From: Methylomonas rapida
Lineage (GTDB): Bacteria; Pseudomonadota; Gammaproteobacteria; Methylococcales; Methylomonadaceae
Length of the DNA stretch: 64,000 nucleotides
Reading direction: 5' to 3'
NCBI RefSeq assembly: GCF_024360925.2
Contig: NZ_CP113517.1
Span: 2,232,001-2,296,000, forward strand
The position numbers and the translations under genes are program-made. Shown one piece after another: positions 1-64,000 of the stretch. Under the pieces are notes generated by a model. It was given only the letters and a program-made list of their open reading frames with translations. It was not told the origin of the DNA and made no database searches. Numbering within the stretch: position 1 is the first letter of the stretch; each line of letters opens with the position of its first letter.

Positions 1-2
1 TG

Positions 3-578
3 CGAACCCTGAAACGCCTGGAACCCTTACTACATAGACACGCCAAATTGAAGTGGTTGAATCTGGGTGGCGGCTACCTTTATCACAGTATTGCCGACTT
101 ACAGGTGCTGCGGGATGCGATACGTCAAATCAAGGCTACGTTTGCCGAGGACGTTTATTTGGAACCCGGTAAGGCGCTGGTCGGCAATGCGGGCTATTTG
201 ACCACGACCGTGCTGGATCGATTCGATAGCGACGGTAAACCAGTGTTGGTGCTCGATACGTCGGTCAACCATCATCCAAAGATTTTCGAATATCAACTCA
301 AGCCGGCTTTGCATCAGGAAGTGCCCAATGGCATGTGCAGCGCCATTTTGGCCGGTTCATCCTGCTTGGCCGGCGATGTGTTCGGCGAATACCGCTTCGA
401 ACGGATACCGTCAATCGGCGAAAAGCTGTTTTTTAAAGACGTCGGCGCCTATAGCCTGATCAAGGCCAGCCGTTTCAACGGTTATGCCTTGCCCGCCATT
501 TATCTCTGGCGTGACGGACGCCCCGTGCTGTTGAGAGCCGATGATTACCAGGATTATCGGCGGCAGTGGGGCATCTAG
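3..578 (+). CDS. nspC: Carboxynorspermidine decarboxylase, C-terminal part
   Basis: PLP-dependent decarboxylase of the alanine-racemase-fold group that makes norspermidine or spermidine from the carboxylated precursor; cytosolic. The reading frame is open from base 3, so the 5' end lies outside the window. Visible landmarks are LKWLNLGGGYL, EPGKALVGNAGYL and the motif GSSCLAGDVFGEYRF, whose Cys is the active-site residue contributed across the dimer interface in this family. The C-terminus FNGYALPAIYLWRDGR is also typical of NspC. The reading frame is intact to its stop and the protein looks functional. The next gene is convergent and unrelated. Family assignment is secure; substrate preference (norspermidine or spermidine branch) cannot be told from this fragment. 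Confidence 0.9.
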   Translation, partial: RTLKRLEPLLHRHAKLKWLNLGGGYLYHSIADLQVLRDAIRQIKATFAEDVYLEPGKALVGNAGYLTTTVLDRFDSDGKPVLVLDTSVNHHPKIFEYQLKPALHQEVPNGMCSAILAGSSCLAGDVFGEYRFERIPSIGEKLFFKDVGAYSLIKASRFNGYALPAIYLWRDGRPVLLRADDYQDYRRQWGI

Positions 579-652
579 GTTTTGGTTAAAATGACTGCCT
601 ATTTCCTTCTTGTCCCATGCCGGTTCGACTCGAGGATAGGTAAGTGCCGGTT

Positions 653-1246
653 TCAAGTCTGATCCTTGTCCAGCCACTGCTTGACAACCGGCGGCTGGTA
701 AGCGGCGTAGCGATCCAGCAGCGCATTCGGGTCTGTCTCCACGATCAACATGGCATGATGATGCTTTTTGACGAATTGTTCCGCCAGCACGTGATCCAAA
801 AAGGAGACGAGTGCATCGTAATAGCCCGCAACATTGAGCAGGCCGCACGGTTTGCCATGAAACCCAAGCTGCGCCCAGGTCCAAATTTCGAACAGCTCTT
901 CCAGCGTTCCTATGCCGCCAGGCAACGCAACGAAAGCATCGGAAAGCTCGGCCATCAGCATCTTGCGCTCATGCATGGATTGCGTGACATGCAATGCTGT
1001 CAGATTCGCGTGAGCAACTTCCTTATGCGCTAAAGCCTTGGGTATTATGCCGACGGCTTCACCGCCAAGTTCCAACACGCGGTCCGCCACCTTGCCCATG
1101 ATGCCAATCCCGGCACCGCCATACACCAAGCGAATGTTGCGTTTAACCAGTGACTCGGCCAGGACATGGGCGGCTTCGGTATAGGCATGGATTCGCCCCG
1201 GACTGGAACCGCAGTAAACGCATAAGCTTTTTATCATCGCTGTCAT
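653..1246 (-). CDS. LOG-family nucleoside 5'-monophosphate phosphoribohydrolase
   Basis: 197-aa protein of the LOG (Lonely Guy, YvdD-like) family, which hydrolyses cytokinin-type or other nucleoside 5'-monophosphates to base and ribose 5-phosphate. The signature PGGIGTLEELFEIWTW is present near residue 110, with the upstream CVYCGSSPG and YGGAGIGIMGKVAD segments that build the Rossmann-like pocket. Two starts are possible (MTAM or MIKSL three codons in); the longer is given. It is the last ordinary chromosomal gene before the mobile region, transcribed towards nspC. Older annotations call such proteins lysine decarboxylases, which is not supported biochemically. Confidence 0.85.
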   Translation of the reverse strand: MTAMIKSLCVYCGSSPGRIHAYTEAAHVLAESLVKRNIRLVYGGAGIGIMGKVADRVLELGGEAVGIIPKALAHKEVAHANLTALHVTQSMHERKMLMAELSDAFVALPGGIGTLEELFEIWTWAQLGFHGKPCGLLNVAGYYDALVSFLDHVLAEQFVKKHHHAMLIVETDPNALLDRYAAYQPPVVKQWLDKDQT

Positions 1247-1326
1247 CTTTTACAGGCCTCAAAATATAATTTACTCTGAAAGTCACGCGGCAACCCCAAA
1301 AACAGACTAACGACATAACAAAGTTG

Positions 1327-1368
1327 ACTTTCATTTGCCGGGGCGATGCCAAGCCTTCATGAGCGTTA
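1327..1368 (+). repeat. 42-bp direct repeat, copy 1
   Basis: Begins ACTTTCATTTGCCGGGGCGA and ends TTCATGAGCGTTA. The second copy at 1515-1556 differs at four positions. The pair sits in the junction between the LOG gene and the integrase. Function unknown. Confidence 0.7.
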
Positions 1369-1514
1369 CTCTGAAAGTCATGATGAACGAAGCGCCGAAG
1401 CACTTAGAAAAAGCCAAAGCTTTCTCACTCCAAAATCACGCGGAGGAGTGCGATTGCTTGAGCTATCGCAATGCGTGCAAATCTCCCGCTTGTTCGTTGT
1501 GCCCCGGTAGAGGT

Positions 1515-1556
1515 ACTTTCATTTGTCGGGGCGATGCAGAGCTTTCATGAGCGTTA
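1515..1556 (+). repeat. 42-bp direct repeat, copy 2
   Basis: Partner of the repeat at 1327-1368, same orientation, about 190 bp apart, four mismatches in 42. Confidence 0.7.
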
Positions 1557-2082
1557 AGTTACAGCTTACAGGAACGCGGGGCATCAAGGTAGTCAATCAC
1601 TTTAGGAATGTGTGAGAAATAAGCTCGACAATGATAGATGCGAATTCATTCGCACTGTGCAGATAAATCCGCACCTACACCGAATACTTGCATAGATTAT
1701 TTCATGTTTATTCGTTAGTGATTTTTATGAGTGCTCGTTCCAGCGAGTGTTTTGCGCTTTGTTTGGGCTATCGCAGCCAGCGAAAACCTTGCAATCAGGC
1801 TTATGGCTTAAAAAGACTTTTGCGTCTTCATTCAGGCGTTTTGTAAATTCCAACCTTGTATTTTGCCAGGCCACGGTATAATGCGGTTTTATTTTCTGCA
1901 TTAGAAAAACAATGGCGCATTATATTTATCGTCGTTTTTTGTAAAATTTAAGCCGTTGAAAAAACAGCGTTTTATTTTGCAACTGATTGAATTTAATCAA
2001 TTTTAGTTTATTTTCTGGCTTGTCGCTTCATTTCATCCGCTTGAATAAACTTCTATTTTCTTCTGATTTTAGCGTAACATTT

Positions 2083-2128
2083 GGCGTAACTTTAGTTTTA
2101 TCGGTTTTACGCCAAAAAAAGTTACGCC
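2083..2128. promoter_or_regulatory. Inverted repeat at the integrase start
   Basis: GGCGTAAC (2083-2090) and GTTACGCC (2121-2128) form an inverted pair directly before the integrase ATG; a third related half-site, AGCGTAAC, lies at 2071 and TTTTACGCC at 2105. The last arm occupies the place of a ribosome binding site. This fits integrase binding or autoregulation sites, which is inference. Confidence 0.45.
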
Positions 2129-2129
2129 A

Positions 2130-3422
2130 ATGCAATTCGATGCCCGTGCCGCAAAGGCTTTAGAGCCTGGCAGCCATTTATTATTCAGCGACTATCCCGG
2201 CTTACGCCTAACGGCCTCGCGCACCAAGCGCGCGTGGATTTACCGGTATAAAAGCCCGCTTGATGGCAAGATGCGACAAGTGACGCTGGGGGCCTGGCCG
2301 GCCATGTCATTTCCTGCGGCCATCGTCGAATGGGAAAGGCTCAGGCGTAACCGCGACGCTGGCATCGATGTCGCGCTGGAAATCAAGACCGCCCGGGCCG
2401 AGCAAAAAAATAGTCAGGTACAACAGGCCGAGCGTGTTTATACGGTCAAAATGCTGTGCGACGACTATATCGTCGGCCATATAGACCGGGCCAGAACGAA
2501 GCAAAATGCGGCCTACGTGCGCTGGCTGTTCGATGCCAAGCTGCAATCGATTTACGACATGCCGGTCGACGACGTGACGCGCCCGGTTGCGTTCGGTCTC
2601 ATCGCGGGCATGGCGGCCGATGCGCCGGTGCTGGCAAAAATCTTGCGCTGCGAACTGGGCGCGGCCTGGGATCATGGTATTGACGCCGGCACGCTCTCTG
2701 AAAATACGGTCAACTGGTGGCGGCTGATTTTGAAAAACAAGATCAGGTCGAAAGGCCGCACGCGCCTCGGCGAAAATATCGGCGAAGGCAAACGCTTTTT
2801 AAGCGATGAAGAGTTGGGGGGGCTGATCAACTGGCTGCCGAATTTTTCGCGGACCGTGGCCGATGTGCTGACGTTGTATTTGTGGACCGGCACCCGGGGT
2901 AGCGAAATCGTGGCGATGGCGGGCAGTGAAATTGCGAAAGAGGGCGGCCAGGTTTGGTGGACCATTCCGAAGGCCAAAACTAAAAACGCCCGGCATGGCA
3001 ACGCCACCGATTTGCGCGTGCCGCTGTTTGGGCGGGCGCTGGCCGTTGCGATCCGGCGCAAAGAGCTTTACGGCGACGGCTGGCTTTTCCCAAACCGAGA
3101 CCGCAGCGGGCATATCAGCCAGAACGTCATTTCCACCAAGGTCAATATCGCGCAGCCTTATGCGCCGGTGTATGGCCGGGATGTGCCGCGGCTGTCGGTC
3201 TCCGGCTGGTCGCCGCACGATCTGAGGCGCTCGGTGCGCACGCTATTGGCTAAGCTGGGGTGTCCGGATAGTGTCGGTGAGGCGATATTGGGGCACATGC
3301 CGGCCGGTATTGCCGGCGTGTATAATCGGCATCAATACGATGCGGAACGCGTGGAATGGCTGGGCAAGCTGGATTCACGCCTGGAGATATTGGCGGGGGA
3401 TTTTGCGGGTAGGGTGGAGTGA
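2130..3422 (+). CDS. int: Prophage tyrosine integrase
   Basis: 430-aa tyrosine recombinase of the P4-like type with an N-terminal arm-binding domain (LLFSDYPGLRLTASRTKRAW, about residues 18-37) and a C-terminal catalytic domain. Catalytic residues are visible: Arg in TGTRGSEI, the HxxR box in SPHDLRRSVRTLL, the histidine of ILGHM and the nucleophile tyrosine in YNRHQYDAERVEW. It would integrate and, with an excisionase, excise the element. The ATG at 2130 overlaps a GGCGTAAC/GTTACGCC inverted repeat and has no clear Shine-Dalgarno. It is the leftmost gene of the prophage and is convergent with the antirepressor gene at 3471. Length is normal and the gene looks intact. Confidence 0.92.
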   Translation: MQFDARAAKALEPGSHLLFSDYPGLRLTASRTKRAWIYRYKSPLDGKMRQVTLGAWPAMSFPAAIVEWERLRRNRDAGIDVALEIKTARAEQKNSQVQQAERVYTVKMLCDDYIVGHIDRARTKQNAAYVRWLFDAKLQSIYDMPVDDVTRPVAFGLIAGMAADAPVLAKILRCELGAAWDHGIDAGTLSENTVNWWRLILKNKIRSKGRTRLGENIGEGKRFLSDEELGGLINWLPNFSRTVADVLTLYLWTGTRGSEIVAMAGSEIAKEGGQVWWTIPKAKTKNARHGNATDLRVPLFGRALAVAIRRKELYGDGWLFPNRDRSGHISQNVISTKVNIAQPYAPVYGRDVPRLSVSGWSPHDLRRSVRTLLAKLGCPDSVGEAILGHMPAGIAGVYNRHQYDAERVEWLGKLDSRLEILAGDFAGRVE

Positions 3423-3436
3423 TGGCGTGTCTGGTT

Positions 3437-3461
3437 GTAGGGTACGCCGTGCGTACCCTAC
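3437..3461. terminator. 25-bp palindrome between convergent genes (copy 1)
   Basis: Perfect hairpin with arms GTAGGGTACGC and GCGTACCCTAC. It lies between the convergent ends of int and the BRO-N gene and can serve as a bidirectional terminator. An exact copy, inverted in its asymmetric loop, lies at 15738-15762 between another convergent pair. It may equally be a REP-like mobile palindrome. Confidence 0.6.
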
Positions 3462-3470
3462 GGCTTAGCG

Positions 3471-4295
3471 TCAGGCTTGCAACTTTTGCAAGACTTCGTC
3501 TTTTTTGATCACCAGGTAGTCGTTGCGGTTGACCAGGTCGTACCCAATACGGCCCATGTAGCCGAAAAACTCTTTTTTGTCGTAGAACGTGGTAATAGCA
3601 ATCCTATCGCCGGCATCGACAATGCCGCCTTTGATCACGTAATGTTCTCTTGGCAGCAGTTCGCCTTCTTTGGCTTGGATGGCTTCCTCGATCTTGGCTT
3701 GCAGTTCTTTATTGCTGAGGTACAGCATTTCCACGCCTTCGCCCAGGTATTCGGTTTGCCTGGCATCCAGATAAGCCATGGCTTCGTCGTATCGGCTCGC
3801 CGGCAAATCCTTGTAGCTGCCAAGCTGGAAATGATTTTGAAACCGGCTCCAGATTTCCGCGCGGATTTTGCCGCTACCGCCGCAAATGGTCACAACGCGG
3901 TTGTACAAAACGCCGATTTGGGCTTTGTTGATGGTGGGCGGCTCGGGGAGTTCGACCAGGCCGTTGCGGGGCTGGGTGTGATGTTCAAGAACGTCAAGAA
4001 CCCATTTACGGAATTCTTTGGCGACTTTTGTTCTGGATAACATGCCCAGCAGGTGGCAACCTCTCAAAGAGAAGATACGCACTTTCTGCTTACCACCTTC
4101 GGTTTCCAGCTCAACCAAGGCGGTCATGCTGTCGGTGAATTCGTCGGCGTTGCGGTCGTATAAATTGGCTATGTCAGTCGATGGATTTCTGTAACCCAAG
4201 GCACTTGCAATCTGCAAGCCCCTTAGCCAAGGCTGGCCAGAGCGGTCAACGACATTGAATTGGGTGTTTTGGAATGTTAAAGCGATTGCGTTCAT
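3471..4295 (-). CDS. Phage antirepressor, BRO-N plus ORF6C-like domain
   Basis: 274-aa protein with an N-terminal BRO-N domain (NVVDRSGQPWLRGLQIASAL, then RVIFSLRGCHLLGMLS-like segment RIFSLRGCHLLGMLSRTKVA and EFRKWVLDVL) and a middle ORF6C-like helix region (INKAQIGVLYNRVVTICGG to RYDEAMAYL). Such proteins bind DNA or repressors and help phages leave lysogeny. A short downstream region is Lys/Glu rich. The first 49 coding bases recur almost exactly at 40927-40975, where only a fragment of the gene remains beside a transposon end. It stands alone on the minus strand, convergent with int. Confidence 0.8.
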   Translation of the reverse strand: MNAIALTFQNTQFNVVDRSGQPWLRGLQIASALGYRNPSTDIANLYDRNADEFTDSMTALVELETEGGKQKVRIFSLRGCHLLGMLSRTKVAKEFRKWVLDVLEHHTQPRNGLVELPEPPTINKAQIGVLYNRVVTICGGSGKIRAEIWSRFQNHFQLGSYKDLPASRYDEAMAYLDARQTEYLGEGVEMLYLSNKELQAKIEEAIQAKEGELLPREHYVIKGGIVDAGDRIAITTFYDKKEFFGYMGRIGYDLVNRNDYLVIKKDEVLQKLQA

Positions 4296-4545
4296 GATGA
4301 ACCTCTTTTTTTGCTAAGTAGAGATTCTCCCGTAAGGGAGGCTATAGGAGCTTAGCATCTGAAAGAACAGACCCCCGGTATTGGGTATTTCCGGGAACTC
4401 CTACAGCCATTTATGACATGTTGCCGAAACAAATTTCGGGAACATAAAAACTGTAGGCATAAAAAATCCGCTGTCTATCGGGTGCGGTTTCCGTCTTTAG
4501 GGTTGCTAAGCCCTAAAAACAGAATAGCTGTCTCAATTGGTTATG

Positions 4546-4884
4546 TCAATTCGAAAAATCGCTATTGATGCGAGCAAGCAATTCTGGCGAAATTGGCCGC
4601 CGACCGCTGCCTCTCGCTATCGTTAGCGCAGTGTCGCGACAACTTGACATTAGTGTAGGTTTAATTCCACTGAGCAAATTAAGATATTCACTCATATCGC
4701 CATCGCGTTTGTAGCTATAAACATCTCCACACCATAATTGACCAAGCCATTCATAAAGCACATCGTCACTAAACCCATGAACATTAGAATTGGCTTTGAT
4801 AAATTGTATAATTGGTATTCGTTCTTTTTTTGAGAATTTATCACGAGTTGTTTTTGAGAAAAATTTAAGCGCCTTTATCTCTGT
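4546..4884 (-). pseudogene. C-terminal piece of a WYL-like gene split by IS1380
   Basis: Encodes TEIKALKFFSKTTRDKF onward to a stop at 4546. Joined across the IS (removing one TCTG target copy) it continues the frame of the fragment at 6553-6722, giving LLFEIKTEIKALKFF without a break. The combined protein has a WYL-domain-like start (see the other fragment) and an unrecognised C-terminus with GSGRRPISPELLARI. It cannot be functional in this state. The apparent ATG of this piece comes from the end of the insertion sequence. Confidence 0.7.
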
Positions 4885-6552
4885 CCTAAATCCGTGACTT
4901 AAAAGGTCATCCACGGCCGCAACGCAATGATTTAAAACGCTTATTCTGGGATAATACCGCTATTCTTCCATTCACCCGGCGAGTGATTCATGAGGCGGTT
5001 TATCCTGGAGCAATCTGAAACTGAATTTTATACCAGCCATTCTGGATTAGCCTTGGTCGGTTTATGTTTGAATCAATATGGCCAGCTCAATCAGGCGCTG
5101 GAAAAAGGTATTCCGCTACGGCACGGTATTGCTCACGCCGATATTATCAAAAGCTATATAGGCACCCTTAGCCTGGGCAAAAGCGACTTCGAAGCCATCG
5201 AAAACCATCGCGACGACGACTATTTCAAAGCCGCGCTCGCCATTCATCAAGTACCCTCCAGCGCCCGCCTCAGACAGCGGCTGGATGAACACGCCGCCGC
5301 CTTATTACCGATCATTTATCAAAGCAACCTCGATTTTCTGGCTCACGCCCAGGTGCCGGTAACGCCGTTAGCCACAGGCCATGTCGCGTTGGATATCGAT
5401 GTTTACCCCATGAACAACGAAAAAACCTGCAAAGAAGGCGTCTCCCGAACCTACAAAGGTTTTGACGGCTACGCCCCGATTGCCCTCTATCTGGGTAAAG
5501 AGGGCTGGTGTATTGGTAATGAACTGCGCGAAGGCAAGCAGCATTGCCAATACGAATTCCGCTATGCGCTGGAGCGCGGACTCGCCGCCGCGAAACGTTT
5601 GACGACTTTGCCTTTGTTGGTCCGGCTGGATGGCGGTCACGACGCGCTCGACAATCGCATCGACTTACACGAAGCCGATCAGGTCGATTTCATCATCAAA
5701 TGGAACCCGCGTAAACAAGATGCCGACGCCTGGCTGGCCTACGCCGAACAACACGGCCAGTGGACCACACCGCGCGAAGGCAAACGCGTGGCCTTGTTCA
5801 GTGTCATGGAGCAACACACTCGCAACGGTAAAACCTATACCTGTCGCCGGGTCATGCAAATCACCGAGCGCACCATCACGGCTCAAGGCCAAGCCCTCGT
5901 GCTACCGGATATCGAAATCGAAGGCTGGTGGACCAGTCTGCCGGTGGCCGATTACGACGATGCCATGGTTATTGCCCTCTATCGCGACCATGCCACCGCT
6001 GAACAATTCCACAGCGAATTCAAGACCGATCTGGATATCGAGCGCCTGCCATCCGGCAAGTTTGCCACCAACGACCTGATCATGAGCCTCAGCGCCTATA
6101 GCTACAACATCCTGCGCTGGATAGGCCTGATCGGCTTGCTGGGCGAACAAAGCCCGGTCAGGCATCCTGCCAAGCGGCGGCGTATCAAAACCGTGATCCA
6201 GGAACTGATGTATCTGGCCGCGCGACTCATCCGTAGCGGGCACCGGCTGAAGCTGCGCTTTTCACAGAGCTGTCCCGGTTTCATCGCTTTTGAATCCACC
6301 TACGCCAAACTCGCCGCCGGCTAGCGACTGATCGCTCTGCCATCGATAGCACAACGCCGCAAATTCACAGTGGCTTGGGAATCCTGCGCCTAAAGTCCAT
6401 CAAATTGAATCATGCAGGGAAAATATTCCAGATAATACGCTGCATTTCTAGCCGTTAAACTCGATTGCCCGGACCACACTTTTAAATTCAGCGAATTTTG
6501 GAAGAGTATGACGAATAAAAGGTCTGGCAATATGTGGAGTCACGGATTCAGG
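4885..6552 (+). mobile_element. IS1380-family insertion sequence, copy A (1668 bp)
   Basis: Ends are CCTAAATCCGTGAC and GTCACGGATTCAGG, inverted repeats of the IS1380 type. The target duplication is TCTG (4880-4883 and 6553-6556, with one extra T at 4884). A second copy of the same length lies inverted at 11732-13399. It interrupts a WYL-like gene. Confidence 0.85.
4990..6324 (+). CDS. IS1380-family transposase (copy A)
   Basis: 444-aa DDE transposase. The first catalytic Asp lies in HVALDIDVYPMN, followed by YKGFDGYAPIALYLG; the second is in LLVRLDGGHDALD; the downstream catalytic Glu region is HATAEQFHSEFKTDLDIERL. Length and element size (1.67 kb) match IS1380. It differs from copy B at two residues seen (MRRF against MKRF; HAAALL against HADALL), so both copies look intact and transposition was recent. 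Confidence 0.9.
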   Translation: MRRFILEQSETEFYTSHSGLALVGLCLNQYGQLNQALEKGIPLRHGIAHADIIKSYIGTLSLGKSDFEAIENHRDDDYFKAALAIHQVPSSARLRQRLDEHAAALLPIIYQSNLDFLAHAQVPVTPLATGHVALDIDVYPMNNEKTCKEGVSRTYKGFDGYAPIALYLGKEGWCIGNELREGKQHCQYEFRYALERGLAAAKRLTTLPLLVRLDGGHDALDNRIDLHEADQVDFIIKWNPRKQDADAWLAYAEQHGQWTTPREGKRVALFSVMEQHTRNGKTYTCRRVMQITERTITAQGQALVLPDIEIEGWWTSLPVADYDDAMVIALYRDHATAEQFHSEFKTDLDIERLPSGKFATNDLIMSLSAYSYNILRWIGLIGLLGEQSPVRHPAKRRRIKTVIQELMYLAARLIRSGHRLKLRFSQSCPGFIAFESTYAKLAAG

Positions 6553-6722
6553 TCTGTTTTAATCTCAAATAACAAAATATCTAAAGTTTCTTCATCCTTC
6601 ATTAGATCACCACATAAATCAACAACTCTAACTGATTTTCCCGTAGATACGTTGACCATATCGCCAACGATGCGATCAATCGAGAATGTCCGTATCTCGT
6701 TGCGCAGGTGGCAAAACGCTTC
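6553..6722 (-). pseudogene. WYL-domain fragment, upstream piece of the split gene
   Basis: Reads IYLEAFCHLRNEIRTFSIDR followed by IVGDMVNV and ends LLFEIKT at the IS1380 junction. LEAFCHLRNEIRTFSIDRI is the hallmark of WYL domains, ligand-binding modules of transcription regulators and defence proteins. An in-frame TAA just upstream shows that the N-terminal part is already lost, so the gene was truncated by HicAB-side sequence and then split by the IS. Confidence 0.65.
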
Positions 6723-6788
6723 CAAATAGATACTTTACTGGTAGGTGTCAAACATTGCGCAAAAACAAAACACTTCTGTATCGTTTTA

Positions 6789-6816
6789 TTGACAAACACA
6801 ACATAAGTGTTATTAT
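6789..6816 (+). promoter_or_regulatory. hicA promoter with operator-like inverted repeat
   Basis: TTGACA (6789-6794) and TATTAT (6811-6816), spacer 16. The spacer holds AACAC/GTGTT arms (6795-6811), a likely HicB operator. The -10 ends only 7 nt before the hicA ATG at 6824, so the transcript would be leaderless or nearly so. Confidence 0.65.
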
Positions 6817-6823
6817 TTTACAC

Positions 6824-7006
6824 ATGAACTCGAAACAATTCAAAAAATGGCTGGAGCAGCAGGGCGCAACCTTCCAAGAGGGCAAGGGCTCTCATTTGAA
6901 AGTATTCCTGAACGGCAAGCAGTCAATCCTACCGATGCACAACTCCGACTTGAAAACAGGCACGGTGGAAGGCATCAAAAAACAACTCGGACTGAAAGGA
7001 AAATAA
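6824..7006 (+). CDS. hicA: HicA-family toxin (mRNA interferase)
   Basis: 60-aa HicA/YcfA protein with a small double-stranded-RNA-binding-like fold: KQFKKWLEQQGATFQEGKGS followed by HLKV, where the His after GKGSH is the catalytic residue of the family. It cleaves mRNA and is neutralised by HicB. The start was set at MNSKQF because the promoter lies immediately upstream; a longer open frame upstream is not supported. Only 2 bp separate it from hicB. The module stands between a wrecked WYL gene and a REP/IS4 insertion, so it is an accessory addiction module of the prophage region. Confidence 0.85.
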   Translation: MNSKQFKKWLEQQGATFQEGKGSHLKVFLNGKQSILPMHNSDLKTGTVEGIKKQLGLKGK

Positions 7007-7008
7007 CC

Positions 7009-7425
7009 ATGTTTGCTTATCCCGTTATGCTTGAATCGCAGCCTGAAGGCGGTTTTGTTGTCACGTTTCCGGACATTCCAGAAGCTATCACCCAGGGCGA
7101 AGATGTGGAAGATGCCTTGAATCATGCGGTTGACGCGCTGGAAACCGCCTTGTCTTTTTACGTGGACGACCGCAAGCCTTTACCAGTACCGTCCACCCGT
7201 GATGATTTGCCCACTGTGCGGCCATCTGCTTTGGAAAGCATCAAGCTGGCGATTTACCAGGAAATGCTGAATCAAGGCGTGCGCAAAGCCGAATTGGCCC
7301 GCCGCTTGGGCTGGAAAGCGCCGCAAGTGGATAGGCTGTTTGATTTAGGGCACGCTTCGCGACTGGATCAACTGGAGTCTGCAGCCAAGGCATTGGGGCG
7401 TCATATTGATGTTAGTCTGGCGTAA
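7009..7425 (+). CDS. hicB: HicB-family antitoxin with C-terminal HTH
   Basis: 138 aa. N-terminal partially degraded RNase-H-like domain (MFAYPVMLESQPEGGFVVTF, PDIPEAITQGEDVEDAL) that binds HicA, then a helix-turn-helix domain (RKAELARRLGWKAPQVDRL) that binds the operator. Cotranscribed with hicA. The HTH-type C-terminus differs from the ribbon-helix-helix type in the second HicAB of this window, so the two antitoxins are unlikely to cross-neutralise. Intact. Confidence 0.87.
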   Translation: MFAYPVMLESQPEGGFVVTFPDIPEAITQGEDVEDALNHAVDALETALSFYVDDRKPLPVPSTRDDLPTVRPSALESIKLAIYQEMLNQGVRKAELARRLGWKAPQVDRLFDLGHASRLDQLESAAKALGRHIDVSLA

Positions 7426-7568
7426 GCGGGCTATTTCACTGGCTGAACTGTCTCGCCGATGCGGCGGTAAACTCGCTCGGTGATGGACTTGTCGGTTTCT
7501 CGTTCCCACGCTCCAGCGTGGGAATGCATATCGGTCTTCCGCGTCGCATGGATTCCCACGGCGGACCG

Positions 7569-9027
7569 CTCATCGTTATACACATCTCTGTGCGACAACC
7601 TGCTGAGCTTCCAATGCAATGACAAAATCGCGCAAACGCTGCAGTCCGATCCACATGGCTTTGGCACCCGGCGGCCCGTCATGCTTGCGTCCGAGATAAC
7701 CGCCCAAGCTCGCCACCAAGAGAATCACTTCGCCCAAGCGAGGTGGCGTAAGCGGCGGCGGGCAAAGCTTAACCACAATGTAAGCAGCCCGCCACTCCTG
7801 TGGATCGAAGATAATTTCACAATCCATGTCCGGCGTAGTCCGTCCCAACATCAGCGTGAACAATACCCGCCAGGCAATAACCATGTACAACGCTAAACAA
7901 GGTAGCAGTCGGTCCTCGGTTTCCAGATGCAGTCGCTTAATCTGGCATCCGCTCTTGAGCACATGGAAGTACACTTCAATGCACCACCGCACGGCGTACC
8001 ACATGACGATCGTTGCCGCCTGTTCGAAACAATCGATCGGCAAGCTAGTCAACAATAGCCATTCCAAACGTTCCACGCCAGACGGTGGTGCATCTTCGCG
8101 TGCCAGCACCGCATTGATGGTGAGTTCCGGTAGCCGATACCCTATCCGCTTAGGCGGTTTGAGGGTCACTGTAATGGCGCGTAACGTGATATGCGCCAGT
8201 CGCGCCGTGCGGTTCGGTCGCGGTTTGACGTTCACCTCAGAGTAACCCAATACAGGAGCTTGCTCCACGGCGGCCCACAGGCATTTCGTACCGTTCTCCG
8301 GCGAAGCCAACACTCGGTTTTGCGCCGCACGTACGATCCATTGAGCCCGTACCGCAGGTGCGTAGTCATGGTATTCGGCAAACCACTCGTAAATATCGCC
8401 CTCCCTGTCGGCAAGATTGATCAGCAGGGTGTCCGGCATTTGCGCCTGTAAAGCGCAACTGTCCTGGTAACTTTCCAGCCAATGGCGACTCTCTTTTTCG
8501 TCTACGCCTTTGTGAAGTCGTTCACTCCTTTGGCTTGGGATCTCTCGAGGCCAATACGATGCTTTCACGACACCCAAACAAATACGCGATGGCGTAAAGG
8601 CAACTGTCGGATGCAGGCGGCGCAAGTGTTTCTCCACGTCTTTCACTGTGCCAAGTCCCTTCGGCCCCAAGCAAATATTCTTATCGTCCTCGGTGGTGTC
8701 CTGTGCCAGCAGCACGATTGGGCTGCTCTTCATGCGCTCGATCGTGGCATCTCGATGCGGCGCCAGTATCTTCTCGAATGTCGTCTTAGCGTTATTGAAG
8801 AAGCGATAGGCTCCCATCGTCTCCTTCCAGCCTCCGCAGGCCGCCGGAATACTGAGTTGTGGATGCTCGCCCAATTGCTCCAATAGCAAGGCCAATCTCT
8901 TGTTTAGACGTTGATCTTCCAAATTGGCAGTTTGCACTTCTTCTTCGGCCCAGTTGCTCATCGCCTTTCTCCTGTTTCTGTGTCTCCTTGTAGTTTAGTC
9001 TTTGAGGGACTTGTGTATAACGATGAG
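7569..9027 (-). mobile_element. IS4-family (Tn5-like) insertion sequence, copy 1 (1459 bp)
   Basis: Terminal inverted repeats CTCATCGTTATACACA and TGTGTATAACGATGAG. The 10-bp target duplication CGGCGGACCG is at 7559-7568 and 9028-9037, and lies in the loop and inner stem of the second hairpin of the palindromic repeat. Confidence 0.9.
7576..8961 (-). CDS. IS4-family (IS50/Tn5-like) transposase, copy 1
   Basis: 461-aa DDE transposase resembling the Tn5 enzyme along its length. The first catalytic Asp is in LLAQDTTED, the second in INLADREGDIYEW, and the YREK motif is complete (YAVRWCIEVYFHVLK). ALLLEQLGEHPQLSIPAACG and NAKTTFEKIL match the N-terminal DNA-binding part. It appears identical to copy 2 (9273-10658). 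The gene fills the 1459-bp element. No inhibitor-type internal start was evaluated. Confidence 0.92.
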   Translation of the reverse strand: MSNWAEEEVQTANLEDQRLNKRLALLLEQLGEHPQLSIPAACGGWKETMGAYRFFNNAKTTFEKILAPHRDATIERMKSSPIVLLAQDTTEDDKNICLGPKGLGTVKDVEKHLRRLHPTVAFTPSRICLGVVKASYWPREIPSQRSERLHKGVDEKESRHWLESYQDSCALQAQMPDTLLINLADREGDIYEWFAEYHDYAPAVRAQWIVRAAQNRVLASPENGTKCLWAAVEQAPVLGYSEVNVKPRPNRTARLAHITLRAITVTLKPPKRIGYRLPELTINAVLAREDAPPSGVERLEWLLLTSLPIDCFEQAATIVMWYAVRWCIEVYFHVLKSGCQIKRLHLETEDRLLPCLALYMVIAWRVLFTLMLGRTTPDMDCEIIFDPQEWRAAYIVVKLCPPPLTPPRLGEVILLVASLGGYLGRKHDGPPGAKAMWIGLQRLRDFVIALEAQQVVAQRCV

Positions 9028-9045
9028 CGGCGGACCGTGGGAACC

Positions 9046-9193
9046 AGGAAAAATACCGGCGAATCTGTCGACCTTTTTCAGATCGCTCGATCATGCCAAG
9101 TTCTTTGGCCATATCTATGGTCAGGTGGTAGTCAATCTTATTATGACCACCACGACCTTTTTGCTTCTCAGCCTTGAGAAGCAAAAAATCTAT
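9046..9193 (-). pseudogene. AntA/AntB-type antirepressor fragment between two REP/IS4 units
   Basis: About 49 codons: IDFLLLKAEKQKGRG, then YHLTIDMAKELGMIERSEKG and RQIRRYF. The LTxDMAKEL..MxER..KGxxxRxYF pattern is the core of the AntA/AntB antirepressor domain. Both ends run straight into palindromic repeats carrying IS4 copies, so only the core is left. It adds another antirepressor family to those in the prophage. Confidence 0.65.
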
Positions 9194-9265
9194 TTCTCGT
9201 TCCCACGCTCCAGCGTGGGAATGCATATCGGTCTTCCGCGTCGCATGGATTCCCACGGCGGACCG

Positions 9266-10724
9266 CTCATCGTTATACACATCTCTGTGCGACAACCTGC
9301 TGAGCTTCCAATGCAATGACAAAATCGCGCAAACGCTGCAGTCCGATCCACATGGCTTTGGCACCCGGCGGCCCGTCATGCTTGCGTCCGAGATAACCGC
9401 CCAAGCTCGCCACCAAGAGAATCACTTCGCCCAAGCGAGGTGGCGTAAGCGGCGGCGGGCAAAGCTTAACCACAATGTAAGCAGCCCGCCACTCCTGTGG
9501 ATCGAAGATAATTTCACAATCCATGTCCGGCGTAGTCCGTCCCAACATCAGCGTGAACAATACCCGCCAGGCAATAACCATGTACAACGCTAAACAAGGT
9601 AGCAGTCGGTCCTCGGTTTCCAGATGCAGTCGCTTAATCTGGCATCCGCTCTTGAGCACATGGAAGTACACTTCAATGCACCACCGCACGGCGTACCACA
9701 TGACGATCGTTGCCGCCTGTTCGAAACAATCGATCGGCAAGCTAGTCAACAATAGCCATTCCAAACGTTCCACGCCAGACGGTGGTGCATCTTCGCGTGC
9801 CAGCACCGCATTGATGGTGAGTTCCGGTAGCCGATACCCTATCCGCTTAGGCGGTTTGAGGGTCACTGTAATGGCGCGTAACGTGATATGCGCCAGTCGC
9901 GCCGTGCGGTTCGGTCGCGGTTTGACGTTCACCTCAGAGTAACCCAATACAGGAGCTTGCTCCACGGCGGCCCACAGGCATTTCGTACCGTTCTCCGGCG
10001 AAGCCAACACTCGGTTTTGCGCCGCACGTACGATCCATTGAGCCCGTACCGCAGGTGCGTAGTCATGGTATTCGGCAAACCACTCGTAAATATCGCCCTC
10101 CCTGTCGGCAAGATTGATCAGCAGGGTGTCCGGCATTTGCGCCTGTAAAGCGCAACTGTCCTGGTAACTTTCCAGCCAATGGCGACTCTCTTTTTCGTCT
10201 ACGCCTTTGTGAAGTCGTTCACTCCTTTGGCTTGGGATCTCTCGAGGCCAATACGATGCTTTCACGACACCCAAACAAATACGCGATGGCGTAAAGGCAA
10301 CTGTCGGATGCAGGCGGCGCAAGTGTTTCTCCACGTCTTTCACTGTGCCAAGTCCCTTCGGCCCCAAGCAAATATTCTTATCGTCCTCGGTGGTGTCCTG
10401 TGCCAGCAGCACGATTGGGCTGCTCTTCATGCGCTCGATCGTGGCATCTCGATGCGGCGCCAGTATCTTCTCGAATGTCGTCTTAGCGTTATTGAAGAAG
10501 CGATAGGCTCCCATCGTCTCCTTCCAGCCTCCGCAGGCCGCCGGAATACTGAGTTGTGGATGCTCGCCCAATTGCTCCAATAGCAAGGCCAATCTCTTGT
10601 TTAGACGTTGATCTTCCAAATTGGCAGTTTGCACTTCTTCTTCGGCCCAGTTGCTCATCGCCTTTCTCCTGTTTCTGTGTCTCCTTGTAGTTTAGTCTTT
10701 GAGGGACTTGTGTATAACGATGAG
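9266..10724 (-). mobile_element. IS4-family (Tn5-like) insertion sequence, copy 2 (1459 bp)
   Basis: Same ends and length as copy 1, with the same 10-bp duplication CGGCGGACCG (9256-9265, 10725-10734) at the same position of a second copy of the repeat. Confidence 0.9.
9273..10658 (-). CDS. IS4-family (IS50/Tn5-like) transposase, copy 2
   Basis: 461 aa, the same sequence as the gene at 7576-8961, with all catalytic motifs (AQDTTED, ADREGDIYEW, YAVRWCIEVYFHVLK). Two full identical copies 238 bp apart in the same orientation make this segment prone to deletion by homologous recombination. Confidence 0.92.
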   Translation of the reverse strand: MSNWAEEEVQTANLEDQRLNKRLALLLEQLGEHPQLSIPAACGGWKETMGAYRFFNNAKTTFEKILAPHRDATIERMKSSPIVLLAQDTTEDDKNICLGPKGLGTVKDVEKHLRRLHPTVAFTPSRICLGVVKASYWPREIPSQRSERLHKGVDEKESRHWLESYQDSCALQAQMPDTLLINLADREGDIYEWFAEYHDYAPAVRAQWIVRAAQNRVLASPENGTKCLWAAVEQAPVLGYSEVNVKPRPNRTARLAHITLRAITVTLKPPKRIGYRLPELTINAVLAREDAPPSGVERLEWLLLTSLPIDCFEQAATIVMWYAVRWCIEVYFHVLKSGCQIKRLHLETEDRLLPCLALYMVIAWRVLFTLMLGRTTPDMDCEIIFDPQEWRAAYIVVKLCPPPLTPPRLGEVILLVASLGGYLGRKHDGPPGAKAMWIGLQRLRDFVIALEAQQVVAQRCV

Positions 10725-10742
10725 CGGCGGACCGTGGGAACC

Positions 10743-10831
10743 AGGAAAATTAGATATGCAGGCAAATTTGCCCGATTTACCGGCTAATATCAAAATATTA
10801 GGCATATTTGCCTGCTAATCAATGGTTATGC
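10743..10831 (-). other. Truncated attC-like site at the distal end of the cassette array
   Basis: The R''-like heptamer GCATAAC (minus strand, 10825-10831) overlaps the stop of the 72-aa gene. Arms GCAGGCAAAT (10758-10767) and ATTTGCCTGC (10806-10815) make an imperfect palindrome. No final GTTRRRY-like heptamer is left because the palindromic repeat with IS4 copy 2 abuts at 10742. Weaker than the other attC calls. Confidence 0.4.
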
Positions 10832-11044
10832 GTTATCAACAATCGCTTTCTTTGCGTCTAAAATTTGCTCATCTGTAAGGTGTTCAAATTCTCCAATACC
10901 AAGTGTTTTCCTGCACGCTTGCCCAATTGGAGATTTTGCGCCCTGGTGGTGATACAAAATCCAAGTCAGTAGCCTTCTGATATGCCGCAATTCATTCTCG
11001 GCTTCTTCATTACCATATGTTGCTTCGTCTAATGCTGTCAGCAT
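10826..11044 (-). CDS. Small cassette-encoded protein, unknown function
   Basis: 72-aa acidic helical protein (MLTALDEATYGNEEAENELR, then HIRRLLTWILYHHQGAKS). No family recognised. The ATG lies 15 nt after the end of attC A with a good ribosome site GGGAG, and the stop TAA sits within the heptamer of the following truncated attC: the standard layout of an integron cassette gene. Confidence 0.65.
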   Translation of the reverse strand: MLTALDEATYGNEEAENELRHIRRLLTWILYHHQGAKSPIGQACRKTLGIGEFEHLTDEQILDAKKAIVDNA

Positions 11045-11059
11045 TGTTCAGCTCCCGCC

Positions 11060-11145
11060 GCATAACACGGCACTAAAGGCGACACCCGGAAGCATCGCGG
11101 TATTGTTTAATTTAGTCGGCGGCGCGCCTTAGTTCGGCGTTATGC
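11060..11145 (-). other. attC recombination site A (86 bp)
   Basis: On the minus strand GCATAAC (11139-11145) opens and GTTATGC (11060-11066) closes the site. Flanking arms GCCGAACTAAGGCG and CGCCTTTAGTGCCG pair imperfectly, as in attC. The preceding gene ends inside it and the next starts just beyond it. Confidence 0.75.
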
Positions 11146-11342
11146 GGCACATTTCCAGTTCCGCCGCATTTGTGGCACGATTCGCTCTCTAAACCGTACA
11201 AACGCAAATCGGCATAGTCTGTTTTGACTTCACCGCTCCCGGCACATGCCAGGCATTTCCGCATAACCACACGTTGCACCGGAACAGCTAAAGCTAAGTC
11301 GTTTTCGGTGTCGCCGTCTTCGTTAAAATTTATTTCACTCAT
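11112..11342 (-). CDS. Cassette protein with DnaJ-like zinc motifs, start inside attC
   Basis: 76 aa. Residues 29-68 hold two CxxCxGxG-type motifs (CLACAGSG and CHKCGGTG), the zinc-binding repeats of DnaJ and related small proteins; a structural zinc is likely. The first 28 residues (MSEINFNED to VPVQRVVMR) are encoded by attC site B, from an ATG with Shine-Dalgarno CTGGAGA. A shorter version could start at the ATG inside the closing heptamer (MRKCLACAG). The C-terminus NAELRRAAD is encoded by attC A. Function unknown. Confidence 0.6.
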   Translation of the reverse strand: MSEINFNEDGDTENDLALAVPVQRVVMRKCLACAGSGEVKTDYADLRLYGLESESCHKCGGTGNVPHNAELRRAAD

Positions 11343-11389
11343 ATCGTTCTCCAGTTAATCCGCTGTCCGGTAAACTCTGCGCGTTAGGC
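11261..11389 (-). other. attC recombination site B (129 bp)
   Basis: Opens GCCTAAC (11383-11389) and closes GTTATGC (11261-11267) on the minus strand. Inner arms CAGAGTTTACCGGAC and GTTCCGGTGCAACGTG pair imperfectly. It matches site C (14993-15121) at both ends and in length. The central part contains CTGGAGA and an ATG that is translated through the closing arm. Confidence 0.78.
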
Positions 11390-11664
11390 GGCTCATTCTG
11401 GTTCGTCTTGTTGTAATCAAGTTGTGCCTTATAGGCACAACGCGCCAACAACAATACCGCCTCAGCTAATCCAACAACCTCTAACCTATCTTCTTCATTA
11501 TCGCTTTGCGATAGCCTTATCAATTGTTCTGCGGTTTTCTTCATTGCCCAAAAATGAAGCATCACATTTATTTCATTGTTATCATCCACGCTTTGTAAAT
11601 AACCGTCGCGTTTACCTTCTGCGTGCCCAGTGTAAAAACCGTGGCCCCATTGTTTACTACTCAA
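11335..11664 (-). CDS. Cassette-encoded protein, unknown function
   Basis: 109 aa from a TTG start preceded by GGAG at 6 nt spacing (an upstream TTG would give 113 aa). Contains WGHGFYTGHAEGKRDGYLQS and a helical Leu/Ala-rich region (VVGLAEAVLLLARCAYKAQL). The last residues PPNAQSLPDSGLTGERYE are encoded by attC B, so the original C-terminus ended near the cassette end and the frame happens to read through. No family recognised. It starts about 20 nt after attC E, as expected for a cassette gene. Confidence 0.6.
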   Translation of the reverse strand: MSSKQWGHGFYTGHAEGKRDGYLQSVDDNNEINVMLHFWAMKKTAEQLIRLSQSDNEEDRLEVVGLAEAVLLLARCAYKAQLDYNKTNQNEPPNAQSLPDSGLTGERYE

Positions 11665-11731
11665 ATTTTTCTCCAATAAAAACGCATAACCAGTCAGTCA
11701 ACCCGACCGCTATCGCGGCGGGTTACTTTTT

Positions 11732-13399
11732 CCTGAATCCGTGACTCCACATATTGCCAGACCTTTTATTCGTCATACTCTTCCAAAATTCGCTGAATTT
11801 AAAAGTGTGGTCCGGGCAATCGAGTTTAACGGCTAGAAATGCAGCGTATTATCTGGAATATTTTCCCTGCATGATTCAATTTGATGGACTTTAGGCGCAG
11901 GATTCCCAAGCCACTGTGAATTTGCGGCGTTGTGCTATCGATGGCAGAGCGATCAGTCGCTAGCCGGCGGCGAGTTTGGCGTAGGTGGATTCAAAAGCGA
12001 TGAAACCGGGACAGCTCTGTGAAAAGCGCAGCTTCAGCCGGTGCCCGCTACGGATGAGTCGCGCGGCCAGATACATCAGTTCCTGGATCACGGTTTTGAT
12101 ACGCCGCCGCTTGGCAGGATGCCTGACCGGGCTTTGTTCGCCCAGCAAGCCGATCAGGCCTATCCAGCGCAGGATGTTGTAGCTATAGGCGCTGAGGCTC
12201 ATGATCAGGTCGTTGGTGGCAAACTTGCCGGATGGCAGGCGCTCGATATCCAGATCGGTCTTGAATTCGCTGTGGAATTGTTCAGCGGTGGCATGGTCGC
12301 GATAGAGGGCAATAACCATGGCATCGTCGTAATCGGCCACCGGCAGACTGGTCCACCAGCCTTCGATTTCGATATCCGGTAGCACGAGGGCTTGGCCTTG
12401 AGCCGTGATGGTGCGCTCGGTGATTTGCATGACCCGGCGACAGGTATAGGTTTTACCGTTGCGAGTGTGTTGCTCCATGACACTGAACAAGGCCACGCGT
12501 TTGCCTTCGCGCGGTGTGGTCCACTGGCCGTGTTGTTCGGCGTAGGCCAGCCAGGCGTCGGCATCTTGTTTACGCGGGTTCCATTTGATGATGAAATCGA
12601 CCTGATCGGCTTCGTGTAAGTCGATGCGATTGTCGAGCGCGTCGTGACCGCCATCCAGCCGGACCAACAAAGGCAAAGTCGTCAAACGTTTCGCGGCGGC
12701 GAGTCCGCGCTCCAGCGCATAGCGGAATTCGTATTGGCAATGCTGCTTGCCTTCGCGCAGTTCATTACCAATACACCAGCCCTCTTTACCCAGATAGAGG
12801 GCAATCGGGGCGTAGCCGTCAAAACCTTTGTAGGTTCGGGAGACGCCTTCTTTGCAGGTTTTTTCGTTGTTCATGGGGTAAACATCGATATCCAACGCGA
12901 CATGGCCTGTGGCTAACGGCGTTACCGGCACCTGGGCGTGAGCCAGAAAATCGAGGTTGCTTTGATAAATGATCGGTAATAAGGCGTCGGCGTGTTCATC
13001 CAGTCGCTGTCTGAGGCGGGCGCTGGAGGGTACTTGATGAATGGCGAGCGCGGCTTTGAAATAGTCGTCGTCGCGATGGTTTTCGATGGCTTCGAAGTCG
13101 CTTTTGCCCAGGCTAAGGGTGCCTATATAGCTTTTGATAATATCGGCGTGAGCAATACCGTGCCGTAGCGGAATACCTTTTTCCAGCGCCTGATTGAGCT
13201 GGCCATATTGATTCAAACATAAACCGACCAAGGCTAATCCAGAATGGCTGGTATAAAATTCAGTTTCAGATTGCTCCAGGATAAACCGCTTCATGAATCA
13301 CTCGCCGGGTGAATGGAAGAATAGCGGTATTATCCCAGAATAAGCGTTTTAAATCATTGCGTTGCGGCCGTGGATGGCCTTTTAAGTCACGGATTCAGG
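11732..13399 (-). mobile_element. IS1380-family insertion sequence, copy B (1668 bp)
   Basis: Ends CCTGAATCCGTGAC and GTCACGGATTCAGG; target duplication TTTT (11728-11731, 13400-13403). Inverted relative to copy A at 4885-6552, so recombination between them would invert about 5-8 kb. It splits attC site E. Confidence 0.88.
11960..13294 (-). CDS. IS1380-family transposase (copy B)
   Basis: 444-aa DDE transposase nearly identical to copy A, with HVALDIDVYPMN, LLVRLDGGHDALD and HATAEQFHSEFKTDLDIERL. Intact. Starts MKRFILEQSETEF. Confidence 0.9.
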   Translation of the reverse strand: MKRFILEQSETEFYTSHSGLALVGLCLNQYGQLNQALEKGIPLRHGIAHADIIKSYIGTLSLGKSDFEAIENHRDDDYFKAALAIHQVPSSARLRQRLDEHADALLPIIYQSNLDFLAHAQVPVTPLATGHVALDIDVYPMNNEKTCKEGVSRTYKGFDGYAPIALYLGKEGWCIGNELREGKQHCQYEFRYALERGLAAAKRLTTLPLLVRLDGGHDALDNRIDLHEADQVDFIIKWNPRKQDADAWLAYAEQHGQWTTPREGKRVALFSVMEQHTRNGKTYTCRRVMQITERTITAQGQALVLPDIEIEGWWTSLPVADYDDAMVIALYRDHATAEQFHSEFKTDLDIERLPSGKFATNDLIMSLSAYSYNILRWIGLIGLLGEQSPVRHPAKRRRIKTVIQELMYLAARLIRSGHRLKLRFSQSCPGFIAFESTYAKLAAG

Positions 13400-13413
13400 T
13401 TTTTGCGTTATAC

Positions 13414-13475
13414 GTCAAAATCATTTTCGTGAAATAATTCGATCGTTTCTTTTGATTTACTATTCGCAGTCAATT
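13414..13475 (-). pseudogene. 3' part of a cassette gene split by IS701-like element
   Basis: Reads TANSKSKETIELFHENDFDV and stops at the TAA of the attC E heptamer GTATAAC. Joined with 14607-14770 across the IS, ATA AAA TTG ACT GCG restores WYIKLTANSKS in frame, showing that both pieces were one cassette gene. Confidence 0.7.
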
Positions 13476-14601
13476 TTAGGACTTACGCATTGACGGAAGC
13501 CTGAAACTGTGGGTTCAAATATTCCTTGCCGACCATGAAGCTGTTGACGAATGCGGCGATCACATCCTGATACAACGTTCTTTGCCATTGGTAAGCATTG
13601 CGAATAATTTCAGTAAATTGCATTCGCTGCAGATGAACATAGCCACATAAAGCGGCAAAGATATGGTTGAGTATCGGTACTTTGCTACGGACTTGGAACT
13701 TCTCGATGTTGCAAACCTGCTTGATCATGCGGTGGTATTGCTCGATCTGCCAATGCTGGTCGTGCAGTTTCTGAAAATCGGATTGCTTAAAGGCATCATA
13801 AGCCTCAGCCTCTGGCAGGAACACCACGTAATGGCGCAGTTGGTCTTTTAACCGCGTCCGAAACAGCTTCACGTTGCCAAAATCACGTAACCAGACCCGC
13901 ATGCCGTCGTCAGGAATGTCCAGTTTTTGTACCTGGATCCAGGTGCCTTTTTCCGTCGACACCCGGCGATTGCTTTCCACCGCAAACATAAACCCCATCC
14001 GGTGGTTTTTTACCGTCTTAAGGTTGTCCACACAGGAATACCAACTATCCCCGGTCATAAAATTCGGTTGTAATCCCCAAGCCAGCACCTCGCCCAACAT
14101 GTCGAGGAAATAATCATTTTTGGTTTTTCCTTCTGCCTTGTCGTATACACGATAGTTAACGGGCAGGCTGCGGCCTTGCGGGTCAGTGTAGTATAACGTG
14201 ATGAGATTCAAGCCTTTAACCACGCGATGATGCTTGCCAGACCAAAAATGTCCAACCAGTTCCATGCGTTGGCTGTAGGGTTTGTCTAAGGTGCTGTCAT
14301 CCACGTTCAGCGTCCCGCCCACCAAGTTCAACAGACATTTTGCCTCATTGAACAAGTCTTTCGGCTCGTAACTTTCTCGTAACAGGAAACGATTCACGCT
14401 GTCATGGGAAATGTTCATCACCTCGGAAAGACGGGTGCAGGTACTTGATTTCGGTTCGCTCATCAAAAATCCCATATACATTGGCAAGGTGCAACGCGCT
14501 GTCGGTGGGCGGCTAGGCTTTCTTATCATCCCTGAATCGTTCTTGTTAAATGTACTTCCTATGACATAGTTATTGCTTGATCGTCAATGCGTAAGTCCTA
14601 A
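13476..14601 (-). mobile_element. IS701-like insertion sequence (about 1.1 kb)
   Basis: Perfect 20-bp terminal inverted repeats TTAGGACTTACGCATTGACG (13476-13495 and complement 14582-14601). Flanking AAATT on both sides (minus strand) is a plausible target duplication, but the AT-rich junction makes its exact length ambiguous. Confidence 0.8.
13483..14529 (-). CDS. IS701-like DDE transposase
   Basis: 348 aa. DDE signatures: GGTLNVDDSTLDKPYSQRME (first Asp), NFMTGDSWYSCVDNLK (second Asp) and HDQHWQIEQYHRMIKQ (Glu), with SGKHHRVVKGLNLITLYYTD between. This set is typical of IS701-family transposases. The first about 15 residues (MIRKPSRPPTARCTL) may be spurious; MYMGFLMSEPKSS is an alternative start. 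The stop codon lies within the left inverted repeat. Intact and probably active. Confidence 0.8.
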   Translation of the reverse strand: MIRKPSRPPTARCTLPMYMGFLMSEPKSSTCTRLSEVMNISHDSVNRFLLRESYEPKDLFNEAKCLLNLVGGTLNVDDSTLDKPYSQRMELVGHFWSGKHHRVVKGLNLITLYYTDPQGRSLPVNYRVYDKAEGKTKNDYFLDMLGEVLAWGLQPNFMTGDSWYSCVDNLKTVKNHRMGFMFAVESNRRVSTEKGTWIQVQKLDIPDDGMRVWLRDFGNVKLFRTRLKDQLRHYVVFLPEAEAYDAFKQSDFQKLHDQHWQIEQYHRMIKQVCNIEKFQVRSKVPILNHIFAALCGYVHLQRMQFTEIIRNAYQWQRTLYQDVIAAFVNSFMVGKEYLNPQFQASVNA

Positions 14602-14770
14602 ATTTTATGTACCACCATCCGGACGCAACAGAATTTTCACGATCAACAAATCCAACCCGCCCAGGATATTTGGGTTTTCCGAGACGATCCTGGTCTCGCC
14701 GTATCGTAACAATCTGTCCAGGCCGTATAACTCGGCGCTCAACCGGAGCGCGGAAGCAAGGTTCATTCAT
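14602..14770 (-). pseudogene. 5' part of a cassette gene split by IS701-like element, start inside attC
   Basis: MNEPCFRAPVERRVIRPGQI followed by VTIRRDQDRLGK and GFVDRENSVASGWWYIK. The first about 15 residues are encoded by attC D, from an ATG with Shine-Dalgarno CCAGGAG. The PVERRVIR segment parallels PVQRVVMR in the two other attC-started genes. The restored protein (with 13414-13475) would be about 77 aa, basic at the front; no family recognised. Confidence 0.65.
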
Positions 14771-14813
14771 TTCTCAGTCTCCTGGGCCGCGCCCGGTTAG
14801 CTTTGCGTTATGC
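14725..14813 (-). other. attC recombination site D (89 bp)
   Basis: Opens GCATAAC (14807-14813) and closes GTTATAC (14725-14731) on the minus strand; arms GCTAACCGGGCGCGG and CGCGCTCCGGTTGAGC pair imperfectly. Contains CCAGGAG and an ATG in its central part. Confidence 0.75.
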
Positions 14814-15074
14814 GGAATCTAATATTTGCTTAATTCTGCTAATGAACTGCTCTTTTGTTTCATGATGCGATGTACAAACATGTGTAATTTGTTCCAGTTT
14901 GTCAGTGGCAAAATCTATATCTAAACCAACTTGCTTCGGGTCTGGCTGTTCTGTATCGGCTCCTCGGCGCCATTCATTGAAATAGCGCAGCCTCATAACC
15001 ACACGTTGCACCGGAACATCTGAAGCTGCGCGGTTTTCAGAGTCTTTGTCTTCGTCAAAATTCGTTTCACTCAT
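14808..15074 (-). CDS. Cassette-encoded protein, unknown function, start inside attC
   Basis: 88 aa. The first 28 residues (MSETNFDED to VPVQRVVMR) are encoded by attC C from an ATG with Shine-Dalgarno CTGGAGA; the cassette-specific part is MRLRYFNEWRRGADTEQPD, then DFATDKLEQITHVCTSHHET. The stop lies in the opening heptamer of attC D. The N-terminus therefore resembles that of the 76-aa gene at 11112 only because both are translated attC. Function unknown. Confidence 0.6.
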   Translation of the reverse strand: MSETNFDEDKDSENRAASDVPVQRVVMRLRYFNEWRRGADTEQPDPKQVGLDIDFATDKLEQITHVCTSHHETKEQFISRIKQILDSA

Positions 15075-15121
15075 GAATCTCTCCAGTTAATCCGCTGTCC
15101 GGTAAACTCTGCGCGTTATAA
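14993..15121 (-). other. attC recombination site C (129 bp)
   Basis: Opens TTATAAC (15115-15121) and closes GTTATGA (14993-14999) on the minus strand. Shares both end arms, length and the internal CTGGAGA..ATG with site B. Beyond its outer end lies the divergent hicAB pair, whose -10 starts 6 bp away. Confidence 0.77.
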
Positions 15122-15123
15122 GT

Positions 15124-15136
15124 GGTTATAATAACC
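15124..15136 (+). promoter_or_regulatory. hicA2 operator/-10 element
   Basis: GGTTATAATAACC is a perfect 13-bp palindrome containing the -10 hexamer TATAAT (15127-15132). The hicA ATG follows at 15140, so the mRNA would be essentially leaderless. The palindrome is a likely binding site for the ribbon-helix-helix of HicB. Any -35 would fall within attC C. Confidence 0.6.
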
Positions 15137-15139
15137 ATC

Positions 15140-15322
15140 ATGAACAGCAAGCAACTGATTAAGCAACTGGAACAAGACGGCTGGTATCTGGCGCGGGTCA
15201 AAGGCTCACACCACCAATTCAAGCACCCCACCAAACCCGGTTTGGTCACCGTCAAGCATCCAGACAGCGACATTCCAAAACCCACGTTGCACAGTATTTA
15301 CCGGCAAGCCGGTTGGCGTTAA
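15140..15322 (+). CDS. hicA: HicA-family toxin (second module)
   Basis: 60-aa HicA/YcfA mRNA interferase: MNSKQLIKQLEQDGWYLARV, then KGSHHQFKHPTKPGLVTVKH. The His in KGSHHQF is the family catalytic residue. An upstream GTG would add six residues, but the promoter -10 lies there, so the ATG at 15140 is preferred. It starts directly after attC C and reads away from the array, as toxin-antitoxin pairs with their own promoter often do in cassettes. Confidence 0.88.
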   Translation: MNSKQLIKQLEQDGWYLARVKGSHHQFKHPTKPGLVTVKHPDSDIPKPTLHSIYRQAGWR

Positions 15323-15341
15323 TTGCATAGGAGAAGCACCC

Positions 15342-15734
15342 ATGAAATTTACCGTTGTTTTGCATACTGATGATGGTCATCATTACGGGGTCATCGTGCC
15401 TGATCTTCCCGGCTGTTTTTCCGCCGGTGACGGCATCGATGAGGCGCTGTCATCCGTCATAGAAGCCATTGACCTGCATGTTGAAACATTGCTGGAAGAC
15501 GGCGGCGATATTCCGGCACGTTTGCCCATCGATGCGCACAAAGACAATCCTGATTTTGCCGGCGGTATTTGGGCGGTCGTTGACGCGCCCATTGAAAAAT
15601 ACTTTGGCCCGGCGGAAAAAATCAACATTACCTTACCCAAGCTGTTACTGGCCAAGATCGATAGCTATGCTAAGGCGCATGGCGCTACCCGCTCAGGGTT
15701 TCTGGCCGATGCGGCGCGCTCTGCCATGCGGTAA
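15342..15734 (+). CDS. hicB: HicB-family antitoxin with ribbon-helix-helix C-terminus
   Basis: 130 aa. N-terminal HicB domain (MKFTVVLHTDDGHHYGVIVP, DLPGCFSAGDGIDEAL) and a C-terminal ribbon-helix-helix segment (KINITLPKLLLAKIDSYAKA, then HGATRSGFLADAARSAM). Follows hicA2 by 19 bp. Neutralises HicA and represses the module. It ends at the 25-bp palindrome. Whether hicAB2 is a true cassette depends on an outer attC to its right, which was not found. Confidence 0.87.
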   Translation: MKFTVVLHTDDGHHYGVIVPDLPGCFSAGDGIDEALSSVIEAIDLHVETLLEDGGDIPARLPIDAHKDNPDFAGGIWAVVDAPIEKYFGPAEKINITLPKLLLAKIDSYAKAHGATRSGFLADAARSAMR

Positions 15735-15737
15735 GTG

Positions 15738-15762
15738 GTAGGGTACGCACGGCGTACCCTAC
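15738..15762. terminator. 25-bp palindrome between convergent genes (copy 2)
   Basis: Exact reverse complement of the palindrome at 3437-3461. It separates the convergent hicB2 and the HTH gene at 15759, whose stop codon lies inside it. Usable as a bidirectional terminator. Confidence 0.6.
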
Positions 15763-16055
15763 AATTGGGCATTATCAGCGCCGGATAACGCCATTTGCTT
15801 TCGCTTGGCGTTGCTGCGGCTGGTTTTGCCGCCTTCCGCGCAATTGGGCGGCGGCAATAGATTGGATTCGGGGGCCGCCTCCAGGTGGTCTTTCAGCATT
15901 TGAAAGGGGATTCTGACGCTGCCGTCTGATACGAGCTTGCCAATCAGCTTACCCTGGCGCCGCAGTTTTTGAATGGTCGATACGGACACGTCTAGCAGCT
16001 TGGCGGCGGTTTCTTCGCTGACTGCCAGGGGTTCACAGGTAATAATCTCTTTCAT
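15759..16055 (-). CDS. Small helix-turn-helix (excisionase/MerR-like) phage protein
   Basis: 98 aa. Residues 10-50 read LAVSEETAAKLLDVSVSTIQ and KLRRQGKLIGKLVSDGSVRI, the pattern of an excisionase/MerR-like winged helix-turn-helix followed by a basic strand. The C-terminal half is Pro/Asn-rich and basic (RSNAKRKQMAL). It may be a DNA-binding excisionase or regulator, though it is at the far end of the leftward operon rather than next to int. Same operon and direction as the genes to 19598. Confidence 0.55.
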   Translation of the reverse strand: MKEIITCEPLAVSEETAAKLLDVSVSTIQKLRRQGKLIGKLVSDGSVRIPFQMLKDHLEAAPESNLLPPPNCAEGGKTSRSNAKRKQMALSGADNAQL

Positions 16056-16058
16056 GGG

Positions 16059-16301
16059 TTATTGTCCGTCGTTGAGAGGGTCAACCAAGTGTTTGGCCGC
16101 GCGATCGATGTCAGCGCGGTCGGCGTTGTATAACAGTTCGTACAGCCGGCGCATTCTGCCAGTGCGCCTATGGCGGGCGCGGCGGAATACTTCGCGCCAG
16201 TCGCCACCCAGTTCCATGGCCGTGCAGGCTTCGAGCAGGCGGTTATGCAGCTCGTGGATCTGGGTGTCGGTGAGTTTAGGCAGTTGTTTGGTTAGGCTCA
16301 T
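16059..16301 (-). CDS. Small phage protein, unknown
   Basis: 80 aa from MSLTKQLPKLTDTQIHELHN. Helical and basic, with WREVFRRARHRRTGRMRRLY, which suggests nucleic-acid contact. A longer open frame upstream overlaps the next gene almost fully and is not favoured. No family recognised. Confidence 0.5.
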   Translation of the reverse strand: MSLTKQLPKLTDTQIHELHNRLLEACTAMELGGDWREVFRRARHRRTGRMRRLYELLYNADRADIDRAAKHLVDPLNDGQ

Positions 16302-16482
16302 CGTGTGCCTCCGCTTCAATTTCATCCGCCCATTCCGCCACCAAGCCAGCCGCGCCGGACAATTCGCGTCCATGCTGGCTGTATAGCGGGTTGAATCCGC
16401 CGTAGAAGTCCATTGCCGTTGCGATCTCGAGCATGTCGTCCTGGAGCAGGCGCAATTTATGGGCGATTTGTTGTTTTGTCAT
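16276..16482 (-). CDS. Small phage protein, unknown
   Basis: 68 aa (MTKQQIAHKLRLLQDDMLEI to DEPNQTTA). Starts within 4 bp of the preceding exonuclease stop, ATGA-type overlap, so it is translationally coupled in the leftward prophage operon. No family recognised. Confidence 0.5.
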   Translation of the reverse strand: MTKQQIAHKLRLLQDDMLEIATAMDFYGGFNPLYSQHGRELSGAAGLVAEWADEIEAEAHDEPNQTTA

Positions 16483-17027
16483 CGCGTTACACCGGTTTGC
16501 AGCAACTCAAAGGCTTTGCTGACGTACTTGGCTTGATGTATTGCGTCTGACAGGGCGTCGTGTTGGGTGCCGTCGAACGGGGTTTCTTTTTTGGCATCTA
16601 TGCCGGTGATACGCTTGGCGATGTCTACCAACGTGCGGGTGTCGCGTTCTTGCCAATAGTGCCATGGGGTCGTTAGCCCGTGGCGTTCGTATGCGCTGCG
16701 CAATATAACCAAATCGAAACTAGCGCCGTTGCTCCAGATGTTATGCGCCATTCTTGACCAAGCCGAAAGTCTGTTCAATGCTTCGGCCAGGTAAATTTTT
16801 TCGCCATCCAGCAGTCTTGCCTGCGCTTCTTTTGGCTGTTTTAGCCACCACTCGACGGTATCCGCACTAATGTGGCCAAACCACGTCACATCTTCCATGT
16901 TGATTTTGGTTTGATAGCTTTGGCCTATTTTCCCAGTGGTAATGTCGAACAGGCAGAGTCCGATACTCAATATCGCTGCATCGTGCCGCGTACTCAGGGT
17001 TTCTAAATCGATCATGATGTCGTTCAT
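16479..17027 (-). CDS. Phage 3'-5' exonuclease, DEDD/RNase-T-like
   Basis: 182 aa from MNDIMIDLETLSTRHDAAIL (the upstream 15 codons look spurious). The first acidic pair is D-x-E in MIDLETLST, the second Asp in NGASFDLVILRSAYERHG, and the final region is TQHDALSDAIHQAKYV with H and D. This is the exonuclease VIII/Rv2179c-like group common in phages, where it degrades DNA ends for recombination or replication. It may also act on RNA. Coupled to its neighbours by short overlaps. Confidence 0.75.
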   Translation of the reverse strand: MNDIMIDLETLSTRHDAAILSIGLCLFDITTGKIGQSYQTKINMEDVTWFGHISADTVEWWLKQPKEAQARLLDGEKIYLAEALNRLSAWSRMAHNIWSNGASFDLVILRSAYERHGLTTPWHYWQERDTRTLVDIAKRITGIDAKKETPFDGTQHDALSDAIHQAKYVSKAFELLQTGVTR

Positions 17028-17029
17028 GT

Positions 17030-17224
17030 TTAATCCTGTTGGAGGGTTTTGTCTTCGATAAACGTGTCGCAACCGCCTTGGTCATCAATCATGGTGCTGA
17101 CGTAAGGCAAGGCTTCGATGGGATCGAATTTGATGGTGATAAATCGCTGGCATTGGCGTTTGCGCGGGCAATGCATGCCGTAACAGCGGGTGATGTCGTT
17201 GGGGAGTGGTGTCATGTTGTGCAT
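17030..17224 (-). CDS. Small Cys-rich phage protein
   Basis: 64 aa from MHNMTPLPNDITRCYGMHCP, coupled to the lysin stop by a TGATG junction; a 79-aa version would start further inside the lysin gene. The pattern CYGMHCPRKRQCQRF plus a later Cys (GGCDTFIED) suggests a zinc-binding site. Function unknown. Confidence 0.5.
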   Translation of the reverse strand: MHNMTPLPNDITRCYGMHCPRKRQCQRFITIKFDPIEALPYVSTMIDDQGGCDTFIEDKTLQQD

Positions 17225-17763
17225 CACGCGACGTCCGTCGGCAAAAAGGATTCTGCGCGGTTGATCCATCCTGACAAAAACACGCGCTGGGTAGGATCTG
17301 CTTTGACCAAGCCCTCATAGAAAATCACTCTTCGGCGGACCAAGACTTTGATCAGCTCATTGCCCATGTGTTGGGCGGCGACTTTGGCGGCGGCGCTGGT
17401 TTTGGGGCCGATGCGGCCGTCCGCTTTGCCGCAGTCGTAGCCGTGGCAATTCAGCGCATCCTGCAGCAGCTTGATGCCGCGCTTGCCGCTGTTGACCACC
17501 ATGTCAAAGACGATGGGGCGGATCAGTTCCGGCAGGTCGTTGATTCTGGGTTTGATGTAATACTGGCTGTAATAAATGTCTCGCGCGGTTTGTTTGCTGA
17601 GCTTTTCAACGTCGGCTACCGTCGCTTCGCGGGCTAGCCACAGCGTGAGGGTTTTTTGGGTGATGCCCATGTTGGTGGGGCCGCCGCGGTCGGCGGGATG
17701 ATTCACAAAGCCGCCTTCGCGCTTGAGGATTTGTTCGATTTCGTGGTGGATGTTAAAGCTCAT
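17224..17763 (-). CDS. Phage endolysin, glycoside hydrolase family 108
   Basis: 179-aa peptidoglycan hydrolase. The catalytic region KREGGFVNHPADRGGPTNMG, then ITQKTLTLWL is the GH108 (ZliS-type N-acetylmuramidase) signature, with Glu of REGG as acid. The C-terminal half has the matching peptidoglycan-binding helices (NSGKRGIKLLQDALN, GRIGPKTSAAAKV). No signal peptide, so it needs a holin; a candidate membrane protein is at 20724. Finding the lysin within an early-looking leftward operon, far from terminase, is unusual for lambdoid order. Confidence 0.85.
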   Translation of the reverse strand: MSFNIHHEIEQILKREGGFVNHPADRGGPTNMGITQKTLTLWLAREATVADVEKLSKQTARDIYYSQYYIKPRINDLPELIRPIVFDMVVNSGKRGIKLLQDALNCHGYDCGKADGRIGPKTSAAAKVAAQHMGNELIKVLVRRRVIFYEGLVKADPTQRVFLSGWINRAESFLPTDVA

Positions 17764-18338
17764 GCCGCCTCCAGTTTTTCCAGATCCATCCTGATGCCAA
17801 ACAACAGCGACTTGACGTCGCCCGGCAGCAGGTCGTTGTTTTCCATCCGTTCCAGCAATTGCAGCTTTTCGGCCTTGCGCTCGATCATGGGTCCGGCGAT
17901 GGCGTGGATTTTGTTGACCAGGGCGATGATGGCCGCGTCGATTTCATAGGCGGGATCGAGCAGCAGCGATTGCCCGGCGGGGGCGGTTTCCTGTTGCAGT
18001 GTTTCCAGCATGGCCGGGGGATAGGTTTTGATCGGCAGTTCCGCGGGCGGCTCGATGACGGCATTGTCATCGGCGGCTGGGTCATCGGCGTCATCGTGAA
18101 GAACCGAATAAGCCGCGCGGCCTTGCGGTGTTATGGTCCAACGGCAGCCGTCCATGCCTTGGCGGGCGCCTTTGCTGACGTGGCCAGCATTGAGCATGGC
18201 GTTGAGTGATCTGCTGATTTTTTCAGCGTCGTTGTTGCTCAGTTCCTGCGGTATTTTTTCCAGCAGTTGTGAGCGAAACAGGCCAATGGGCGATTCTGAA
18301 AGCTTGCGTGCGATGGCGCTTTGTAAATTATCTGCCAT
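17760..18338 (-). CDS. Phage protein with winged-helix-like N-terminus, unknown
   Basis: 192 aa from MADNLQSAIARKLSESPIGL, with a clear AGAGGA ribosome site; the frame open further upstream only translates the palindromic repeat. Residues 1-75 (LFRSQLLEKIPQELSNNDAE, MLNAGHVSKGARQGMDGCRW) look like a winged helix with a TITPQGRAAY end, as in phage regulatory proteins. The remainder is acidic and then helical. Overlaps the lysin start by 4 bp. Confidence 0.55.
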   Translation of the reverse strand: MADNLQSAIARKLSESPIGLFRSQLLEKIPQELSNNDAEKISRSLNAMLNAGHVSKGARQGMDGCRWTITPQGRAAYSVLHDDADDPAADDNAVIEPPAELPIKTYPPAMLETLQQETAPAGQSLLLDPAYEIDAAIIALVNKIHAIAGPMIERKAEKLQLLERMENNDLLPGDVKSLLFGIRMDLEKLEAA

Positions 18339-18409
18339 TTTTTTTCCTCTTCTGATAGTCGGCAACGGCTTGTTTTTTGATTTCCAAGCCGCATATCTGT
18401 GTTTCTCTC

Positions 18410-18484
18410 GTTCCCGCGCTCCGGCGTGGGAATGCATATCGGTCTTCCGCGTCGCATGGATTCCCACGGCGGACCGTGGGAACC
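18410..18484 (+). repeat. Two-hairpin palindromic repeat, uninterrupted copy
   Basis: Hairpin 1 at 18410-18435 and hairpin 2 at 18458-18484 (CCCACGG loop CGGA CCGTGGG). This is the empty version of the target hit by the IS4 element; the 10-bp site CGGCGGACCG is at 18467-18476. Hairpin 1 differs slightly (GTTCCCGCGCTCCGG). Confidence 0.88.
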
Positions 18485-18497
18485 AGAAAAGGTGCTC

Positions 18498-18785
18498 CTA
18501 GTGATGACGTTGCGGTTTTTGCAATTGCGCGATGACGCGGGTTGCGCTTTTGCGGGTTTGGTCTAGCGCCGTGGCTGGGCTGTGGCCGTTTTGCAGATAG
18601 TTCATAGCCAAGCGGACAAAGGCGTTGATGTCGTAAGACTCGGTAAAGCCCAAGCGCTGCAGCATGACCGCGACTTGTGCCGCCAACCTGGCGCGGCGTT
18701 CCGCCGGGTCGTACACGATGCGCGGCGCATGGTTGATATGGGTGTTGCGGTTGAGCATGTTGTTGATTACGCATGGCTTGAGCAT
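18498..18785 (-). CDS. Small phage protein, unknown
   Basis: 95 aa (MLKPCVINNMLNRNTHINHA; RRARLAAQVAVMLQRLGFTE; TRKSATRVIAQLQKPQRHH). Helical and basic. Its start overlaps the end of the previous gene by 19 bp; MLNRN nine codons in is an alternative. The palindromic repeat separates it from the next gene in the operon. No family recognised. Confidence 0.5.
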   Translation of the reverse strand: MLKPCVINNMLNRNTHINHAPRIVYDPAERRARLAAQVAVMLQRLGFTESYDINAFVRLAMNYLQNGHSPATALDQTRKSATRVIAQLQKPQRHH

Positions 18786-19057
18786 GCGGCCTCCTCAGCG
18801 TGGGCTGGTTGATAATTTGGGTTAAAAATCGTTTGCATGGCTGCGAATGCTTGATCGTATGCCGCTTCAAATTCTGTGTCCCACAGAAAGCCTCTGTTTC
18901 TACGCATCAAGGTCATAACAGCGCTTAAACCTGACATTGCTTCGGCATATGAGATTACGTTTCCTGGGCGATAGGCATTTTTCCTGGCGTAATCCTCGAC
19001 CAGCTGGTCCAGCACGGCCTTAAAGGCTGGCAGGTCTATTTCGTAGACTGTTGACAT
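18767..19057 (-). CDS. Small phage protein, unknown
   Basis: 96 aa from MSTVYEIDLPAFKAVLDQLV; the upstream open frame lies in non-coding sequence. Contains YRPGNVISYAEAMSGLSAVM and RNRGFLWDTEFEAAYDQAFA. No family recognised. Member of the leftward prophage operon. Confidence 0.5.
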   Translation of the reverse strand: MSTVYEIDLPAFKAVLDQLVEDYARKNAYRPGNVISYAEAMSGLSAVMTLMRRNRGFLWDTEFEAAYDQAFAAMQTIFNPNYQPAHAEEAACSSHA

Positions 19058-19391
19058 GGCTTTATCCTCTCGATTGAGTGTCAGGCCTCCCAAAAAGGGC
19101 TGCCGAAGCAGCCAAGGAGGACATACAAAGCGAGCACTTTGCACAAAGCACCCTGCGTCAAGGCGCTTTGTGCAAAGAGTGGCGCGCAAGGAACGAATTG
19201 AATAAAGAAGCTTGCGCGTCTGATGACACGTAACAGTTCGCCGATGTAATAAAACTGTTCGCCTTTCGGCACTGGCTCGGGTCTTTTTTCGGAGCCCGAG
19301 GACTCCGCGCGTCATCCGAAAAACCCCGTGCCGGTATTGCGAGGTATGCCGAGAGAGGGTTGCCCGGCACAGGGTTTTTCGGATGGGCCGG
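19058..19391. other. 334-bp non-coding stretch with a long hairpin
   Basis: No supported gene. Arms at 19313-19334 (CATCCGAAAAACCCCGTGCC) and 19364-19385 form a nearly perfect 22-bp stem around a 29-nt loop. It could be a terminator, processing site or attenuator inside the leftward operon. The left part is rich in short inverted GGCTGC/GCAGCC and AAAGTGC-like words. Confidence 0.5.
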
Positions 19392-19598
19392 TTAAGCGCC
19401 GGCCGCGCCGTGATATTCCGTGGTTGCCCGTCTATCCAGTTCCATCAGCTCCAGTACCGTCATATCGATGACTTCCTTACGCGATGCCTTGATCAATCGG
19501 GCCAGGCATTGCTGGTAGCCGGCGTTGCCGGCGCCGATGGTGTGCAATGCATGCACGGGTTCAAGAATCTTCGCTATCTCATTGATGCTCATGGTCAT
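19392..19598 (-). CDS. Small phage protein, first gene of the leftward operon
   Basis: 68 aa from MTMSINEIAKILEPVHALHT, preceded by AGGGAGA. Contains AGYQQCLARLIKASRKEVID and ELMELDRRATTEYH. No family recognised. It is the promoter-proximal gene after the operator region at 19865-19905, so it would be the first protein made when repression is lifted. Confidence 0.5.
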   Translation of the reverse strand: MTMSINEIAKILEPVHALHTIGAGNAGYQQCLARLIKASRKEVIDMTVLELMELDRRATTEYHGAAGA

Positions 19599-19864
19599 GG
19601 CTGTCTCCCTCTGTACGACGTGATTGGTCGCCGCCTGGTTACCACCCAGGCGGCTATCGCCTTTCTCCCTCATGCCCGTGGAGCCGCTCCGGGCAGCGAT
19701 GCGATGTTCTCGCTGTGCGCCTGTCGATTCAGGCCGCCTGGTTGGTTAGGCCGGGCTTTGGCTCCGATGCTCTGTTAGCCTGCGGCGGCGATGGAAAAAG
19801 ACCCCGGGGTTAGCCGGGGTTGAGTGCTCTTCTCATCAACAGGCCGGTGGCTGCTGGGTAATGA

Positions 19865-19905
19865 GTTTAGCAAATAGCTAAACGATGTCAAGCAAATTGC
19901 TAAAG
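19865..19905. promoter_or_regulatory. Repressor operators, leftward promoter region
   Basis: GTTTAGCAAATAGCTAAAC (19865-19883) is a perfect 7-5-7 palindrome; AGCAAATTGCTAAAG (19891-19905) is a second, half-degenerate site. The same pattern occurs at 26891-26909 in front of the Cro-like gene, so the prophage repressor probably controls both. Confidence 0.7.
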
Positions 19906-19920
19906 TTTTTTTTCGTAGGC

Positions 19921-19944
19921 AATAAAAAACCCGCCGAAGCGGGT
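19921..19944 (-). terminator. Rho-independent terminator, minus strand
   Basis: ACCCGC-CGAA-GCGGGT (19929-19944) followed on the minus strand by a T-run (AAAAAA on plus). It would block transcription entering the operator region from the right. Confidence 0.65.
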
Positions 19945-19951
19945 CGTGTGA

Positions 19952-19979
19952 TTGTTGCTTGTATAAAGTAGGATACAAT
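19952..19979 (+). promoter_or_regulatory. Promoter of the DUF4258/DUF2283/HTH operon
   Basis: TTGTTG (19952-19957) and TACAAT (19974-19979), spacer 16. Inverted arms TTGTAT (19959) and ATACAA (19973) overlap it and may be the operator of the HTH protein. The ATG at 19986 is at or next to the start of the transcript. Confidence 0.55.
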
Positions 19980-19985
19980 ATAAGC

Positions 19986-20216
19986 ATGAAAACGACAGCC
20001 TACTTTCAAAACGACGTATTGATTAAACGGCCTTACCTTCGGCTGGAGTGGTGCCAACAAGCTGTAGAGCATCCGTTACGCCGCGAAATACAAGACGATG
20101 GCAGAATTAGGTATTGGCTATTTGTCGAGGAATTAGGTAAATATTTGCGCGTGGTAACGCTGGCCGATGGCGTTACCATTCATAATGCTTTCCCAGATAG
20201 GAGATTTAAGCCATGA
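19986..20216 (+). CDS. DUF4258-like small protein, possible toxin
   Basis: 76 aa: MKTTAYFQNDVLIKRPYLRL, then EWCQQAVEHPLRREIQDDGR, IRYWLFVEELGKYLRVVTLA. The strand-rich pattern ending in a conserved aromatic/basic segment resembles DUF4258-type proteins, which are relatives of RelE/HigB-like toxins found beside DUF2283 genes. Overlaps the DUF2283 start by 4 bp. Toxicity is inference. Confidence 0.6.
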   Translation: MKTTAYFQNDVLIKRPYLRLEWCQQAVEHPLRREIQDDGRIRYWLFVEELGKYLRVVTLADGVTIHNAFPDRRFKP

Positions 20217-20431
20217 AACTGAGTTACGATCCTGAAACCGATTCGTTGTACATCCACCTAAGCGATAAGGCGTCTGTCGATTCTGATGAAGTCGCTGACG
20301 GCGTAGTGTTGGACTTTGATGAGAACGGGCATTTGGTGGGAATTGATGTGCAGCATGCTAGCCAGCATGCGGACATTCAATCGCTGGCAATCTCTCATTT
20401 GCCATTAACCAACTTGCAGGCCGCTGCGTGA
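20213..20431 (+). CDS. DUF2283 protein
   Basis: 72 aa beginning MKLSYDPETDSLYIHLSDKA, the DUF2283 signature, followed by ADGVVLDFDENGHLVGIDVQ. Small beta-rich protein usually paired with a DUF4258 gene; proposed antitoxin role is untested. Overlaps both neighbours by 4 bp. Confidence 0.8.
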   Translation: MKLSYDPETDSLYIHLSDKASVDSDEVADGVVLDFDENGHLVGIDVQHASQHADIQSLAISHLPLTNLQAAA

Positions 20432-20682
20432 TCGACGCCTCCATGCTAGAAAGACTTCAAGCCGCGTTGGACAACAATGACGCGCAGGGGTTTAGTAGGG
20501 AGCTGGGAAATATAGCCAAATTGCGCAGTATGGCCCAGCTTGCCAAAGATACCGGGCTTGGCCGTGAGAGTTTATATAAAGCCTTATCCGGCGAAGGCAA
20601 CCCCAGCTTTGGCACGATATTGAAGGTGATTCATGCGCTAGGCCTAAAGCTGAATGTGCAGTTACCAGAAAGGACGGTATGA
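20428..20682 (+). CDS. HTH antitoxin-like protein (HigA/addiction-antidote type)
   Basis: 84 aa. Contains LRSMAQLAKDTGLGRESLYK and ALSGEGNPSFGTILKVIHAL, GLKLNVQ, the conserved form of the small addiction-module antidote family normally paired with a RelE-like killer. Here no RelE gene is adjacent; the upstream DUF4258 protein may take that place. Third gene of a tight operon followed by a strong terminator. Confidence 0.78.
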   Translation: MIDASMLERLQAALDNNDAQGFSRELGNIAKLRSMAQLAKDTGLGRESLYKALSGEGNPSFGTILKVIHALGLKLNVQLPERTV

Positions 20683-20706
20683 AAGCCCGCGCGGGGCGGG
20701 CTTTTC
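20682..20706 (+). terminator. Rho-independent terminator
   Basis: AAAGCCCGC, short GC loop, GGCGGGCTTTT directly after the HTH gene stop. Confidence 0.8.
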
Positions 20707-20723
20707 AGGTTTGTGGGCTAGGC

Positions 20724-21182
20724 TTATTTCTTGTTGGCTATCACTTTTAGGGTGTCTTTGATATCGGTCAACTGCGAATCTATACTATCAATGTGTTTTT
20801 CTATCTTTTCGACCCGATAGTCAAATTTTTCGAGTTGGTGGTCGATTCGGTCTAAGTCGCCCTTTATTTCGGCCCGGATCATGCCCGGTAATGCGGTTTT
20901 AATCGTATTGGTAGAAAAAGTAGTGGCTGCGATAATGGTGCCAAATAAGGTAATGGCTATGCCGATCATCCATTTGGTGTGCGCGGCTTCGGCCTTGGCC
21001 ATATTGGCCTCTACCTGCGCAAACTTGGTATTGGAATCGCCCATCATTCTTTCGAATTTAGCATTGAACTCGCCCAGTGCTTTTTCGAATCTTGCAGCCG
21101 CGTCTGCTTCTTTGACCTTGATTTTGTTATCGAGGCCGGCCATTTCTTTTTCGATCCACTCTTTCGATGGGGCGCTGCTCAT
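20724..21182 (-). CDS. Coiled-coil protein with one membrane segment
   Basis: 152 aa. Residues 1-65 are a charged coiled coil (MSSAPSKEWIEKEMAGLDNK, then FEKALGEFNAKFERMMG), residues 70-90 a membrane helix (WMIGIAITLFGTIIAATTF), and the C-terminus another coiled coil (LDRIDHQLEKFDYRVEKIEK). This layout occurs in prophage membrane proteins near lysis genes and in DUF1640-like proteins. A holin or spanin-like role is possible but unproven; the lysin is 3 kb away on the same strand. Confidence 0.55.
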   Translation of the reverse strand: MSSAPSKEWIEKEMAGLDNKIKVKEADAAARFEKALGEFNAKFERMMGDSNTKFAQVEANMAKAEAAHTKWMIGIAITLFGTIIAATTFSTNTIKTALPGMIRAEIKGDLDRIDHQLEKFDYRVEKIEKHIDSIDSQLTDIKDTLKVIANKK

Positions 21183-21262
21183 GGGTGCAAACAGTATTGG
21201 TTTAGACGAATTTCCATGATCATAGTCTACATCGGTATTTTTGGAATGGTTAGAATAGCTAG

Positions 21263-22453
21263 CAGGGCAATCGCGCTTTGTAGCACTTGCACGGGCAAGG
21301 GGTTTAGTATAGCGATTTTGCCTAATATCCCAGATGCTCCCAGATCCAACCCCCTATTTTGCTGACCTCACAGACCCGCGGCGAGAGGGCAAAAACAAAC
21401 TCCACAAACTCACGGATATCGTGATGATCGTCTTATGCGCAGTATTGAGCGGCATCGAGGATTGGGTCGGCATGGAAGAGTTTGCCGAAGAAAAAGAAGA
21501 TTGGCTGCGGACCTTTTTGGAATTACCGAATGGAATTCCCTCGCACGATACCCTGAGTAATGTCTTGGGCCGCCTGAATCCCCAAGCGTTTGCCGAGACC
21601 TTTCAACGTTGGGTGCAGGCGGCATTGCCAAGCCTTTCAGGACAGCAAGTCTGTTTGGACGGCAAGACCTTGCGCGGCAGCCGCGAAGGGGATAAGGCCG
21701 TGCATTTGATGAGCGCCTTTGCGGCTGAAGCGCGTTGGGTGTTGGCGCAACAGGCGGTGGATGAGAAGACTAACGAAATCAAGGCGATCCCCGATTTATT
21801 GTCGATGTTGGACATCAAAGGAGCTCTGATCTCGATCGATGCCATGGGTTGTCAAAAAGCCATTGCGAAAACCATCGTTACGGCGCAAGCGGATTACGTG
21901 TTGGCACTGAAGGATAATCATCCGAACCTTTGCGAGGATGTCAGGTTGTGGCTGGATACTGAAAATGCCAACGACCGCTTACCGGTCTACGAAACCATCG
22001 ACAAAGATCACGGTCGCCTGGAAATACGCCGTTACAGCTTGAGTAGCGAGATTGCTTGGTTGACGCAAAAACCTGACTGGGCCGGGCTACAAGCCATTGG
22101 TCGGGTTGAATCGATTCGCACCCTCGGTGACAAGACCTCGGTTGAGTGTCGCTACTATTTGTGTTCGTTTACGGATTTGCAGCGCTTTGCCGAAGGGGTA
22201 CGGCAGCATTGGGCGATAGAAAATTCCCAGCACTGGGTGCTGGATGTGCAGTTTGGCGAAGATGCGAATCGCGCCAGAACAGATCATTCCGCCGAAAACT
22301 TGGCGTTGATGCGACGGATGGCACTCAATTTACTACGAAATAACGGACCTACTAAAGACAGCTTGAAGCGCCGCAAGTTGCGAGCATGTTTGAACGATAA
22401 CTATCGCTTTAAATTACTCTTCGGAACATCTGCAACATAGCGCGATTGCCCTG
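21263..22453 (+). mobile_element. ISAs1-family insertion sequence (1191 bp)
   Basis: Terminal repeats begin CAGGGCAATCGCGCT and end with its complement. The 10-bp target duplication GAATAGCTAG is at 21253-21262 and 22454-22463, perfect, so the insertion is recent. Confidence 0.9.
21334..22440 (+). CDS. ISAs1-family transposase
   Basis: 368 aa. N-terminal DDE_Tnp_1-associated segment (YFADLTDPRREGKNKLHKLT, DIVMIVLCAVLSG) and catalytic core: first Asp in VCLDGKTLRGSREG, second in ALISIDAMGCQKAIA, Glu in QHWAIENSQHWVLDVQFGED. Full length and intact. Confidence 0.93.
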   Translation: MLPDPTPYFADLTDPRREGKNKLHKLTDIVMIVLCAVLSGIEDWVGMEEFAEEKEDWLRTFLELPNGIPSHDTLSNVLGRLNPQAFAETFQRWVQAALPSLSGQQVCLDGKTLRGSREGDKAVHLMSAFAAEARWVLAQQAVDEKTNEIKAIPDLLSMLDIKGALISIDAMGCQKAIAKTIVTAQADYVLALKDNHPNLCEDVRLWLDTENANDRLPVYETIDKDHGRLEIRRYSLSSEIAWLTQKPDWAGLQAIGRVESIRTLGDKTSVECRYYLCSFTDLQRFAEGVRQHWAIENSQHWVLDVQFGEDANRARTDHSAENLALMRRMALNLLRNNGPTKDSLKRRKLRACLNDNYRFKLLFGTSAT

Positions 22454-22519
22454 GAATAGCTAGTGGCATAAGTCTCAGACAGTTTGACAGTCGATGTGTA
22501 ATTTGTCGGTGGGATGTGG

Positions 22520-22807
22520 TCAATCGCTGTCATTGGTTGCCATTGATTTTAGTGCCGGATTAACTCTAATTTGCTCATTAATCGCGTCGCGAAGATTGAT
22601 CAGTGTGTCTAGTGGCATTGTAACCAGGCATTCTTCGTAATTAACGACACCCTGAATTTCATTATCAAAGGTTTGCACCGGTTCTGCCCGTAAAAACCGG
22701 ATCATGGCATCGTGGTGCGATGAATTGAGCATAAAACCGTTGGCATAAATCGCTCGGTATTCTTTCGCTTTTTCCATTGTCATCGTTTTTAATTGATCAT
22801 CGGCCAT
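22520..22807 (-). CDS. Small phage-region protein, unknown
   Basis: 95 aa (MADDQLKTMTMEKAKEYRAI; YANGFMLNSSHHDAMIRFLR; LDTLINLRDAINEQIRVNPA). Acidic and helical at the ends. No family recognised. The next thing upstream is a palindromic repeat with an IS4 copy, so its promoter region may be damaged. Confidence 0.5.
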   Translation of the reverse strand: MADDQLKTMTMEKAKEYRAIYANGFMLNSSHHDAMIRFLRAEPVQTFDNEIQGVVNYEECLVTMPLDTLINLRDAINEQIRVNPALKSMATNDSD

Positions 22808-22861
22808 GAGGCACTCCAGGTTGGTTTGATTTAACTGGTTCCCACGGTCCGCCGCTCATCG

Positions 22862-24529
22862 TTATACACATCTCTGTGCGACAACCTGCTGAGCTTCCAA
22901 TGCAATGACAAAATCGCGCAAACGCTGCAGTCCGATCCACATGGCTTTGGCACCCGGCGGCCCGTCATGCTTGCGTCCGAGATAACCGCCCAAGCTCGCC
23001 ACCAAGAGAATCACTTCGCCCAAGCGAGGTGGCGTAAGCGGCGGCGGGCAAAGCTTAACCACAATGTAAGCAGCCCGCCACTCCTGTGGATCGAAGATAA
23101 TTTCACAATCCATGTCCGGCGTAGTCCGTCCCAACATCAGCGTGAACAATACCCGCCAGGCAATAACCATGTACAACGCTAAACAAGGTAGCAGTCGGTC
23201 CTCGGTTTCCAGATGCAGTCGCTTAATCTGGCATCCGCTCTTGAGCACATGGAAGTACACTTCAATGCACCACCGCACGGCGTACCACATGACGATCGTT
23301 GCCGCCTGTTCGAAACAATCGATCGGCAAGCTAGTCAACAATAGCCATTCCAAACGTTCCACGCCAGACGGTGGTGCATCTTCGCGTGCCAGCACCGCAT
23401 TGATGGTGAGTTCCGGTAGCCGATACCCTATCCGCTTAGGCGGTTTGAGGGTCACTGTAATGGCGCGTAACGTGATATGCGCCAGTCGCGCCGTGCGGTT
23501 CGGTCGCGGTTTGACGTTCACCTCAGAGTAACCCAATACAGGAGCTTGCTCCACGGCGGCCCACAGGCATTTCGTACCGTTCTCCGGCGAAGCCAACACT
23601 CGGTTTTGCGCCGCACGTACGATCCATTGAGCCCGTACCGCAGGTGCGTAGTCATGGTATTCGGCAAACCACTCGTAAATATCGCCCTCCCTGTCGGCAA
23701 GATTGATCAGCAGGGTGTCCGGCATTTGCGCCTGTAAAGCGCAACTGTCCTGGTAACTTTCCAGCCAATGGCGACTCTCTTTTTCGTCTACGCCTTTGTG
23801 AAGTCGTTCACTCCTTTGGCTTGGGATCTCTCGAGGCCAATACGATGCTTTCACGACACCCAAACAAATACGCGATGGCGTAAAGGCAACTGTCGGATGC
23901 AGGCGGCGCAAGTGTTTCTCCACGTCTTTCACTGTGCCAAGTCCCTTCGGCCCCAAGCAAATATTCTTATCGTCCTCGGTGGTGTCCTGTGCCAGCAGCA
24001 CGATTGGGCTGCTCTTCATGCGCTCGATCGTGGCATCTCGATCCGGAGAGTCGCTATTTTTGCCGAAAGATTTTTTCGGGCATCCTGCTAGAAAAAATCG
24101 GCAAAAATCACGCGACCGCTTATGCCTTCGGCGCCCCGATTCGTCCGCGTCACCTCGTTCCGACCCAGCAAGGGGTCGGAACTTTGGTTCTCGCATGACT
24201 TGACGCCGTTTCGCGATGCCTTGCAGGTTTTCTTCGCTTCGCTGCGAAAACCCGCCCGGCGCTACGGCTATCGGGGACTAAAAATCTTCACTTCGCTGGC
24301 GCTCCGTTTCCAAGATTTTCAGCGGCGGCGCCAGTATCTTCTCGAATGTCGTCTTAGCGTTATTGAAGAAGCGATAGGCTCCCATCGTCTCCTTCCAGCC
24401 TCCGCAGGCCGCCGGAATACTGAGTTGTGGATGCTCGCCCAATTGCTCCAATAGCAAGGCCAATCTCTTGTTTAGACGTTGATCTTCCAAATTGGCAGTT
24501 TGCACTTCTTCTTCGGCCCAGTTGCTCAT
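22862..24529 (-). pseudogene. IS4-family transposase copy 3, disrupted
   Basis: N-terminal part (MSNWAEEEVQTANLEDQRL to TTFEKILAP) at 24325-24529 and the rest (RDATIERMKSSPIVLLAQDT onward, including YAVRWCIEVYFHVLK) at 22862-24042. The 282-bp insertion keeps the frame length (94 codons) but contains an in-frame stop (N-terminal frame closes at 24278). Otherwise it matches copies 1 and 2, so the ends may still be moved in trans. Confidence 0.88.
24043..24324 (+). repeat. 282-bp non-coding insertion in IS4 copy 3, MITE-like
   Basis: Begins CCGGAGAGTCGCTATTTTTG. Near its left end TTTTTGCCGA and TCGGCAAAAA are arms of an interrupted palindrome (24055-24107), and TTCCGACCC/GGGTCGGAA (24157-24182) is a second. 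No transposase is coded. Right-hand part holds several CTTCGCT-type words (24233, 24291). Identity unknown. Confidence 0.6.
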
Positions 24530-24642
24530 CGCCTTTCTCCTGTTTCTGTGTCTCCTTGTAGTTTAGTCTTTGAGGGACTTGTGTATAACGATGAGCGGTC
24601 CGCCGTGGGAACCTCTGTAGGCTTCCGTAGGAACGAGGAATG

Positions 24643-25521
24643 CTAAGCCGCCGACCATTCGGCAATCTCTTCCGCAAGCCGCTTTGGGCTGTCGTCGGCC
24701 TCGATCAGCCAGTGTTTATCGCGCATTTTCCATAACAGTTTATCCAGCACATTGTCGGTGGCGTCCATCTCTTTGGCGGTCAAATGCATGTCGGCGCGGG
24801 GACGCAGGATGAACAGACCAATTTGACCGGGTCTGGGTTTCAAGCGGTCGGCGGTATTGAGATCCAGTTGAGCGTTAAGGATATGCTTTTCCACCGAGGC
24901 CGGATTTTTATAGCAGGCCGAGATGATGCTGCCGTAATGGCCGATGGGTTGCAAAGGAATATCCAGGCGGCGTTTTCCAGTTGGCGTGTCGATTTCCAGA
25001 TAATCGGTTTCCGCAATGAGGGCGTGCGTTTTATGGAGGCCGTGTAAATGATCCAGTTGTTCGTAAATCAAGCCTCTGGCTTTCTGGTTGGTCAGCGCCT
25101 GGAATGCGCTTTCCTCTCGCTGCTCTTTGTTTTCCGGTGCTCTGCCGATGGGAATGACGGTATCGTAGAGATTGTTCAGAATCGCGTCGATATTGGCACC
25201 GGCCGCGTGAAAAGGACCTTCGACGTTGATGTTGTAGCTGGGTAAAGCCAACAGCGATTCTTCGTTGACCAGTTGTTCGCGCAGCAGTTGCAGCAAAAAG
25301 CGGGTTTGTTCCTCGATGGCATCCCCATAAAGGCAGCGCAACCGCGCGTAATGCGCCAGAAACCGGTAATGCAGCGCGCCTTCAATATCGCAAAAAACCA
25401 CGCCCACATTAAAGCGGTCGCCGCTTTGCAAGTTGGGTGTCATGGCAATCTTGTACCAGCGTCCGATGACGTTGTTTTCGGCGTTGTGTTGCTGTCGTGC
25501 TGCTTCCAGCAAGGCTTTCAT
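24643..25521 (-). CDS. DUF3037-family protein, partner of HipA-like kinase
   Basis: 292 aa. The N-terminal WYKIAMTPNLQSGDRFNVGV, then VFCDIEGALHY is the DUF3037 pattern (ERxNVGVV-type strand). The C-terminal third is basic and helical (DNVLDKLLWKMRDKHWLIEA). Overlaps the kinase gene by 4 bp (ATGA). DUF3037 genes are commonly found directly beside HipA-like kinases; the molecular role is not known. Last gene of the repressor operon. Confidence 0.72.
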   Translation of the reverse strand: MKALLEAARQQHNAENNVIGRWYKIAMTPNLQSGDRFNVGVVFCDIEGALHYRFLAHYARLRCLYGDAIEEQTRFLLQLLREQLVNEESLLALPSYNINVEGPFHAAGANIDAILNNLYDTVIPIGRAPENKEQREESAFQALTNQKARGLIYEQLDHLHGLHKTHALIAETDYLEIDTPTGKRRLDIPLQPIGHYGSIISACYKNPASVEKHILNAQLDLNTADRLKPRPGQIGLFILRPRADMHLTAKEMDATDNVLDKLLWKMRDKHWLIEADDSPKRLAEEIAEWSAA

Positions 25522-26357
25522 AGCAAAGCGCCGAAACGCTGGGCAATCAGGCTTGGGCAGATAGTGGCGCGTTTCATAATGAATCGATGTAGGGCTGTGA
25601 GCTCGTTATTATCGAGCAAAAGTTTCCACCAATACACCAGTTCTTGCAAGACTTGAATATTGGCGGTCATGGCGCTTTCGGAAAAATACATCATTTCGTT
25701 AACCTGCTTGACGTCGGCCGGTCCGCGATCGGTCCACAAAATGTAAGCTAATAAATTCTGGATTTTTCGACCGGGTTCCAGCCAGTCAGCTTGCCAGGTT
25801 CGATGTATGGCAATGTCCTCATGATCGATCAATGTATAGCAGTGCTTGCCGGTGCGGATCAAATTGCCGACGTTGCGATCGCTATTGCCTAGCCATTCAT
25901 CGAATACCACCGTATCCAATACATGTTTCCATTTGGAAATATCGGCGATGAACACCGGATTTTCATGCACATTTTTCAAATTATAGTGAATTTTTGGGCT
26001 GGAGCCAGGGATAGAGCAGGTACACCAGAGTGGAATTAAGTCGTCTTGATCCGGGAATGCCAGTCTGGAATCTATGGATTGCAGATAACCGGCTTTGACC
26101 AACACAATGAACGCTTTCGGTGCTATCGGTAAACCCAGCGCCATTGCCAGAAGGTAGGCCGTTATTTCATTGACCAAGCTTTTTGGATGAGTTGCGGCGG
26201 GATAAAAACTGGCGAATACGCTGTGATCCTGATGGCCATCATTGATAATCGCCTGATGATTATGGCCAATTCCGTCTGGCGCATGGCTCAGAAAAATTCG
26301 GTAGCTTTGTTCATTCAGAAGAGTGATTTTTTTGGGCCTCGTCAAGCAATTTTCCAT
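25518..26357 (-). CDS. HipA-like kinase
   Basis: 279 aa. The protein-kinase-like core is seen in KSLVNEITAYLLAMALGLPI (helix after the nucleotide loop), the catalytic loop LDTVVFDEWLGNSDRNVGNL (D and N of the NxDRxxxN pattern) and the metal-binding TLIDHEDIAIHR. This matches the short HipA-like (HipA_2) group rather than full HipA (about 440 aa). It overlaps the 3' end of the repressor gene by 47 bp, so it is made in the lysogen together with the repressor. Possible roles: toxin of a hipBA-like module, or exclusion of other phages; both are inference. Confidence 0.75.
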   Translation of the reverse strand: MENCLTRPKKITLLNEQSYRIFLSHAPDGIGHNHQAIINDGHQDHSVFASFYPAATHPKSLVNEITAYLLAMALGLPIAPKAFIVLVKAGYLQSIDSRLAFPDQDDLIPLWCTCSIPGSSPKIHYNLKNVHENPVFIADISKWKHVLDTVVFDEWLGNSDRNVGNLIRTGKHCYTLIDHEDIAIHRTWQADWLEPGRKIQNLLAYILWTDRGPADVKQVNEMMYFSESAMTANIQVLQELVYWWKLLLDNNELTALHRFIMKRATICPSLIAQRFGALL

Positions 26358-26826
26358 ATGACGGTTTCTCTCTTTTCCTTAAAGGATGGGGTGACGTTAG
26401 TCTTTGAATGATGGATTCCAGCAGCTTCAAGTCCTGGTCGGTCAAGTAGCCCTCTTGATCCGCTTTGGCCAGGGTTTCGAGTATCGACCGGGTGTTAGGT
26501 GATGACGTGGCGATCAATGCCGCCAAGTTATTATTGATCTGCCCCTGAAAATGCCCGCCGACGCCTTCGAGCGTGGCGTTTAAATTCCCTACGGCATTTC
26601 GTGGATGGTATTGGTCCATCCATCCTCTTGGTTTTCCGCAGCCATTTTCTAATTTGCGGGCGAAATCCTCGCCAATGTTTCGAGAATGCTTCGGATTTTC
26701 ACTCAGTACCTGGCTGATATAAGCAGGGTCTGTATCCGCTAGCTTCGCAATAGTGGATTTCTTGCCAACCTCATCAATCAAGATGAGCAAGTTCGTTTTT
26801 CTAATTTCGTTAATAGTCAATGCCAT
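26311..26826 (-). CDS. Prophage repressor / HipB-like HTH protein
   Basis: 171 aa from MALTINEIRKTNLLILIDEV (a start at 26871 would run through operator-like sequence). The HTH is KSTIAKLADTDPAYISQVLS, followed by NIGEDFARKLENGCGKPRGW, typical of CI-like phage repressors, and a C-terminal helical tail (ETLAKADQEGYLTDQDLKLL) in place of a peptidase domain: no LexA-type Ser/Lys cleavage site is seen. Divergent from the Cro-like gene across shared operators. Because it is in one operon with a HipA-like kinase it could also act as that kinase's antitoxin. Confidence 0.75.
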   Translation of the reverse strand: MALTINEIRKTNLLILIDEVGKKSTIAKLADTDPAYISQVLSENPKHSRNIGEDFARKLENGCGKPRGWMDQYHPRNAVGNLNATLEGVGGHFQGQINNNLAALIATSSPNTRSILETLAKADQEGYLTDQDLKLLESIIQRLTSPHPLRKREKPSYGKLLDEAQKNHSSE

Positions 26827-26842
26827 AACGAGATTAAAACGG

Positions 26843-26909
26843 GTTTTAGCTATTTGATAAATGGGCTGCATGCTAAATTACTTTGACAAGCTTTAGCCAT
26901 CTGCTAAAC
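26843..26909. promoter_or_regulatory. Divergent control region of the repressor/Cro switch
   Basis: CTTTAGCCATCTGCTAAAC (26891-26909) is a 6/7-bp-arm palindrome of the same kind as at 19865. It overlaps the rightward promoter TTGACA (26883-26888)/TAAACT (26905-26910). A weaker TTTTAGCTATTTGATAAAT-like site lies at 26844-26862 on the repressor side. Confidence 0.7.
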
Positions 26910-26917
26910 TTATTTTT

Positions 26918-27181
26918 ATGGACATGAAGGATTTCTTGAAATCAACCAAAAAAGAGGAGCGTGAACGACTAGCAAACGCCGTCGGCTCATCGGTTGCGTA
27001 TTTTTATCAGGTCGCTGGCGGTCATCGTAAGCCCAGTGCAAGTCTGTGCGTGTTGTTGGAACAACACTCCAATGGGCTTCTCACAAAAGAAGAATTGCGG
27101 CCGGAATTTTTTGGACCTACTAACCATAAGCCTTTTTTGCATGGCAACAGTCTGTCACCCATGGCCGACAAAAGAAATTAG
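26918..27181 (+). CDS. Cro/YdaS-like phage regulator
   Basis: 87 aa: MDMKDFLKSTKKEERERLAN, then AVGSSVAYFYQVAGGHRKPS and ASLCVLLEQHSNGLLTKEEL, RPEFF. The small HTH with AGGHRxPS and TKEELRP is the YdaS/Cro-like pattern of lambdoid prophages. Divergent from the repressor, and its ATG lies 7 nt beyond the -10, so its message is leaderless or nearly so. First gene of the rightward early operon. Confidence 0.75.
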   Translation: MDMKDFLKSTKKEERERLANAVGSSVAYFYQVAGGHRKPSASLCVLLEQHSNGLLTKEELRPEFFGPTNHKPFLHGNSLSPMADKRN

Positions 27182-27191
27182 GAGAGATGCG

Positions 27192-27458
27192 ATGACACAC
27201 AGAATCAAAGCGATCCTGGTAGACAAGGACGGGCTGACCCAGCGCGAAGCCCAAATCGCCGCCTTGCTCTGCGAAGGGCTGTCCAATAAAGCCATTGCCC
27301 GGCGCCTGGCCGTCAAGCTGTGCACGGTGCACAAGCATCTGGAGCACGTTTACGCCAAGCTGGAATGCCAGCAGCATGAATTCGATTCGCGCTGCGCGGC
27401 GATTGCTACCTTGTTTCGGCGCGGCATGGTGTCGTTCACGTGTGATGAGGGGGCCTGA
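27192..27458 (+). CDS. LuxR-type HTH protein
   Basis: 88 aa from an ATG with GGAGAG at good spacing. Residues 14-60, LTQREAQIAALLCEGLSNKA, IARRLAVKLCTVHKHLEHVY, are a complete LuxR/GerE helix-turn-helix. There is no receiver or ligand domain, so it is a stand-alone DNA-binding module, as often seen in prophages. Target unknown. Confidence 0.8.
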   Translation: MTHRIKAILVDKDGLTQREAQIAALLCEGLSNKAIARRLAVKLCTVHKHLEHVYAKLECQQHEFDSRCAAIATLFRRGMVSFTCDEGA

Positions 27459-27461
27459 ACC

Positions 27462-27608
27462 ATGCCAAAACCCAATCTCATGGCGGTTATCGTGTTGATC
27501 GTCTCCATCTACGCCGGCATCGCGTGGGGACGGCTCAAGACCGCCTGCCTGTGGTGCGGCACGCGGTTGATCGATTTCTTGGCGGGCCATGCCGGGGATT
27601 TTGAATGA
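27462..27608 (+). CDS. 48-aa single-span membrane peptide
   Basis: MPKPNLMAVIVLIVSIYAGI, then AWGRLKTACLWCGTRL: a hydrophobic segment at residues 6-22 and a CLWC pair. Linked to its neighbours by tight spacing (3 bp before, 4-bp ATGA overlap after). Unknown function; typical of small prophage membrane peptides. Confidence 0.5.
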   Translation: MPKPNLMAVIVLIVSIYAGIAWGRLKTACLWCGTRLIDFLAGHAGDFE

Positions 27609-27766
27609 TAGTCAAGTCCGGCATCACATACGCCGTCGCCCAGCTGGTCATGCTGCCGATTGCCCTGACAGCCGTGAGCATCATCGTGGTGTGGGCCGTC
27701 GGCATGGGGCTGTGCCAATTGGGACTGTGGGCCTGGAAGAGGCTGGATGGGGAGGATTGCCAGTGA
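27605..27766 (+). CDS. 53-aa membrane peptide
   Basis: MIVKSGITYAVAQLVMLPIA followed by LTAVSIIVVWAVGMGLCQLG: one long or two short hydrophobic spans. Starts in an ATGA overlap with the previous gene and overlaps the next by 4 bp. Unknown function. Confidence 0.5.
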   Translation: MIVKSGITYAVAQLVMLPIALTAVSIIVVWAVGMGLCQLGLWAWKRLDGEDCQ

Positions 27767-27906
27767 GCCGCAAAGATGACCAAGGCAAATTGGACTGGAC
27801 GCTGATTCCGTGGAAAGGCTTGCGGCCGGTGGTGCGGGTGCTGGAATTCGGCCTGTGGCATGCGGTGTGTTGTTTGTTGTTTATGTTGGGGCTAGGTGAT
27901 GAATAA
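27763..27906 (+). CDS. Truncated DUF5664-like (dNTP pyrophosphohydrolase) N-terminus
   Basis: 47 aa from a GTG start in a GTGA overlap. SRKDDQGKLDWTLIPWKGLR and PVVRVLEFG match the N-terminal KxDxGKxDxxLIPxxxLxxVARVLEFG motif of DUF5664 proteins (phage dATP/dGTP diphosphohydrolase type). The usual continuation KYGxxNW is absent; instead the chain goes into a hydrophobic tail HAVCCLLFMLGLGDE. Either a decayed gene or a repurposed small peptide. Confidence 0.5.
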   Translation: MSRKDDQGKLDWTLIPWKGLRPVVRVLEFGLWHAVCCLLFMLGLGDE

Positions 27907-28525
27907 CGTTTTTTTACCGCTGATTAAGATCGAAACCATGTCCAGCTTGGAAATTGCCGAGCTGACTGGGAAAAATCATTCGCATGTGCTCCGTGATATA
28001 CGGGAAATACTGGCCGAGCTATATGAGGTTCAGAATCCAAATTTGGATTCTATTGATATTGAAGGGGTTTCGGTAGAGATTGCCGAAAACGGCATGACAA
28101 AACAAATATGGCTGGACGAAGAGCATACTTTGACGTTGGTCACGGGTTATTCGATTCGCCTGCGCCGCAAGGTTGTGGCGCGCTGGCGTTACCTGGAAGA
28201 GCAACTGCGCGTCGTGCAATTCCGCCAAGGCACCAAAAAGCACCAACTCAATGCCATGGAAGCGCTGAGTCATTTGCTGCCCGATGATCTTGCCGACGAA
28301 GCGCTGAGTTACATCAAAGCCAATACCGTGGTCAACAAAGCGGTCAGCAACCTGTTCGGGTTTCCCAAGATGCTCAAGAAAGACGACATGTCGCCCGACA
28401 TGCTGTCGGTGCGTGAGCGGGTGATGGACGATTATCTGAAACTCTACGATGTGCTGGACGACAACGCCAAGGTGGCGGCGATCGTGTACGAAAAATACCA
28501 GCCCAAGCGGATCGAGGCGGCATGA
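27899..28525 (+). CDS. Phage regulatory protein, Rha family
   Basis: 208 aa. The N-terminal domain MSSLEIAELTGKNHSHVLRD, IREIL with a following NGMTKQIWLDEEHTLTLVTG, YSIRLRRKVVARW is the Rha/pRha signature; Rha proteins interfere with phage growth under some host states and work as antirepressor-like regulators. The C-terminus (residues 110-208) is a separate alpha-helical region. First of a series of antirepressor-type genes in the rightward operon. Confidence 0.8.
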   Translation: MNNVFLPLIKIETMSSLEIAELTGKNHSHVLRDIREILAELYEVQNPNLDSIDIEGVSVEIAENGMTKQIWLDEEHTLTLVTGYSIRLRRKVVARWRYLEEQLRVVQFRQGTKKHQLNAMEALSHLLPDDLADEALSYIKANTVVNKAVSNLFGFPKMLKKDDMSPDMLSVRERVMDDYLKLYDVLDDNAKVAAIVYEKYQPKRIEAA

Positions 28526-28552
28526 ACCTGATTGACGGGGGCAAAACGGGTG

Positions 28553-29176
28553 ATGAATGATTTGGTATTCGTTAATGCGAAAAAAGAAGCGGTGACGTCG
28601 CATGTGGTCATTTCGGAAGGGATGGAAGTGACGCAAGATTCTTCATTAAAACTGATCAAACAATACAAAGCGGACTTGGAAGAGTTTGGAAGGGTCCGAT
28701 TTCAAATCGTACCCTTTGAAACCCCTGGTGGCATTCAAAAGCGCAAGGAGTACCTGCTCAATCGTGATCAAGCCATATTCCTGATCACGCTCATGCGTAA
28801 CAACCCTAAAACCGTCGAATTCAAAAAGCAGCTAGTTAAACAGTTCACATCGATGGAACGCTGGATACACGAACGCGCACAGGCGTCCATCGAGGCGCAG
28901 TTGATGTGCGAAACCTTGCGCGAAGTGCGGCAGCTGGCCGGTCAGTTGACCGAGGGTTTTCATTACGCCAACGAGCACAAGCTGATCAACTTCGCCATGA
29001 CCGGTGCCTACACGGCCATGGATAGGCGGGGACTGGATGCCGTTTCGCTCAAAGTGCTGACGGCGCTGGAAATGCGTAATGCCGTTTTGATCGGCGCAGG
29101 GATCGACCGGGATACCCGTCGGCAAGCGTTACTGAATCTGTGCCAGGAGTTGAAGGCGTTATCGGAGTTGGCATGA
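28553..29176 (+). CDS. Second Rha-family protein
   Basis: 207 aa from MNDLVFVNAKKEAVTSHVVI. Rha-like region: VTQDSSLKLIKQYKADLEEF, PGGIQKRKEYLLNRDQAIFL, ITLMRNNPKTVEFKKQLVKQ, where the NRDQAxFLxTLxRNxxxVxxFK pattern is diagnostic. The C-terminal half differs from the first Rha gene, so this is a distinct paralogue rather than a recent copy. Confidence 0.8.
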   Translation: MNDLVFVNAKKEAVTSHVVISEGMEVTQDSSLKLIKQYKADLEEFGRVRFQIVPFETPGGIQKRKEYLLNRDQAIFLITLMRNNPKTVEFKKQLVKQFTSMERWIHERAQASIEAQLMCETLREVRQLAGQLTEGFHYANEHKLINFAMTGAYTAMDRRGLDAVSLKVLTALEMRNAVLIGAGIDRDTRRQALLNLCQELKALSELA

Positions 29177-29233
29177 AGGCGGCATTGCTGGCCATGATCG
29201 CCGTCCTGCAAGCAAAGTGTTTCGGAGGATGTG

Positions 29234-29908
29234 ATGAAACCTAAGTATGAAGTGATCGAGATCGACAACGCCCAAGTGACGGTTGATATTTCGTTGCTGA
29301 GCAAAACGGAAGAGCTGTTTTTTAATGCGACGGACATGGCCAAGCATTTTGGCAAAAAGCCAGATGATTTTTTAAGGCTTTCCTCCACTGCGGAATACAT
29401 CGATGCCATTTTAAAGTCGGGAATTCCCGACATTAAAACCGTCGATGACCTAATCAGGATTACAAAAGGTAAATATGGTGGTACCTGGTTGCACAAAGAA
29501 TTGGCCTTTGAGTTTGCGGGATGGTGTAGTGCGATATTCCGTCGCAATCTGCATAAATGGGCAGAAGCCAGGCTGGAACAAGAGCGCATTTGGCGGCAAA
29601 AGCGCCTGGAAACCAAGACCGGATTCAAGCCGCTGACCGACGCCATTCAAAAAGCGCATGATCCTGTCATGCCGTATCACTTTTCCAACGAGTGCGAAAT
29701 GATCAACAAGATCGTGCTGGGCATGCGCGCCAAGCCATTTTGCGAGCAAAACCAAGTCACCCAGGTGCGTGATGCGCTGGATGCGCGGCAGTTGCAGGAA
29801 ATCAATCAATTACAGTTGATCAATGCCGGGCTGATCCAGATCGGCATGGATTATGAAACCCGCAAGATGCACCTGCAAACGTGGTATGAGCGGCAATTGC
29901 TGCTCTAA
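29234..29908 (+). CDS. KilA-N domain protein
   Basis: 224 aa from an ATG with GGAGG upstream. The KilA-N DNA-binding domain occupies residues 25-110: FFNATDMAKHFGKKPDDFLR, TKGKYGGTWLHKELAFEFAG, WCSAIFRRNLHKW. The C-terminal part (MPYHFSNECEMINKIVLGMR) recalls domains following KilA-N in phage antirepressors. Binds DNA; likely regulatory. Confidence 0.82.
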   Translation: MKPKYEVIEIDNAQVTVDISLLSKTEELFFNATDMAKHFGKKPDDFLRLSSTAEYIDAILKSGIPDIKTVDDLIRITKGKYGGTWLHKELAFEFAGWCSAIFRRNLHKWAEARLEQERIWRQKRLETKTGFKPLTDAIQKAHDPVMPYHFSNECEMINKIVLGMRAKPFCEQNQVTQVRDALDARQLQEINQLQLINAGLIQIGMDYETRKMHLQTWYERQLLL

Positions 29909-29975
29909 AGCGGCTACGCGATCAGGCAGCGTTTTCAGTTGCTTCCATAACGGAATCATGTCCAGGAGTTTAGTA

Positions 29976-30206
29976 ATGTCCGATACAGAAACCATAAAAG
30001 CCTCGTTGATTAATGAAACGCAAATAGAAAAAGACGGCCTCTTAAAAGCCCGTTTGTCGTTCGATCAGCTTTCAATCATAGAGCAAACGGATGGAAATGC
30101 CACGCTGGAAGTCTTGCATGCAGGTCTCTCAGTGCGCTTTATGCTCACGCCGGAGCAATGCCGCTATTTGGCGGGTTTACTGATCAAGGCGGCTGATCGT
30201 GATTGA
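29976..30206 (+). CDS. Small phage protein, unknown
   Basis: 76 aa from an ATG with AGGAG at 29963: MSDTETIKASLINETQIEKD, LLKARLSFDQLSIIEQTDGN. No family recognised. Its last two codons fall in a 27-bp direct repeat shared with 31544-31570. Confidence 0.5.
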   Translation: MSDTETIKASLINETQIEKDGLLKARLSFDQLSIIEQTDGNATLEVLHAGLSVRFMLTPEQCRYLAGLLIKAADRD

Positions 30207-30226
30207 CACCGCCGCCGTGCTTGGCT
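30200..30226 (+). repeat. 27-bp direct repeat, copy 1
   Basis: TGATTGACACCGCCGCCGTG then CTTGGCT. The exact second copy is at 31544-31570. Both overlap the stop codon of a small gene. The repeats bracket the higBA locus and two small genes. Confidence 0.85.
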
Positions 30227-30231
30227 GGGAT

Positions 30232-30516
30232 TTAGGCCGCCAATTCATGTACCCCCAAGCTATCCCGTTTGGCCTCCCATTGCCAAACATCGTAAGCCGC
30301 CTGGGCAGCCAGCCACGATTCGGCGCTCTTGCCGAAAGCCAGTTCCAAACGCACGGCCATTTCCGGGCTGAGTGCGGTCTTGCCGTTGACCAGTTCGGAC
30401 AACGCTTTGCGCGACACATTCAACGCTTTGGCGGTTTCGGTAATACTCAGGCCCAACGGCTCGAGCCACAGATCGGCCAAGATTTCGCCGGGATGCGGGG
30501 GGTTAAACATGCGCAT
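30232..30516 (-). CDS. higA: HigA-family antitoxin
   Basis: 94 aa: [60 protein letters not shown]. The PPHPGEIL start and following HTH are diagnostic of HigA (VapI). It neutralises the HigB toxin and represses the operon. Downstream of higB, the inverted toxin-first order usual for this family. Transcribed against the surrounding prophage operon. Confidence 0.93.
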
Positions 30517-30528
30517 GACGATACCTCC

Positions 30529-30807
30529 TCAATGGTAGTCCAGATAATCGACGACATAAACATCGCCGTCCTCGAAACGAAAGATCACACGCCAGTTGGC
30601 TTGTACCGTGACCGCCCAAAATCCGGCAAGATCGCCTTTCAGCCCGTGCAATTTCAGCGCAGGCGCGTTAAGGTCGGACAACTCGCGGGCATCGTTGAGC
30701 AGCGCCAGAATCAGCCGCAGGCGCTTAGCATGTATCGCCTGAATGCCTGCCTGGCTGCCGGTGGTGAAAAACTTTTCCAAGCCTTTGTGCGTGAAACTTT
30801 TAATCAT
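30529..30807 (-). CDS. higB: HigB toxin, ribosome-dependent mRNA interferase
   Basis: 92 aa from MIKSFTHKGLEKFFTTGSQA (the longer open frame runs into the promoter). HigB/RelE-fold features: HAKRLRLILALLNDARELSD, LKGDLAGFWAVTVQANWRVI, FRFEDGDVYVVDYLDYH. The arginine in NWRVIFRF and the C-terminal His are family catalytic-region residues. 12 bp upstream of higA. Confidence 0.92.
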   Translation of the reverse strand: MIKSFTHKGLEKFFTTGSQAGIQAIHAKRLRLILALLNDARELSDLNAPALKLHGLKGDLAGFWAVTVQANWRVIFRFEDGDVYVVDYLDYH

Positions 30808-30816
30808 GGGTTGATT

Positions 30817-30833
30817 GTAACCCGCAAGGTTAC
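30817..30833 (-). promoter_or_regulatory. higBA operator
   Basis: GTAACCCGCAAGGTTAC, a 6-5-6 palindrome just before higB; on the minus strand it lies between TTGCAG and TTACAAT-like promoter elements. Likely HigA binding site. Confidence 0.6.
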
Positions 30834-30876
30834 GCACTGCAAGATTGACACAGCCATGGCGCAAGGCTGTGCCAAA

Positions 30877-31275
30877 TTACCCCCAACGCATCCTAACGTA
30901 TGCCGCTATCGTTTGGGAAATGGCGGCATTCAAAGCTTGTTTTCCGCCGTCTTTGCTGGCCGCCTTGATCTTATCCAGCAAACTGGCTTTTTTGCCGGTC
31001 AGGGTTTTCGGTACCAGATTCAATGTCAACAGGCCCTTGCCGGTCAATTTGACGAAGCTGTAGCTATCGCCCGATTGAGACAACGAACTGCAACGGATAA
31101 ACCCTTCGGTAGCCAAAAAATCGAACGTGCCGATCAGGTTTTTCTTTTCTATGTCGTCCAAGTCCTTTTGGATACCGTCCAGCAGCAGCGGAGAAATGTC
31201 TTGAGGAAATGCTTCGTACATCCGTTCAAGAATTTTGGCGGCAAAGCGGTTGAAATCGTCGATATTTTGAGACAT
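30877..31275 (-). CDS. Phage protein with winged-helix-like features, unknown
   Basis: 132 aa: MSQNIDDFNRFAAKILERMY, LIGTFDFLATEGFIRCSSLS, FVKLTGKGLLTLNLVPKTLT. The pattern helix, TFDFLATEGFIR, then LTGKGL fits a winged-helix fold. Ends in a helical basic tail. Transcribed leftward with higBA. No family name is offered. Confidence 0.5.
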   Translation of the reverse strand: MSQNIDDFNRFAAKILERMYEAFPQDISPLLLDGIQKDLDDIEKKNLIGTFDFLATEGFIRCSSLSQSGDSYSFVKLTGKGLLTLNLVPKTLTGKKASLLDKIKAASKDGGKQALNAAISQTIAAYVRMRWG

Positions 31276-31289
31276 AGCGAGGCTCCAGC

Positions 31290-31550
31290 ATGAAATTGCA
31301 ATTAAAAGTAGATGAGCGCGGGCGTTATTTCCAGCTGATAACGCCGTCCGGCGAAGAGATCGAAGGCGTACTGGACATCAGCTTAGGTGTGGGTGAGGAC
31401 GAATACCAGCATCGCGGTCAGTCGGTCTATGCGCTGGTGAAATTCCAGGTGGGCTGCGGCGCGCTAGACTTTGCCGGCCACTTCACCCAAGAGGCGGCTG
31501 AGGAAATTCGCCGTAAATGGAATAAGCGCTGTGGTAAATCCCATGATTGA
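31290..31550 (+). CDS. Small phage protein, unknown
   Basis: 86 aa beta-rich protein: MKLQLKVDERGRYFQLITPS, EEIEGVLDISLGVGEDEYQH. Its final codons lie in the second copy of the 27-bp repeat. No family recognised. Confidence 0.5.
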   Translation: MKLQLKVDERGRYFQLITPSGEEIEGVLDISLGVGEDEYQHRGQSVYALVKFQVGCGALDFAGHFTQEAAEEIRRKWNKRCGKSHD

Positions 31551-31570
31551 CACCGCCGCCGTGCTTGGCT
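31544..31570 (+). repeat. 27-bp direct repeat, copy 2
   Basis: Exact partner of 30200-30226, same orientation, 1344 bp apart. Confidence 0.85.
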
Positions 31571-31818
31571 ATGCTGTACCCACTGTCCCACATTGGACAG
31601 GCGGGTTTGGTCGCCCGTTGAGATATGGCGCAGAAGCTATGCGCCGCAAGTCGTGTGGCTTTTTTTACGCCCGAAATCCGTCTTTGGCGGGTGGCGTAAT
31701 GGGAGGCCGCAAGGCCTGCCGGTTCCATATCCCGGTCGACCAACCCGTTACGTCATCCGCCGCCCTGAGTTTGGTCGCTCCGGTCGGTGGTTTAAAAACC
31801 GCAGATATGGAGCATGCC
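31571..31818 (+). other. Structured leader before the KilA-N gene
   Basis: 248 bp without a gene. Several inverted pairs are visible (TGTCCCACATTGGACA at 31580-31595; GCGCAGAAGCTATGCGC at 31630-31646; GGAGGCCGCAAGGCCTGCC near 31700). Such leaders precede antirepressor genes in other prophages and may act in translational or small-RNA control. Confidence 0.4.
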
Positions 31819-32454
31819 ATGAGCAAGCACACCCCAATTGCGCCCAGCGCTATCGAAATTTCCCACGTTGCCATTCGCCAAGACGATCAAGGCCGTTATT
31901 GCCTGAACGATCTGCATAAGGCATCTGGTGGTTTGCAAAAACATCAGCCTCGCTACTGGCTTGATAACCAACAGGCTAAAGACCTGATTGCCGAACTCGA
32001 AAAAGATGATAGCGGAATTCCGCTATCAAAAATCCAAGGACGCGGCAAAGCCCAAGGCACCTACGTCGTCAAAGAACTGGTCTACGCCTACGCGATGTGG
32101 ATCAGCGCCAAATTCCACCTGCAAGTCATCCGCGCCTACGATGCCCTGCAGCACACCCAACCGGCCACACCGGCCTTGCCGCGTCCTCACACCGTCCGCT
32201 TGTCTGGCGATCACTACGCCGGCGGCGGTATCCGGATCGAAGGCGATAAAGCATGGCTGACATTTGGCATCAAAACCGACGAATTGTTGTTCAACCTGCG
32301 CCAAATCGGTTATGAGCTGATCAACCGTAATGAATTGCCGCAGCGCTTGGGCGAAATTTACCCCGAACATCGCTTGATCTCCCGCGACGAATTCCAATTG
32401 TTTCAACTGATGCGGGAAATCTTTACCGTCAACGAGGGCGGCAAGCCATGCTGA
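31819..32454 (+). CDS. KilA-N domain protein (second)
   Basis: 211 aa from MSKHTPIAPSAIEISHVAIR; the second ATG is chosen because GGAG precedes it by 6 nt. KilA-N region: QDDQGRYCLNDLHKASGGLQ, KHQPRYWLDNQQAKDLIAEL, GTYVVKELVYAYAMWISAKF. The C-terminal part (FGIKTDELLFNLRQIGYELI, EIYPEHRLISRDEFQLFQLM) is different from the first KilA-N gene. Likely antirepressor-type regulator. Confidence 0.82.
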   Translation: MSKHTPIAPSAIEISHVAIRQDDQGRYCLNDLHKASGGLQKHQPRYWLDNQQAKDLIAELEKDDSGIPLSKIQGRGKAQGTYVVKELVYAYAMWISAKFHLQVIRAYDALQHTQPATPALPRPHTVRLSGDHYAGGGIRIEGDKAWLTFGIKTDELLFNLRQIGYELINRNELPQRLGEIYPEHRLISRDEFQLFQLMREIFTVNEGGKPC

Positions 32455-32507
32455 CCACGGAACAAGAACGCAGTGTGTTGACTCATTTATTCACGGTGGA
32501 GGGCTAG
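32448..32507 (+). pseudogene. Duplicate of the primase gene start
   Basis: MLTTEQERSVLTHLFTVEG then a stop: the first 11 codons match the primase at 33341 almost base for base (GCCATGCTGACCACGGAACA onward), then diverge. It looks like a relic left when the BRO-N gene was inserted between the KilA-N gene and the primase. Confidence 0.65.
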
Positions 32508-32510
32508 GCC

Positions 32511-33332
32511 ATGTCTCAAAACATTCAATTTTTTCAATTCCACAACTACAGTCTGCGGATGCTGGTCGATGAAAATGGCGAGCCGTGGTTTGTTGCAATG
32601 GATGTTGCAGAAATACTCGATTACACCGATGCGCAAGCGATGACGCGAAGGCTTGACGAAGACGAAGTTCGAAACCGACAAATTGTCGGTTTTGGCAATC
32701 GAGGTGTGACCACTGTCAATGAGTCGGGTTTGTACTCCTCCATTATCGGTAGCCACAAACCAGAAGCAAAGGCGTTTAAAAAATGGGTTACGTCCGAAGT
32801 ATTGCCCTCGATCCGCAAGCATGGCTATTACGTCGCACAGGGGTCATCGGCGCCGGATTCCGTGCCGCAGTTTGAAGCGCCCAATGAGCTGCTGCCGTTT
32901 CAACGGGTCAAGGGTAGCCAGTTGTCAAAGCTGTGCAAGATGTCAAAAAGCCTGGGGCATGCGTATTTGATCGAGTGCGGCGTGACGCCGGAATACGTGT
33001 CTAAGCTGCTGCAAACCCATGACCCTTATGCGGCGTTGGTTTCCAATCCTGCCGCGATCGTAGAGCGGGAATTGACCGTGCCATTCGAGGTGTTGCAAGC
33101 CGAGATTCCCATGAGGGCTGATGCGGCGGATAAAGAGTTTTTCTATTTACTTTCATCCACCTGGACGGCGCTGTGTGGCGATTATGATGCTATTGCCACG
33201 GCGAGAATGCTGAAGCATCGCGGGTTTTTGAAGTTTTACCACCAAACTCTGCTCATTAAAGCGCCGCGCGGGCTGCTTGGTGGCGGTAGGCCGCTAGTGT
33301 ATGCGGTCAAAAGATCAATGGTCGAGGCATAG
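32511..33332 (+). CDS. BRO-N domain antirepressor
   Basis: 273 aa. BRO-N at residues 1-110: FQFHNYSLRMLVDENGEPWF, VAMDVAEILDYTDAQAMTRR, TVNESGLYSSIIGSHKPEAK, AFKKWVTSEVLPSIRKHGYY. The C-terminal region is separate, with SKLCKMSKSLGHAYLIECGV. Sits between a relic of the primase start and the real primase start, which suggests insertion as a unit. Confidence 0.85.
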   Translation: MSQNIQFFQFHNYSLRMLVDENGEPWFVAMDVAEILDYTDAQAMTRRLDEDEVRNRQIVGFGNRGVTTVNESGLYSSIIGSHKPEAKAFKKWVTSEVLPSIRKHGYYVAQGSSAPDSVPQFEAPNELLPFQRVKGSQLSKLCKMSKSLGHAYLIECGVTPEYVSKLLQTHDPYAALVSNPAAIVERELTVPFEVLQAEIPMRADAADKEFFYLLSSTWTALCGDYDAIATARMLKHRGFLKFYHQTLLIKAPRGLLGGGRPLVYAVKRSMVEA

Positions 33333-33340
33333 GCGCCGCC

Positions 33341-34186
33341 ATGCTGACCACGGAACAAGAGCGCAGTGTGTTGGACGCCATGGCCGCTGTTGGCCTGGCG
33401 TCGGCCAAGCCGTTGGCGTTGAGCGTAGATGAAAAGATCAAGCGCTTTAAGTTGCAGGACGATAAGGCCGGCAAGGCCAGCGGTTGGTTGGTGCTGTACG
33501 GCAATATGGACGTCATCGCCGGGGCGTTTGGTAGCTGGCGAACCGGCGAAAGTCATAGTTGGTGCAGCAAGGCTAAGCATGAGATTTCGGCAGCGGAACG
33601 TGAGTCGCTGCGTCTGCGCTATGAGCAGGTGAAGCGGGATCGGGACGCCGAACAGCAGAGGGTTTGGGCGGAAGCGGCGGCCAAGGCGGATCGCTTGTGG
33701 AATGCTGGCGGGCCGGCCAAGGCGGGCGATCATCCGTATTTGCAGGCCAAGGGCATTAAGCCGTTTGGGCTTAAAACGCTGCGGCAGTCGTTGATGGTGC
33801 CGGCGCGTAATGCCGATGGCGCTATCACGACGTTGCAGTTTATCAGTGCCGATGGCTCCAAGCGGTTTTTGACCGGCGGCAAGATCACCGGCAGTTATTA
33901 CAGTATCGGTAAGCCGGGGACGATTATTTTGATTTGCGAGGGCTTTGCTACGGGGGCCAGTCTGTATGAGGCGACCGGTTACGCGGTGGCTGTGGTATTC
34001 AATGCGGGGAATTTGAAGCCGGTGGCGCTTGCGCTGCGGGCGAAGTTTCCCGATATGACGATTTTAATCTGCGGCGATAACGATGTTGGCACCGAGGGTA
34101 ATCCGGGCTTGACCAAGGCGATGGAAGCGGCTGCTGCGATTGGCGCTAGGTATGTGGTGCCGGATTTTACCGAGGAGGCGGCGTGA
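33341..34186 (+). CDS. Phage DNA primase, Toprim domain
   Basis: 281 aa. The Toprim core is in the C-terminal half: GTIILICEGFATGASLYEAT with the metal-binding Glu, then MTILICGDNDVGTEGNPG with the DxD-type acidic pair. The middle segment DHPYLQAKGIKPFGLKTLRQ is the usual linker of Toprim primases lacking a visible zinc finger. Makes primers for phage replication; overlaps the helicase gene by 4 bp. Confidence 0.85.
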   Translation: MLTTEQERSVLDAMAAVGLASAKPLALSVDEKIKRFKLQDDKAGKASGWLVLYGNMDVIAGAFGSWRTGESHSWCSKAKHEISAAERESLRLRYEQVKRDRDAEQQRVWAEAAAKADRLWNAGGPAKAGDHPYLQAKGIKPFGLKTLRQSLMVPARNADGAITTLQFISADGSKRFLTGGKITGSYYSIGKPGTIILICEGFATGASLYEATGYAVAVVFNAGNLKPVALALRAKFPDMTILICGDNDVGTEGNPGLTKAMEAAAAIGARYVVPDFTEEAA

Positions 34187-35862
34187 GCCAGACCGATTTT
34201 AACGATTTGGCGCAAGCGCGGGGCCTGACGGCGGTCAATTCTCGCATCAAGCAGGCGTTATTCAGTGATGACAGTGCGCCGGATTCTCCGTCCCCCCCGG
34301 TGGATGCCAGTGGGCCGCGCACGTTGGCGGATTTCGAGCAGCTGATCGAGGATTCCGAGGATTTCGATTACCTGACTGAGTTTTTGTTGCGGCAAATCGC
34401 TAAGGCAAAGCATCTGCGCAAGCCGGCGGTCGAGCGCTTGATTGGGTTGATCGCGAAAAAGGCGAATACCACGAAGGCGGCGTTGCAGGATGAGTTTAAG
34501 GCACTGTCGGCGCGGTTTGGCGATAACGTGCCGGATACGCCTGTCAGCGAGGATGATGTGGTGGGTACGTTGAATCAAATCCATGCCATTCTGCCGATGG
34601 GCGGCCGCACGGTGATTTTGAATCGGGAGTTTGACCCGGTGATGCATAAGAAGTTTTTGACCTTTTCCAGCCGTCAAGACTTCGTGTTGAAGTATTGCAA
34701 TAAGAAAGTCTTCATGAACGGGGAGTCGGTCGGTTGGGGTGATTATTGGCTTGAGCATCCTGAGCGGGCGGAATACGCGGGGATGGTGTTTTTGCCGGGT
34801 GAAAATGAGCCGGGTTATCTGAATCTGTGGCAGGGCTGGGGATGTGCGCCGGGTGAGGGCCAGTGTGGTTTGTATTTGGCCTTTGTGCATGAGGTGATTT
34901 GCAGCGGGGATGATGATCTGTATGACTATATTTTGAATTGGTGCGCGCATCTGGTGCAAAGGCCGCAGGAATTACCCGAAACGGCGCTGGTGTTTCGGGG
35001 CCGGGAAGGGATAGGCAAGAATACGTTTATCGAGCCGTTGGCCAGGATCGTGGGGCAGGAACATTATTTGATGTTGTCTAGTTTGAATCAGGTGACTGGG
35101 CGTTTTTCCGGGCATTTGGCCAATGCATTACTGATTTTTTGCAATGAGTCGGTGTGGGGCGGCGATAAGTCCGCTCAGGGTGTTTTGAAAAGCATGATCA
35201 CAGATCCCGTACAGCCGATCGAGTACAAGGGTCGTGATTTGTCGATGGTGCGGTCGTTTCGGCGCTGCATTTTCGCGACTAATGAGCAGTGGGCGGTTCC
35301 GCGAGGTGCAGACGATCGGCGCTATGTGATTACTGATGTGTCGGATGAGCGCAAGGGTGATTGGGCGTATTTTCAGGCGCTGAATAAGGAGATGCGGGAA
35401 GAGGGCGGTACCGAGGCGTTGATGGCGTATTTGTTGGGCCGCGATATTAGCGCATGGCATCCAAGACAGATTCCGGACAACATCATCAAGCGCGGGCTGG
35501 ATTTGAAGCTGATGAGCGCCAATAGTGTCGTGCGTTGGTGGTTTGAGGCGTTGATGCTGGGCTATCTGTTTGAAGACGGCGATGCCTATTCGGATGCGCA
35601 TAAGTTTGTCTGGCCTGATCGGATCAAGCGGGAAGTGCTGGGCAATCTGTATCTGGCGTATTGCAAGAAAAACAATATCTCCCATTCCGAGCAGATGCAT
35701 ACCGTGGGTGAGCATTTGCGCAAGTGGGGCGTGCGTTCTACCAGGCCGCGTGAGAATGGCGACAGGCCCTATTACTACGTGTTGCCGACGATTGATGAGG
35801 CGAGGGGCGTTTTTGGCCAGTTGTGGGGCGTGGAAGCCTCGGTTTGGGAGGGTGATGATTAG
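34183..35862 (+). CDS. Phage replicative helicase (DUF5906, SF3-like)
   Basis: 559 aa. The ATPase core: Walker A in ALVFRGREGIGKNTFIEPLA, Walker B-like NALLIFCNESVWGGDKSAQG, sensor region RCIFATNEQWAVPRGADDRR. An N-terminal about 190 residues are helical and acidic. This is the DUF5906/D5-like primase-helicase group. With the overlapping Toprim primase it forms the replication unit, and an iteron cluster follows immediately. Confidence 0.87.
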   Translation: MSQTDFNDLAQARGLTAVNSRIKQALFSDDSAPDSPSPPVDASGPRTLADFEQLIEDSEDFDYLTEFLLRQIAKAKHLRKPAVERLIGLIAKKANTTKAALQDEFKALSARFGDNVPDTPVSEDDVVGTLNQIHAILPMGGRTVILNREFDPVMHKKFLTFSSRQDFVLKYCNKKVFMNGESVGWGDYWLEHPERAEYAGMVFLPGENEPGYLNLWQGWGCAPGEGQCGLYLAFVHEVICSGDDDLYDYILNWCAHLVQRPQELPETALVFRGREGIGKNTFIEPLARIVGQEHYLMLSSLNQVTGRFSGHLANALLIFCNESVWGGDKSAQGVLKSMITDPVQPIEYKGRDLSMVRSFRRCIFATNEQWAVPRGADDRRYVITDVSDERKGDWAYFQALNKEMREEGGTEALMAYLLGRDISAWHPRQIPDNIIKRGLDLKLMSANSVVRWWFEALMLGYLFEDGDAYSDAHKFVWPDRIKREVLGNLYLAYCKKNNISHSEQMHTVGEHLRKWGVRSTRPRENGDRPYYYVLPTIDEARGVFGQLWGVEASVWEGDD

Positions 35863-36120
35863 GTTGGTCCGGTTGGCGGTCTTGGACCGGTCTTAAATGG
35901 TCGAATCCTGAAACCCGCGCGGTTACTGGGGCGGTCTAGGCAGTCTAGGCAGTCCAGGCTGTTTTTAACATTGCCCGCTTGGTGTGTTTTTGTGTGATGC
36001 ATGAGAGAGCGGCCAATATTTTTTATTTTATTTATTTACCCTAGACCAATTAGACCGCCTAGACCAAGCCAGTAAATTCAAGGGTTTTTGGTCTTAAAAC
36101 GGTCTAGGTGGTCTTGAGGT
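35863..36120. other. Candidate prophage replication origin: iterons around an AT-rich tract
   Basis: No gene. Three tandem 9-mers CGGTCTAGG, CAGTCTAGG, CAGTCCAGG (35932-35958) and three inverted ones CCTAGACCA, ATTAGACCG, CCTAGACCA (36040-36066) flank an AT-rich tract (36017-36038). More GGTCT words occur at 35894, 36090, 36101 and 36110. The arrangement directly after primase and helicase fits an origin. Confidence 0.6.
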
Positions 36121-36147
36121 TTTTAATCCATAGATGGGGAGTTGGTG

Positions 36148-37056
36148 ATGCTGAAAGTTGATTTTGAGAATCGGAAAAGCCCTGAGGATATCGCCAGACA
36201 TCTGGATGGGTATCGTTCGCAGATTCCGTTTGCCACCTCATTGGCGATCAATCGCACGGCGGATTTGGTCAGGAAGGCGATCGTGGCGGAAATGAAGCGG
36301 GTCTTCGATAGGCCGACGCCGTTTACGCTGAATAGCCTGTATGTCTCGCCGTCGAACAAGGACAAGCTGGAAGCGGTGGTGTGGCTGAAGGATGGGAACG
36401 ATGTTGTTAAAGCCGGACCCTATGCAACCATGACAAAGGATGGGGTGAACTGGAGTCGTTATCAACCAAAAGACATCGCTAAGTCAGGCAATGTTGGCAC
36501 GCCGGCAACCAAGTACCTGGGGCCTGAGATATTCGGCGGGCAGCGGAATGCCAGGAATTCGGAGAGACGCTTGCGTGATGCTGGTTTGTTGGGATCAAGT
36601 ATGTTTACCACGCCCGCCAAGGGCGCAGAAGCATTGCTGGATAAGTATGGGAACATGAGTGGAAGTTTTGTAAAGCAGATTCTGTCTGGCTTGCAGGCAG
36701 CAGACTATGCATTAGGGTGGACGTCAAACGTCACTGCACGATCTATAGCGCGCAATCCAGATAGGGCAATGTATTTTGTCGTTGGCGGTAAAGAAAACCC
36801 GCAAGGTATTGCGAGGCGAAAACCAGGGTTAAGAGATATTGGCAAAGATAGCAAAGGCAAATGGCAGGTAACTAGACGCCGTTCGCCAAAAGGGCAAGCT
36901 ATATGCGGTCCATTGGAACCTGTGCTGTGGTTCGTCAAGGCGCCCAACTATGAGCCTCGTCTGGACTTCTTCGGCATCGGGCGCAAGGCGATCGATGAGA
37001 ACTTGGAACGTGAGCTGGTCAAGGCCATGAAATACGCTATCAAGACAGCAAGGTAA
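36148..37056 (+). CDS. Phage protein of unknown function, virion-associated candidate
   Basis: 302 aa from ATG 36148 with GGGGAG upstream. Features: PFATSLAINRTADLVRKAIV, FDRPTPFTLNSLYVSPSNKD, IFGGQRNARNSERRLRDAGL. The region before the terminase genes often codes small head-tail or minor tail proteins, and the RTADxVRKAI helix is seen in those, but no family can be stated with confidence. Alternative: a non-virion morphogenesis factor. Confidence 0.5.
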   Translation: MLKVDFENRKSPEDIARHLDGYRSQIPFATSLAINRTADLVRKAIVAEMKRVFDRPTPFTLNSLYVSPSNKDKLEAVVWLKDGNDVVKAGPYATMTKDGVNWSRYQPKDIAKSGNVGTPATKYLGPEIFGGQRNARNSERRLRDAGLLGSSMFTTPAKGAEALLDKYGNMSGSFVKQILSGLQAADYALGWTSNVTARSIARNPDRAMYFVVGGKENPQGIARRKPGLRDIGKDSKGKWQVTRRRSPKGQAICGPLEPVLWFVKAPNYEPRLDFFGIGRKAIDENLERELVKAMKYAIKTAR

Positions 37057-37058
37057 GC

Positions 37059-37331
37059 ATGCAACAAGACAACAACAAATCAGGTTTGGTAGCGCATCTA
37101 TTGGATACCGGATCCAGTCGGCATCCATTGCTGCCAAGAGTATGCAACGCATGTTACGACCTATTGACCGAAGCCATCGCCAATGCCGGCATTCACAACC
37201 AGGTAGCCGTGCATTGTCCGCATACCATGGTGCTGGTCGAAGTTGAGCTGCTGGACGGCATGCCGCTCGGCGTCATCGCCACCGGTCCCATCACACAAGA
37301 CGAAGCCCATGCCAAGATCAATGCCGAATAA
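37059..37331 (+). CDS. Small phage protein, unknown
   Basis: 90 aa: MQQDNNKSGLVAHLLDTGSS, CNACYDLLTEAIANAGIHNQ, HTMVLVEVELLDGMPLGVIA. Begins 2 bp after the previous gene and is followed by the cos-like stretch. No family recognised. Confidence 0.5.
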   Translation: MQQDNNKSGLVAHLLDTGSSRHPLLPRVCNACYDLLTEAIANAGIHNQVAVHCPHTMVLVEVELLDGMPLGVIATGPITQDEAHAKINAE

Positions 37332-37332
37332 T

Positions 37333-37368
37333 TGCGGGTCCTTCCAGGCCAAGCCCGTTAAGGGTAAT
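37333..37368 (+). other. Candidate cos site
   Basis: TGCGGGTCCTTCCAGG (37333-37348) resembles the TGCGGGTCCTTTCCGG seen at the right cohesive end of lambdoid phages, and lies directly upstream of the small terminase gene, where lambda cos is. Only a short match; tentative. Confidence 0.35.
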
Positions 37369-37371
37369 TCG

Positions 37372-37403
37372 AACCCCGCCTTTTATCTAGCGGCTGGGGT
37401 TTT
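37372..37403 (+). terminator. Rho-independent terminator before the terminase genes
   Basis: AACCCCGCC and GGCTGGGGTTTT form a stem around TTTTATCTAGC, followed by a T-rich run. Confidence 0.6.
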
Positions 37404-37434
37404 GGTGTGTTAACTGAACGGATAACATGACGCT

Positions 37435-37980
37435 ATGGTGTTATTAACTCAAGCTGATTATGCAAGGCAGCGCGGCGTCAGTAAGGTAGCGGTACATAAA
37501 GCTATCAAATCTGGCCGCATATCATTGATCGATGGAAAGATAGATCCAGAGGTCGCCGACATTCAGTGGGAAAGAAACACAGACAAAGTCAAACAAGCCG
37601 CTGCCAATAGCGGACGCATGCGCGACGCTGAAAACAACCAAATTGCCACGTTGCTTGCCCAATCCTCGCCGGTAGTCGAGGATTACATGCACTGGAAGAC
37701 GCGCCGCGAACGCGCCGAAGCCATACGCTCCGAGCAAGACCAAGAACGCGAAGCTGGCAACCTAATCTACCGCGACCAAGCCGAGCGCGGTGCCAAAACC
37801 GTAGCGCGCCTGTTACGCGACCAACTACTCTCAGTGCCATCCAGGCTGGCGGCAGAACTTTCGGCCATCACCGAAACCACCATCATTGAACAAAAGATTA
37901 GAGATGAAATCCGCACCGTTTTGTCAGGCATGGATAAACTGATCCAGCAATACGCCGAAGGAGTTGATGATGAGGCTTGA
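37435..37980 (+). CDS. Terminase small subunit-like protein
   Basis: 181 aa. The N-terminal HTH (LTQADYARQRGVSKVAVHKA, IKSGRI) recalls Nu1-type small terminases that bind cos. The middle is charged and helical (KTRRERAEAIRSEQDQEREA) and the C-terminus ends TVLSGMDKLIQQYAEGVDDE. Its stop overlaps the start of the large subunit. Role: DNA recognition for packaging. Confidence 0.75.
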   Translation: MVLLTQADYARQRGVSKVAVHKAIKSGRISLIDGKIDPEVADIQWERNTDKVKQAAANSGRMRDAENNQIATLLAQSSPVVEDYMHWKTRRERAEAIRSEQDQEREAGNLIYRDQAERGAKTVARLLRDQLLSVPSRLAAELSAITETTIIEQKIRDEIRTVLSGMDKLIQQYAEGVDDEA

Positions 37981-39943
37981 TGTAGCCGACGGCTTCCTAT
38001 CCTTCATGGCCGCATTTGCTGATGGATTGCGCCCCGATCCCGACATGCACGTTGACGAATGGGCAGACCAACACATGGTCATCCCCAAAAAATCCGGCGC
38101 AGCGGAACCTGGCCCATACCGCACCGACCGAACACCCTATGCCAGGGAAGTCATGCGCTGCCTATCGCCGACGCACCCATGCCGCCGCGTCATCGTCATG
38201 GGCGCCTCGCAAATGCTCAAAACCCAAGTCGCGCTAAACTGGATAGGGGCATCGATCCACCAGGCACCGGCCAATATCCTGGCGCTGTTCCCCACTGAAA
38301 AACTCGTCAAGCGCGTCTCGCACCGGATAGGCGAAGCCATCAAATCCGTGACCGTGCTCAACGACCGCGTAGCAGCGCCCCGCAGCCGCGACAGCCGCAA
38401 CACCATTGACACCAAAGAATTTGACGGCGGCACATTACACCTAGCCACTGCCCGCTCGGCCTCAAACCTCTCAGAAATCTCCTGCCGCTACGTCTACGGC
38501 GACGAGCTAGACCGTTGGGAGATCGACGTTGGCGGCGAAGGCGACCCGATAGAACTGGCCGAAGCCCGGACATCCACCTTCGGCTTCAACGCCAAAATCT
38601 ACTTTTCCAGTTCGCCGACCATTGAAGGCATCAGCTTAATCGACAAACTCTATCGCGCCTCAGATCAGCGCCGATACTATGTGCCATGCCCACACTGCGG
38701 ACACATGCATACGCTAGAATGGGACCGTATGAAATGGTCAGAAGACCTTAGCGAAGCCTGGATGGTGTGCCCGGACTGCGGCGCTCTGATTGAAGAAAGC
38801 CACAAAACCCAAATGCTGGCTCAAGGCGAATGGCGATCAGAAAACCCGACCGCCGCCAATGGCGCCACCGTAGGCTTCAGCATATCCCAACTCTACGCGC
38901 CGCTAGGCTGGCAAAGCTGGGCCAACCTAGTAGAAAAATACATCAAAGCCAAACATGCGCTGGAAAAAGGCGACAAAGGCCCCATGCAAGTGTTTTATAA
39001 CACCCGCCTGGCGCTTTGCTTTGACGCCGCCGACGAACGCGTGGCCGCTGACGCACTGAAAAAACGTGCCGAAGCCTACCCACTGCGCAGCGTACCCCAA
39101 GGCGCCTTGGTGCTGACAGCCGCCGTCGACGTCCAAGGCAACCGCCTCGAAGTCATCATCATGGGCTGGGGCGAGGGCCTGGAACGTTGGGTCATCGACT
39201 ACACCATCATCACCGGCAACCCCGCCGAAGATGGCGTCTGGCAAGAACTGGATCACCTGTTACAAACCCCGCTATACAACCACTACGGCAAACCCATGGC
39301 TATCAGCGCCTGCGGCATCGACTCCGGCGGCCACTACACCCAAGACGTCTACCAATTCGTCCGTCCGCGCCGGCGCCGCAAGGTGCTAGCCCTCAAAGGC
39401 GCAAGTCGCCCTGGCAAACCCGTCATCTCCAGCAAACCCAGCCTGGTCGACATCAACTGGCGCGGCCGCGCGGAAAAGCACGGCGCCGAACTCTGGATAG
39501 TCGGCAGCGACACCGCCAAAGACTGGCTCATCACCCGCTGGAATTTTTCCGACGGCGCCGGCGCCATCCATTTCAGCCAAGAACTCCCAGACAGCTTCTA
39601 CGACCAAGTCACAGCCGAACGCAAACTGATTCGCTATCGCAAAGGCCACGCCATCAGCGAATGGGTAAAAACGCCCGGCGAAGCCAACGAATGTTTAGAC
39701 CTTTGCGTCTACAACCTCGCCATGGCCCAATTTTTGGGCTTGCACAAAAAAAGGCCCAATGAATGGGAAAAGCTCAGAGAAACATTCGAGCCCATTAATG
39801 GCGATGTATTCAGCCTGCCGGACAATCAAGACACAGCGCAAAATGCTGACCAGCCGGCACAGATTAAAAACCCTGTAAAAGCATCAGCCAATGTATCGGC
39901 AATACCCAGCATAAAGCCTAGCAAATTATTCATCCCCACATGA
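37970..39943 (+). CDS. Phage terminase large subunit, GpA family
   Basis: 657 aa from the ATG placed 6 nt after GGAG (two other starts lie 3 and 6 nt upstream). ATPase part: RRVIVMGASQMLKTQVALNW (Walker A-like) and SCRYVYGDELDRWEID (Walker B). A zinc-ribbon-like insert CPHCGHMHTLEWDRM and CPDCGALIEE, then the nuclease part with TAAVDVQGNRLEVIIMGWGE and GIDSGGHYTQDVYQFV acidic residues. Cuts and packages DNA into proheads. Full length, but no portal or capsid genes follow here. Confidence 0.93.
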   Translation: MRLDVADGFLSFMAAFADGLRPDPDMHVDEWADQHMVIPKKSGAAEPGPYRTDRTPYAREVMRCLSPTHPCRRVIVMGASQMLKTQVALNWIGASIHQAPANILALFPTEKLVKRVSHRIGEAIKSVTVLNDRVAAPRSRDSRNTIDTKEFDGGTLHLATARSASNLSEISCRYVYGDELDRWEIDVGGEGDPIELAEARTSTFGFNAKIYFSSSPTIEGISLIDKLYRASDQRRYYVPCPHCGHMHTLEWDRMKWSEDLSEAWMVCPDCGALIEESHKTQMLAQGEWRSENPTAANGATVGFSISQLYAPLGWQSWANLVEKYIKAKHALEKGDKGPMQVFYNTRLALCFDAADERVAADALKKRAEAYPLRSVPQGALVLTAAVDVQGNRLEVIIMGWGEGLERWVIDYTIITGNPAEDGVWQELDHLLQTPLYNHYGKPMAISACGIDSGGHYTQDVYQFVRPRRRRKVLALKGASRPGKPVISSKPSLVDINWRGRAEKHGAELWIVGSDTAKDWLITRWNFSDGAGAIHFSQELPDSFYDQVTAERKLIRYRKGHAISEWVKTPGEANECLDLCVYNLAMAQFLGLHKKRPNEWEKLRETFEPINGDVFSLPDNQDTAQNADQPAQIKNPVKASANVSAIPSIKPSKLFIPT

Positions 39944-40221
39944 ACGACGACAGCGACATCTACAGCCAAATTCTGCGCGAAATCCAGCAATCTGTACTGT
40001 ATTTCGGCATCGACGCTGACATATCGCGCGACATGGCCGGCGCGATTACCGAAAAACTACGCAAACTGTTAAGCAAACATACCGTTTACTTTCCGGAAAA
40101 ACCTGCTGACCGCAATGCACAGATCCGCGAAGCCTTCAACGGCTGCAACCGCGAAGAAGTCTGCGAGCAATTTGGGATTAGCAAGGCCACGTTTTATCGG
40201 GCGATTAGCGAGCGGGTATGA
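39940..40221 (+). CDS. Mor/C-like transcription activator
   Basis: 93 aa: SDIYSQILREIQQSVLYFGI, DADISRDMAGAITEKLRKLL, then REAFNGCNREEVCEQFGISK, ATFYRAI. Mor proteins of Mu-like phages have this N-terminal dimerisation helix and C-terminal HTH. It would switch on middle or late genes. Overlaps terminase by 4 bp. No late genes remain downstream, since the toxin pair and transposons follow. Confidence 0.75.
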   Translation: MNDDSDIYSQILREIQQSVLYFGIDADISRDMAGAITEKLRKLLSKHTVYFPEKPADRNAQIREAFNGCNREEVCEQFGISKATFYRAISERV

Positions 40222-40278
40222 CGATAAGTCTGCAACGCTTCGGGATCAGCCTGAGAACGCTGTCTCTTTCAAGAAACC

Positions 40279-40590
40279 TCAAGCTGCAACATCCAGCTCG
40301 CTCATCAAGTCCGGGTGGTTCATGATGATTTTCAACAGGCATAACACCCCGCCCGGCGGAGTAAACCGACCTTGTTCCCAGTCGCGCAGGGTAGCTGCCG
40401 GTGTTTGGATGCGCTCGGCAAATGCCTGTTGCGATAAACCCGTTTTAGCGCGCGCCGCGCGTACCAAAATCTGTTCCGGTGTCGTTATTCGGCCTTCGCC
40501 TGTTTGCATTTCCGCCAGGCCTTGGCGCAAATCGTCCAGCATCATGCCTGCGTCGTCCTCAATCGCTTGTGCTACTTTTTCAATATCCAT
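40279..40590 (-). CDS. Xre-family antitoxin
   Basis: 103 aa from MDIEKVAQAIEDDAGMMLDD. HTH at residues 48-75 (RAARAKTGLSQQAFAERIQT, PAATLRDWEQGRFTPPGGVL). This is the HigA-2/MqsA-like C-terminal HTH form of RelE-partner antitoxins. Second gene after its toxin, 1 bp apart. Confidence 0.8.
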   Translation of the reverse strand: MDIEKVAQAIEDDAGMMLDDLRQGLAEMQTGEGRITTPEQILVRAARAKTGLSQQAFAERIQTPAATLRDWEQGRFTPPGGVLCLLKIIMNHPDLMSELDVAA

Positions 40591-40591
40591 G

Positions 40592-40888
40592 CTATACCGC
40601 CCTTGGAATATCACCGGGCTTGAGGTTGGTCTGATCCGTTTTTTGATACATCGCTACCAGAACCAGCGTGCCTTGCTCGGTAAAGTTGAAATAAATCACG
40701 CGGACACCTCCGCGCTTGCCTTGTCCCGCTATCGACCAGCGGACTTTTCGCGCGCCGTCTGCTCCCGGAATCACATTGCCCGCCAATGGATTGGCGGCTA
40801 TCCAATCGATGAATGCCAAGCGCTCGGATTCAGACCAAACTTTATCGGCTTGCTTTTGAAAGGTTGGGGTTTCGATCACGGTGCGCAC
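40592..40888 (-). CDS. RelE/HigB-like toxin
   Basis: 98 aa. Pattern: TPTFQKQADKVWSESERLAF, IDWIAANPLAGNVIPGADGA, RKVRWSIAGQGKRGGVRVIY, FNFTEQGTLVLVAMYQKTDQ. The KxRW....GKRGGxRVIYF core is typical of the RelE/HigB-2 group of mRNA interferases. Toxin-first operon. Confidence 0.85.
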   Translation of the reverse strand: MRTVIETPTFQKQADKVWSESERLAFIDWIAANPLAGNVIPGADGARKVRWSIAGQGKRGGVRVIYFNFTEQGTLVLVAMYQKTDQTNLKPGDIPRAV

Positions 40889-40926
40889 AGGCTAAGTGTA
40901 CGGGATTCCCGTATAGTGTCAAGCCC

Positions 40927-41007
40927 AACACCCAATTCGATGTCGTTGACCGCTCTGGCCAGCCTTGGCTAAGGGTGGGGCAAATTGCCCAAGCCTTAGG
41001 ATATAAA
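40927..41007 (+). pseudogene. BRO-N antirepressor fragment cut by a Tn3 end
   Basis: NTQFDVVDRSGQPWLRVGQI followed by AQALGYK, then the GGGG of a transposon end at 41008. The first 49 bases match the start of the BRO-N gene at 4220-4268 with one difference. Upstream (start) and downstream parts are missing. Confidence 0.75.
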
Positions 41008-41048
41008 GGGGTGACCGTAAGGATTCGTGCGAAAATGGGCAATAGCGT

Positions 41049-44000
41049 CTATGCTAATTTTATTTGGGCTTCGTTGCTCTCCAGATCAAGCCGGAAATCA
41101 TAGTCTATCGGCCCCGCCTCGCTATCCCGTAACTCATACATGCCGAATCGGCTAGGGTGTTGCCGGTATGGACTAAGAGCCCGCAATATGTCTGGCGTCA
41201 ATATCATACCTTCATCCTGCAATTCCTTCAGTGCTTGCGTCATGCTCTTACAATTGTGGAAGATCAGTAAGTTTGCAATCAGGTGATTATATTTGATGAC
41301 TTTAAGCTGCTCATCCCGTACATTTTCTTGAATCAGGTCAGAGGCGAAGTAGATCCATTGTGCGAACTTGTTAAAGCTCTCGCACCGATTCGTTGCGCTC
41401 TGAATCAGACGCCGCAATTCTTCGCTATTCACGTACTCCAGAAGGAAACAGGTACGGACGACCCGGCCAAGTTCCCGAAAGGCGTAATACAATTTGTTTT
41501 TCCGACTGGCCGTGCCTAGCTTACGCAGGATCGTCGAAGGTGCGATTTTGCCCGCTTTAATCGACAACGCAATCTGTAGCATATCCGGTAGATGCCGGGA
41601 GATCAGCGCCCAATTGATGTTGTCCTTGGCGAATAACTCGCTAATATGGTTATAAGCCTCATCCGAAGAGGGTTTGTAGCACTTCAAATCTTTCCAATTG
41701 CGAATACGTGGCATTAGTTTGATGCCCAGCAGATAAGCTAGACCAAATACAGGCGTACTTTGCGCCTGTGTATCGCCATGCAGCGTATCCGGCTGAATAT
41801 CGGATTTATTCTTGGTCAGTCCGTCAAGAATGTAGATCGCCTCCCAAACGCCGCAAGGAATAAAATGCGAGAACAGGGCGATGTAATTGTCGCTCACATG
41901 ATAGTATGCGATTCCACCCCAGCTACCGTAACGGATGTGGTACTCCGAGAGTAGATTGTTTTCGTAAAGATCCCACAGGGTGCCATCGGCAGCCGCACGT
42001 TTTGCATTTCCCCACAGTTTGGGTAACCAGAAGCGATTGTAGCCATTAATGACTTCACAGATAGCTGCTTCGAGTTTTTCGGTGGTGACATGCCGTTGAT
42101 TGACGAATGCTATTTGCCTATCGCTGACACCGGACACACTCTTTGCCACCTGCGTTGGCCCAAGCCCTGTGCCATAAGCAAATGTCGTTAGTATCTGCCG
42201 ACGATCTTCATCCTCCAGCTTGCTTTCGTGTCCACTTAACGGCCCAAAAAATTGTCCCCAGTTCAGCCACTGCATTGTATCGCCCAGCACATCAAGCATT
42301 GACAGGTCGAGTGCCTGCAATTTCCGCGTCAACGCTTCTTCAACGACCCTAAACCCTTTCGGCTCAGGCTTTTTGATAAGCCTTGCCAGTGTTGCTCGGC
42401 CATTGACGATATTGAAATTCGTATTACTCAGATAGTCGCGGTCAACTGCATTGGCGGCATCAGTGAGTTGAATCCGAAGATGATCGACGAATGCCTGACT
42501 CTCGACCGGCAGACCAACCAGCTCCCCATATTCAGCCAAAGCTTCGTTACACTCATCAGTAGACAAAAGCTGATCGCGGGAATCCGAGTAAGTATCGCTG
42601 CCCGGCACACAAATGTCGGCTGATTTCAGTTCCTGAACCAGTTGCCGAAAGACACAAACCTCGAACTGACGGCGGTTTACACGACTCGGCTCTAATTTGC
42701 AGTCACTTTCGCCGGTGACAAGTTTCCACCATTTCGCCGGCATCCAGTCCAAATCCTGCGGTGTTAGTACAGTTTCTCCCTTGCCGTTTAACGTGATCCA
42801 GTCGGAATGACGACGGTTGTAAGCAAGCACGAAGGCCAAGGCATTTTCAAAGCTTTTATCCTGACTGGTTGCGACGAAGCGAAGCTTGGCCAGGATTCGG
42901 AACAGTTCGCTCCGACGAGCTTTAAAATAGCGCCACATGAAACGGCATTCGTTTTTGCCGCCAAACTCTGAGTGAACGCGCGAAAACTCACATAAATCCG
43001 GTCGTTCAGTGAACAGTTGGCGGGCTTGGGTAATTTGATCGTCTACCGGTTGGTCGGACTGTAAGAGCGTATCGAGCTGGGCGAATCGGCGCAGAATTTC
43101 ATCGGTCTTGTCCTGATTGGCCGTCAGGTAATCTTCAAGTTCTGCATCAGCCAGGTGTTGAACTTTCATCATCTGTTTGCAGATCATATCGCACAGATCG
43201 TCGGTTACCCGTGCTAATTGGCGCTCAATCAGGGCCAATGAAACGGTATAGCGCTTTTTCACTTCCATATCCGCCATGCTGGCGGCGTCCAGACTTAAGC
43301 CTTCCAGGGATAATTGCTGCCGTTTGACAACCGGGATATTGCGTAACAAGTCCTGATTACCAGCCAAGGCCGATAGTTGGTCATAGCGCGTTAGTAGTTC
43401 TCGCAAACCGCTCTGTGTCACCTTGGGTGCATCGATTTTCAGATCGTTCCACGGGCTGGTTTGGCAGTCTTCGCCGACCAGAAATAAGGCATCAAGTTGG
43501 GTGCGCTCAGCGTCACTCAAACGCTCATAGACATCACGGAACAGCGTTCGATAAGTTGCCGACCGCTGATCCTTGGCTTCTCGCAACAAAGTACCGAAGG
43601 CTGGCAGCTCGTACCGATACTTTACCAGTGTCTCGATCCCAACATTGATAATATCGGCTAAGTCGTCCTTGGTTAGCGCGGTGTCAACCAACGCTTGGCA
43701 CAACAGCTTGTTTGCCTCGCTATTAAACTGACTAACGTTCAAATAGCTGCGTATCAGACCGACATGAGTTTTGCGCGAGCGTGAATCGTCGTAGTGCTTT
43801 AGCACTTCCCGATCAACGGGGACTTTTTGGATTTCCGCCAAATGGGCAATGATTGCGTCCGGAATTTGATCCGATGTTACAAAGTAGCCCAAACGCTGAA
43901 AGATCTTAAGGGTAAGGAGAAAACCGAATCGGTTACTCTGTCCACGCACAACCTTTGTGCAAAATTCACGCTCATCAGGGGTTGGGGAGTACCACCGCTC

Positions 44001-44060
44001 TAATTCGCCTGTATTGAAGCAGGTTTTTAATCTGGGGTAGGCCGTATCGCTCGCTAGCAT
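41049..44060 (-). CDS. tnpA: Tn3-family transposase 1
   Basis: 1003 aa, normal length for the family. N-terminal DNA-binding part (YSPTPDEREFCTKVVRGQSN, RFGFLLTLKIFQRLGYF) and C-terminal DDE core: RAAADGTLWDLYENN (first Asp), IQPDTLHGDTQAQST (second Asp), NRCESFNKFAQWIYFA (Glu). Catalyses replicative transposition with cointegrate formation. Close to its resolvase (16 bp between the genes). Intact. Confidence 0.93.
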   Translation of the reverse strand: MLASDTAYPRLKTCFNTGELERWYSPTPDEREFCTKVVRGQSNRFGFLLTLKIFQRLGYFVTSDQIPDAIIAHLAEIQKVPVDREVLKHYDDSRSRKTHVGLIRSYLNVSQFNSEANKLLCQALVDTALTKDDLADIINVGIETLVKYRYELPAFGTLLREAKDQRSATYRTLFRDVYERLSDAERTQLDALFLVGEDCQTSPWNDLKIDAPKVTQSGLRELLTRYDQLSALAGNQDLLRNIPVVKRQQLSLEGLSLDAASMADMEVKKRYTVSLALIERQLARVTDDLCDMICKQMMKVQHLADAELEDYLTANQDKTDEILRRFAQLDTLLQSDQPVDDQITQARQLFTERPDLCEFSRVHSEFGGKNECRFMWRYFKARRSELFRILAKLRFVATSQDKSFENALAFVLAYNRRHSDWITLNGKGETVLTPQDLDWMPAKWWKLVTGESDCKLEPSRVNRRQFEVCVFRQLVQELKSADICVPGSDTYSDSRDQLLSTDECNEALAEYGELVGLPVESQAFVDHLRIQLTDAANAVDRDYLSNTNFNIVNGRATLARLIKKPEPKGFRVVEEALTRKLQALDLSMLDVLGDTMQWLNWGQFFGPLSGHESKLEDEDRRQILTTFAYGTGLGPTQVAKSVSGVSDRQIAFVNQRHVTTEKLEAAICEVINGYNRFWLPKLWGNAKRAAADGTLWDLYENNLLSEYHIRYGSWGGIAYYHVSDNYIALFSHFIPCGVWEAIYILDGLTKNKSDIQPDTLHGDTQAQSTPVFGLAYLLGIKLMPRIRNWKDLKCYKPSSDEAYNHISELFAKDNINWALISRHLPDMLQIALSIKAGKIAPSTILRKLGTASRKNKLYYAFRELGRVVRTCFLLEYVNSEELRRLIQSATNRCESFNKFAQWIYFASDLIQENVRDEQLKVIKYNHLIANLLIFHNCKSMTQALKELQDEGMILTPDILRALSPYRQHPSRFGMYELRDSEAGPIDYDFRLDLESNEAQIKLA

Positions 44061-44076
44061 GGCAGAAACTCGTTCA

Positions 44077-44655
44077 TTACTGAACGCTCGACCAGCCTAT
44101 TCGAGCCAAGGTTTCGATCAGCGTGGTACGTTTTACGCCAAAGTTACGGCAAACTGCGGCCTTGGACATACCACCTTTTAGCGCTGTAGTGATGGCCTCC
44201 AATTTTTCACCCACAATGGCGGGTGGTCGTCCGCCAATCCGTCCTCGCCGTTTAGCGGCAGCCAATCCAGCAACAACCCGTTCCTTTGTCAATGCTCTTT
44301 CATACTGGGCCAATGCCCCGAATACATGAAACAATAATTCGCCGGACGGTGTTGTTGTATCCATGCCCTCGGTGAGCGACCGGAAGGCAACCTGATTTTC
44401 TTTCAGCGCATTGACGATGGATAACAGGTGAGACAATGAGCGGCCAAGCCTATCCAGCTTCCAAACCACCAGAACATCGCCGGGGCGAACGAACTCCAGT
44501 GCTTTTGACAATCCTGGCCGATCATCTTTGGCGCCGGAGGCATGATCTTCAAATAAATGCCGACTATCGACGCCCGCCGCCATGAGCGCATCGCGCTGTA
44601 AGTCGGTCGTCTGGCGATCAGAGTCAGATGATACCCGCATATAACCAACAAGCAT
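44077..44655 (-). CDS. tnpR: Serine resolvase/invertase of transposon 1
   Basis: 192 aa from MLVGYMRVSSDSDRQTTDLQ, with the catalytic Ser in YMRVSSDSDRQ, conserved VVWKLDRLGRS and the C-terminal HTH (GMSKAAVCRNFGVKRTTLIE). An upstream start would run into the res site. Resolves cointegrates at res. Confidence 0.92.
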   Translation of the reverse strand: MLVGYMRVSSDSDRQTTDLQRDALMAAGVDSRHLFEDHASGAKDDRPGLSKALEFVRPGDVLVVWKLDRLGRSLSHLLSIVNALKENQVAFRSLTEGMDTTTPSGELLFHVFGALAQYERALTKERVVAGLAAAKRRGRIGGRPPAIVGEKLEAITTALKGGMSKAAVCRNFGVKRTTLIETLARIGWSSVQ

Positions 44656-44720
44656 GTACGAAAAACCCTTAAAAATTAGTTTACGCATGATACATCATTG
44701 CGACAGGGTTTTTCGTACAT
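44654..44720. other. res site of transposon 1
   Basis: Perfect 15-bp inverted arms ATGTACGAAAAACCC (44654-44668) and GGGTTTTTCGTACAT (44706-44720), overlapping the tnpR start: the expected position of resolvase-binding subsites. Confidence 0.65.
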
Positions 44721-44855
44721 TTCTGAGGGTGCTTTAAGCCGCGATAGCTGTGCTTTATCAGACTAACCGGAAAACAAGTGTTTTACGACACTATAAAAAT
44801 GACATCATAAAGCCTATAATGCTATCATTGATATTTAACGTAAGAGGTGAAAGCA

Positions 44856-45095
44856 ATGGCGTCTGTCACTGTCCGCAACTTATCTGATGAAACTCATCGC
44901 GCCTTGCGTGTGCGTGCCGCTATGCATGGTCATAGCACAGAAGCTGAAATCAGGGCAATTTTAGATAATACTGTCAGGCCCGATAATCGAATTAAGCTTG
45001 GTTCTTTGCTGGCCAAAATTGGTCTTGAAGTGGGCGGAGTCGATCTTGAGATAGAGCGTGATAAATCGCCTACTGAACCTTTGGATTTTGAATGA
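44856..45095 (+). CDS. fitA: FitA-like antitoxin (ribbon-helix-helix)
   Basis: 79 aa from MASVTVRNLSDETHRALRVR with AGAGGTGA upstream. ASVTVRNL....HRALRVRAAMHGHSTEAEIR is the FitA/VapB-like ribbon-helix-helix; the acidic tail (VDLEIERDKSPTEPLDFE) would occupy the toxin. Promoter-like TATAAT lies at 44814-44819. Overlaps the toxin gene by 4 bp. Confidence 0.87.
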   Translation: MASVTVRNLSDETHRALRVRAAMHGHSTEAEIRAILDNTVRPDNRIKLGSLLAKIGLEVGGVDLEIERDKSPTEPLDFE

Positions 45096-45520
45096 TTTTG
45101 CTTGATACCAATGTCGTTTCTGAGCCTTTAAAAGCGTCCTGCGATAAAAGCGTACTTTCTTGGATTGATGAACAAGTCATCGAAACACTGTACCTCTCGA
45201 CAATCAGCCTTGCAGAACTGCGTTTTGGTATCGCGGTGCTGCCAGAGGGTAAACGCAGGGATACTCTCTTTTCCAGCCTAGAGCAGCAAGTTTTACCGTT
45301 ATTCGCTGGACGCATCCTGCTTTTCGATGAGTCGGCATCGCAAGCTTATGCAACATTGCGTGCCCGTGCCCGTACTGCTGGACAGGCCATTGCTACTGCA
45401 GATGGATATATTGCTGCAATTGCTGTGGCGCATGGTTTCGCGGTAGCAACTCGCGATACGTCGCCATTTGAGGCTGTTGGTTTAAAAGTCATCAACCCTT
45501 GGACGTGGATGGCTCATTGA
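45092..45520 (+). CDS. fitB: FitB/VapC-like PIN-domain toxin
   Basis: 142 aa PIN ribonuclease. Catalytic acidic residues: Asp in MILLDTNVVSE, Glu in STISLAELRFGIA, Asp in TADGYIAAIAVAHG and Asp in ATRDTSPFEAVG. Ends VINPWTWMAH, as in FitB. Toxin-antitoxin genes next to tnpR are frequent passengers of Tn3-family elements and stabilise them. Confidence 0.9.
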   Translation: MILLDTNVVSEPLKASCDKSVLSWIDEQVIETLYLSTISLAELRFGIAVLPEGKRRDTLFSSLEQQVLPLFAGRILLFDESASQAYATLRARARTAGQAIATADGYIAAIAVAHGFAVATRDTSPFEAVGLKVINPWTWMAH

Positions 45521-45785
45521 CGCAAACGTATTCTGATTGAATTGAACACTGATTCTGGTAGAAGTTGAACACCTAAAACCAAACGCATCGGTGCTACTAA
45601 AGCAGTCTAATTTGCACCATGGATGCGTATACCCCCCAAAGTCGCCACCAGTTCCGATACGATTACGCCAGTAGTGAATGACTGCTTTTGGAAGTGGCGA
45701 ATTATAGCAATCGACCCAAACCCGTCATACGACTTTCTCCAAAGCGGTCGTATGCCAAAACATCGTTTTTCGGATTTCGCTTATA
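45521..45785. other. Non-coding junction between transposons 1 and 2
   Basis: 265 bp without a supported gene. Contains a hairpin with arms CATACGAC and GTCGTATG (45727-45755) and a CCCCCC run at 45632. It may include the decayed right end of transposon 1. Confidence 0.45.
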
Positions 45786-45823
45786 GGGGTAGCCACAGAA
45801 TTCGGAAAAAATAGTACGCTAAG
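45786..45823 (+). repeat. 38-bp terminal inverted repeat of transposon 2 (Tn501-like)
   Basis: GGGGTAGCCACAGAATTCGG, then through to TACGCTAAG: the 38-bp Tn3-family form, close to that of Tn501. It includes the transposase stop codon. Confidence 0.85.
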
Positions 45824-47725
45824 ATTTTTCAGTGGTCCGCAGTGGTCTGAATTGCCCCTCTTCAATCTTTCTGTTCTGCCGCCAAATGTAATCGCCAGTC
45901 AGATTGATGTGTTCCCAACCCAACGGCGACAAGTATTGCAGTAGCGCATCATCAATAGGCTTGTCCAATCCCCGCAGTTTTTCGACAGCCCTTTCCAGAT
46001 AGACGGTGTTCCATAACACAATGGCCGCCGTTACCAAATTAAGGCCGCTGGCACGATAACGCTGTTGTTCGAAGCTTGGGTCGCGGATTTCGCCCAGGCG
46101 ATTAAAGAATACCGCTCTGGCTAAGGCATTGCGGGCCTCGCCTTTATTCAGTCCCGCATGAACACGTCGGCGCAGTTCTACGTTTTGCAACCAATCCAGA
46201 ATGAACAAGGTGCGCTCGATACGGCCCAGTTCGCGCAAGGCCACAGCCAGTCCATTCTGCCGTGGGTAACTGCCCAGTTTCCGTAGCATCAACGACGCGG
46301 TGACAGTGCCTTGTTTGATTGACGTCGCAAGCCGTAGTATCTCGTCCCAATGCGTTTGGATGCTTTTGATATTCAAATTACCGCCGATCATGCTCTGCAA
46401 CGCTGGGTAATCTTGGCCGTTTTTCGGTACATACAGCTTGGTATCCTTCAAATCGCGAATACGGGGCGCAAAGCGAAAGCCCAGCAGATGCATGAGTGCA
46501 AAAACATGGTCGGTAAAGCCGGCGGTATCGGTGTAATGTTCTTCGATCCGCAAATCCGATTCGTGATACAGCAAACCATCGAGCACATAGGTCGAATCGC
46601 GGATACCGACATTCACGACTTTGGTATGAAAAGGGGCGTACTGATCGGAAATGTGGGTATAGAACAATCGGCCCGGCTCGCTGCCATACTTCGGATTGAC
46701 ATGGCCCGAGCTCTCGGCCTTACCGCCAGCCCGGAAACGCTGGCCGTCAGAAGACGAGGTCGAGCCATCGCCCCAGTTTTCGGCAAACGCATGATTGAAC
46801 TGGGCATTCACTAACTCGGCTAATCCGGCGGAATAGGTTTCGTCCCGGATATGCCAGGCTTGCAGCCACGACAGTTTGGTGTAAGTCGTGCCGGGGCAAG
46901 ACTCGGCCATTTTGGTGAGCCCCAGATTAATGGCGTCGGCCAAGATGGCCGATAGCAACAAAGTGCGGTCTTTAGTCGGCTCTCCATCCTTCAAATGCAC
47001 AAAATGCCGGCTAAAGCCGGTCCAGTCGTCCACGTCCATCAATAATTCGGTGATTTTGATGCGGGGTAACAACATGCCTGCGTGGTTGATCAATTGTTGT
47101 GCCGCTTCAGGAACGACGGCATCCAATGGGGTGATCTTCAGCCCTGAATCGGTGATAATGGCATCGGGAAGTTCATTGGCCAATGCCAAACGGTTTACCG
47201 TGCTCAGTTGTCGTTCAAGCAACTGCAACCGATCATGCAGGTATTGTTCGCAATCCGGATTGACGGCAACCGGCAATACTTTTGCCTGTTTGAGTTCTTG
47301 GAATTTCACGGAAGGCAACAGATATTCGTCGAAGTCGCGGAATTGTCTGGAACCCTGTACCCAGATGTCGCCGGACCGGAGTGCGTTTTTCAGTTCGGTG
47401 AGCGCACAGATTTCATAGAAACGGCGGTCAAGCCCTGGGTCGGCATGTACCAGCGACTTCCAGCGCGGTTTGATGAAAGCCGTCGGCGCATCAATCGGGA
47501 CTTTGCGCGTACTGGCATTGTTCATAGTGCGGATCACTGCAATGGCATCCAGCACATCCTGCGCCGCCGGTGCCGCTCGTAATGTCAGCACGTCCAGGAA
47601 ATCCGGCGTATAGCGGCGGAGGGTGCTGAATTGCTCAGCTATCAAGTGTAAGTGATCGAATGCGGCGGGCTTGGCCAATTGATCCGCTTCGATGATGCTT
47701 TGCTGGAAATCGTCCCAGGAAATAA
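45819..47725 (-). pseudogene. Tn3-family transposase 2, C-terminal part, split by the cob transposon
   Basis: About 635 codons from [16 protein letters not shown] to [12 protein letters not shown], with the DDE core intact: [14 protein letters not shown] (Asp), [13 protein letters not shown] (Asp), [15 protein letters not shown] (Glu). The N-terminal third is missing here and is found, on the same strand, beyond the far end of the cob transposon (63902 onward). Joining across the AATAA duplication gives IESVI-SWDDF in frame. Confidence 0.92.
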
Positions 47726-47765
47726 GGCTATTTTTGCCCATCCCCTCGAAAAGGTAAAAATTAGC
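47726..47765 (+). repeat. Left terminal inverted repeat of the cob transposon (40 bp)
   Basis: Starts GGCTATTTTTGCCCATCCCC; perfect inverted match to 63862-63901. Preceded by AATAA. Confidence 0.95.
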
Positions 47766-47776
47766 AGTAGCTAATA

Positions 47777-50700
47777 TTAAGGGTCGCTACCTTCTCCCAC
47801 AGACTTACGCCAGAAATCAGGGTCGTTATAGCGTGCCGCCAAGGCATCGATGTCAACCTTGGCGTTTTCTTCCGTAAATTCGAACTTACCGATCAGATTC
47901 ACATTTTGCCATGCGACGGGCGACGTGCCTTTGATGATCTCGATAGCATCCTGGTCACCGGCAGCCAGTTTTTGCTCATACACCCGCGACAAGATCAGCG
48001 TGTTGTAGTGGATGATGGCGTTGGCAATCAGCCGGGAACACTCGTTCCAGATTTGCTGCTCCGCTTCGGTTTTTACCCGGAATTTGCCGGCATTGACATA
48101 GGAAATGGCTCGTCGCATACGGTGATACGCCTCGCCGCGATTAAGCGCCTTTTGAATGCGCTGCCTGAGTATCGGGTCATCGATGAAATCAAGGATATGA
48201 AGTGACCGATAAATATTGTCCAATTCCCATAGTGCCTTTTTGGTCTGGTTCTGCCGCTTATAACTGGCGAGCTTACGCACGATGGTTGCTTGAGTTACAT
48301 CTTTTTGAGCCAGCGAAGCCAGAATGCGCTGGATATTCGGCCACTCCTTGCATATTAAAGTATCAAAGGCCTTACGCGATGGCTTAAACAAGGCATCGCC
48401 ATAACGGCTTGGGTGCTGGAACCCAACTAGGCTATCGATTTTTTTATGCAGGTCACGATATCGTGGCGAAAATTGGTAGCCGAAGACGCGCAAGATAAAG
48501 AAATTCACTTGATTGGTGCCATGCGTGTCCGTCGAATGCCTTTCCGGCTTGATCTCCGTGGTATTGTTGTACAGGATGTCGAACACGAAATGTGATTCAT
48601 GTTCGTGCGCACCGATAATCTTGGCATTAATCGGGACATGATTCATGGCCAAGGTAATGGCGTTTACGCCTTTCTTTAGCGCGAAAAACTTGCTGGAGTG
48701 TCGGGCATTGATCGTGTCGATCTGCGTGACTATATGCTGGCCATCACTGCTAGAATGTTTCTGATGGTGGATGTCGTACGCTTGGAAAACAGGTAACGCA
48801 GCCGTAGCGTTGGAAACGGCGTCATTCGCTGCATGTAGCGTTTCCGCCCGCAGGAAATTGCGAGCCGTCGTCAGCAACGCAGAATGACTAAGACCTGATA
48901 CTTCCGCCATTTTCCATAAGCCCATATTGGTACCCATGGCAACAATACACGCCAGGATGAGTCTCGGATCGGCATCTTGTTTAACGTAGCGCTCCAAAAC
49001 GTGGGCAAATGCTTTCAAGAATCCTGTTCTTTCAGCGACGAACCAAAGCAGGTCAGCCACGCCGATACTTGGCAATCGACCATAGAACGGACTGTTGGTT
49101 GGTTCTTCCTCGGAGGGATAAACCAACGTCCAGCGAAGTTTTTCCCCGGTACCGGTAATTTTGATATGTTTATTGTCGCCGCTTTCAATACGCTGGTTCA
49201 CTGATTTGTACTTGGCTTCCAGTTCCCGCTTGAGCGCGGCTAACGTATCCTGGATTGGTGTCAACAGAATCGGTGCGCCGATTTCTTGCAATATCGCCTC
49301 TTTATCCTTATTCCAACGCGCGGCGTTGATCAGGTCGTCATCAAAGCTGCGAAATTCGTTGCTATCCCGAACAAATACGTCACAGGCTTCAAGCGCCTTC
49401 CGTAGCTCGCGGTACACCAGGAACTCATAACGATCAACCTCTAGGGTTTTCTTTTTATGTTCTTCCGACTTGGTATACAAATACCGCTGCAAATTCTTTG
49501 CAATGATTCCGGTCGGGAAGTTGGCCGGGTTCATCTGTCGTGGTGTCTTGCCCTGGCGCAGCAACTCCTGTAGAAAAAGGATAGATTCCAGCAGGGGCTC
49601 ATCCGACACCAGGCAAACGAAATCGAGGTTACAGAACAAATGCCGTAAATTGAGCTTGAATTTGTGCCGCAGCGTACCGTAATACGACCATTCAAAAGCG
49701 GTTTTATCGAATTCGATGTTGCGCATAAAATCGGATACGACTGGAAAGCTCTCGATGTTGAGCAGATCGAAAGCCTTTTGCTTTATGGTCGCAAACGGTG
49801 TTTCATCAGGAATTGAAGCGTCGATGAACAATTCCAGAACTTGGCCTGCCGCCTGGAGATTCGCGCCGGCCTCGTTGATGGCTTGCTGCATGGCCTCGTC
49901 GGCGGCAAGTTTGGCTTGTTTCTCGTATTGGCCAATGAGACAAATCAGGGCTTCGATCAAATTATCGTTGATTTGCCGAAAGCGATGAAAGGCGAAACAC
50001 AGCAAATACAGGCGTGTTGTGGGTTCCGCCATGCGCCGCAGCTTGTAGACGGAGTAGAACGGAACCAATGAGGCATAGTATTTTATACTCTCATTGGACA
50101 GGCCGGCAGTACCCAGAAAGCTTTGCCCGAATTCATACAGCGGCTGAAAAAATTTGCGGCGGTCAACCTCCTGGCGTAACTCGCGGTAACTGAAATCCTT
50201 AGGCTCGTGTTTGAGTAGGCTGATGCGATACATGCCTTCCTCGGACTCAAGCAAGGCTTCGAGCTGCTTGTCGACATCCGGCGTCACGGCTTTTTTCAGT
50301 AAGTCCGTAATCCGCCGACGTTCGCCTGTCACTACTCGGCTCACCATGTCCTGTAGATAAGTGTAGCCAGGAGCAATTAGGCGTTGGTTCGTAAGGTATT
50401 GTAAGGTTTCGCGTAGGATGTAAATCGGCTGTGTCGACAGCATGGCGACCCGCTGCGCTTTCTGTTCCAGTGCCGCCTTGGCCTCGCCGTCGCATAGGCG
50501 ATAGTCGAATAACTGGAGGATGATCTGTTGCTGTTCGAGCCGGGTCGGCTTGGAAAGGGTTTTGATCTTATCTAATGCCTGGTCGGGGAAATACCGCTGG
50601 AGAATATAGTGTAGGTCGTCGAGCACGGCCTCCCGCCCGTAAACAAAAAACTGTTGCTTGGCCTTGAAATACCCGATTTGAAGGATTAAGTGGACTGCCG

Positions 50701-50854
50701 ATGAGCGGGCATAAACGGCGTCGACAGCTTTCTGTTCAATCACGCTTAAATCGAAGAAGAGACTGCGGTCGTGATCGCTGAAACGAGGCAACCCGTATAG
50801 ATCATCGATTTCACTTTTCGTCAGGATAGACAGGCGGCGCGAATTGACGTTCAT
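47777..50854 (-). CDS. tnpA: Tn3-family transposase 3 (of the cob transposon)
   Basis: 1025 aa. N-terminal domain [20 protein letters not shown], with [20 protein letters not shown], and the C-terminal DDE core: [14 protein letters not shown] (Asp), [15 protein letters not shown] (Asp), [16 protein letters not shown] (Glu). Divergent from the other two Tn3 transposases in this window. The stop lies 11 bp inside the left repeat. Full length, no frameshift: the transposon is probably still active. Confidence 0.94.
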
Positions 50855-51006
50855 TCGGCGCCGCTTTTCGGCGAGTGCAGAAAGTACACTTTTTGCACCC
50901 TACGTTCACCGATCCTTTCCAATTTCAATTCCTTTAATTTTGAGTGCAGAAACCTTTGCCAAAATCATAATGCATTTAACTGTGCTATGTGTTAACTTTT
51001 TGCACT
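50855..51006. other. res region of the cob transposon
   Basis: Between divergent tnpA and tnpR. GAGTGCAGAAAGTACACTTT then TTGCACC (50873-50899) is an inverted pair GTGCAGAAA/TTTTTGCAC; half-sites recur at 50942-50952 (GAGTGCAGAAA) and 50996-51005 (CTTTTTGCAC). This is the subsite layout of a resolvase target and must also hold both promoters. Confidence 0.6.
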
Positions 51007-51612
51007 ATGCAAACCAATACTACCTCTACCACCACGCCACTTCATCGAATCGGCTATGCCCGAGTCAGCAGTATCGGCCAAAATCTGGATTCTCAAATTG
51101 ATGCGCTGCAAAAAGCGGGGTGCGGCAAAATATTTTCCGACAAGATGACCGGCTCGCACATGGATCGACCTGGCTGGGATCAGCTTTTAGAATATGCTCG
51201 CCCTGGCGATACCTTGGTTGTCAGCGAATTAAGCCGCATGACGCGCTCTTTGATGGATTTACTGACAACGGCAAAGGTGCTGGAACAGCGGCAAATTAAT
51301 TTAGTGTCATTGCGCGAAAATATCGATACCACCACGGCGACTGGCCGTTGTTTCTTGTCGATGATGGGCGCTATTCACCAAATGGAGCGGGAACTTCGCG
51401 CAGAGCGGGCGGCAGCGGGACGTTCATCCGCTAAAGCGCGGGGCAAAACGGGTGGAAGACCTAAAACTGACCCAGAAAAATTGGAGAATGCCAGAATCCT
51501 CTATGAAAACTCGGACAAAACTGCCGCCGAGGTTTGTGAGATTACCGGCGTAGGGAGACGAAAATTCTTCTCCTACGTGGCCGAGAAACGGAATGGCTCT
51601 GGTAAAACGTAA
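51007..51612 (+). CDS. tnpR: Serine resolvase of the cob transposon
   Basis: 201 aa from MQTNTTSTTTPLHRIGYARV. The catalytic Ser is in IGYARVSSIGQNLDSQ; LVVSELSRMTRSLMDLL, ENIDTTTATGRCFLSMMGAI and the C-terminal HTH (DKTAAEVCEITGVGRRKFFS) complete a standard small serine recombinase. Divergent from tnpA across res, and immediately upstream of the cobalamin cargo. Confidence 0.92.
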   Translation: MQTNTTSTTTPLHRIGYARVSSIGQNLDSQIDALQKAGCGKIFSDKMTGSHMDRPGWDQLLEYARPGDTLVVSELSRMTRSLMDLLTTAKVLEQRQINLVSLRENIDTTTATGRCFLSMMGAIHQMERELRAERAAAGRSSAKARGKTGGRPKTDPEKLENARILYENSDKTAAEVCEITGVGRRKFFSYVAEKRNGSGKT

Positions 51613-51719
51613 AATTGCATTTGAATTGGGGCTGACAAATGCACGAATTCTAGAGTGCCAATTGTTCTCTCGGGGGCTTCGGTGGATTGATCCAAATTAG
51701 CTCGGTCAAACTTAATCGA

Positions 51720-51884
51720 GTATAATTACTCTAGGTTTAGGTTCCCGCTTTGGCGGGTGAAACTGGAAGTCGGTTCAAGGCCGACGCTGCCCCCGCAACG
51801 GTAGGTGATTCGTCACGAGCCCGGAGACAGGCCTGAAACTTTAGCAACAGTCGCGGAGGGCGAGCTGTCAAATCGGTTTTTTTG
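51720..51884 (+). promoter_or_regulatory. Cobalamin riboswitch controlling the cob operon
   Basis: A TATAAT at 51721-51726 is followed by the aptamer: GGAAGTCGGTTCAAGGCCGACGC region (51765-51787), the B12-box CTGCCCCCGCAAC (51787-51799) and GAGCCCGGAGACAGGCCTG (51817-51835), all diagnostic of cobalamin riboswitches. The following hairpin ACAGTCGC/GCGAGCTGT (51847-51869) plus TCGGTTTTTTT can act as the expression platform. High adenosylcobalamin should shut the operon. Confidence 0.92.
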
Positions 51885-51934
51885 GTTTGCCGTTCCCGCT
51901 GTTTTTCCGTCCACCTCATTCGGAACAGCCAACC

Positions 51935-52111
51935 ATGAAAACGCTCACTGCCTCAACTGCCATCGTTTCCTCCAAACTCCTGCCCGGCCTGAGTGCCATT
52001 GTATTGGGCCTGAGCGTCGTTTTGGGTCTGGGTTTCTTGCAGGACGCCAATAACACACTGCACAACGCCGTCCACGACGGCCGTCATAGCGCAGCCTTTC
52101 CTTGCCATTGA
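51935..52111 (+). CDS. cbtB: CbtB, predicted cobalt transporter small subunit
   Basis: 58 aa: one membrane helix (LLPGLSAIVLGLSVVLGLGF) and a His-rich C-terminal tail NNTLHNAVHDGRHSAAFPCH, the metal-binding hallmark of CbtB. First gene after the riboswitch, 1 bp before cbtA, as usual for this pair. Brings cobalt to the pathway; transport has been predicted from context rather than shown for most members. Confidence 0.9.
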   Translation: MKTLTASTAIVSSKLLPGLSAIVLGLSVVLGLGFLQDANNTLHNAVHDGRHSAAFPCH

Positions 52112-52112
52112 C

Positions 52113-52763
52113 ATGGCGGATTTTCGCAAACTGGTCGCAGTCTCGCTGCTGGCCGGCGTATTGGGCGGCTTGTTGCTCAGCGTATTGCAACATTATCAAA
52201 CCCTGCCGTTGATTTTGGCCGCCGAACAGTTCGAAACGCCATCGGCCGAACAGGCGCATGACTGGCAGCCGAGCTATGGCTGGCAGCGTAACGGCTTTAC
52301 CTGGCTGTTCAACAGCCTGACCGGCTTCGGCTTTGCCTTGTTGATCAGTGCCGCCATGTACTGGCGCGATCAACGCGGCTATCTGTATGGGCTGGGCTGG
52401 GGTTTGGCCGGTTACTGGGTGTTTTTTGTCGCGCCGTCATTGGGACTGCCGCCAGAACTGCCCGGTACCGACAGCGCCGAGTTGCATAGCCGTCAGGCCT
52501 GGTGGCTGTTTACCGCAGCGGTGACGGCAGGAGGTTTGTTTGGCCTGTTTTTGAGCAGACAGCGCTGGCTGCAAATCGGTGGCGTCGGTTTGCTGGTATT
52601 ACCGCATATCATCGGAGCGCCCCATCCGGAAGTTGCCCACGCCTTGGCTCCCGAAGCATTACAACAGCAATTCGTCATTGGTACGGCCATCAACAACGCC
52701 GTTTTCTGGCTGGCGTTGGGTGCTTTATCGGGCATGGCGTTACGCAAAGTGACATTTTCATGA
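52113..52763 (+). CDS. cbtA: CbtA, predicted cobalt transporter
   Basis: 216-aa inner-membrane protein with about five spans: FRKLVAVSLLAGVLGGLLLS, FNSLTGFGFALLISAAMYWR, GLGWGLAGYWVFFVAPSLGL, LFTAAVTAGGLFGLFLSR and INNAVFWLALGALSGMAL. Conserved LPPELPGTDSAELHSRQAWW and PHIIGAPHPE loops match CbtA, with His residues for metal. Overlaps cbiA by 4 bp. Confidence 0.9.
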   Translation: MADFRKLVAVSLLAGVLGGLLLSVLQHYQTLPLILAAEQFETPSAEQAHDWQPSYGWQRNGFTWLFNSLTGFGFALLISAAMYWRDQRGYLYGLGWGLAGYWVFFVAPSLGLPPELPGTDSAELHSRQAWWLFTAAVTAGGLFGLFLSRQRWLQIGGVGLLVLPHIIGAPHPEVAHALAPEALQQQFVIGTAINNAVFWLALGALSGMALRKVTFS

Positions 52764-54061
52764 TGCAGACCATGGCAACGCACCATTGCCCGGCAATGTT
52801 GATTAGCGCCCCCGCCTCCGGCCAAGGCAAAACCACCATCACCGCAGCCCTGACCTACTACCATCGCCAACAAAACCGCAAGGTGCGAGTGTTCAAGACC
52901 GGGCCGGATTTTATCGATCCGCAAATCCTGAGCTTTGCTTGCGGACACCCCGTTTATCAGCTGGATTTATGGATGATGGGCGAAGCGCATTGCTGCGAGC
53001 TGCTGTATCAAGCGGCAGCCGATGCCGACGTCATTCTGATCGAAGGCGTGATGGGCTTGTTCGACGGTGACAGCAGCAGCGCCGATTTGGCGCAAACACT
53101 CGACGTGCCGGTGGCGGCGGTCATCGATGCCGGCGGCATGGCGCAAACCTTTGCCGCCGTGGCTTATGGTTTGGCCCACTACCGGGCTGATTTGCCGTTT
53201 GCCGGTGTCATTGCCAACAAAGTGGGCAGCCCTGGCCATGCCAAATTGCTGTTAGAGGCCTTGCCGGAAAACCTGCCTTTGCTGGCGGCAATGGCGAAAG
53301 ACGATGGCGTAGGCTTGCCGTCCCGGCACTTGGGCTTGTTGCAGGCCGACGAAATCGGCGACCTCGATCTGCGCCTGGCGCGCGCTGCCGATTTGCTCAA
53401 TAGCCTGGCGCTGTGCCGATTGCCGGAACCTGTTGCCTTCGCGCCGATCACGGCCTCACCGCCGCCACGTTTACTGGCCGGTAAACGTATCGCCGTGGCT
53501 CGCGATGCCGCGTTTTCCTTTATTTATCAGGCCAATCTGGATTGTTTGCTTGCGATGGGTGCCGAGCTGGCGTTTTTCTCGCCGCTGACCGATAGCGCAT
53601 TGCCGGAGGCCGACAGCATCTATTTGCCCGGCGGCTACCCGGAACTGCACCTGCAAACATTGGCGGACAATGTTGCCATGAAACAAGTCTTGCAGGCGCA
53701 TCATCAAGCCGGCAAGCCGATTTACGCCGAATGCGGCGGTTTTTTATATTTGCTGGAGCGATTGACCGACCATGATGGCCATTGCGCCAATATGGCCGGC
53801 CTGTTACCCGGCAGCGCGCAGATGCAGAAACGGCTGGTGAATCTGGGCATGCACAGCTTGCAGCTGGAACAAGGCGAAATTCGCGGTCACAGCTTTCATC
53901 ATTCGCAACTGACAACGACTATGCAGCCATTCACGATGTCCAACCCGCAACGCCAGCGTAGCCATAGCGAAAACTTTTTCCGGGTCGGTTCGTTGCAGGC
54001 ATCTTATCTGCACCTTTATTTTCCGTTCAATCCGCAGGTTGCGGCTGGGTTTTTTCTATGA
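52760..54061 (+). CDS. cbiA: Cobyrinate a,c-diamide synthase
   Basis: 433 aa. N-terminal P-loop ISAPASGQGKTTITAALTYY, then TGPDFIDPQILSFACGHPVY and VIEGVMGLFDGD-type segment LIEGVMGLFDGDSSSADLAQ; C-terminal class I glutamine amidotransferase with the Cys of YAECGGFLYLLERL and a later His. Uses glutamine and ATP to amidate side chains a and c of (cobalt) cobyrinate, the last corrin step coded here. The name cobB is used for the late-cobalt homologue; the early-cobalt context favours cbiA. Confidence 0.93.
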   Translation: MMQTMATHHCPAMLISAPASGQGKTTITAALTYYHRQQNRKVRVFKTGPDFIDPQILSFACGHPVYQLDLWMMGEAHCCELLYQAAADADVILIEGVMGLFDGDSSSADLAQTLDVPVAAVIDAGGMAQTFAAVAYGLAHYRADLPFAGVIANKVGSPGHAKLLLEALPENLPLLAAMAKDDGVGLPSRHLGLLQADEIGDLDLRLARAADLLNSLALCRLPEPVAFAPITASPPPRLLAGKRIAVARDAAFSFIYQANLDCLLAMGAELAFFSPLTDSALPEADSIYLPGGYPELHLQTLADNVAMKQVLQAHHQAGKPIYAECGGFLYLLERLTDHDGHCANMAGLLPGSAQMQKRLVNLGMHSLQLEQGEIRGHSFHHSQLTTTMQPFTMSNPQRQRSHSENFFRVGSLQASYLHLYFPFNPQVAAGFFL

Positions 54062-54867
54062 ACACGCAGCCTGATCCGGCGAAAGTCTGGTTCGTCGGCG
54101 CCGGCCCCGGCGACCCGGATTTGATCACCGTCAAAGGCCGAGACTTGATCGCCAAGGCAGATGCCATTTTATTCGCCGGCTCGTTGGTACAGGCCGCCGC
54201 GACCCAATGGGCGCCCAGCACTTGCGTGATCAAAGACTCCAAAGACATGACCCTGGAGCAGATTACCGACTGGCTGATCGAACAAGCCGGGCCGGGCAAA
54301 ACCGTGATTCGCCTGCAAACCGGCGATCCGGGTTTGTACGGCGCCTTGATCGAAATGGTGCAACGGCTGGATGCAGCCCAGATTGCCGTCGAAGTGGTGC
54401 CAGGCGTGTCCTCCGCATTTGCCGCGATGGCCTGCGCTGTGGAAAGCCTGACCTTGCCCGAAGTGACGCAAACCGTGATTCTGACCCGGGTCGAAGGCCG
54501 CACGCCGATGCCGGACGGCGAATCCTTGCAGGAACTGGCCAGCCATCACACCACGCTGTGCCTGTTTTTATCGATTACCTTGCTGCCCACCATCGAGCGC
54601 GAATTGAAAGCCGCTGGTTGGGCGGATGATGCCCCGGTATTGGTGGTGCACAAAGCCAGTTGGCCGGACGAGCAGCAAATCATTCGCGGCACACTGGCCG
54701 ATATCCGCGAACGCTGCCGGGCCGCCAAAATCAACAGCCAGGCCATGATTGTGGTCAGCCCCACTCTGGGCGCGCGGCAGTGGCCTACGTTAAAAAAATC
54801 CAAACTCTACGATGCCGGTTTTACCCATCGCTTCCGCCGTGCCGAGCGGCCAACTTCTCAGGAATAA
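54058..54867 (+). CDS. cbiF: Cobalt-precorrin-4 C11-methyltransferase
   Basis: 269 aa SAM-dependent tetrapyrrole methylase. KVWFVGAGPGDPDLITVKGR is the first SAM loop; LQTGDPGLYGALIEMVQRLD and EVVPGVSSAFAAMACAVESL are the other family motifs. Methylates C11 of cobalt-precorrin-4. Overlaps cbiA by 4 bp and cbiX follows after 2 bp. CobM is the late-cobalt name of the same family. Confidence 0.92.
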   Translation: MNTQPDPAKVWFVGAGPGDPDLITVKGRDLIAKADAILFAGSLVQAAATQWAPSTCVIKDSKDMTLEQITDWLIEQAGPGKTVIRLQTGDPGLYGALIEMVQRLDAAQIAVEVVPGVSSAFAAMACAVESLTLPEVTQTVILTRVEGRTPMPDGESLQELASHHTTLCLFLSITLLPTIERELKAAGWADDAPVLVVHKASWPDEQQIIRGTLADIRERCRAAKINSQAMIVVSPTLGARQWPTLKKSKLYDAGFTHRFRRAERPTSQE

Positions 54868-54869
54868 GC

Positions 54870-55691
54870 ATGACAACCACCGTCCTTCTGGTTGGCCACG
54901 GTTCACGTAATCAGGCCGGTAACGATGAAATTCAGCAATTTCAGCAACAATGGCAAGCCCAACACCCCGACTGGCGCATAGAGTTGTGCTATATCGAACT
55001 GGCCGATGTACTGTTGCCGGAGGGTTTGAGCCGCGCCGCGCAGGACTCCGAGCGGGTGATTGTGGTGCCATTGATCATCAGCGCCGCTGGCCATGTGAAG
55101 ATGGAGATTCCCGAGCATATCGAAGCAGCCCGCGCGAAATTCCCAGGCGTCGAATTCATCTACGCACCGCATCTGGGCAGCAACGAAACCTTGCTGGCCA
55201 TTCTGCAAAAACAACTGAAAGGCGCACTCAAATCCCTGGCCATGCCGGACCCAAAAACCACCGGCGTGATCATATTAGGCCGTGGTTCCTCCGACAAAGT
55301 CGCCAACGGCGAACTGGCCAAACTGGCGCGTTGGCTGTTCGAAGTCACCGAGCATGAATTGATCGACATCGCCTTTACCGGCATTACCCATCCCCGTCTG
55401 GAAACCGCCGTGCAACGCCAAGTGCGGCTGGGCATGACGCAGATTGCGATTTTGCCTTACTACCTGTTCACCGGTCTGCTGATCGAGCGCATCGGCCAAC
55501 AAGTCGAGCGCTTGCAATGGCAATACCCTCAGGTTGCCTTCGCTGCCGGCAGTTATTTCGGTTTCGATCCGGCGATTTTTAAATTGCTCGATCAACGGGT
55601 GAGCGAAGCCTGCGACCCGACCGCACCAAACATGCTGGAATGCGACGGTTGTCAGTATCGCGAACAGGCCGAACATCACCACCATCATTGA
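54870..55691 (+). CDS. cbiX: Sirohydrochlorin cobaltochelatase, long CbiX type
   Basis: 273 aa from MTTTVLLVGHGSRNQAGNDE (a longer frame overlaps cbiF and is not used). Two CbiX domains: His of VGHGSR and PLIISAAGHVKMEIPEHI in the first, ILGRGSSDKVANGELAKLAR in the second. The C-terminus has a Cys cluster (MLECDGCQYR) and ends in five histidines, matching the Fe-S/His-rich tails of long CbiX proteins. Inserts Co2+ into sirohydrochlorin and so marks the early-cobalt pathway. Confidence 0.93.
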   Translation: MTTTVLLVGHGSRNQAGNDEIQQFQQQWQAQHPDWRIELCYIELADVLLPEGLSRAAQDSERVIVVPLIISAAGHVKMEIPEHIEAARAKFPGVEFIYAPHLGSNETLLAILQKQLKGALKSLAMPDPKTTGVIILGRGSSDKVANGELAKLARWLFEVTEHELIDIAFTGITHPRLETAVQRQVRLGMTQIAILPYYLFTGLLIERIGQQVERLQWQYPQVAFAAGSYFGFDPAIFKLLDQRVSEACDPTAPNMLECDGCQYREQAEHHHHH

Positions 55692-55698
55692 TTACGCC

Positions 55699-56367
55699 AT
55701 GAGTCAAAATACACAGACTGAACAACTTACTCAAGCTGGACAGCAGATCGAGCATGACTCCTTTGCCATCGTCGACCGCGAAGTGGGCGAGCACTATTAT
55801 TCAGATGGCCAATGGCAAGTGGTACGACGCATGATCCACGCCACCGCCGATTTTGAATTCAACGGCCTGACCGAGTTTTCCGCGCATGCGGTTGAAGGCG
55901 GCATACAAGCCATTCTAAATGGTGCGCCGATTGTCGCCGACGTGGAAATGATTTGCGTCGGTCTGTCGCAGCCGCGTCTGGCCCACTTCGGTATTAGTAC
56001 CCGCCAGTTCATCGCCGATGACGATGTCATCGACGCGGCCAAACGAGTCAATAGCACTCGCGCGGTGCAAGCTATGCGCAAAGCGCACAACTTAGGTTTG
56101 CTCGATGGCGGCATCATCGCGGTCGGCAATGCACCGACCGCCTTGCTGGAAGTGTTGCGGATGATCCGCGAAGAAGGCATCAAACCGGCGCTCATCGTCG
56201 GCATGCCGGTCGGCTTTGTCTCGGCAGCGGAATCCAAGGATTTACTCGCCGAATTACACGATGTGCCCTGGATCATCACCCGTGGCCGCAAAGGTGGTTC
56301 GACACTGGTGGTCGCGGCGATTCATGCCTTGCTAAGTCTGGCGGAAAACCGGCAGAAAAACGGCTGA
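55699..56367 (+). CDS. cbiC: Cobalt-precorrin-8 methylmutase
   Basis: 222 aa. The catalytic His is in VVRRMIHATADFEFNGLTEF; NSTRAVQAMRKAHNLGLLDG, GGIIAVGNAPTALLEVLRMI and GMPVGFVSAAESKDLL are family blocks of CbiC/CobH. Moves the C11 methyl group to C12, giving cobyrinate. Starts 7 bp after cbiX. Confidence 0.94.
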   Translation: MSQNTQTEQLTQAGQQIEHDSFAIVDREVGEHYYSDGQWQVVRRMIHATADFEFNGLTEFSAHAVEGGIQAILNGAPIVADVEMICVGLSQPRLAHFGISTRQFIADDDVIDAAKRVNSTRAVQAMRKAHNLGLLDGGIIAVGNAPTALLEVLRMIREEGIKPALIVGMPVGFVSAAESKDLLAELHDVPWIITRGRKGGSTLVVAAIHALLSLAENRQKNG

Positions 56368-56371
56368 CCGC

Positions 56372-57475
56372 ATGGCGATGCCGGAACGCAAACCCAAGGG
56401 CACCCGCAAGGGTTACACCACCGGCGCCTGTTCGGCGGCGGCGGCGCGGGCGGCCGTACAAGGTTTGCTGGAAGGGTGTGTGCCGGAAACCATAGACTGT
56501 GAGCTGCCCAACGGCCAAGTGGTGGCGTTCAACGTCAAAGAAGGCTGGATAGACAACGATTGTGCGCATGCTGTGATCGAAAAAGACGCGGGCGACGATC
56601 CGGATTGCACTAACCACGCCTGGCTGACCGCGGATGTAGTTTGGATTGAACAACCCGATACCATTATCTTGCAAGGCGGCGCAGGCATCGGCCAGATCAC
56701 CCGTCCTGGTTTAGGACTTGCCATTGGCGGCCCGGCTATCAATCCGGTTCCGCGCAAAAATATCGAAGATAACATCCGCTTGATCGCCGGTGAAGCCCTA
56801 AAAACCAGAGGCTTACAGGTGACCATCTCCGTGCCGGGCGGCGAAGAGATGGCGAAAAAAACCCTGAATTACCGCTTGGGCATAATCGGCGGTATTTCGA
56901 TTTTGGGTACCACGGGCATCGTCCATCCGTATTCCACGGCGGCATTTCGGGCTAGCGTGGTGCAAGGCGTGGAAGTGGCGGCTAATCAAGGTCAAGCCAG
57001 CGTGGTACTGACCACCGGTGGCCGCACCGAGAAATTCGTGATGCGCGAGTTGCCCGAGCTGGATGAAAGCTGTTTCGTGCAAATGGGCGATTTCCTGACT
57101 CCGGCACTGGATGCCGCCGAGCGTTGCGGCATTCAAAACATCATCATCGGCGGCATGGTCGGCAAGCTGACCAAAATGGCGCAAGGCGAAACCATTACCC
57201 ATGCCGGTCGCGCACCGGTCGATGTGGAACTGGTGGCCGACATCGCCCGCAGCATTGGCGCGCCGAACGATGTATGCGACGCTATCGCCGGGCAGGAAAC
57301 CGCCCGTTACGCTTCGGAATGCATGGCGGAACTGGGGCTGGAACACGCCTTTCATGTCGAACTGGCTAGGCGGGTAATCGCCACGCTGGAAAACCGGTAT
57401 CCCGGCCGTTTTCACATCAGTGTGCTGGTGTGTGACTTTGACGGCAACAAACTGGCCGAAGCCGGAAGGAATTGA
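56372..57475 (+). CDS. cbiD: Cobalt-precorrin-5B C1-methyltransferase
   Basis: 367 aa, normal for CbiD. RKGYTTGACSAAAARAAVQG is the N-terminal signature; GAGIGQITRPGLGLAIGGPA, INPVPRKNI, LGTTGIVHPYSTAAFRASVV and GMVGKLTKMAQGETITHAGR follow. Methylates C1 on the early-cobalt route; CbiD has no counterpart in the CobG/CobN pathway, so it supports an oxygen-independent route. 4 bp after cbiC. Confidence 0.95.
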   Translation: MAMPERKPKGTRKGYTTGACSAAAARAAVQGLLEGCVPETIDCELPNGQVVAFNVKEGWIDNDCAHAVIEKDAGDDPDCTNHAWLTADVVWIEQPDTIILQGGAGIGQITRPGLGLAIGGPAINPVPRKNIEDNIRLIAGEALKTRGLQVTISVPGGEEMAKKTLNYRLGIIGGISILGTTGIVHPYSTAAFRASVVQGVEVAANQGQASVVLTTGGRTEKFVMRELPELDESCFVQMGDFLTPALDAAERCGIQNIIIGGMVGKLTKMAQGETITHAGRAPVDVELVADIARSIGAPNDVCDAIAGQETARYASECMAELGLEHAFHVELARRVIATLENRYPGRFHISVLVCDFDGNKLAEAGRN

Positions 57476-57477
57476 TC

Positions 57478-58785
57478 ATGCAGGCAATGTGCAGTTTTAT
57501 CGGCGTGCTCGACAACGGTGCGGCCAGCCTGAGCCAGGAGGCCTTGCAAACCTTGCATGCCGCCCAACACGTCATCGCCGGTAGTCGTCTGCTTGAAATC
57601 ATGGCTGACGATATTAGCCATGCCCAACATTACGACCTGACCGGACGACTCAAACAGGTGCCGGGCTGGATCGAAGCCGCCCTGGCAAAAAATCAAGACG
57701 TGGCGGTGCTGGCGACCGGCGATCCCTTATGTCACGGCATCGCCGGCTTCCTGGCCGGCAAGCTGGATAAATCCCGGCTGCGCATCCTGCCCAATCTCAG
57801 CACCATACAATTAGCCTTTGCCGAGTTGAAATTGCCCTGGCATACGGCCCGCATCGTTTCCGTGCACAGCAAGGACGCCGGCGAATGGCAGCGCGGCGCT
57901 ACACCCGAACATAACTTGTATGAATTGGCCCAACGCTGCCGCCAACATGACTTGTTGGCGATATTGACCAGCCCGGACAACACGCCGGCCCGTATTGCCC
58001 GGATGCTGCAAATTGAAGGTATGGCCGATAGGTTTCAAGTGGCTATTGCCGCATTGCTGACTCAACCGGAACAGCAGGTCAGTGGCTGGTTGAGTTGCGC
58101 CGAGGCGGCGAAAAGCGACTATCCCGATCCCAATGTTGTCATCCTGAAACGCACTACGCCACAGCCGTTTCCAGTATTATTCGGCCTGCCTGACGACAGT
58201 TTCAGCCAGCGCAAACCGGAAAAAGGCCTGATCACCAAACGCGAAGTGCGTGCGGTATCTTTGGCGAGGATGCAATTGACGCGTCGAAGCATTGTCTGGG
58301 ACATCGGCGCGGGTTCCGGCTCGGTCGGGCTAGAGGCTGCGCGGCTGTGTTCGGAGGGTCATGTCTTTGCCATCGAAAAAAACACCGATGACATTGCTAA
58401 TGTCGAACAGAATCAGGCCGCCTGGGGTATCAGCAACTACAGCTTCATGCACGGCAAAGCCCCGCAGTTTCTCGATACCTGGCCCGACCCGGACGCGGTA
58501 TTTATCGGCGGTTCCGGCGGCGAACTGGTGGAACTGATCGCCTTGTGTTTAGGGCGTTTGCGCCCGGCGGGTTGGCTGGTAATGAACTTCGTCACGCTGG
58601 AAAACCTGTCCACCGCCGTCGAAACCCTGAAACAACTCGGCGCAGACTGGGACGTCTGCCAAATTCAGGCCTCGCGCAGCAGCCCGATTCTGGCCATGCA
58701 TCGCATGCAGGCCGAGAATCCGGTGTGGATCGTGTCGGCCACCCATTCTTTACAGCCCATATCAAGCGGTCACGATGAACACTAA
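57478..58785 (+). CDS. cobL: CbiE-CbiT fusion, precorrin-6B C5,15-methyltransferase
   Basis: 435 aa from the ATG after GGAAGGA. N-terminal CbiE-type tetrapyrrole methylase (FIGVLDNGAASLSQEALQTL; LATGDPLCHGIAGFL) and C-terminal CbiT methyltransferase/decarboxylase from about residue 240 (RREVRAVSLARMQL-like TKREVRAVSLARMQLTRRSI; SAM loop VWDIGAGSGSVGLEAARL). The fusion is the CobL arrangement. Methylates C5 and C15 and removes the C12 acetate carboxyl. Confidence 0.93.
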   Translation: MQAMCSFIGVLDNGAASLSQEALQTLHAAQHVIAGSRLLEIMADDISHAQHYDLTGRLKQVPGWIEAALAKNQDVAVLATGDPLCHGIAGFLAGKLDKSRLRILPNLSTIQLAFAELKLPWHTARIVSVHSKDAGEWQRGATPEHNLYELAQRCRQHDLLAILTSPDNTPARIARMLQIEGMADRFQVAIAALLTQPEQQVSGWLSCAEAAKSDYPDPNVVILKRTTPQPFPVLFGLPDDSFSQRKPEKGLITKREVRAVSLARMQLTRRSIVWDIGAGSGSVGLEAARLCSEGHVFAIEKNTDDIANVEQNQAAWGISNYSFMHGKAPQFLDTWPDPDAVFIGGSGGELVELIALCLGRLRPAGWLVMNFVTLENLSTAVETLKQLGADWDVCQIQASRSSPILAMHRMQAENPVWIVSATHSLQPISSGHDEH

Positions 58786-59551
58786 ACTCGGCACCCTCTA
58801 CGGCATCTCACTCGGCCCCGGCGACCCCGGCCTGATCACTCGTCGCGCTTGGGAATTACTCTCCAGCGCCGGTCATTGGACCTATCCGGTGCGCAAGAAA
58901 AATAGCGACAGTTATGCCTTGGACATTGCCTTGCGCGCCGGTCTTGAATGTCCCCAAGCCCATACTGCGCTGCATTTTCCAATGACTCACGATGCGGATA
59001 TTCTGGCTCGCTATTGGTTGGAAGCCGCACAGACCGTGCTGGCCCTACTGCAAGGCGGTGAGGATGTGTTGTTTTTGGTGGAAGGCGACGCGTCAACGTA
59101 TTCCACCTTTGGCCACTTACAACGTAGCGTTCGCGCTTTGCAAGCCGATGTCACGGTCGAGGTGGTGCCCGGCGTATCATCGTTTCATGCGGCGGCCGCG
59201 TGCGCGGGCGAAGCCTTGGCCGATGTCGACGATACTATCGCCATTGTGCCGGCCGGTTACGGCATCGCGCAGATAGAACGGATGTTGAACGACTTCGATA
59301 CCTTGGTATTACTCAAGGTCAAACCATTGTTGGATGACATTATCGATCTGTTGCGCCGCCGCGATTTACTGGCCCACGGTTGGTTCGTCGAGAAAGCCGG
59401 TGCCCCGGAAGAGCGCATGGTGCATGACCTCGCCAGCCTATATGGGCAAAAGGTCAATTACCTGTCTTTACTGATTATCAAAAACCCAGGCCGCCAGCGC
59501 GGCGAAATGCAGCGCGGTTGCCGTAAAAAGCAGGATGAAATCCATGAATGA
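58775..59551 (+). CDS. cbiL: Cobalt-precorrin-2 C20-methyltransferase
   Basis: 258 aa. LGTLYGISLGPGDPGLITRR opens the SAM-binding domain; YPVRKKNSDSYALDIA is the CobI/CbiL-specific loop; LFLVEGDASTYSTFGHLQRS and EVVPGVSSFHAAAACAGEAL complete it. First methylation after precorrin-2. Overlaps cobL by 11 bp. The C-terminal tail RQRGEMQRGCRKKQDEIHE is basic and probably unstructured. Confidence 0.93.
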   Translation: MNTKLGTLYGISLGPGDPGLITRRAWELLSSAGHWTYPVRKKNSDSYALDIALRAGLECPQAHTALHFPMTHDADILARYWLEAAQTVLALLQGGEDVLFLVEGDASTYSTFGHLQRSVRALQADVTVEVVPGVSSFHAAAACAGEALADVDDTIAIVPAGYGIAQIERMLNDFDTLVLLKVKPLLDDIIDLLRRRDLLAHGWFVEKAGAPEERMVHDLASLYGQKVNYLSLLIIKNPGRQRGEMQRGCRKKQDEIHE

Positions 59552-60278
59552 TGTGCGTGTCGCCATCGTGGCGATTACCAAACACGGGGCCGCAATTGCC
59601 AGCCGCCTGGCGCCACAAATCCCGGAAGCCGAGGTGGTGGTATCGGAGAAGCAAGCCGAACATTTGGCTGAATTTGCCAATCCGCGGCGGGTGTATCAAG
59701 GCGCCTTGAGCGCGCAAATCGGCGATCTGTTCTCGGCTTACGACCAGATCATCTTTCTGGTGTCGCTGGGCGCGGTGGTGCGCTTGATTGCGCCGCATCT
59801 CAAATCCAAGGACGAAGACCCCGGCGTGCTGGTAATCGACGATGCCGCCGAATTCGTAATCCCGGTATTGTCCGGTCACGTCGGCGGCGCCAATGCCTAT
59901 GCGGAAAAAGTCGCCGTCTTGTTGAAGTCCACGCCGGTACTGACTACGGCCTCGGATGTCGGCAAAACCATACCGGTGGATATTTTGGGACGCGAGCTGG
60001 GCTGGCAAGTGGAAGCTCCCAAGATCAACATCACCCGCGTGTCGGCGGACGTGGTCAATCAGCAGCCAGTTGCCTTCGTGCAGGAAGCCGGCAGTGCCAA
60101 CTGGTGGACGCGGCCCACACCGTTACCGACCAATATTCATTTGTTCCAGCGCTTCGAGGACGTGGATACCGCGAAATACCACTCGATTTTATGGGTGACC
60201 CAGCGGGAAATAGCGCCGGCTATCTGGGAACAGCTTGCGGAAAGATTGGTGGTGTATAGGCCGCCGCTCGAGCAATGA
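59544..60278 (+). CDS. cbiG: CbiG N-terminal and middle domains
   Basis: 244 aa. MNDVRVAIVAITKHGAAIAS then IIFLVSLGAVVRLIAPHLKS, PVLSGHVGGANAYAEKVAVL are the CbiG N-terminal signature; the middle domain (LGWQVEAPKINITRVSADVV) completes it. CbiG opens the delta-lactone ring of cobalt-precorrin-5A and releases acetaldehyde. The C-terminal CbiG domain is coded by the next gene. A start at 59535 (MKSMNDV) is also possible. CbiG is an early-cobalt marker. Confidence 0.9.
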   Translation: MNDVRVAIVAITKHGAAIASRLAPQIPEAEVVVSEKQAEHLAEFANPRRVYQGALSAQIGDLFSAYDQIIFLVSLGAVVRLIAPHLKSKDEDPGVLVIDDAAEFVIPVLSGHVGGANAYAEKVAVLLKSTPVLTTASDVGKTIPVDILGRELGWQVEAPKINITRVSADVVNQQPVAFVQEAGSANWWTRPTPLPTNIHLFQRFEDVDTAKYHSILWVTQREIAPAIWEQLAERLVVYRPPLEQ

Positions 60279-60667
60279 AAGTAATGGTCGGCATGGGCTG
60301 CGACCGCAACGCCAGCCTGGAAACCTTGCGGCAGGCGTTGGCTCAGGCCTTGTGGCATTGCGGGCTGGATAAATCGGCGGTCGTTGGTCTGGCCAGTATC
60401 GACAAAAAAAACGACGAGGCGGCCTTATTAGAACTGGCGGCTGCGTACAGCTGGCCGCTGATGTTTTATTCCGCCGAGGAACTGGCCGCCATCGCTGTGC
60501 CGAATCCTTCCAAGGTGGTCATGAAATATATGGGCACGCCAGCCGTGGCGGAAGCGGCGGCGTTGAAGGCCGCCAATGTTGGTTGGGCACAGTTGCTGGT
60601 CGAAAAACATAAATATTGTGGCGCGGATGGCAAGAACGCCACCGTTTCAATTGCGAGAATTCAATGA
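60275..60667 (+). CDS. CbiG C-terminal domain / CobE-like protein
   Basis: 130 aa: MKVMVGMGCDRNASLETLRQ, VVGLASIDKKNDEAALLELA, PNPSKVVMKYMGTPAVAEAA, with final KYCGADGKNATVSIARI. This is the CbiG_C/CobE domain as a separate protein. Overlaps the N-terminal gene by 4 bp, so the two halves of CbiG are coupled at translation and probably form a complex. Confidence 0.88.
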   Translation: MKVMVGMGCDRNASLETLRQALAQALWHCGLDKSAVVGLASIDKKNDEAALLELAAAYSWPLMFYSAEELAAIAVPNPSKVVMKYMGTPAVAEAAALKAANVGWAQLLVEKHKYCGADGKNATVSIARIQ

Positions 60668-62025
60668 CGAAAGCGGGAAAAATTTTACTGGTCGGTATCG
60701 GCCCCGGCAATCACGAGCACATGACGGCTCGCGCACGACAAGCGATTGCGGAAGCAGACGTGGTAATTGGTTACAGCACCTACATCAAGCTGGTGCAAGA
60801 CTTGCTCGATGGTAAGGAGGTCATCAAAAAAGGCATGACCGAAGAGCTGGATCGCAGCATCGAAGCCTACGAACACGCCAAGCAAGGCAAAATCGTCGCC
60901 ATGGTGTCGTCCGGCGACATCGGTGTTTACGGCATGGCGGGGCCAACTTACGAGCTGCTGCTGGACAGCGGCTGGACGCCGGACGATCCGATTGAGGTGG
61001 AAGTGGTGCCCGGTAGCACCGCGTTGTCGAGTTGCGCCTCCCTGGTCGGCGCGCCGCTGACCCATGATTTCTGCTCGATCTCCCTATCCGATTTATTGAC
61101 GCCGTGGCCGGTGATTGCCCGCCGCCTGGAAAGCGCTGCGCGTGGCGATTTCGTGGTGGCGCTCTATAACCCGAAAAGCGGCCGACGCACCCAGCATATC
61201 GTCGAAGCACAAACGATCTTACTGCACCATCGTAGCCCGGATACGCCGGTGGCCATCGTCAAATCGGGCTACCGCGCCCGGCAACACATCCAGTTGGTGC
61301 GTTTGGCGGAGATGGCCGATTGCGACATCGGCATGTTGACCACGGTCTTGGTCGGCAACAGCAGCACCTTTGTTCGGGAAGGTTTGATGGTGACGCCACG
61401 CGGCTATGCCAATAAATACAATGCCATGACCGGCGAAACCCGGGCAGGCGAACAGGCGGGGCGCTCGTTGAGCATGGGCCTGGAGGGCTGGAAAAGTTGT
61501 GTTCGGCAATATCTGCGCGACACGCCCAAGGTGACATTACAACAGGCGGCGGAATATTTTGGGCAACCGTTGTCGGAAGTTCTCGATGCGGTCGGCCATG
61601 CCACATTGGACGATCAGGCCGGCATTTTCTGTGCGCAACGGGCAGCGCCGGACAGTCATGAACGTTTACTCACCGCACTCCAGGAGTGGGGTAAATTACG
61701 TGCCGTGGTTCGTAGCGAAGGCGGAGCGGTGGCGGAATTGTTGATCAACGCCGCCGATTTGCAGGAAAAAAACGGCTGGCTGAGTATCGTCAACGACAGC
61801 TTTCATTTACACATCGACTGGCGTAAGGCGCAGCAGATCTGGTTTGTCAGCCGACAGGACCAAGCCCATGGCATTCAGGTGCTGGACAGCCAAGGTGAGG
61901 CCTTGTTCAATTTATGGTTGGTTGCCGGGGAAACAGGTTTCGACAGCGCAGCTCTGCAGCATTACCGCGACGACCGCACACAATTTGGCGTCTCAACGCC
62001 TGAGGAGTCCTGTCACCATGACTGA
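60664..62025 (+). CDS. cbiH: Cobalt-precorrin-3 C17-methyltransferase with extra C-terminal domain
   Basis: 453 aa from MTKAGKILLVGIGPGNHEHM (coupled by a 4-bp overlap). Residues 1-250 are the CobJ/CbiH methylase (DVVIGYSTYIKLVQDLLDGK, SSGDIGVYGMAGPTYELL, TPWPVIARRLESAARGDFVV, ALYNPKSGRRTQHI), which methylates C17 and contracts the ring. Residues 255-453 form an added domain: ALQEWGKLRAVVRSEGGAVA, NDSFHLHIDWRKAQQIWFVS, IQVLDSQGEALFNLWL, a pattern that resembles half of a HemS/ChuX-type heme-binding protein. That resemblance is by eye only. Plain CbiH is about 250 aa. Confidence 0.88.
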   Translation: MTKAGKILLVGIGPGNHEHMTARARQAIAEADVVIGYSTYIKLVQDLLDGKEVIKKGMTEELDRSIEAYEHAKQGKIVAMVSSGDIGVYGMAGPTYELLLDSGWTPDDPIEVEVVPGSTALSSCASLVGAPLTHDFCSISLSDLLTPWPVIARRLESAARGDFVVALYNPKSGRRTQHIVEAQTILLHHRSPDTPVAIVKSGYRARQHIQLVRLAEMADCDIGMLTTVLVGNSSTFVREGLMVTPRGYANKYNAMTGETRAGEQAGRSLSMGLEGWKSCVRQYLRDTPKVTLQQAAEYFGQPLSEVLDAVGHATLDDQAGIFCAQRAAPDSHERLLTALQEWGKLRAVVRSEGGAVAELLINAADLQEKNGWLSIVNDSFHLHIDWRKAQQIWFVSRQDQAHGIQVLDSQGEALFNLWLVAGETGFDSAALQHYRDDRTQFGVSTPEESCHHD

Positions 62026-62365
62026 TATGCCAGAAAAACCAAAAATGGGTGAATACAAACGCCACCTGCTGGTTTGTACCGGCCCACGCTGCACCGAAAA
62101 TGGTGAAGCCCAAGCCTTATTCGAAACCCTGGGCGAGAAGTTTAAAGCGGCGGGCATCGACAAAGGCGAACTCAGGGTCAAACGTACCCGCACCCACTGT
62201 TTCGCCACCTGCAAATCCGGCCCCATTATGTGCGTACAACCCGATGGCGTCTGGTATTACAACGTCAATGAAGCCAATTTACAGCGTATCATCAATGAGC
62301 ATTTGCTGGACGGCAAGCCGGTCGAGGATTTGATTTATCATCGAAGCGCTTGCCCGGTTCCATAG
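62018..62365 (+). CDS. Thioredoxin-like 2Fe-2S ferredoxin
   Basis: 115 aa from MTDMPEKPKMGEYKRHLLVC with TGAGGAGT upstream. Cys ligands: HLLVCTGPRCTENG and THCFATCKSGPIMCVQPDG, the CxxxxC ... CxxxC pattern of thioredoxin-like 2Fe-2S ferredoxins. Such genes occur in cob operons of proteobacteria and may supply electrons to a reductive or Fe-S-dependent step, for instance in place of the missing precorrin-6 reductase; that is inference. Overlaps cbiH by 8 bp. Confidence 0.88.
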   Translation: MTDMPEKPKMGEYKRHLLVCTGPRCTENGEAQALFETLGEKFKAAGIDKGELRVKRTRTHCFATCKSGPIMCVQPDGVWYYNVNEANLQRIINEHLLDGKPVEDLIYHRSACPVP

Positions 62366-62383
62366 CAGTAACACCCAGTCGTC

Positions 62384-63769
62384 ATGGATTATTTCCCGCT
62401 TTTCTTGAAAGTTAAAGGCCAAACGTGCCTGGTGGTAGGCGCTGGCGAAATCGCGGCGCGAAAAATTGAATTACTGATCCGCGCTGGAGGCAACATCGTC
62501 GTGGTTGCTACAGAAATTGGTAACACGGTAGCCGCTATGCAGCATTCAAACCCGATCGTTATCCGCCAAAAAGCATTTTCGCATGAGGATGTCGACGGTA
62601 TGGGACTTGTGGTCTCCGCTACCAATTGCAGAACCACTAACATCGAGGTCTCCAACGTGGCGCATCAGCGAAGAATCCCGGTTAATGTGGTGGATGATCC
62701 GGCGTTGTGTTCTTTTATATTCCCGGCCATTATTGATCGCTCCCCTTTGCTTGTTGCCATTTCTTCGAGTGGTGTATCTCCCGTATTGACGCGGTTATTA
62801 CGGGCCAGGATAGAAAGTGCCATCCCAGCGTCGTTTGGCCTGTTGGTTCAATTGGCAGAAAAATTCAAGTTATTGGTCAAACAACGCATTCCACAACCGA
62901 GTCAGCGGAGAATTTTCTGGGAAAAAATTTTACAAGGATCGGTCGCCGAATTAGTTTTTGTAGGCAAGCAGGACGAAGCGGAACAACTGCTGCTATCGCA
63001 ACTGCAACAGGCCGATCCTGCTGTAAGTCAGGGTGAAGTGTATTTAATAGGTGCCGGCCCTGGCGACCCTGATTTATTAACGTTTAAAGCGTTGCGGTTG
63101 CTGCAGCAGGCTGATGTTGTCGTTTATGATCGACTGGTTTCCAACGAAATTCTTGATATGGCTAGGCGGGACGCCGAAAAAATCTATGTCGGTAAGCAGC
63201 GAGATAATCATAGCCTGCCGCAGGAGTCGATTAATCGATTGTTAACTGATTTAGCCCTGGCCGGCAAACGGGTCGCCCGATTAAAGGGTGGCGATCCTTT
63301 TGTCTTTGGTCGAGGGGGTGAAGAAATTGAGTCTATTATGCCACACGGGATCAGCTATCAGGTCGTGCCCGGCATTACGGCGGCGGCAGGCTGTGCCAGC
63401 TATGCGGGCATTCCCTTAACCCATCGAGATCATGCGCAATCCTGCACATTTGTCACCGGGCACTTAAAAGACGGCAGTATTAATCTCGATTGGCAGCATT
63501 TATCTCGTCCTAATCAAACGGTTGTGATTTTTATGGGACTGGCAGGATTGGCCACTATCTGCCGATCACTGATGGAACACGGTTGCCCGGCCAATCACCC
63601 CATTGCTGTCATTCAGTCAGGAACAACCAGAAACCAACGGGTATTAACAGGAACACTAGCCGATATGCCAGACCGTGTGGAACAGGCCGATATGGAGCCT
63701 CCGACACTGATTATTGTTGGTTCGGTAGTTACGCTCCATCAAAAATTGGACTGGTTTCAGACGTCATAG
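62384..63769 (+). CDS. cysG: Siroheme synthase / uroporphyrinogen-III C-methyltransferase (CysG)
   Basis: 461 aa, two-module enzyme. N-terminal NAD-dependent precorrin-2 dehydrogenase/ferrochelatase (MDYFPLFLKVKGQTCLVVGA, VVDDPALCSFIFPAIIDRSP, LLVAISSSGVSPVLTRLLRA) and C-terminal SUMT (VYLIGAGPGDPDLLTFKALR, ARLKGGDPFVFGRGGEEIES, VVPGITAAAGCASYAGIPLT). Makes precorrin-2 and sirohydrochlorin, the substrate of CbiX. Last gene of the cargo; its sequence looks more AT-rich than the rest of the operon, which hints at separate acquisition. Confidence 0.93.
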   Translation: MDYFPLFLKVKGQTCLVVGAGEIAARKIELLIRAGGNIVVVATEIGNTVAAMQHSNPIVIRQKAFSHEDVDGMGLVVSATNCRTTNIEVSNVAHQRRIPVNVVDDPALCSFIFPAIIDRSPLLVAISSSGVSPVLTRLLRARIESAIPASFGLLVQLAEKFKLLVKQRIPQPSQRRIFWEKILQGSVAELVFVGKQDEAEQLLLSQLQQADPAVSQGEVYLIGAGPGDPDLLTFKALRLLQQADVVVYDRLVSNEILDMARRDAEKIYVGKQRDNHSLPQESINRLLTDLALAGKRVARLKGGDPFVFGRGGEEIESIMPHGISYQVVPGITAAAGCASYAGIPLTHRDHAQSCTFVTGHLKDGSINLDWQHLSRPNQTVVIFMGLAGLATICRSLMEHGCPANHPIAVIQSGTTRNQRVLTGTLADMPDRVEQADMEPPTLIIVGSVVTLHQKLDWFQTS

Positions 63770-63861
63770 TAAAAATAAACTCTTACCATTGGGTGAGTTG
63801 ATAAGCGATCTGTCATTTCCAATGTTAGTCACTACATCCATCAGCTTAATCCATTAGTTAT

Positions 63862-63901
63862 TGCTAATTTTTACCTTTTCGAGGGGATGGGCAAAAATAG
63901 C
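63862..63901 (-). repeat. Right terminal inverted repeat of the cob transposon (40 bp)
   Basis: Ends CCCCATCC/GGGGATGG-type sequence with outer GGCTATTTTTGCCC on the minus strand; perfect match to 47726-47765. Followed by the AATAA duplication. Confidence 0.95.
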
Positions 63902-64000
63902 CAATAACGGACTCGATTGCGGCGTAAGGATCGCTATCCGATTGCTTGGCATCCAACAAGGCATGGCCGATTTTTGAAAGTAATCGTACCTTGTCGTTGA
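63902..64000 (-). pseudogene. Tn3-family transposase 2, upstream part (continues beyond window)
   Basis: Minus strand reads [32 protein letters not shown] and is cut by the cob transposon. It joins the fragment at 45819-47720 in frame after removal of the insertion and one AATAA. The rest lies to the right of the window. Confidence 0.92.

What the first reader, a model, noticed from the sequence alone, without database searches (positions are those of the whole stretch)
47726..63901. A Tn3-family transposon that carries a whole riboswitch-controlled corrin biosynthesis operon
Seen directly: perfect 40-bp inverted repeats at both ends, a 5-bp duplication AATAA outside them, an intact 1025-aa transposase and a resolvase with res, and between res and the right repeat a cobalamin riboswitch plus cbtB, cbtA, cbiA, cbiF, cbiX, cbiC, cbiD, cobL, cbiL, cbiG (two genes), cbiH, ferredoxin and cysG. 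Removing the 16,176-bp unit and one AATAA restores the interrupted transposase gene in frame. Known: Tn3-family elements usually carry resistance, catabolic, virulence or toxin-antitoxin genes. Inference: this unit can spread cobalamin ring synthesis between genomes in one step. I know of no described Tn3 element with such a cargo.
Basis: partly seen in the sequence, partly recalled or inferred. Interest (0 to 1): 0.96.

Follow-up and report, generated by a model that had tools for sequence, protein, structure and literature searches.

The report
Transposon carrying vitamin B12 ring operon
A transposon of a family best known for carrying drug- and metal-resistance genes here carries nearly all the genes for building the vitamin B12 ring, and related copies in other methane-eating bacteria, one of them on a plasmid, suggest that this ability can be passed on as a unit.

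Summary
Confirmed, with corrections. The unit is 47726-63902 (16,177 bp): end repeats perfect over 41 bases, duplication AATAA, Tn3-family transposase, serine resolvase, res-like site, full cobalamin riboswitch and 14 genes, cbtB to cysG. It lies in the transposase gene of a second Tn3-type transposon (45786-71705, duplication TTATA); copies of that region without the insertion exist in two relatives. The host is a closed Methylomonas genome whose only CbiC is in this unit. The operon lies between the same repeats on the LL1 plasmid (TAGTA) and in strain R-45363, and beside one such repeat in MAG OWC_0100, there joined to the other side of the transposition module. Elements without cob carry other cargo. 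Duplications match in 7 of 10 testable elements: 7 of 7 in Methylococcaceae, 0 of 3 distant ones. Across 37 genus genomes ring genes are patchy (20), late-pathway cobQ near universal (35); cob and rpoB identities conflict in both directions. Limits: 18 of 22 cob loci show no repeats, cbiJ is found in none of 37 genomes, and neither transposition nor B12 synthesis is shown. A new kind of cargo for a known transposon family.

The parts
47721..47725 (.). left copy of the 5-bp target duplication AATAA
47726..47775 (+). left inverted repeat (41 bp perfect, 48 of 50 matched)
47777..50854 (-). tnpA, Tn3-family transposase, 1025 aa
   Evidence: Pfam DDE_Tnp_Tn3 and DUF4158; aligned with Tn4430 TnpA 7qd8, D/D/E motifs line up
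50874..51005 (.). res-like site between tnpA and tnpR: dyad 50874-50898, half-sites 50943-50954 and 50997-51005
   Evidence: recognisable, with a few changes, in the 8 elements aligned
51007..51612 (+). tnpR, serine resolvase (longest frame from 50989)
   Evidence: Pfam Resolvase; ATG at 51007
51722..51850 (+). cobalamin riboswitch aptamer
   Evidence: RF00174, 82.9 bits, model 1-189 of 189
51935..52111 (+). cbtB, cobalt transporter subunit
   Evidence: Pfam CbtB
52113..52763 (+). cbtA, cobalt transporter subunit
   Evidence: TIGR02458 over cut-off
52760..54061 (+). cbiA, cobyrinate a,c-diamide synthase (start codon placed by eye)
   Evidence: PRK01077 448 bits, over cut-off
54058..54867 (+). 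cbiF/cobM
   Evidence: TIGR01465 over cut-off
54870..55691 (+). cbiX, sirohydrochlorin cobaltochelatase
   Evidence: Pfam CbiX
55699..56367 (+). cbiC, precorrin-8X methylmutase; the only one found in the genome
56372..57475 (+). cbiD
   Evidence: Pfam CbiD
57472..58785 (+). cbiET fusion (cobL-like)
   Evidence: TIGR02467 and TIGR02469 over cut-off
58775..59551 (+). cbiL/cobI
   Evidence: TIGR01467 over cut-off
59535..60278 (+). cbiG N-terminal and middle domains
60275..60667 (+). cbiG C-terminal domain
60664..62025 (+). cbiH/cobJ with C-terminal ChuX/HutX-like domain
62015..62365 (+). 2Fe-2S thioredoxin-like ferredoxin (start codon unsettled)
   Evidence: Pfam 26.8 bits against 24.8; NCBIfam ferredoxin models only below their cut-offs
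62384..63769 (+). cysG
   Evidence: PRK10637 over cut-off
63853..63902 (-). right inverted repeat
63903..63907 (.). right copy of AATAA
45786..64000 (.). outer Tn3-type transposon that was hit; runs on to position 71705 beyond the window; the 3' part of its transposase gene is 45819-47725 (-)
   Evidence: 36 of 39 matched end repeats, duplication TTATA

Best explanation
A unit transposon of the Tn3 family, resident in the genus Methylomonas, has taken up a cobalamin-riboswitched operon for the upper (corrin ring) half of B12 synthesis as passenger. TnpA acts on the two end repeats and inserts a copy with a 5-bp duplication; TnpR resolves the cointegrate at res (both steps inferred from family knowledge). 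In this genome it landed in the transposase gene of another Tn3-type element. The chromosome holds late pathway genes (cobU, cobT, cobS, bluB, cobQ, cbiB, cobD), a BtuB-like receptor, the B12-dependent reductase NrdJ and a B12-riboswitched nrdAB, so the unit would turn a B12 importer into a ring maker, and the riboswitch would keep it quiet while B12 can be imported. Shown: anatomy, duplications, target regions without the insertion, other copies, patchiness, identity conflict with rpoB. Inferred: transposition of the intact unit, spread by it, and B12 production.
For: Ends and duplication; matching duplications in 7 of 7 Methylococcaceae elements with both ends and flanks; a second complete cob element on the LL1 plasmid (TAGTA), a third with both repeats in R-45363 and one with one repeat seen in OWC_0100; cob-less elements in M. 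lenta, koyamae Fw12E-Y and G020 with TnpA DNA 94-95% identical; target regions without insertion in G025 (exactly 5 bases of overlap) and G002; CbiC only here in the genome; late genes elsewhere in the chromosome; CbiD and CbiC in the same 20 of 37 genomes, cobQ in 35 of 37; cob/rpoB conflict: LL1 against G002 cob 94.4%, rpoB 81.3%; R-45363 against G018 cob 66.8%, rpoB 97.0%.
Against: In 18 of 22 cob loci no such repeat was found in the stretch fetched (a few of these stretches are cut by contig ends). Three distant elements with both end repeats have duplications that do not match (L008, L014, L035). The four transposon-borne operons are not one clade, 4 label changes, and cob sits on opposite sides of tnpA/tnpR in the window and in the other three, so it was taken up or rearranged more than once. 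For the window's own copy no recent donor was found: cob exceeds rpoB by at most 5.2 points (G011, 87.2 against 82.0; LL1, 85.9 against 83.1). Over all 119 pairs cob identity is higher in only 63. No CbiJ in 37 genomes. OWC_0100 tnpA is interrupted.
Confidence: 0.88

Rival explanations
1. The corrin operon spreads in Methylomonas mainly by other routes (integrase islands, plasmids, homologous exchange); the Tn3 unit is a late, incidental vehicle.
For: 18 of 22 cob loci show no such repeats; the G019, G020 and G025 copies share about 5.2 kb of upstream flank that in G020 holds a tyrosine integrase and an AlpA-like gene, and one of the two G024 copies shares the nearer 3.2 kb; identity within the operon is mosaic: cbiL is 92-93% identical to the window's in G011, G002 and LL1, other genes there 77-89% except cbiC 94% in G011.
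Against: Three genomes carry cob between both repeats and a fourth beside one, one of them on a plasmid; the koyamae chromosomal copy keeps a repeat-like stretch right after cysG, score 17 against a maximum of 15.5 in 984 control stretches and 16 in 500 shuffles, found after the fact.
Confidence: 0.35
2. Chance composite: a cob-less Tn3 element inserted beside a resident operon that happened to have a solo repeat on its far side; the two never moved together.
For: In the window cob joins after tnpR, in the other three after tnpA, so side-by-side joining did happen at least once.
Against: The matching 5-bp duplication spans the whole 16,177 bp and parts of one gene lie on both sides, with copies lacking the insertion in relatives; LL1 repeats the spanning duplication with TAGTA.
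Confidence: 0.03
3. The unit is mobile but its operon makes no B12 in this host (missing CbiJ or decay), so the cargo is a passenger without effect.
For: No CbiJ in any of 37 genomes; cbiA is reduced to remnants in LL1, G002 and G011; a review says growth of R-45363 was strongly stimulated in co-culture, correlated with partners able to make quinone, pyridoxine and cobalamin (passages of PMC5023238).
Against: All frames in the window are open; CbiJ was also not seen in 4 of the 7 control genomes that have CbiC, so an unrelated reductase is common; LL1, G002 and G011 have a second CbiA elsewhere. The same review says the strains of that study, R-45363 among them, grew on methane without external cobalamin.
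Confidence: 0.12
4. Assembly artefact joining two repeats.
For: None found.
Against: One contig, independent copy in a plasmid recorded as complete, target regions without the insertion.
Confidence: 0.01

Closest known systems
Tn3-family unit transposons with divergent tnpA/tnpR and res between them
   Same: End repeats of about 40 bp, 5-bp duplication, DDE transposase homologous to Tn4430 TnpA, serine resolvase, res-like site between the two genes
   Different: Passengers described in PMC7157771 (passages read) are antibiotic and metal resistance, virulence, organic catabolism and toxin-antitoxin genes; here a vitamin-ring operon with its riboswitch. I did not assign the subgroup.
cob-less sister elements in Methylomonas: M. 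koyamae Fw12E-Y plasmid pFW12EY, M. lenta, G020
   Same: Same repeats and TnpA 94-95% identical in DNA
   Different: Carry CusA/P-type ATPase metal efflux, or other genes such as a Gp49-like toxin gene and an M24 peptidase
Methylibium petroleiphilum PM1 plasmid RPME01 phn-cob region
   Same: A related cob cluster between two copies of one Tn3-family transposase gene
   Different: Two separate transposase copies in direct orientation, with phn genes repeated after the second; end repeats and duplications there were not tested; its likeness to IS1071 is recalled, not tested
Plasmid-borne cob clusters (Thermus, Azospirillum, Acidovorax, Ideonella, Sphaerotilus and others)
   Same: cob genes on plasmids: 92 of 72,556 plasmid records hold a CbiD match, LL1 among them
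   Different: Four of these records other than LL1 were read (PM1, Acidovorax, Ideonella, Sphaerotilus); in the last three no Tn3-family transposase is annotated in the stretch shown; end repeats were not searched there

Membership tests
Tn3 family | DDE transposase of the Tn3 type, about 1000 aa | tested here: met
   417 bits against a cut-off of 24; Tn4430 alignment
Tn3 family | terminal inverted repeats of roughly 40 bp | tested here: met
   41 perfect, 48 of 50
Tn3 family | 5-bp target duplication | tested here: met
   AATAA in the window. Over all elements with both ends and flanks in hand: 7 of 10 match; 7 of 7 in Methylococcaceae, 0 of 3 distant ones (L008, L014, L035; L035 differs at one base)
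Tn3 family | resolvase gene with res | tested here: met
   serine resolvase; dyad between the genes; three full subsites were not delimited
Tn3 family | copy-in transposition through a cointegrate, immunity | not testable with these tools
   needs a mating-out assay
Cobalamin riboswitch (RF00174) | full aptamer above gathering score upstream of B12 genes | tested here: met
   82.9 bits, full model, ends 84 bases before cbtB
Cobalt-early (anaerobic-type) corrin pathway | CbiX, CbiL, CbiH, CbiF, CbiG, CbiD, CbiET, CbiC, CbiA | tested here: met
Cobalt-early (anaerobic-type) corrin pathway | CbiJ reductase | tested here: not met
   0 of 37 genomes; 3 of 14 controls ring; an unrelated reductase is likely (inference)
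Composite transposon between two insertion sequences | two IS copies around the cargo | tested here: not met
   one transposase inside a single pair of repeats

The most novel reading that the evidence does not exclude
B12 synthesis in Methylomonas is split into a resident lower half and a mobile upper half; this Tn3 platform swaps cargo (metal efflux, toxin genes, ring operon) and has repeatedly picked up and set down the ring operon, so that B12 prototrophy of methane oxidisers is switched on and off species by species by transposition.
Probability: 0.45. Interest if true: 0.86.

Novelty: new variant of a known kind. Interest (0 to 1): 0.77.

Why it matters
Some methanotroph strains, Methylomonas among them, are reported to need cobalamin from neighbours, with hints of strain differences (passages of PMC5023238). 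A transposon with the ring half of the pathway, in a genus where 31 of 31 good genomes keep the late step cobQ but 19 of 31 have the ring genes, gives a concrete and testable mechanism for how B12 dependence comes and goes. It also widens the cargo recorded for Tn3 elements, as far as I could search, from resistance, virulence and catabolism to an anabolic vitamin pathway with its own riboswitch.

Tried and rejected
Considered and dropped: composite transposon (one transposase inside one pair of repeats); assembly error; solo-repeat coincidence. Tried without result: a tree of TnpA DNA (8 rows) is unresolved, one supported branch of 5, so it does not say how often cob was taken up. Searches of the open-access library for a Tn3 element with cobalamin cargo gave nothing: 0 papers; 20 of 156 listed; 20 of 35; 20 of 23; 15 of 25; 2 of 2; 20 of 5,365; 9 of 9; of these I saw listings and starts of abstracts only, except passages of PMC5023238 and PMC7157771. 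Searches looked for PM1 and for methanotroph cobalamin need; passages of PMC3091735 and PMC4517660 were seen. Subscription papers are not held, so absence from print is not shown. Kane 2007 (PM1 genome) and Iguchi 2011 (methanotroph cobalamin) are not held and were not read.

Rows left out: the cob tree used 18 of 22 loci (G022 partial; G016, G003, G001 left out as distant); rpoB was found in 24 of 26 genomes asked (not G022, G029), so the 119 pairs hold no G029 locus and OWC_0100 has no rpoB comparison. Duplications could not be tested for R-45363 (contig ends at or 3 bases beyond the repeats) or OWC_0100 (one end only). Three distant elements with both repeats have non-matching flanks (L008, L014, L035) and were not in the table. 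Of the 78 genome-contig loci with TnpA relatives, up to 10 kb of flank each, cob genes were found in 2, both Methylomonas or its family; that tool may leave out records of the window's genome or very near ones. Cob stretches were fetched at 10.6-20 kb, so repeats further off would be missed; L130, L139 and L142 are cut by contig ends. The BtuB match is below its curated cut-off (542 against 599.7).
Full report
What is there. AATAA flanks it on both sides. Inside lie tnpA (1025 aa; Tn3 DDE domain and DUF4158), a resolvase gene, and between them a dyad AGTGCAGAAA...TTTTTGCAC with further half-sites, recognisable with a few changes in the 8 elements aligned. Against Tn4430 TnpA (PDB 7qd8) the three motifs with D, D and E line up; that these are the catalytic residues is recalled from the literature. 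A complete cobalamin riboswitch (82.9 bits) precedes 14 genes, cbtB to cysG, with open frames.

Nesting. The unit cuts the transposase gene of a second Tn3-type transposon with ends at 45786 and 71705, 36 of 39 matched, duplication TTATA, which carries a resolvase and MacB/HlyD/OEP-type efflux genes. Copies of that region without the insertion occur in G025 (91% on both sides, left and right matches overlapping by exactly 5 bases) and G002 (94%; overlap 3 bases because the left match stops 2 short). These are empty targets in other copies of the outer element, not the same chromosomal place; whether their frames are otherwise intact was not checked.

Host. The window lies in one 4,592,903-bp contig. 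The genus is Methylomonas: same-genus genomes are identical in the stretches checked to named Methylomonas records (R-45363, LL1, koyamae Fw12E-Y, lenta). CbiC occurs once, in the unit. Elsewhere the genome has cobU, cobT, cobS, bluB and cobQ in one cluster, cobD and a second cbiA, a riboswitch before a BtuB-like gene (below its curated cut-off) with cbiB downstream, a riboswitch before nrdAB and an NrdJ above its cut-off. So the lower half and B12 use are resident, the upper half sits in the transposon. BtuR/CobO and CobC were not searched.

Related elements. The repeat with up to 3 mismatches was found 19 times in 12 of 37 genus genomes, the control 0 times. cob genes lie between two such repeats on the LL1 plasmid (16,665 bp, TAGTA) and in R-45363 (a contig bounded by the repeats), and beside one repeat in OWC_0100. 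Elements without cob: M. lenta (AACGT), G020 (AGGGT), G025 (AATAA, only part of tnpA left), koyamae Fw12E-Y plasmid (TTCTT) and WB-IL-06 (AACAT). With the window and LL1 that makes 7 Methylococcaceae elements with both ends and flanks, 7 of 7 with matching duplications. Among distant relatives with both repeats, 3 of 3 do not match: L008, L014 and L035, the last by one base (repeats there differ from the window's by 3-9 bases). TnpA DNA of LL1, R-45363, lenta, G020 and koyamae is 94-96% identical to the window's, while the cob genes of LL1, R-45363 and OWC_0100 are 77-92% identical.

How cob was joined. In LL1, R-45363 and OWC_0100 the operon follows the 3' end of tnpA, where cob-less elements have their repeat; in the window it follows tnpR, while tnpA ends at the repeat as usual. 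About 25 bases after the window's tnpR match the cob-less G020 element (read by eye). The stretch from cysG through the right repeat is shared by the window and OWC_0100 (92.6% of 135) and is identical in LL1 and R-45363 (139 bp). So the operon met this platform at least twice, or the platform was exchanged next to an operon that already had its far repeat. Which of these is open.

Spread. CbiD and CbiC were found in the same 20 of 37 genomes (19 of 31 good ones), cobQ in 35 of 37 (31 of 31), CbiA in 29 of 37. Of 22 cob loci, 4 have one or two repeats and 18 have none within the 10.6-20 kb fetched; some of the 18 are cut by contig ends. Three of the 18 (G019, G020, G025) share an upstream flank that holds an integrase gene in G020, and G024 has two copies. 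Cob and rpoB identities disagree in both directions: G005-G024a 95.1 against 80.7, LL1-G002 94.4 against 81.3, R-45363-G018 66.8 against 97.0; over all 119 pairs cob is higher in 63, so the argument rests on the extremes. The four transposon-borne operons do not form a clade (4 changes forced by supported branches). LL1 and G002 share a cbiA deletion with nearly the same joint (joint read by eye). I conclude that the operon moves between species; that transposition of this unit is the main route is not shown, and for the window's own copy no recent donor was found.

Comparison with print. PMC7157771 (passages) lists Tn3 passengers as resistance, virulence and catabolic genes, plus toxin-antitoxin pairs; the word cobalamin does not occur in its main text. 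My searches found no description of a cobalamin cargo, within an open-access library only. The PM1 plasmid region is the nearest precedent that I saw; PMC3091735 (passages) reports cobalamin terms as over-represented among retained gene duplicates in PM1, and PMC4517660 (passages) a cobalamin operon on a plasmid of Methylibium T29. PMC5023238 (passages) reports cobalamin need in some methanotroph strains, Methylomonas included, and growth without external cobalamin in a study that includes R-45363, whose only CbiD is the transposon copy; the same passage says that R-45363 co-cultures were strongly stimulated, in correlation with partners able to make quinone, pyridoxine and cobalamin. This fits the idea loosely and does not test it.

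Noticed in passing
45786-71705 (beyond the window end, via L004): Outer Tn3-type transposon with its own duplication TTATA carrying MacB/HlyD/outer-membrane efflux genes, now split by the cob unit.
   Followed up: partly
60664-62025: CbiH/CobJ has a C-terminal ChuX/HutX (haem carrier) domain of about 105 residues; with the ferredoxin gene behind it a candidate for a missing reductase step.
   Followed up: no
genus-wide (37 genomes): No CbiJ in any of 37 Methylomonas genomes although 20 have the ring operon.
   Followed up: partly
L134 17468-17499: Repeat-like stretch, seemingly decayed, about 110 bp after cysG in the chromosomal operon of M. koyamae Fw12E-Y; the operon there may once have been in such a transposon.
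   Followed up: partly
31680-31767: C4 antisense RNA (RF01695), known from phages P1/P7 (recalled).
   Followed up: no
44847-45520: FitA-like antitoxin and PIN-domain toxin pair just outside the outer transposon.
   Followed up: no
41097-42692: A third Tn3-type transposase match (22% identity) in the same window, so Tn3 elements cluster here.
   Followed up: no
L141 7579-7700, L139 1070-1200, L130 1694-2155: cbiA reduced to remnants in LL1, G002 and G011, all of which have a second CbiA elsewhere.
   Followed up: partly
NC_008826.1 371292-406271: PM1 plasmid: phn and cob genes between two copies of one Tn3-family transposase gene.
   Followed up: partly
L008, L014, L035: Distant elements with both end repeats but non-matching 5-bp flanks, perhaps recombined or with ends drawn wrongly.
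   Followed up: no
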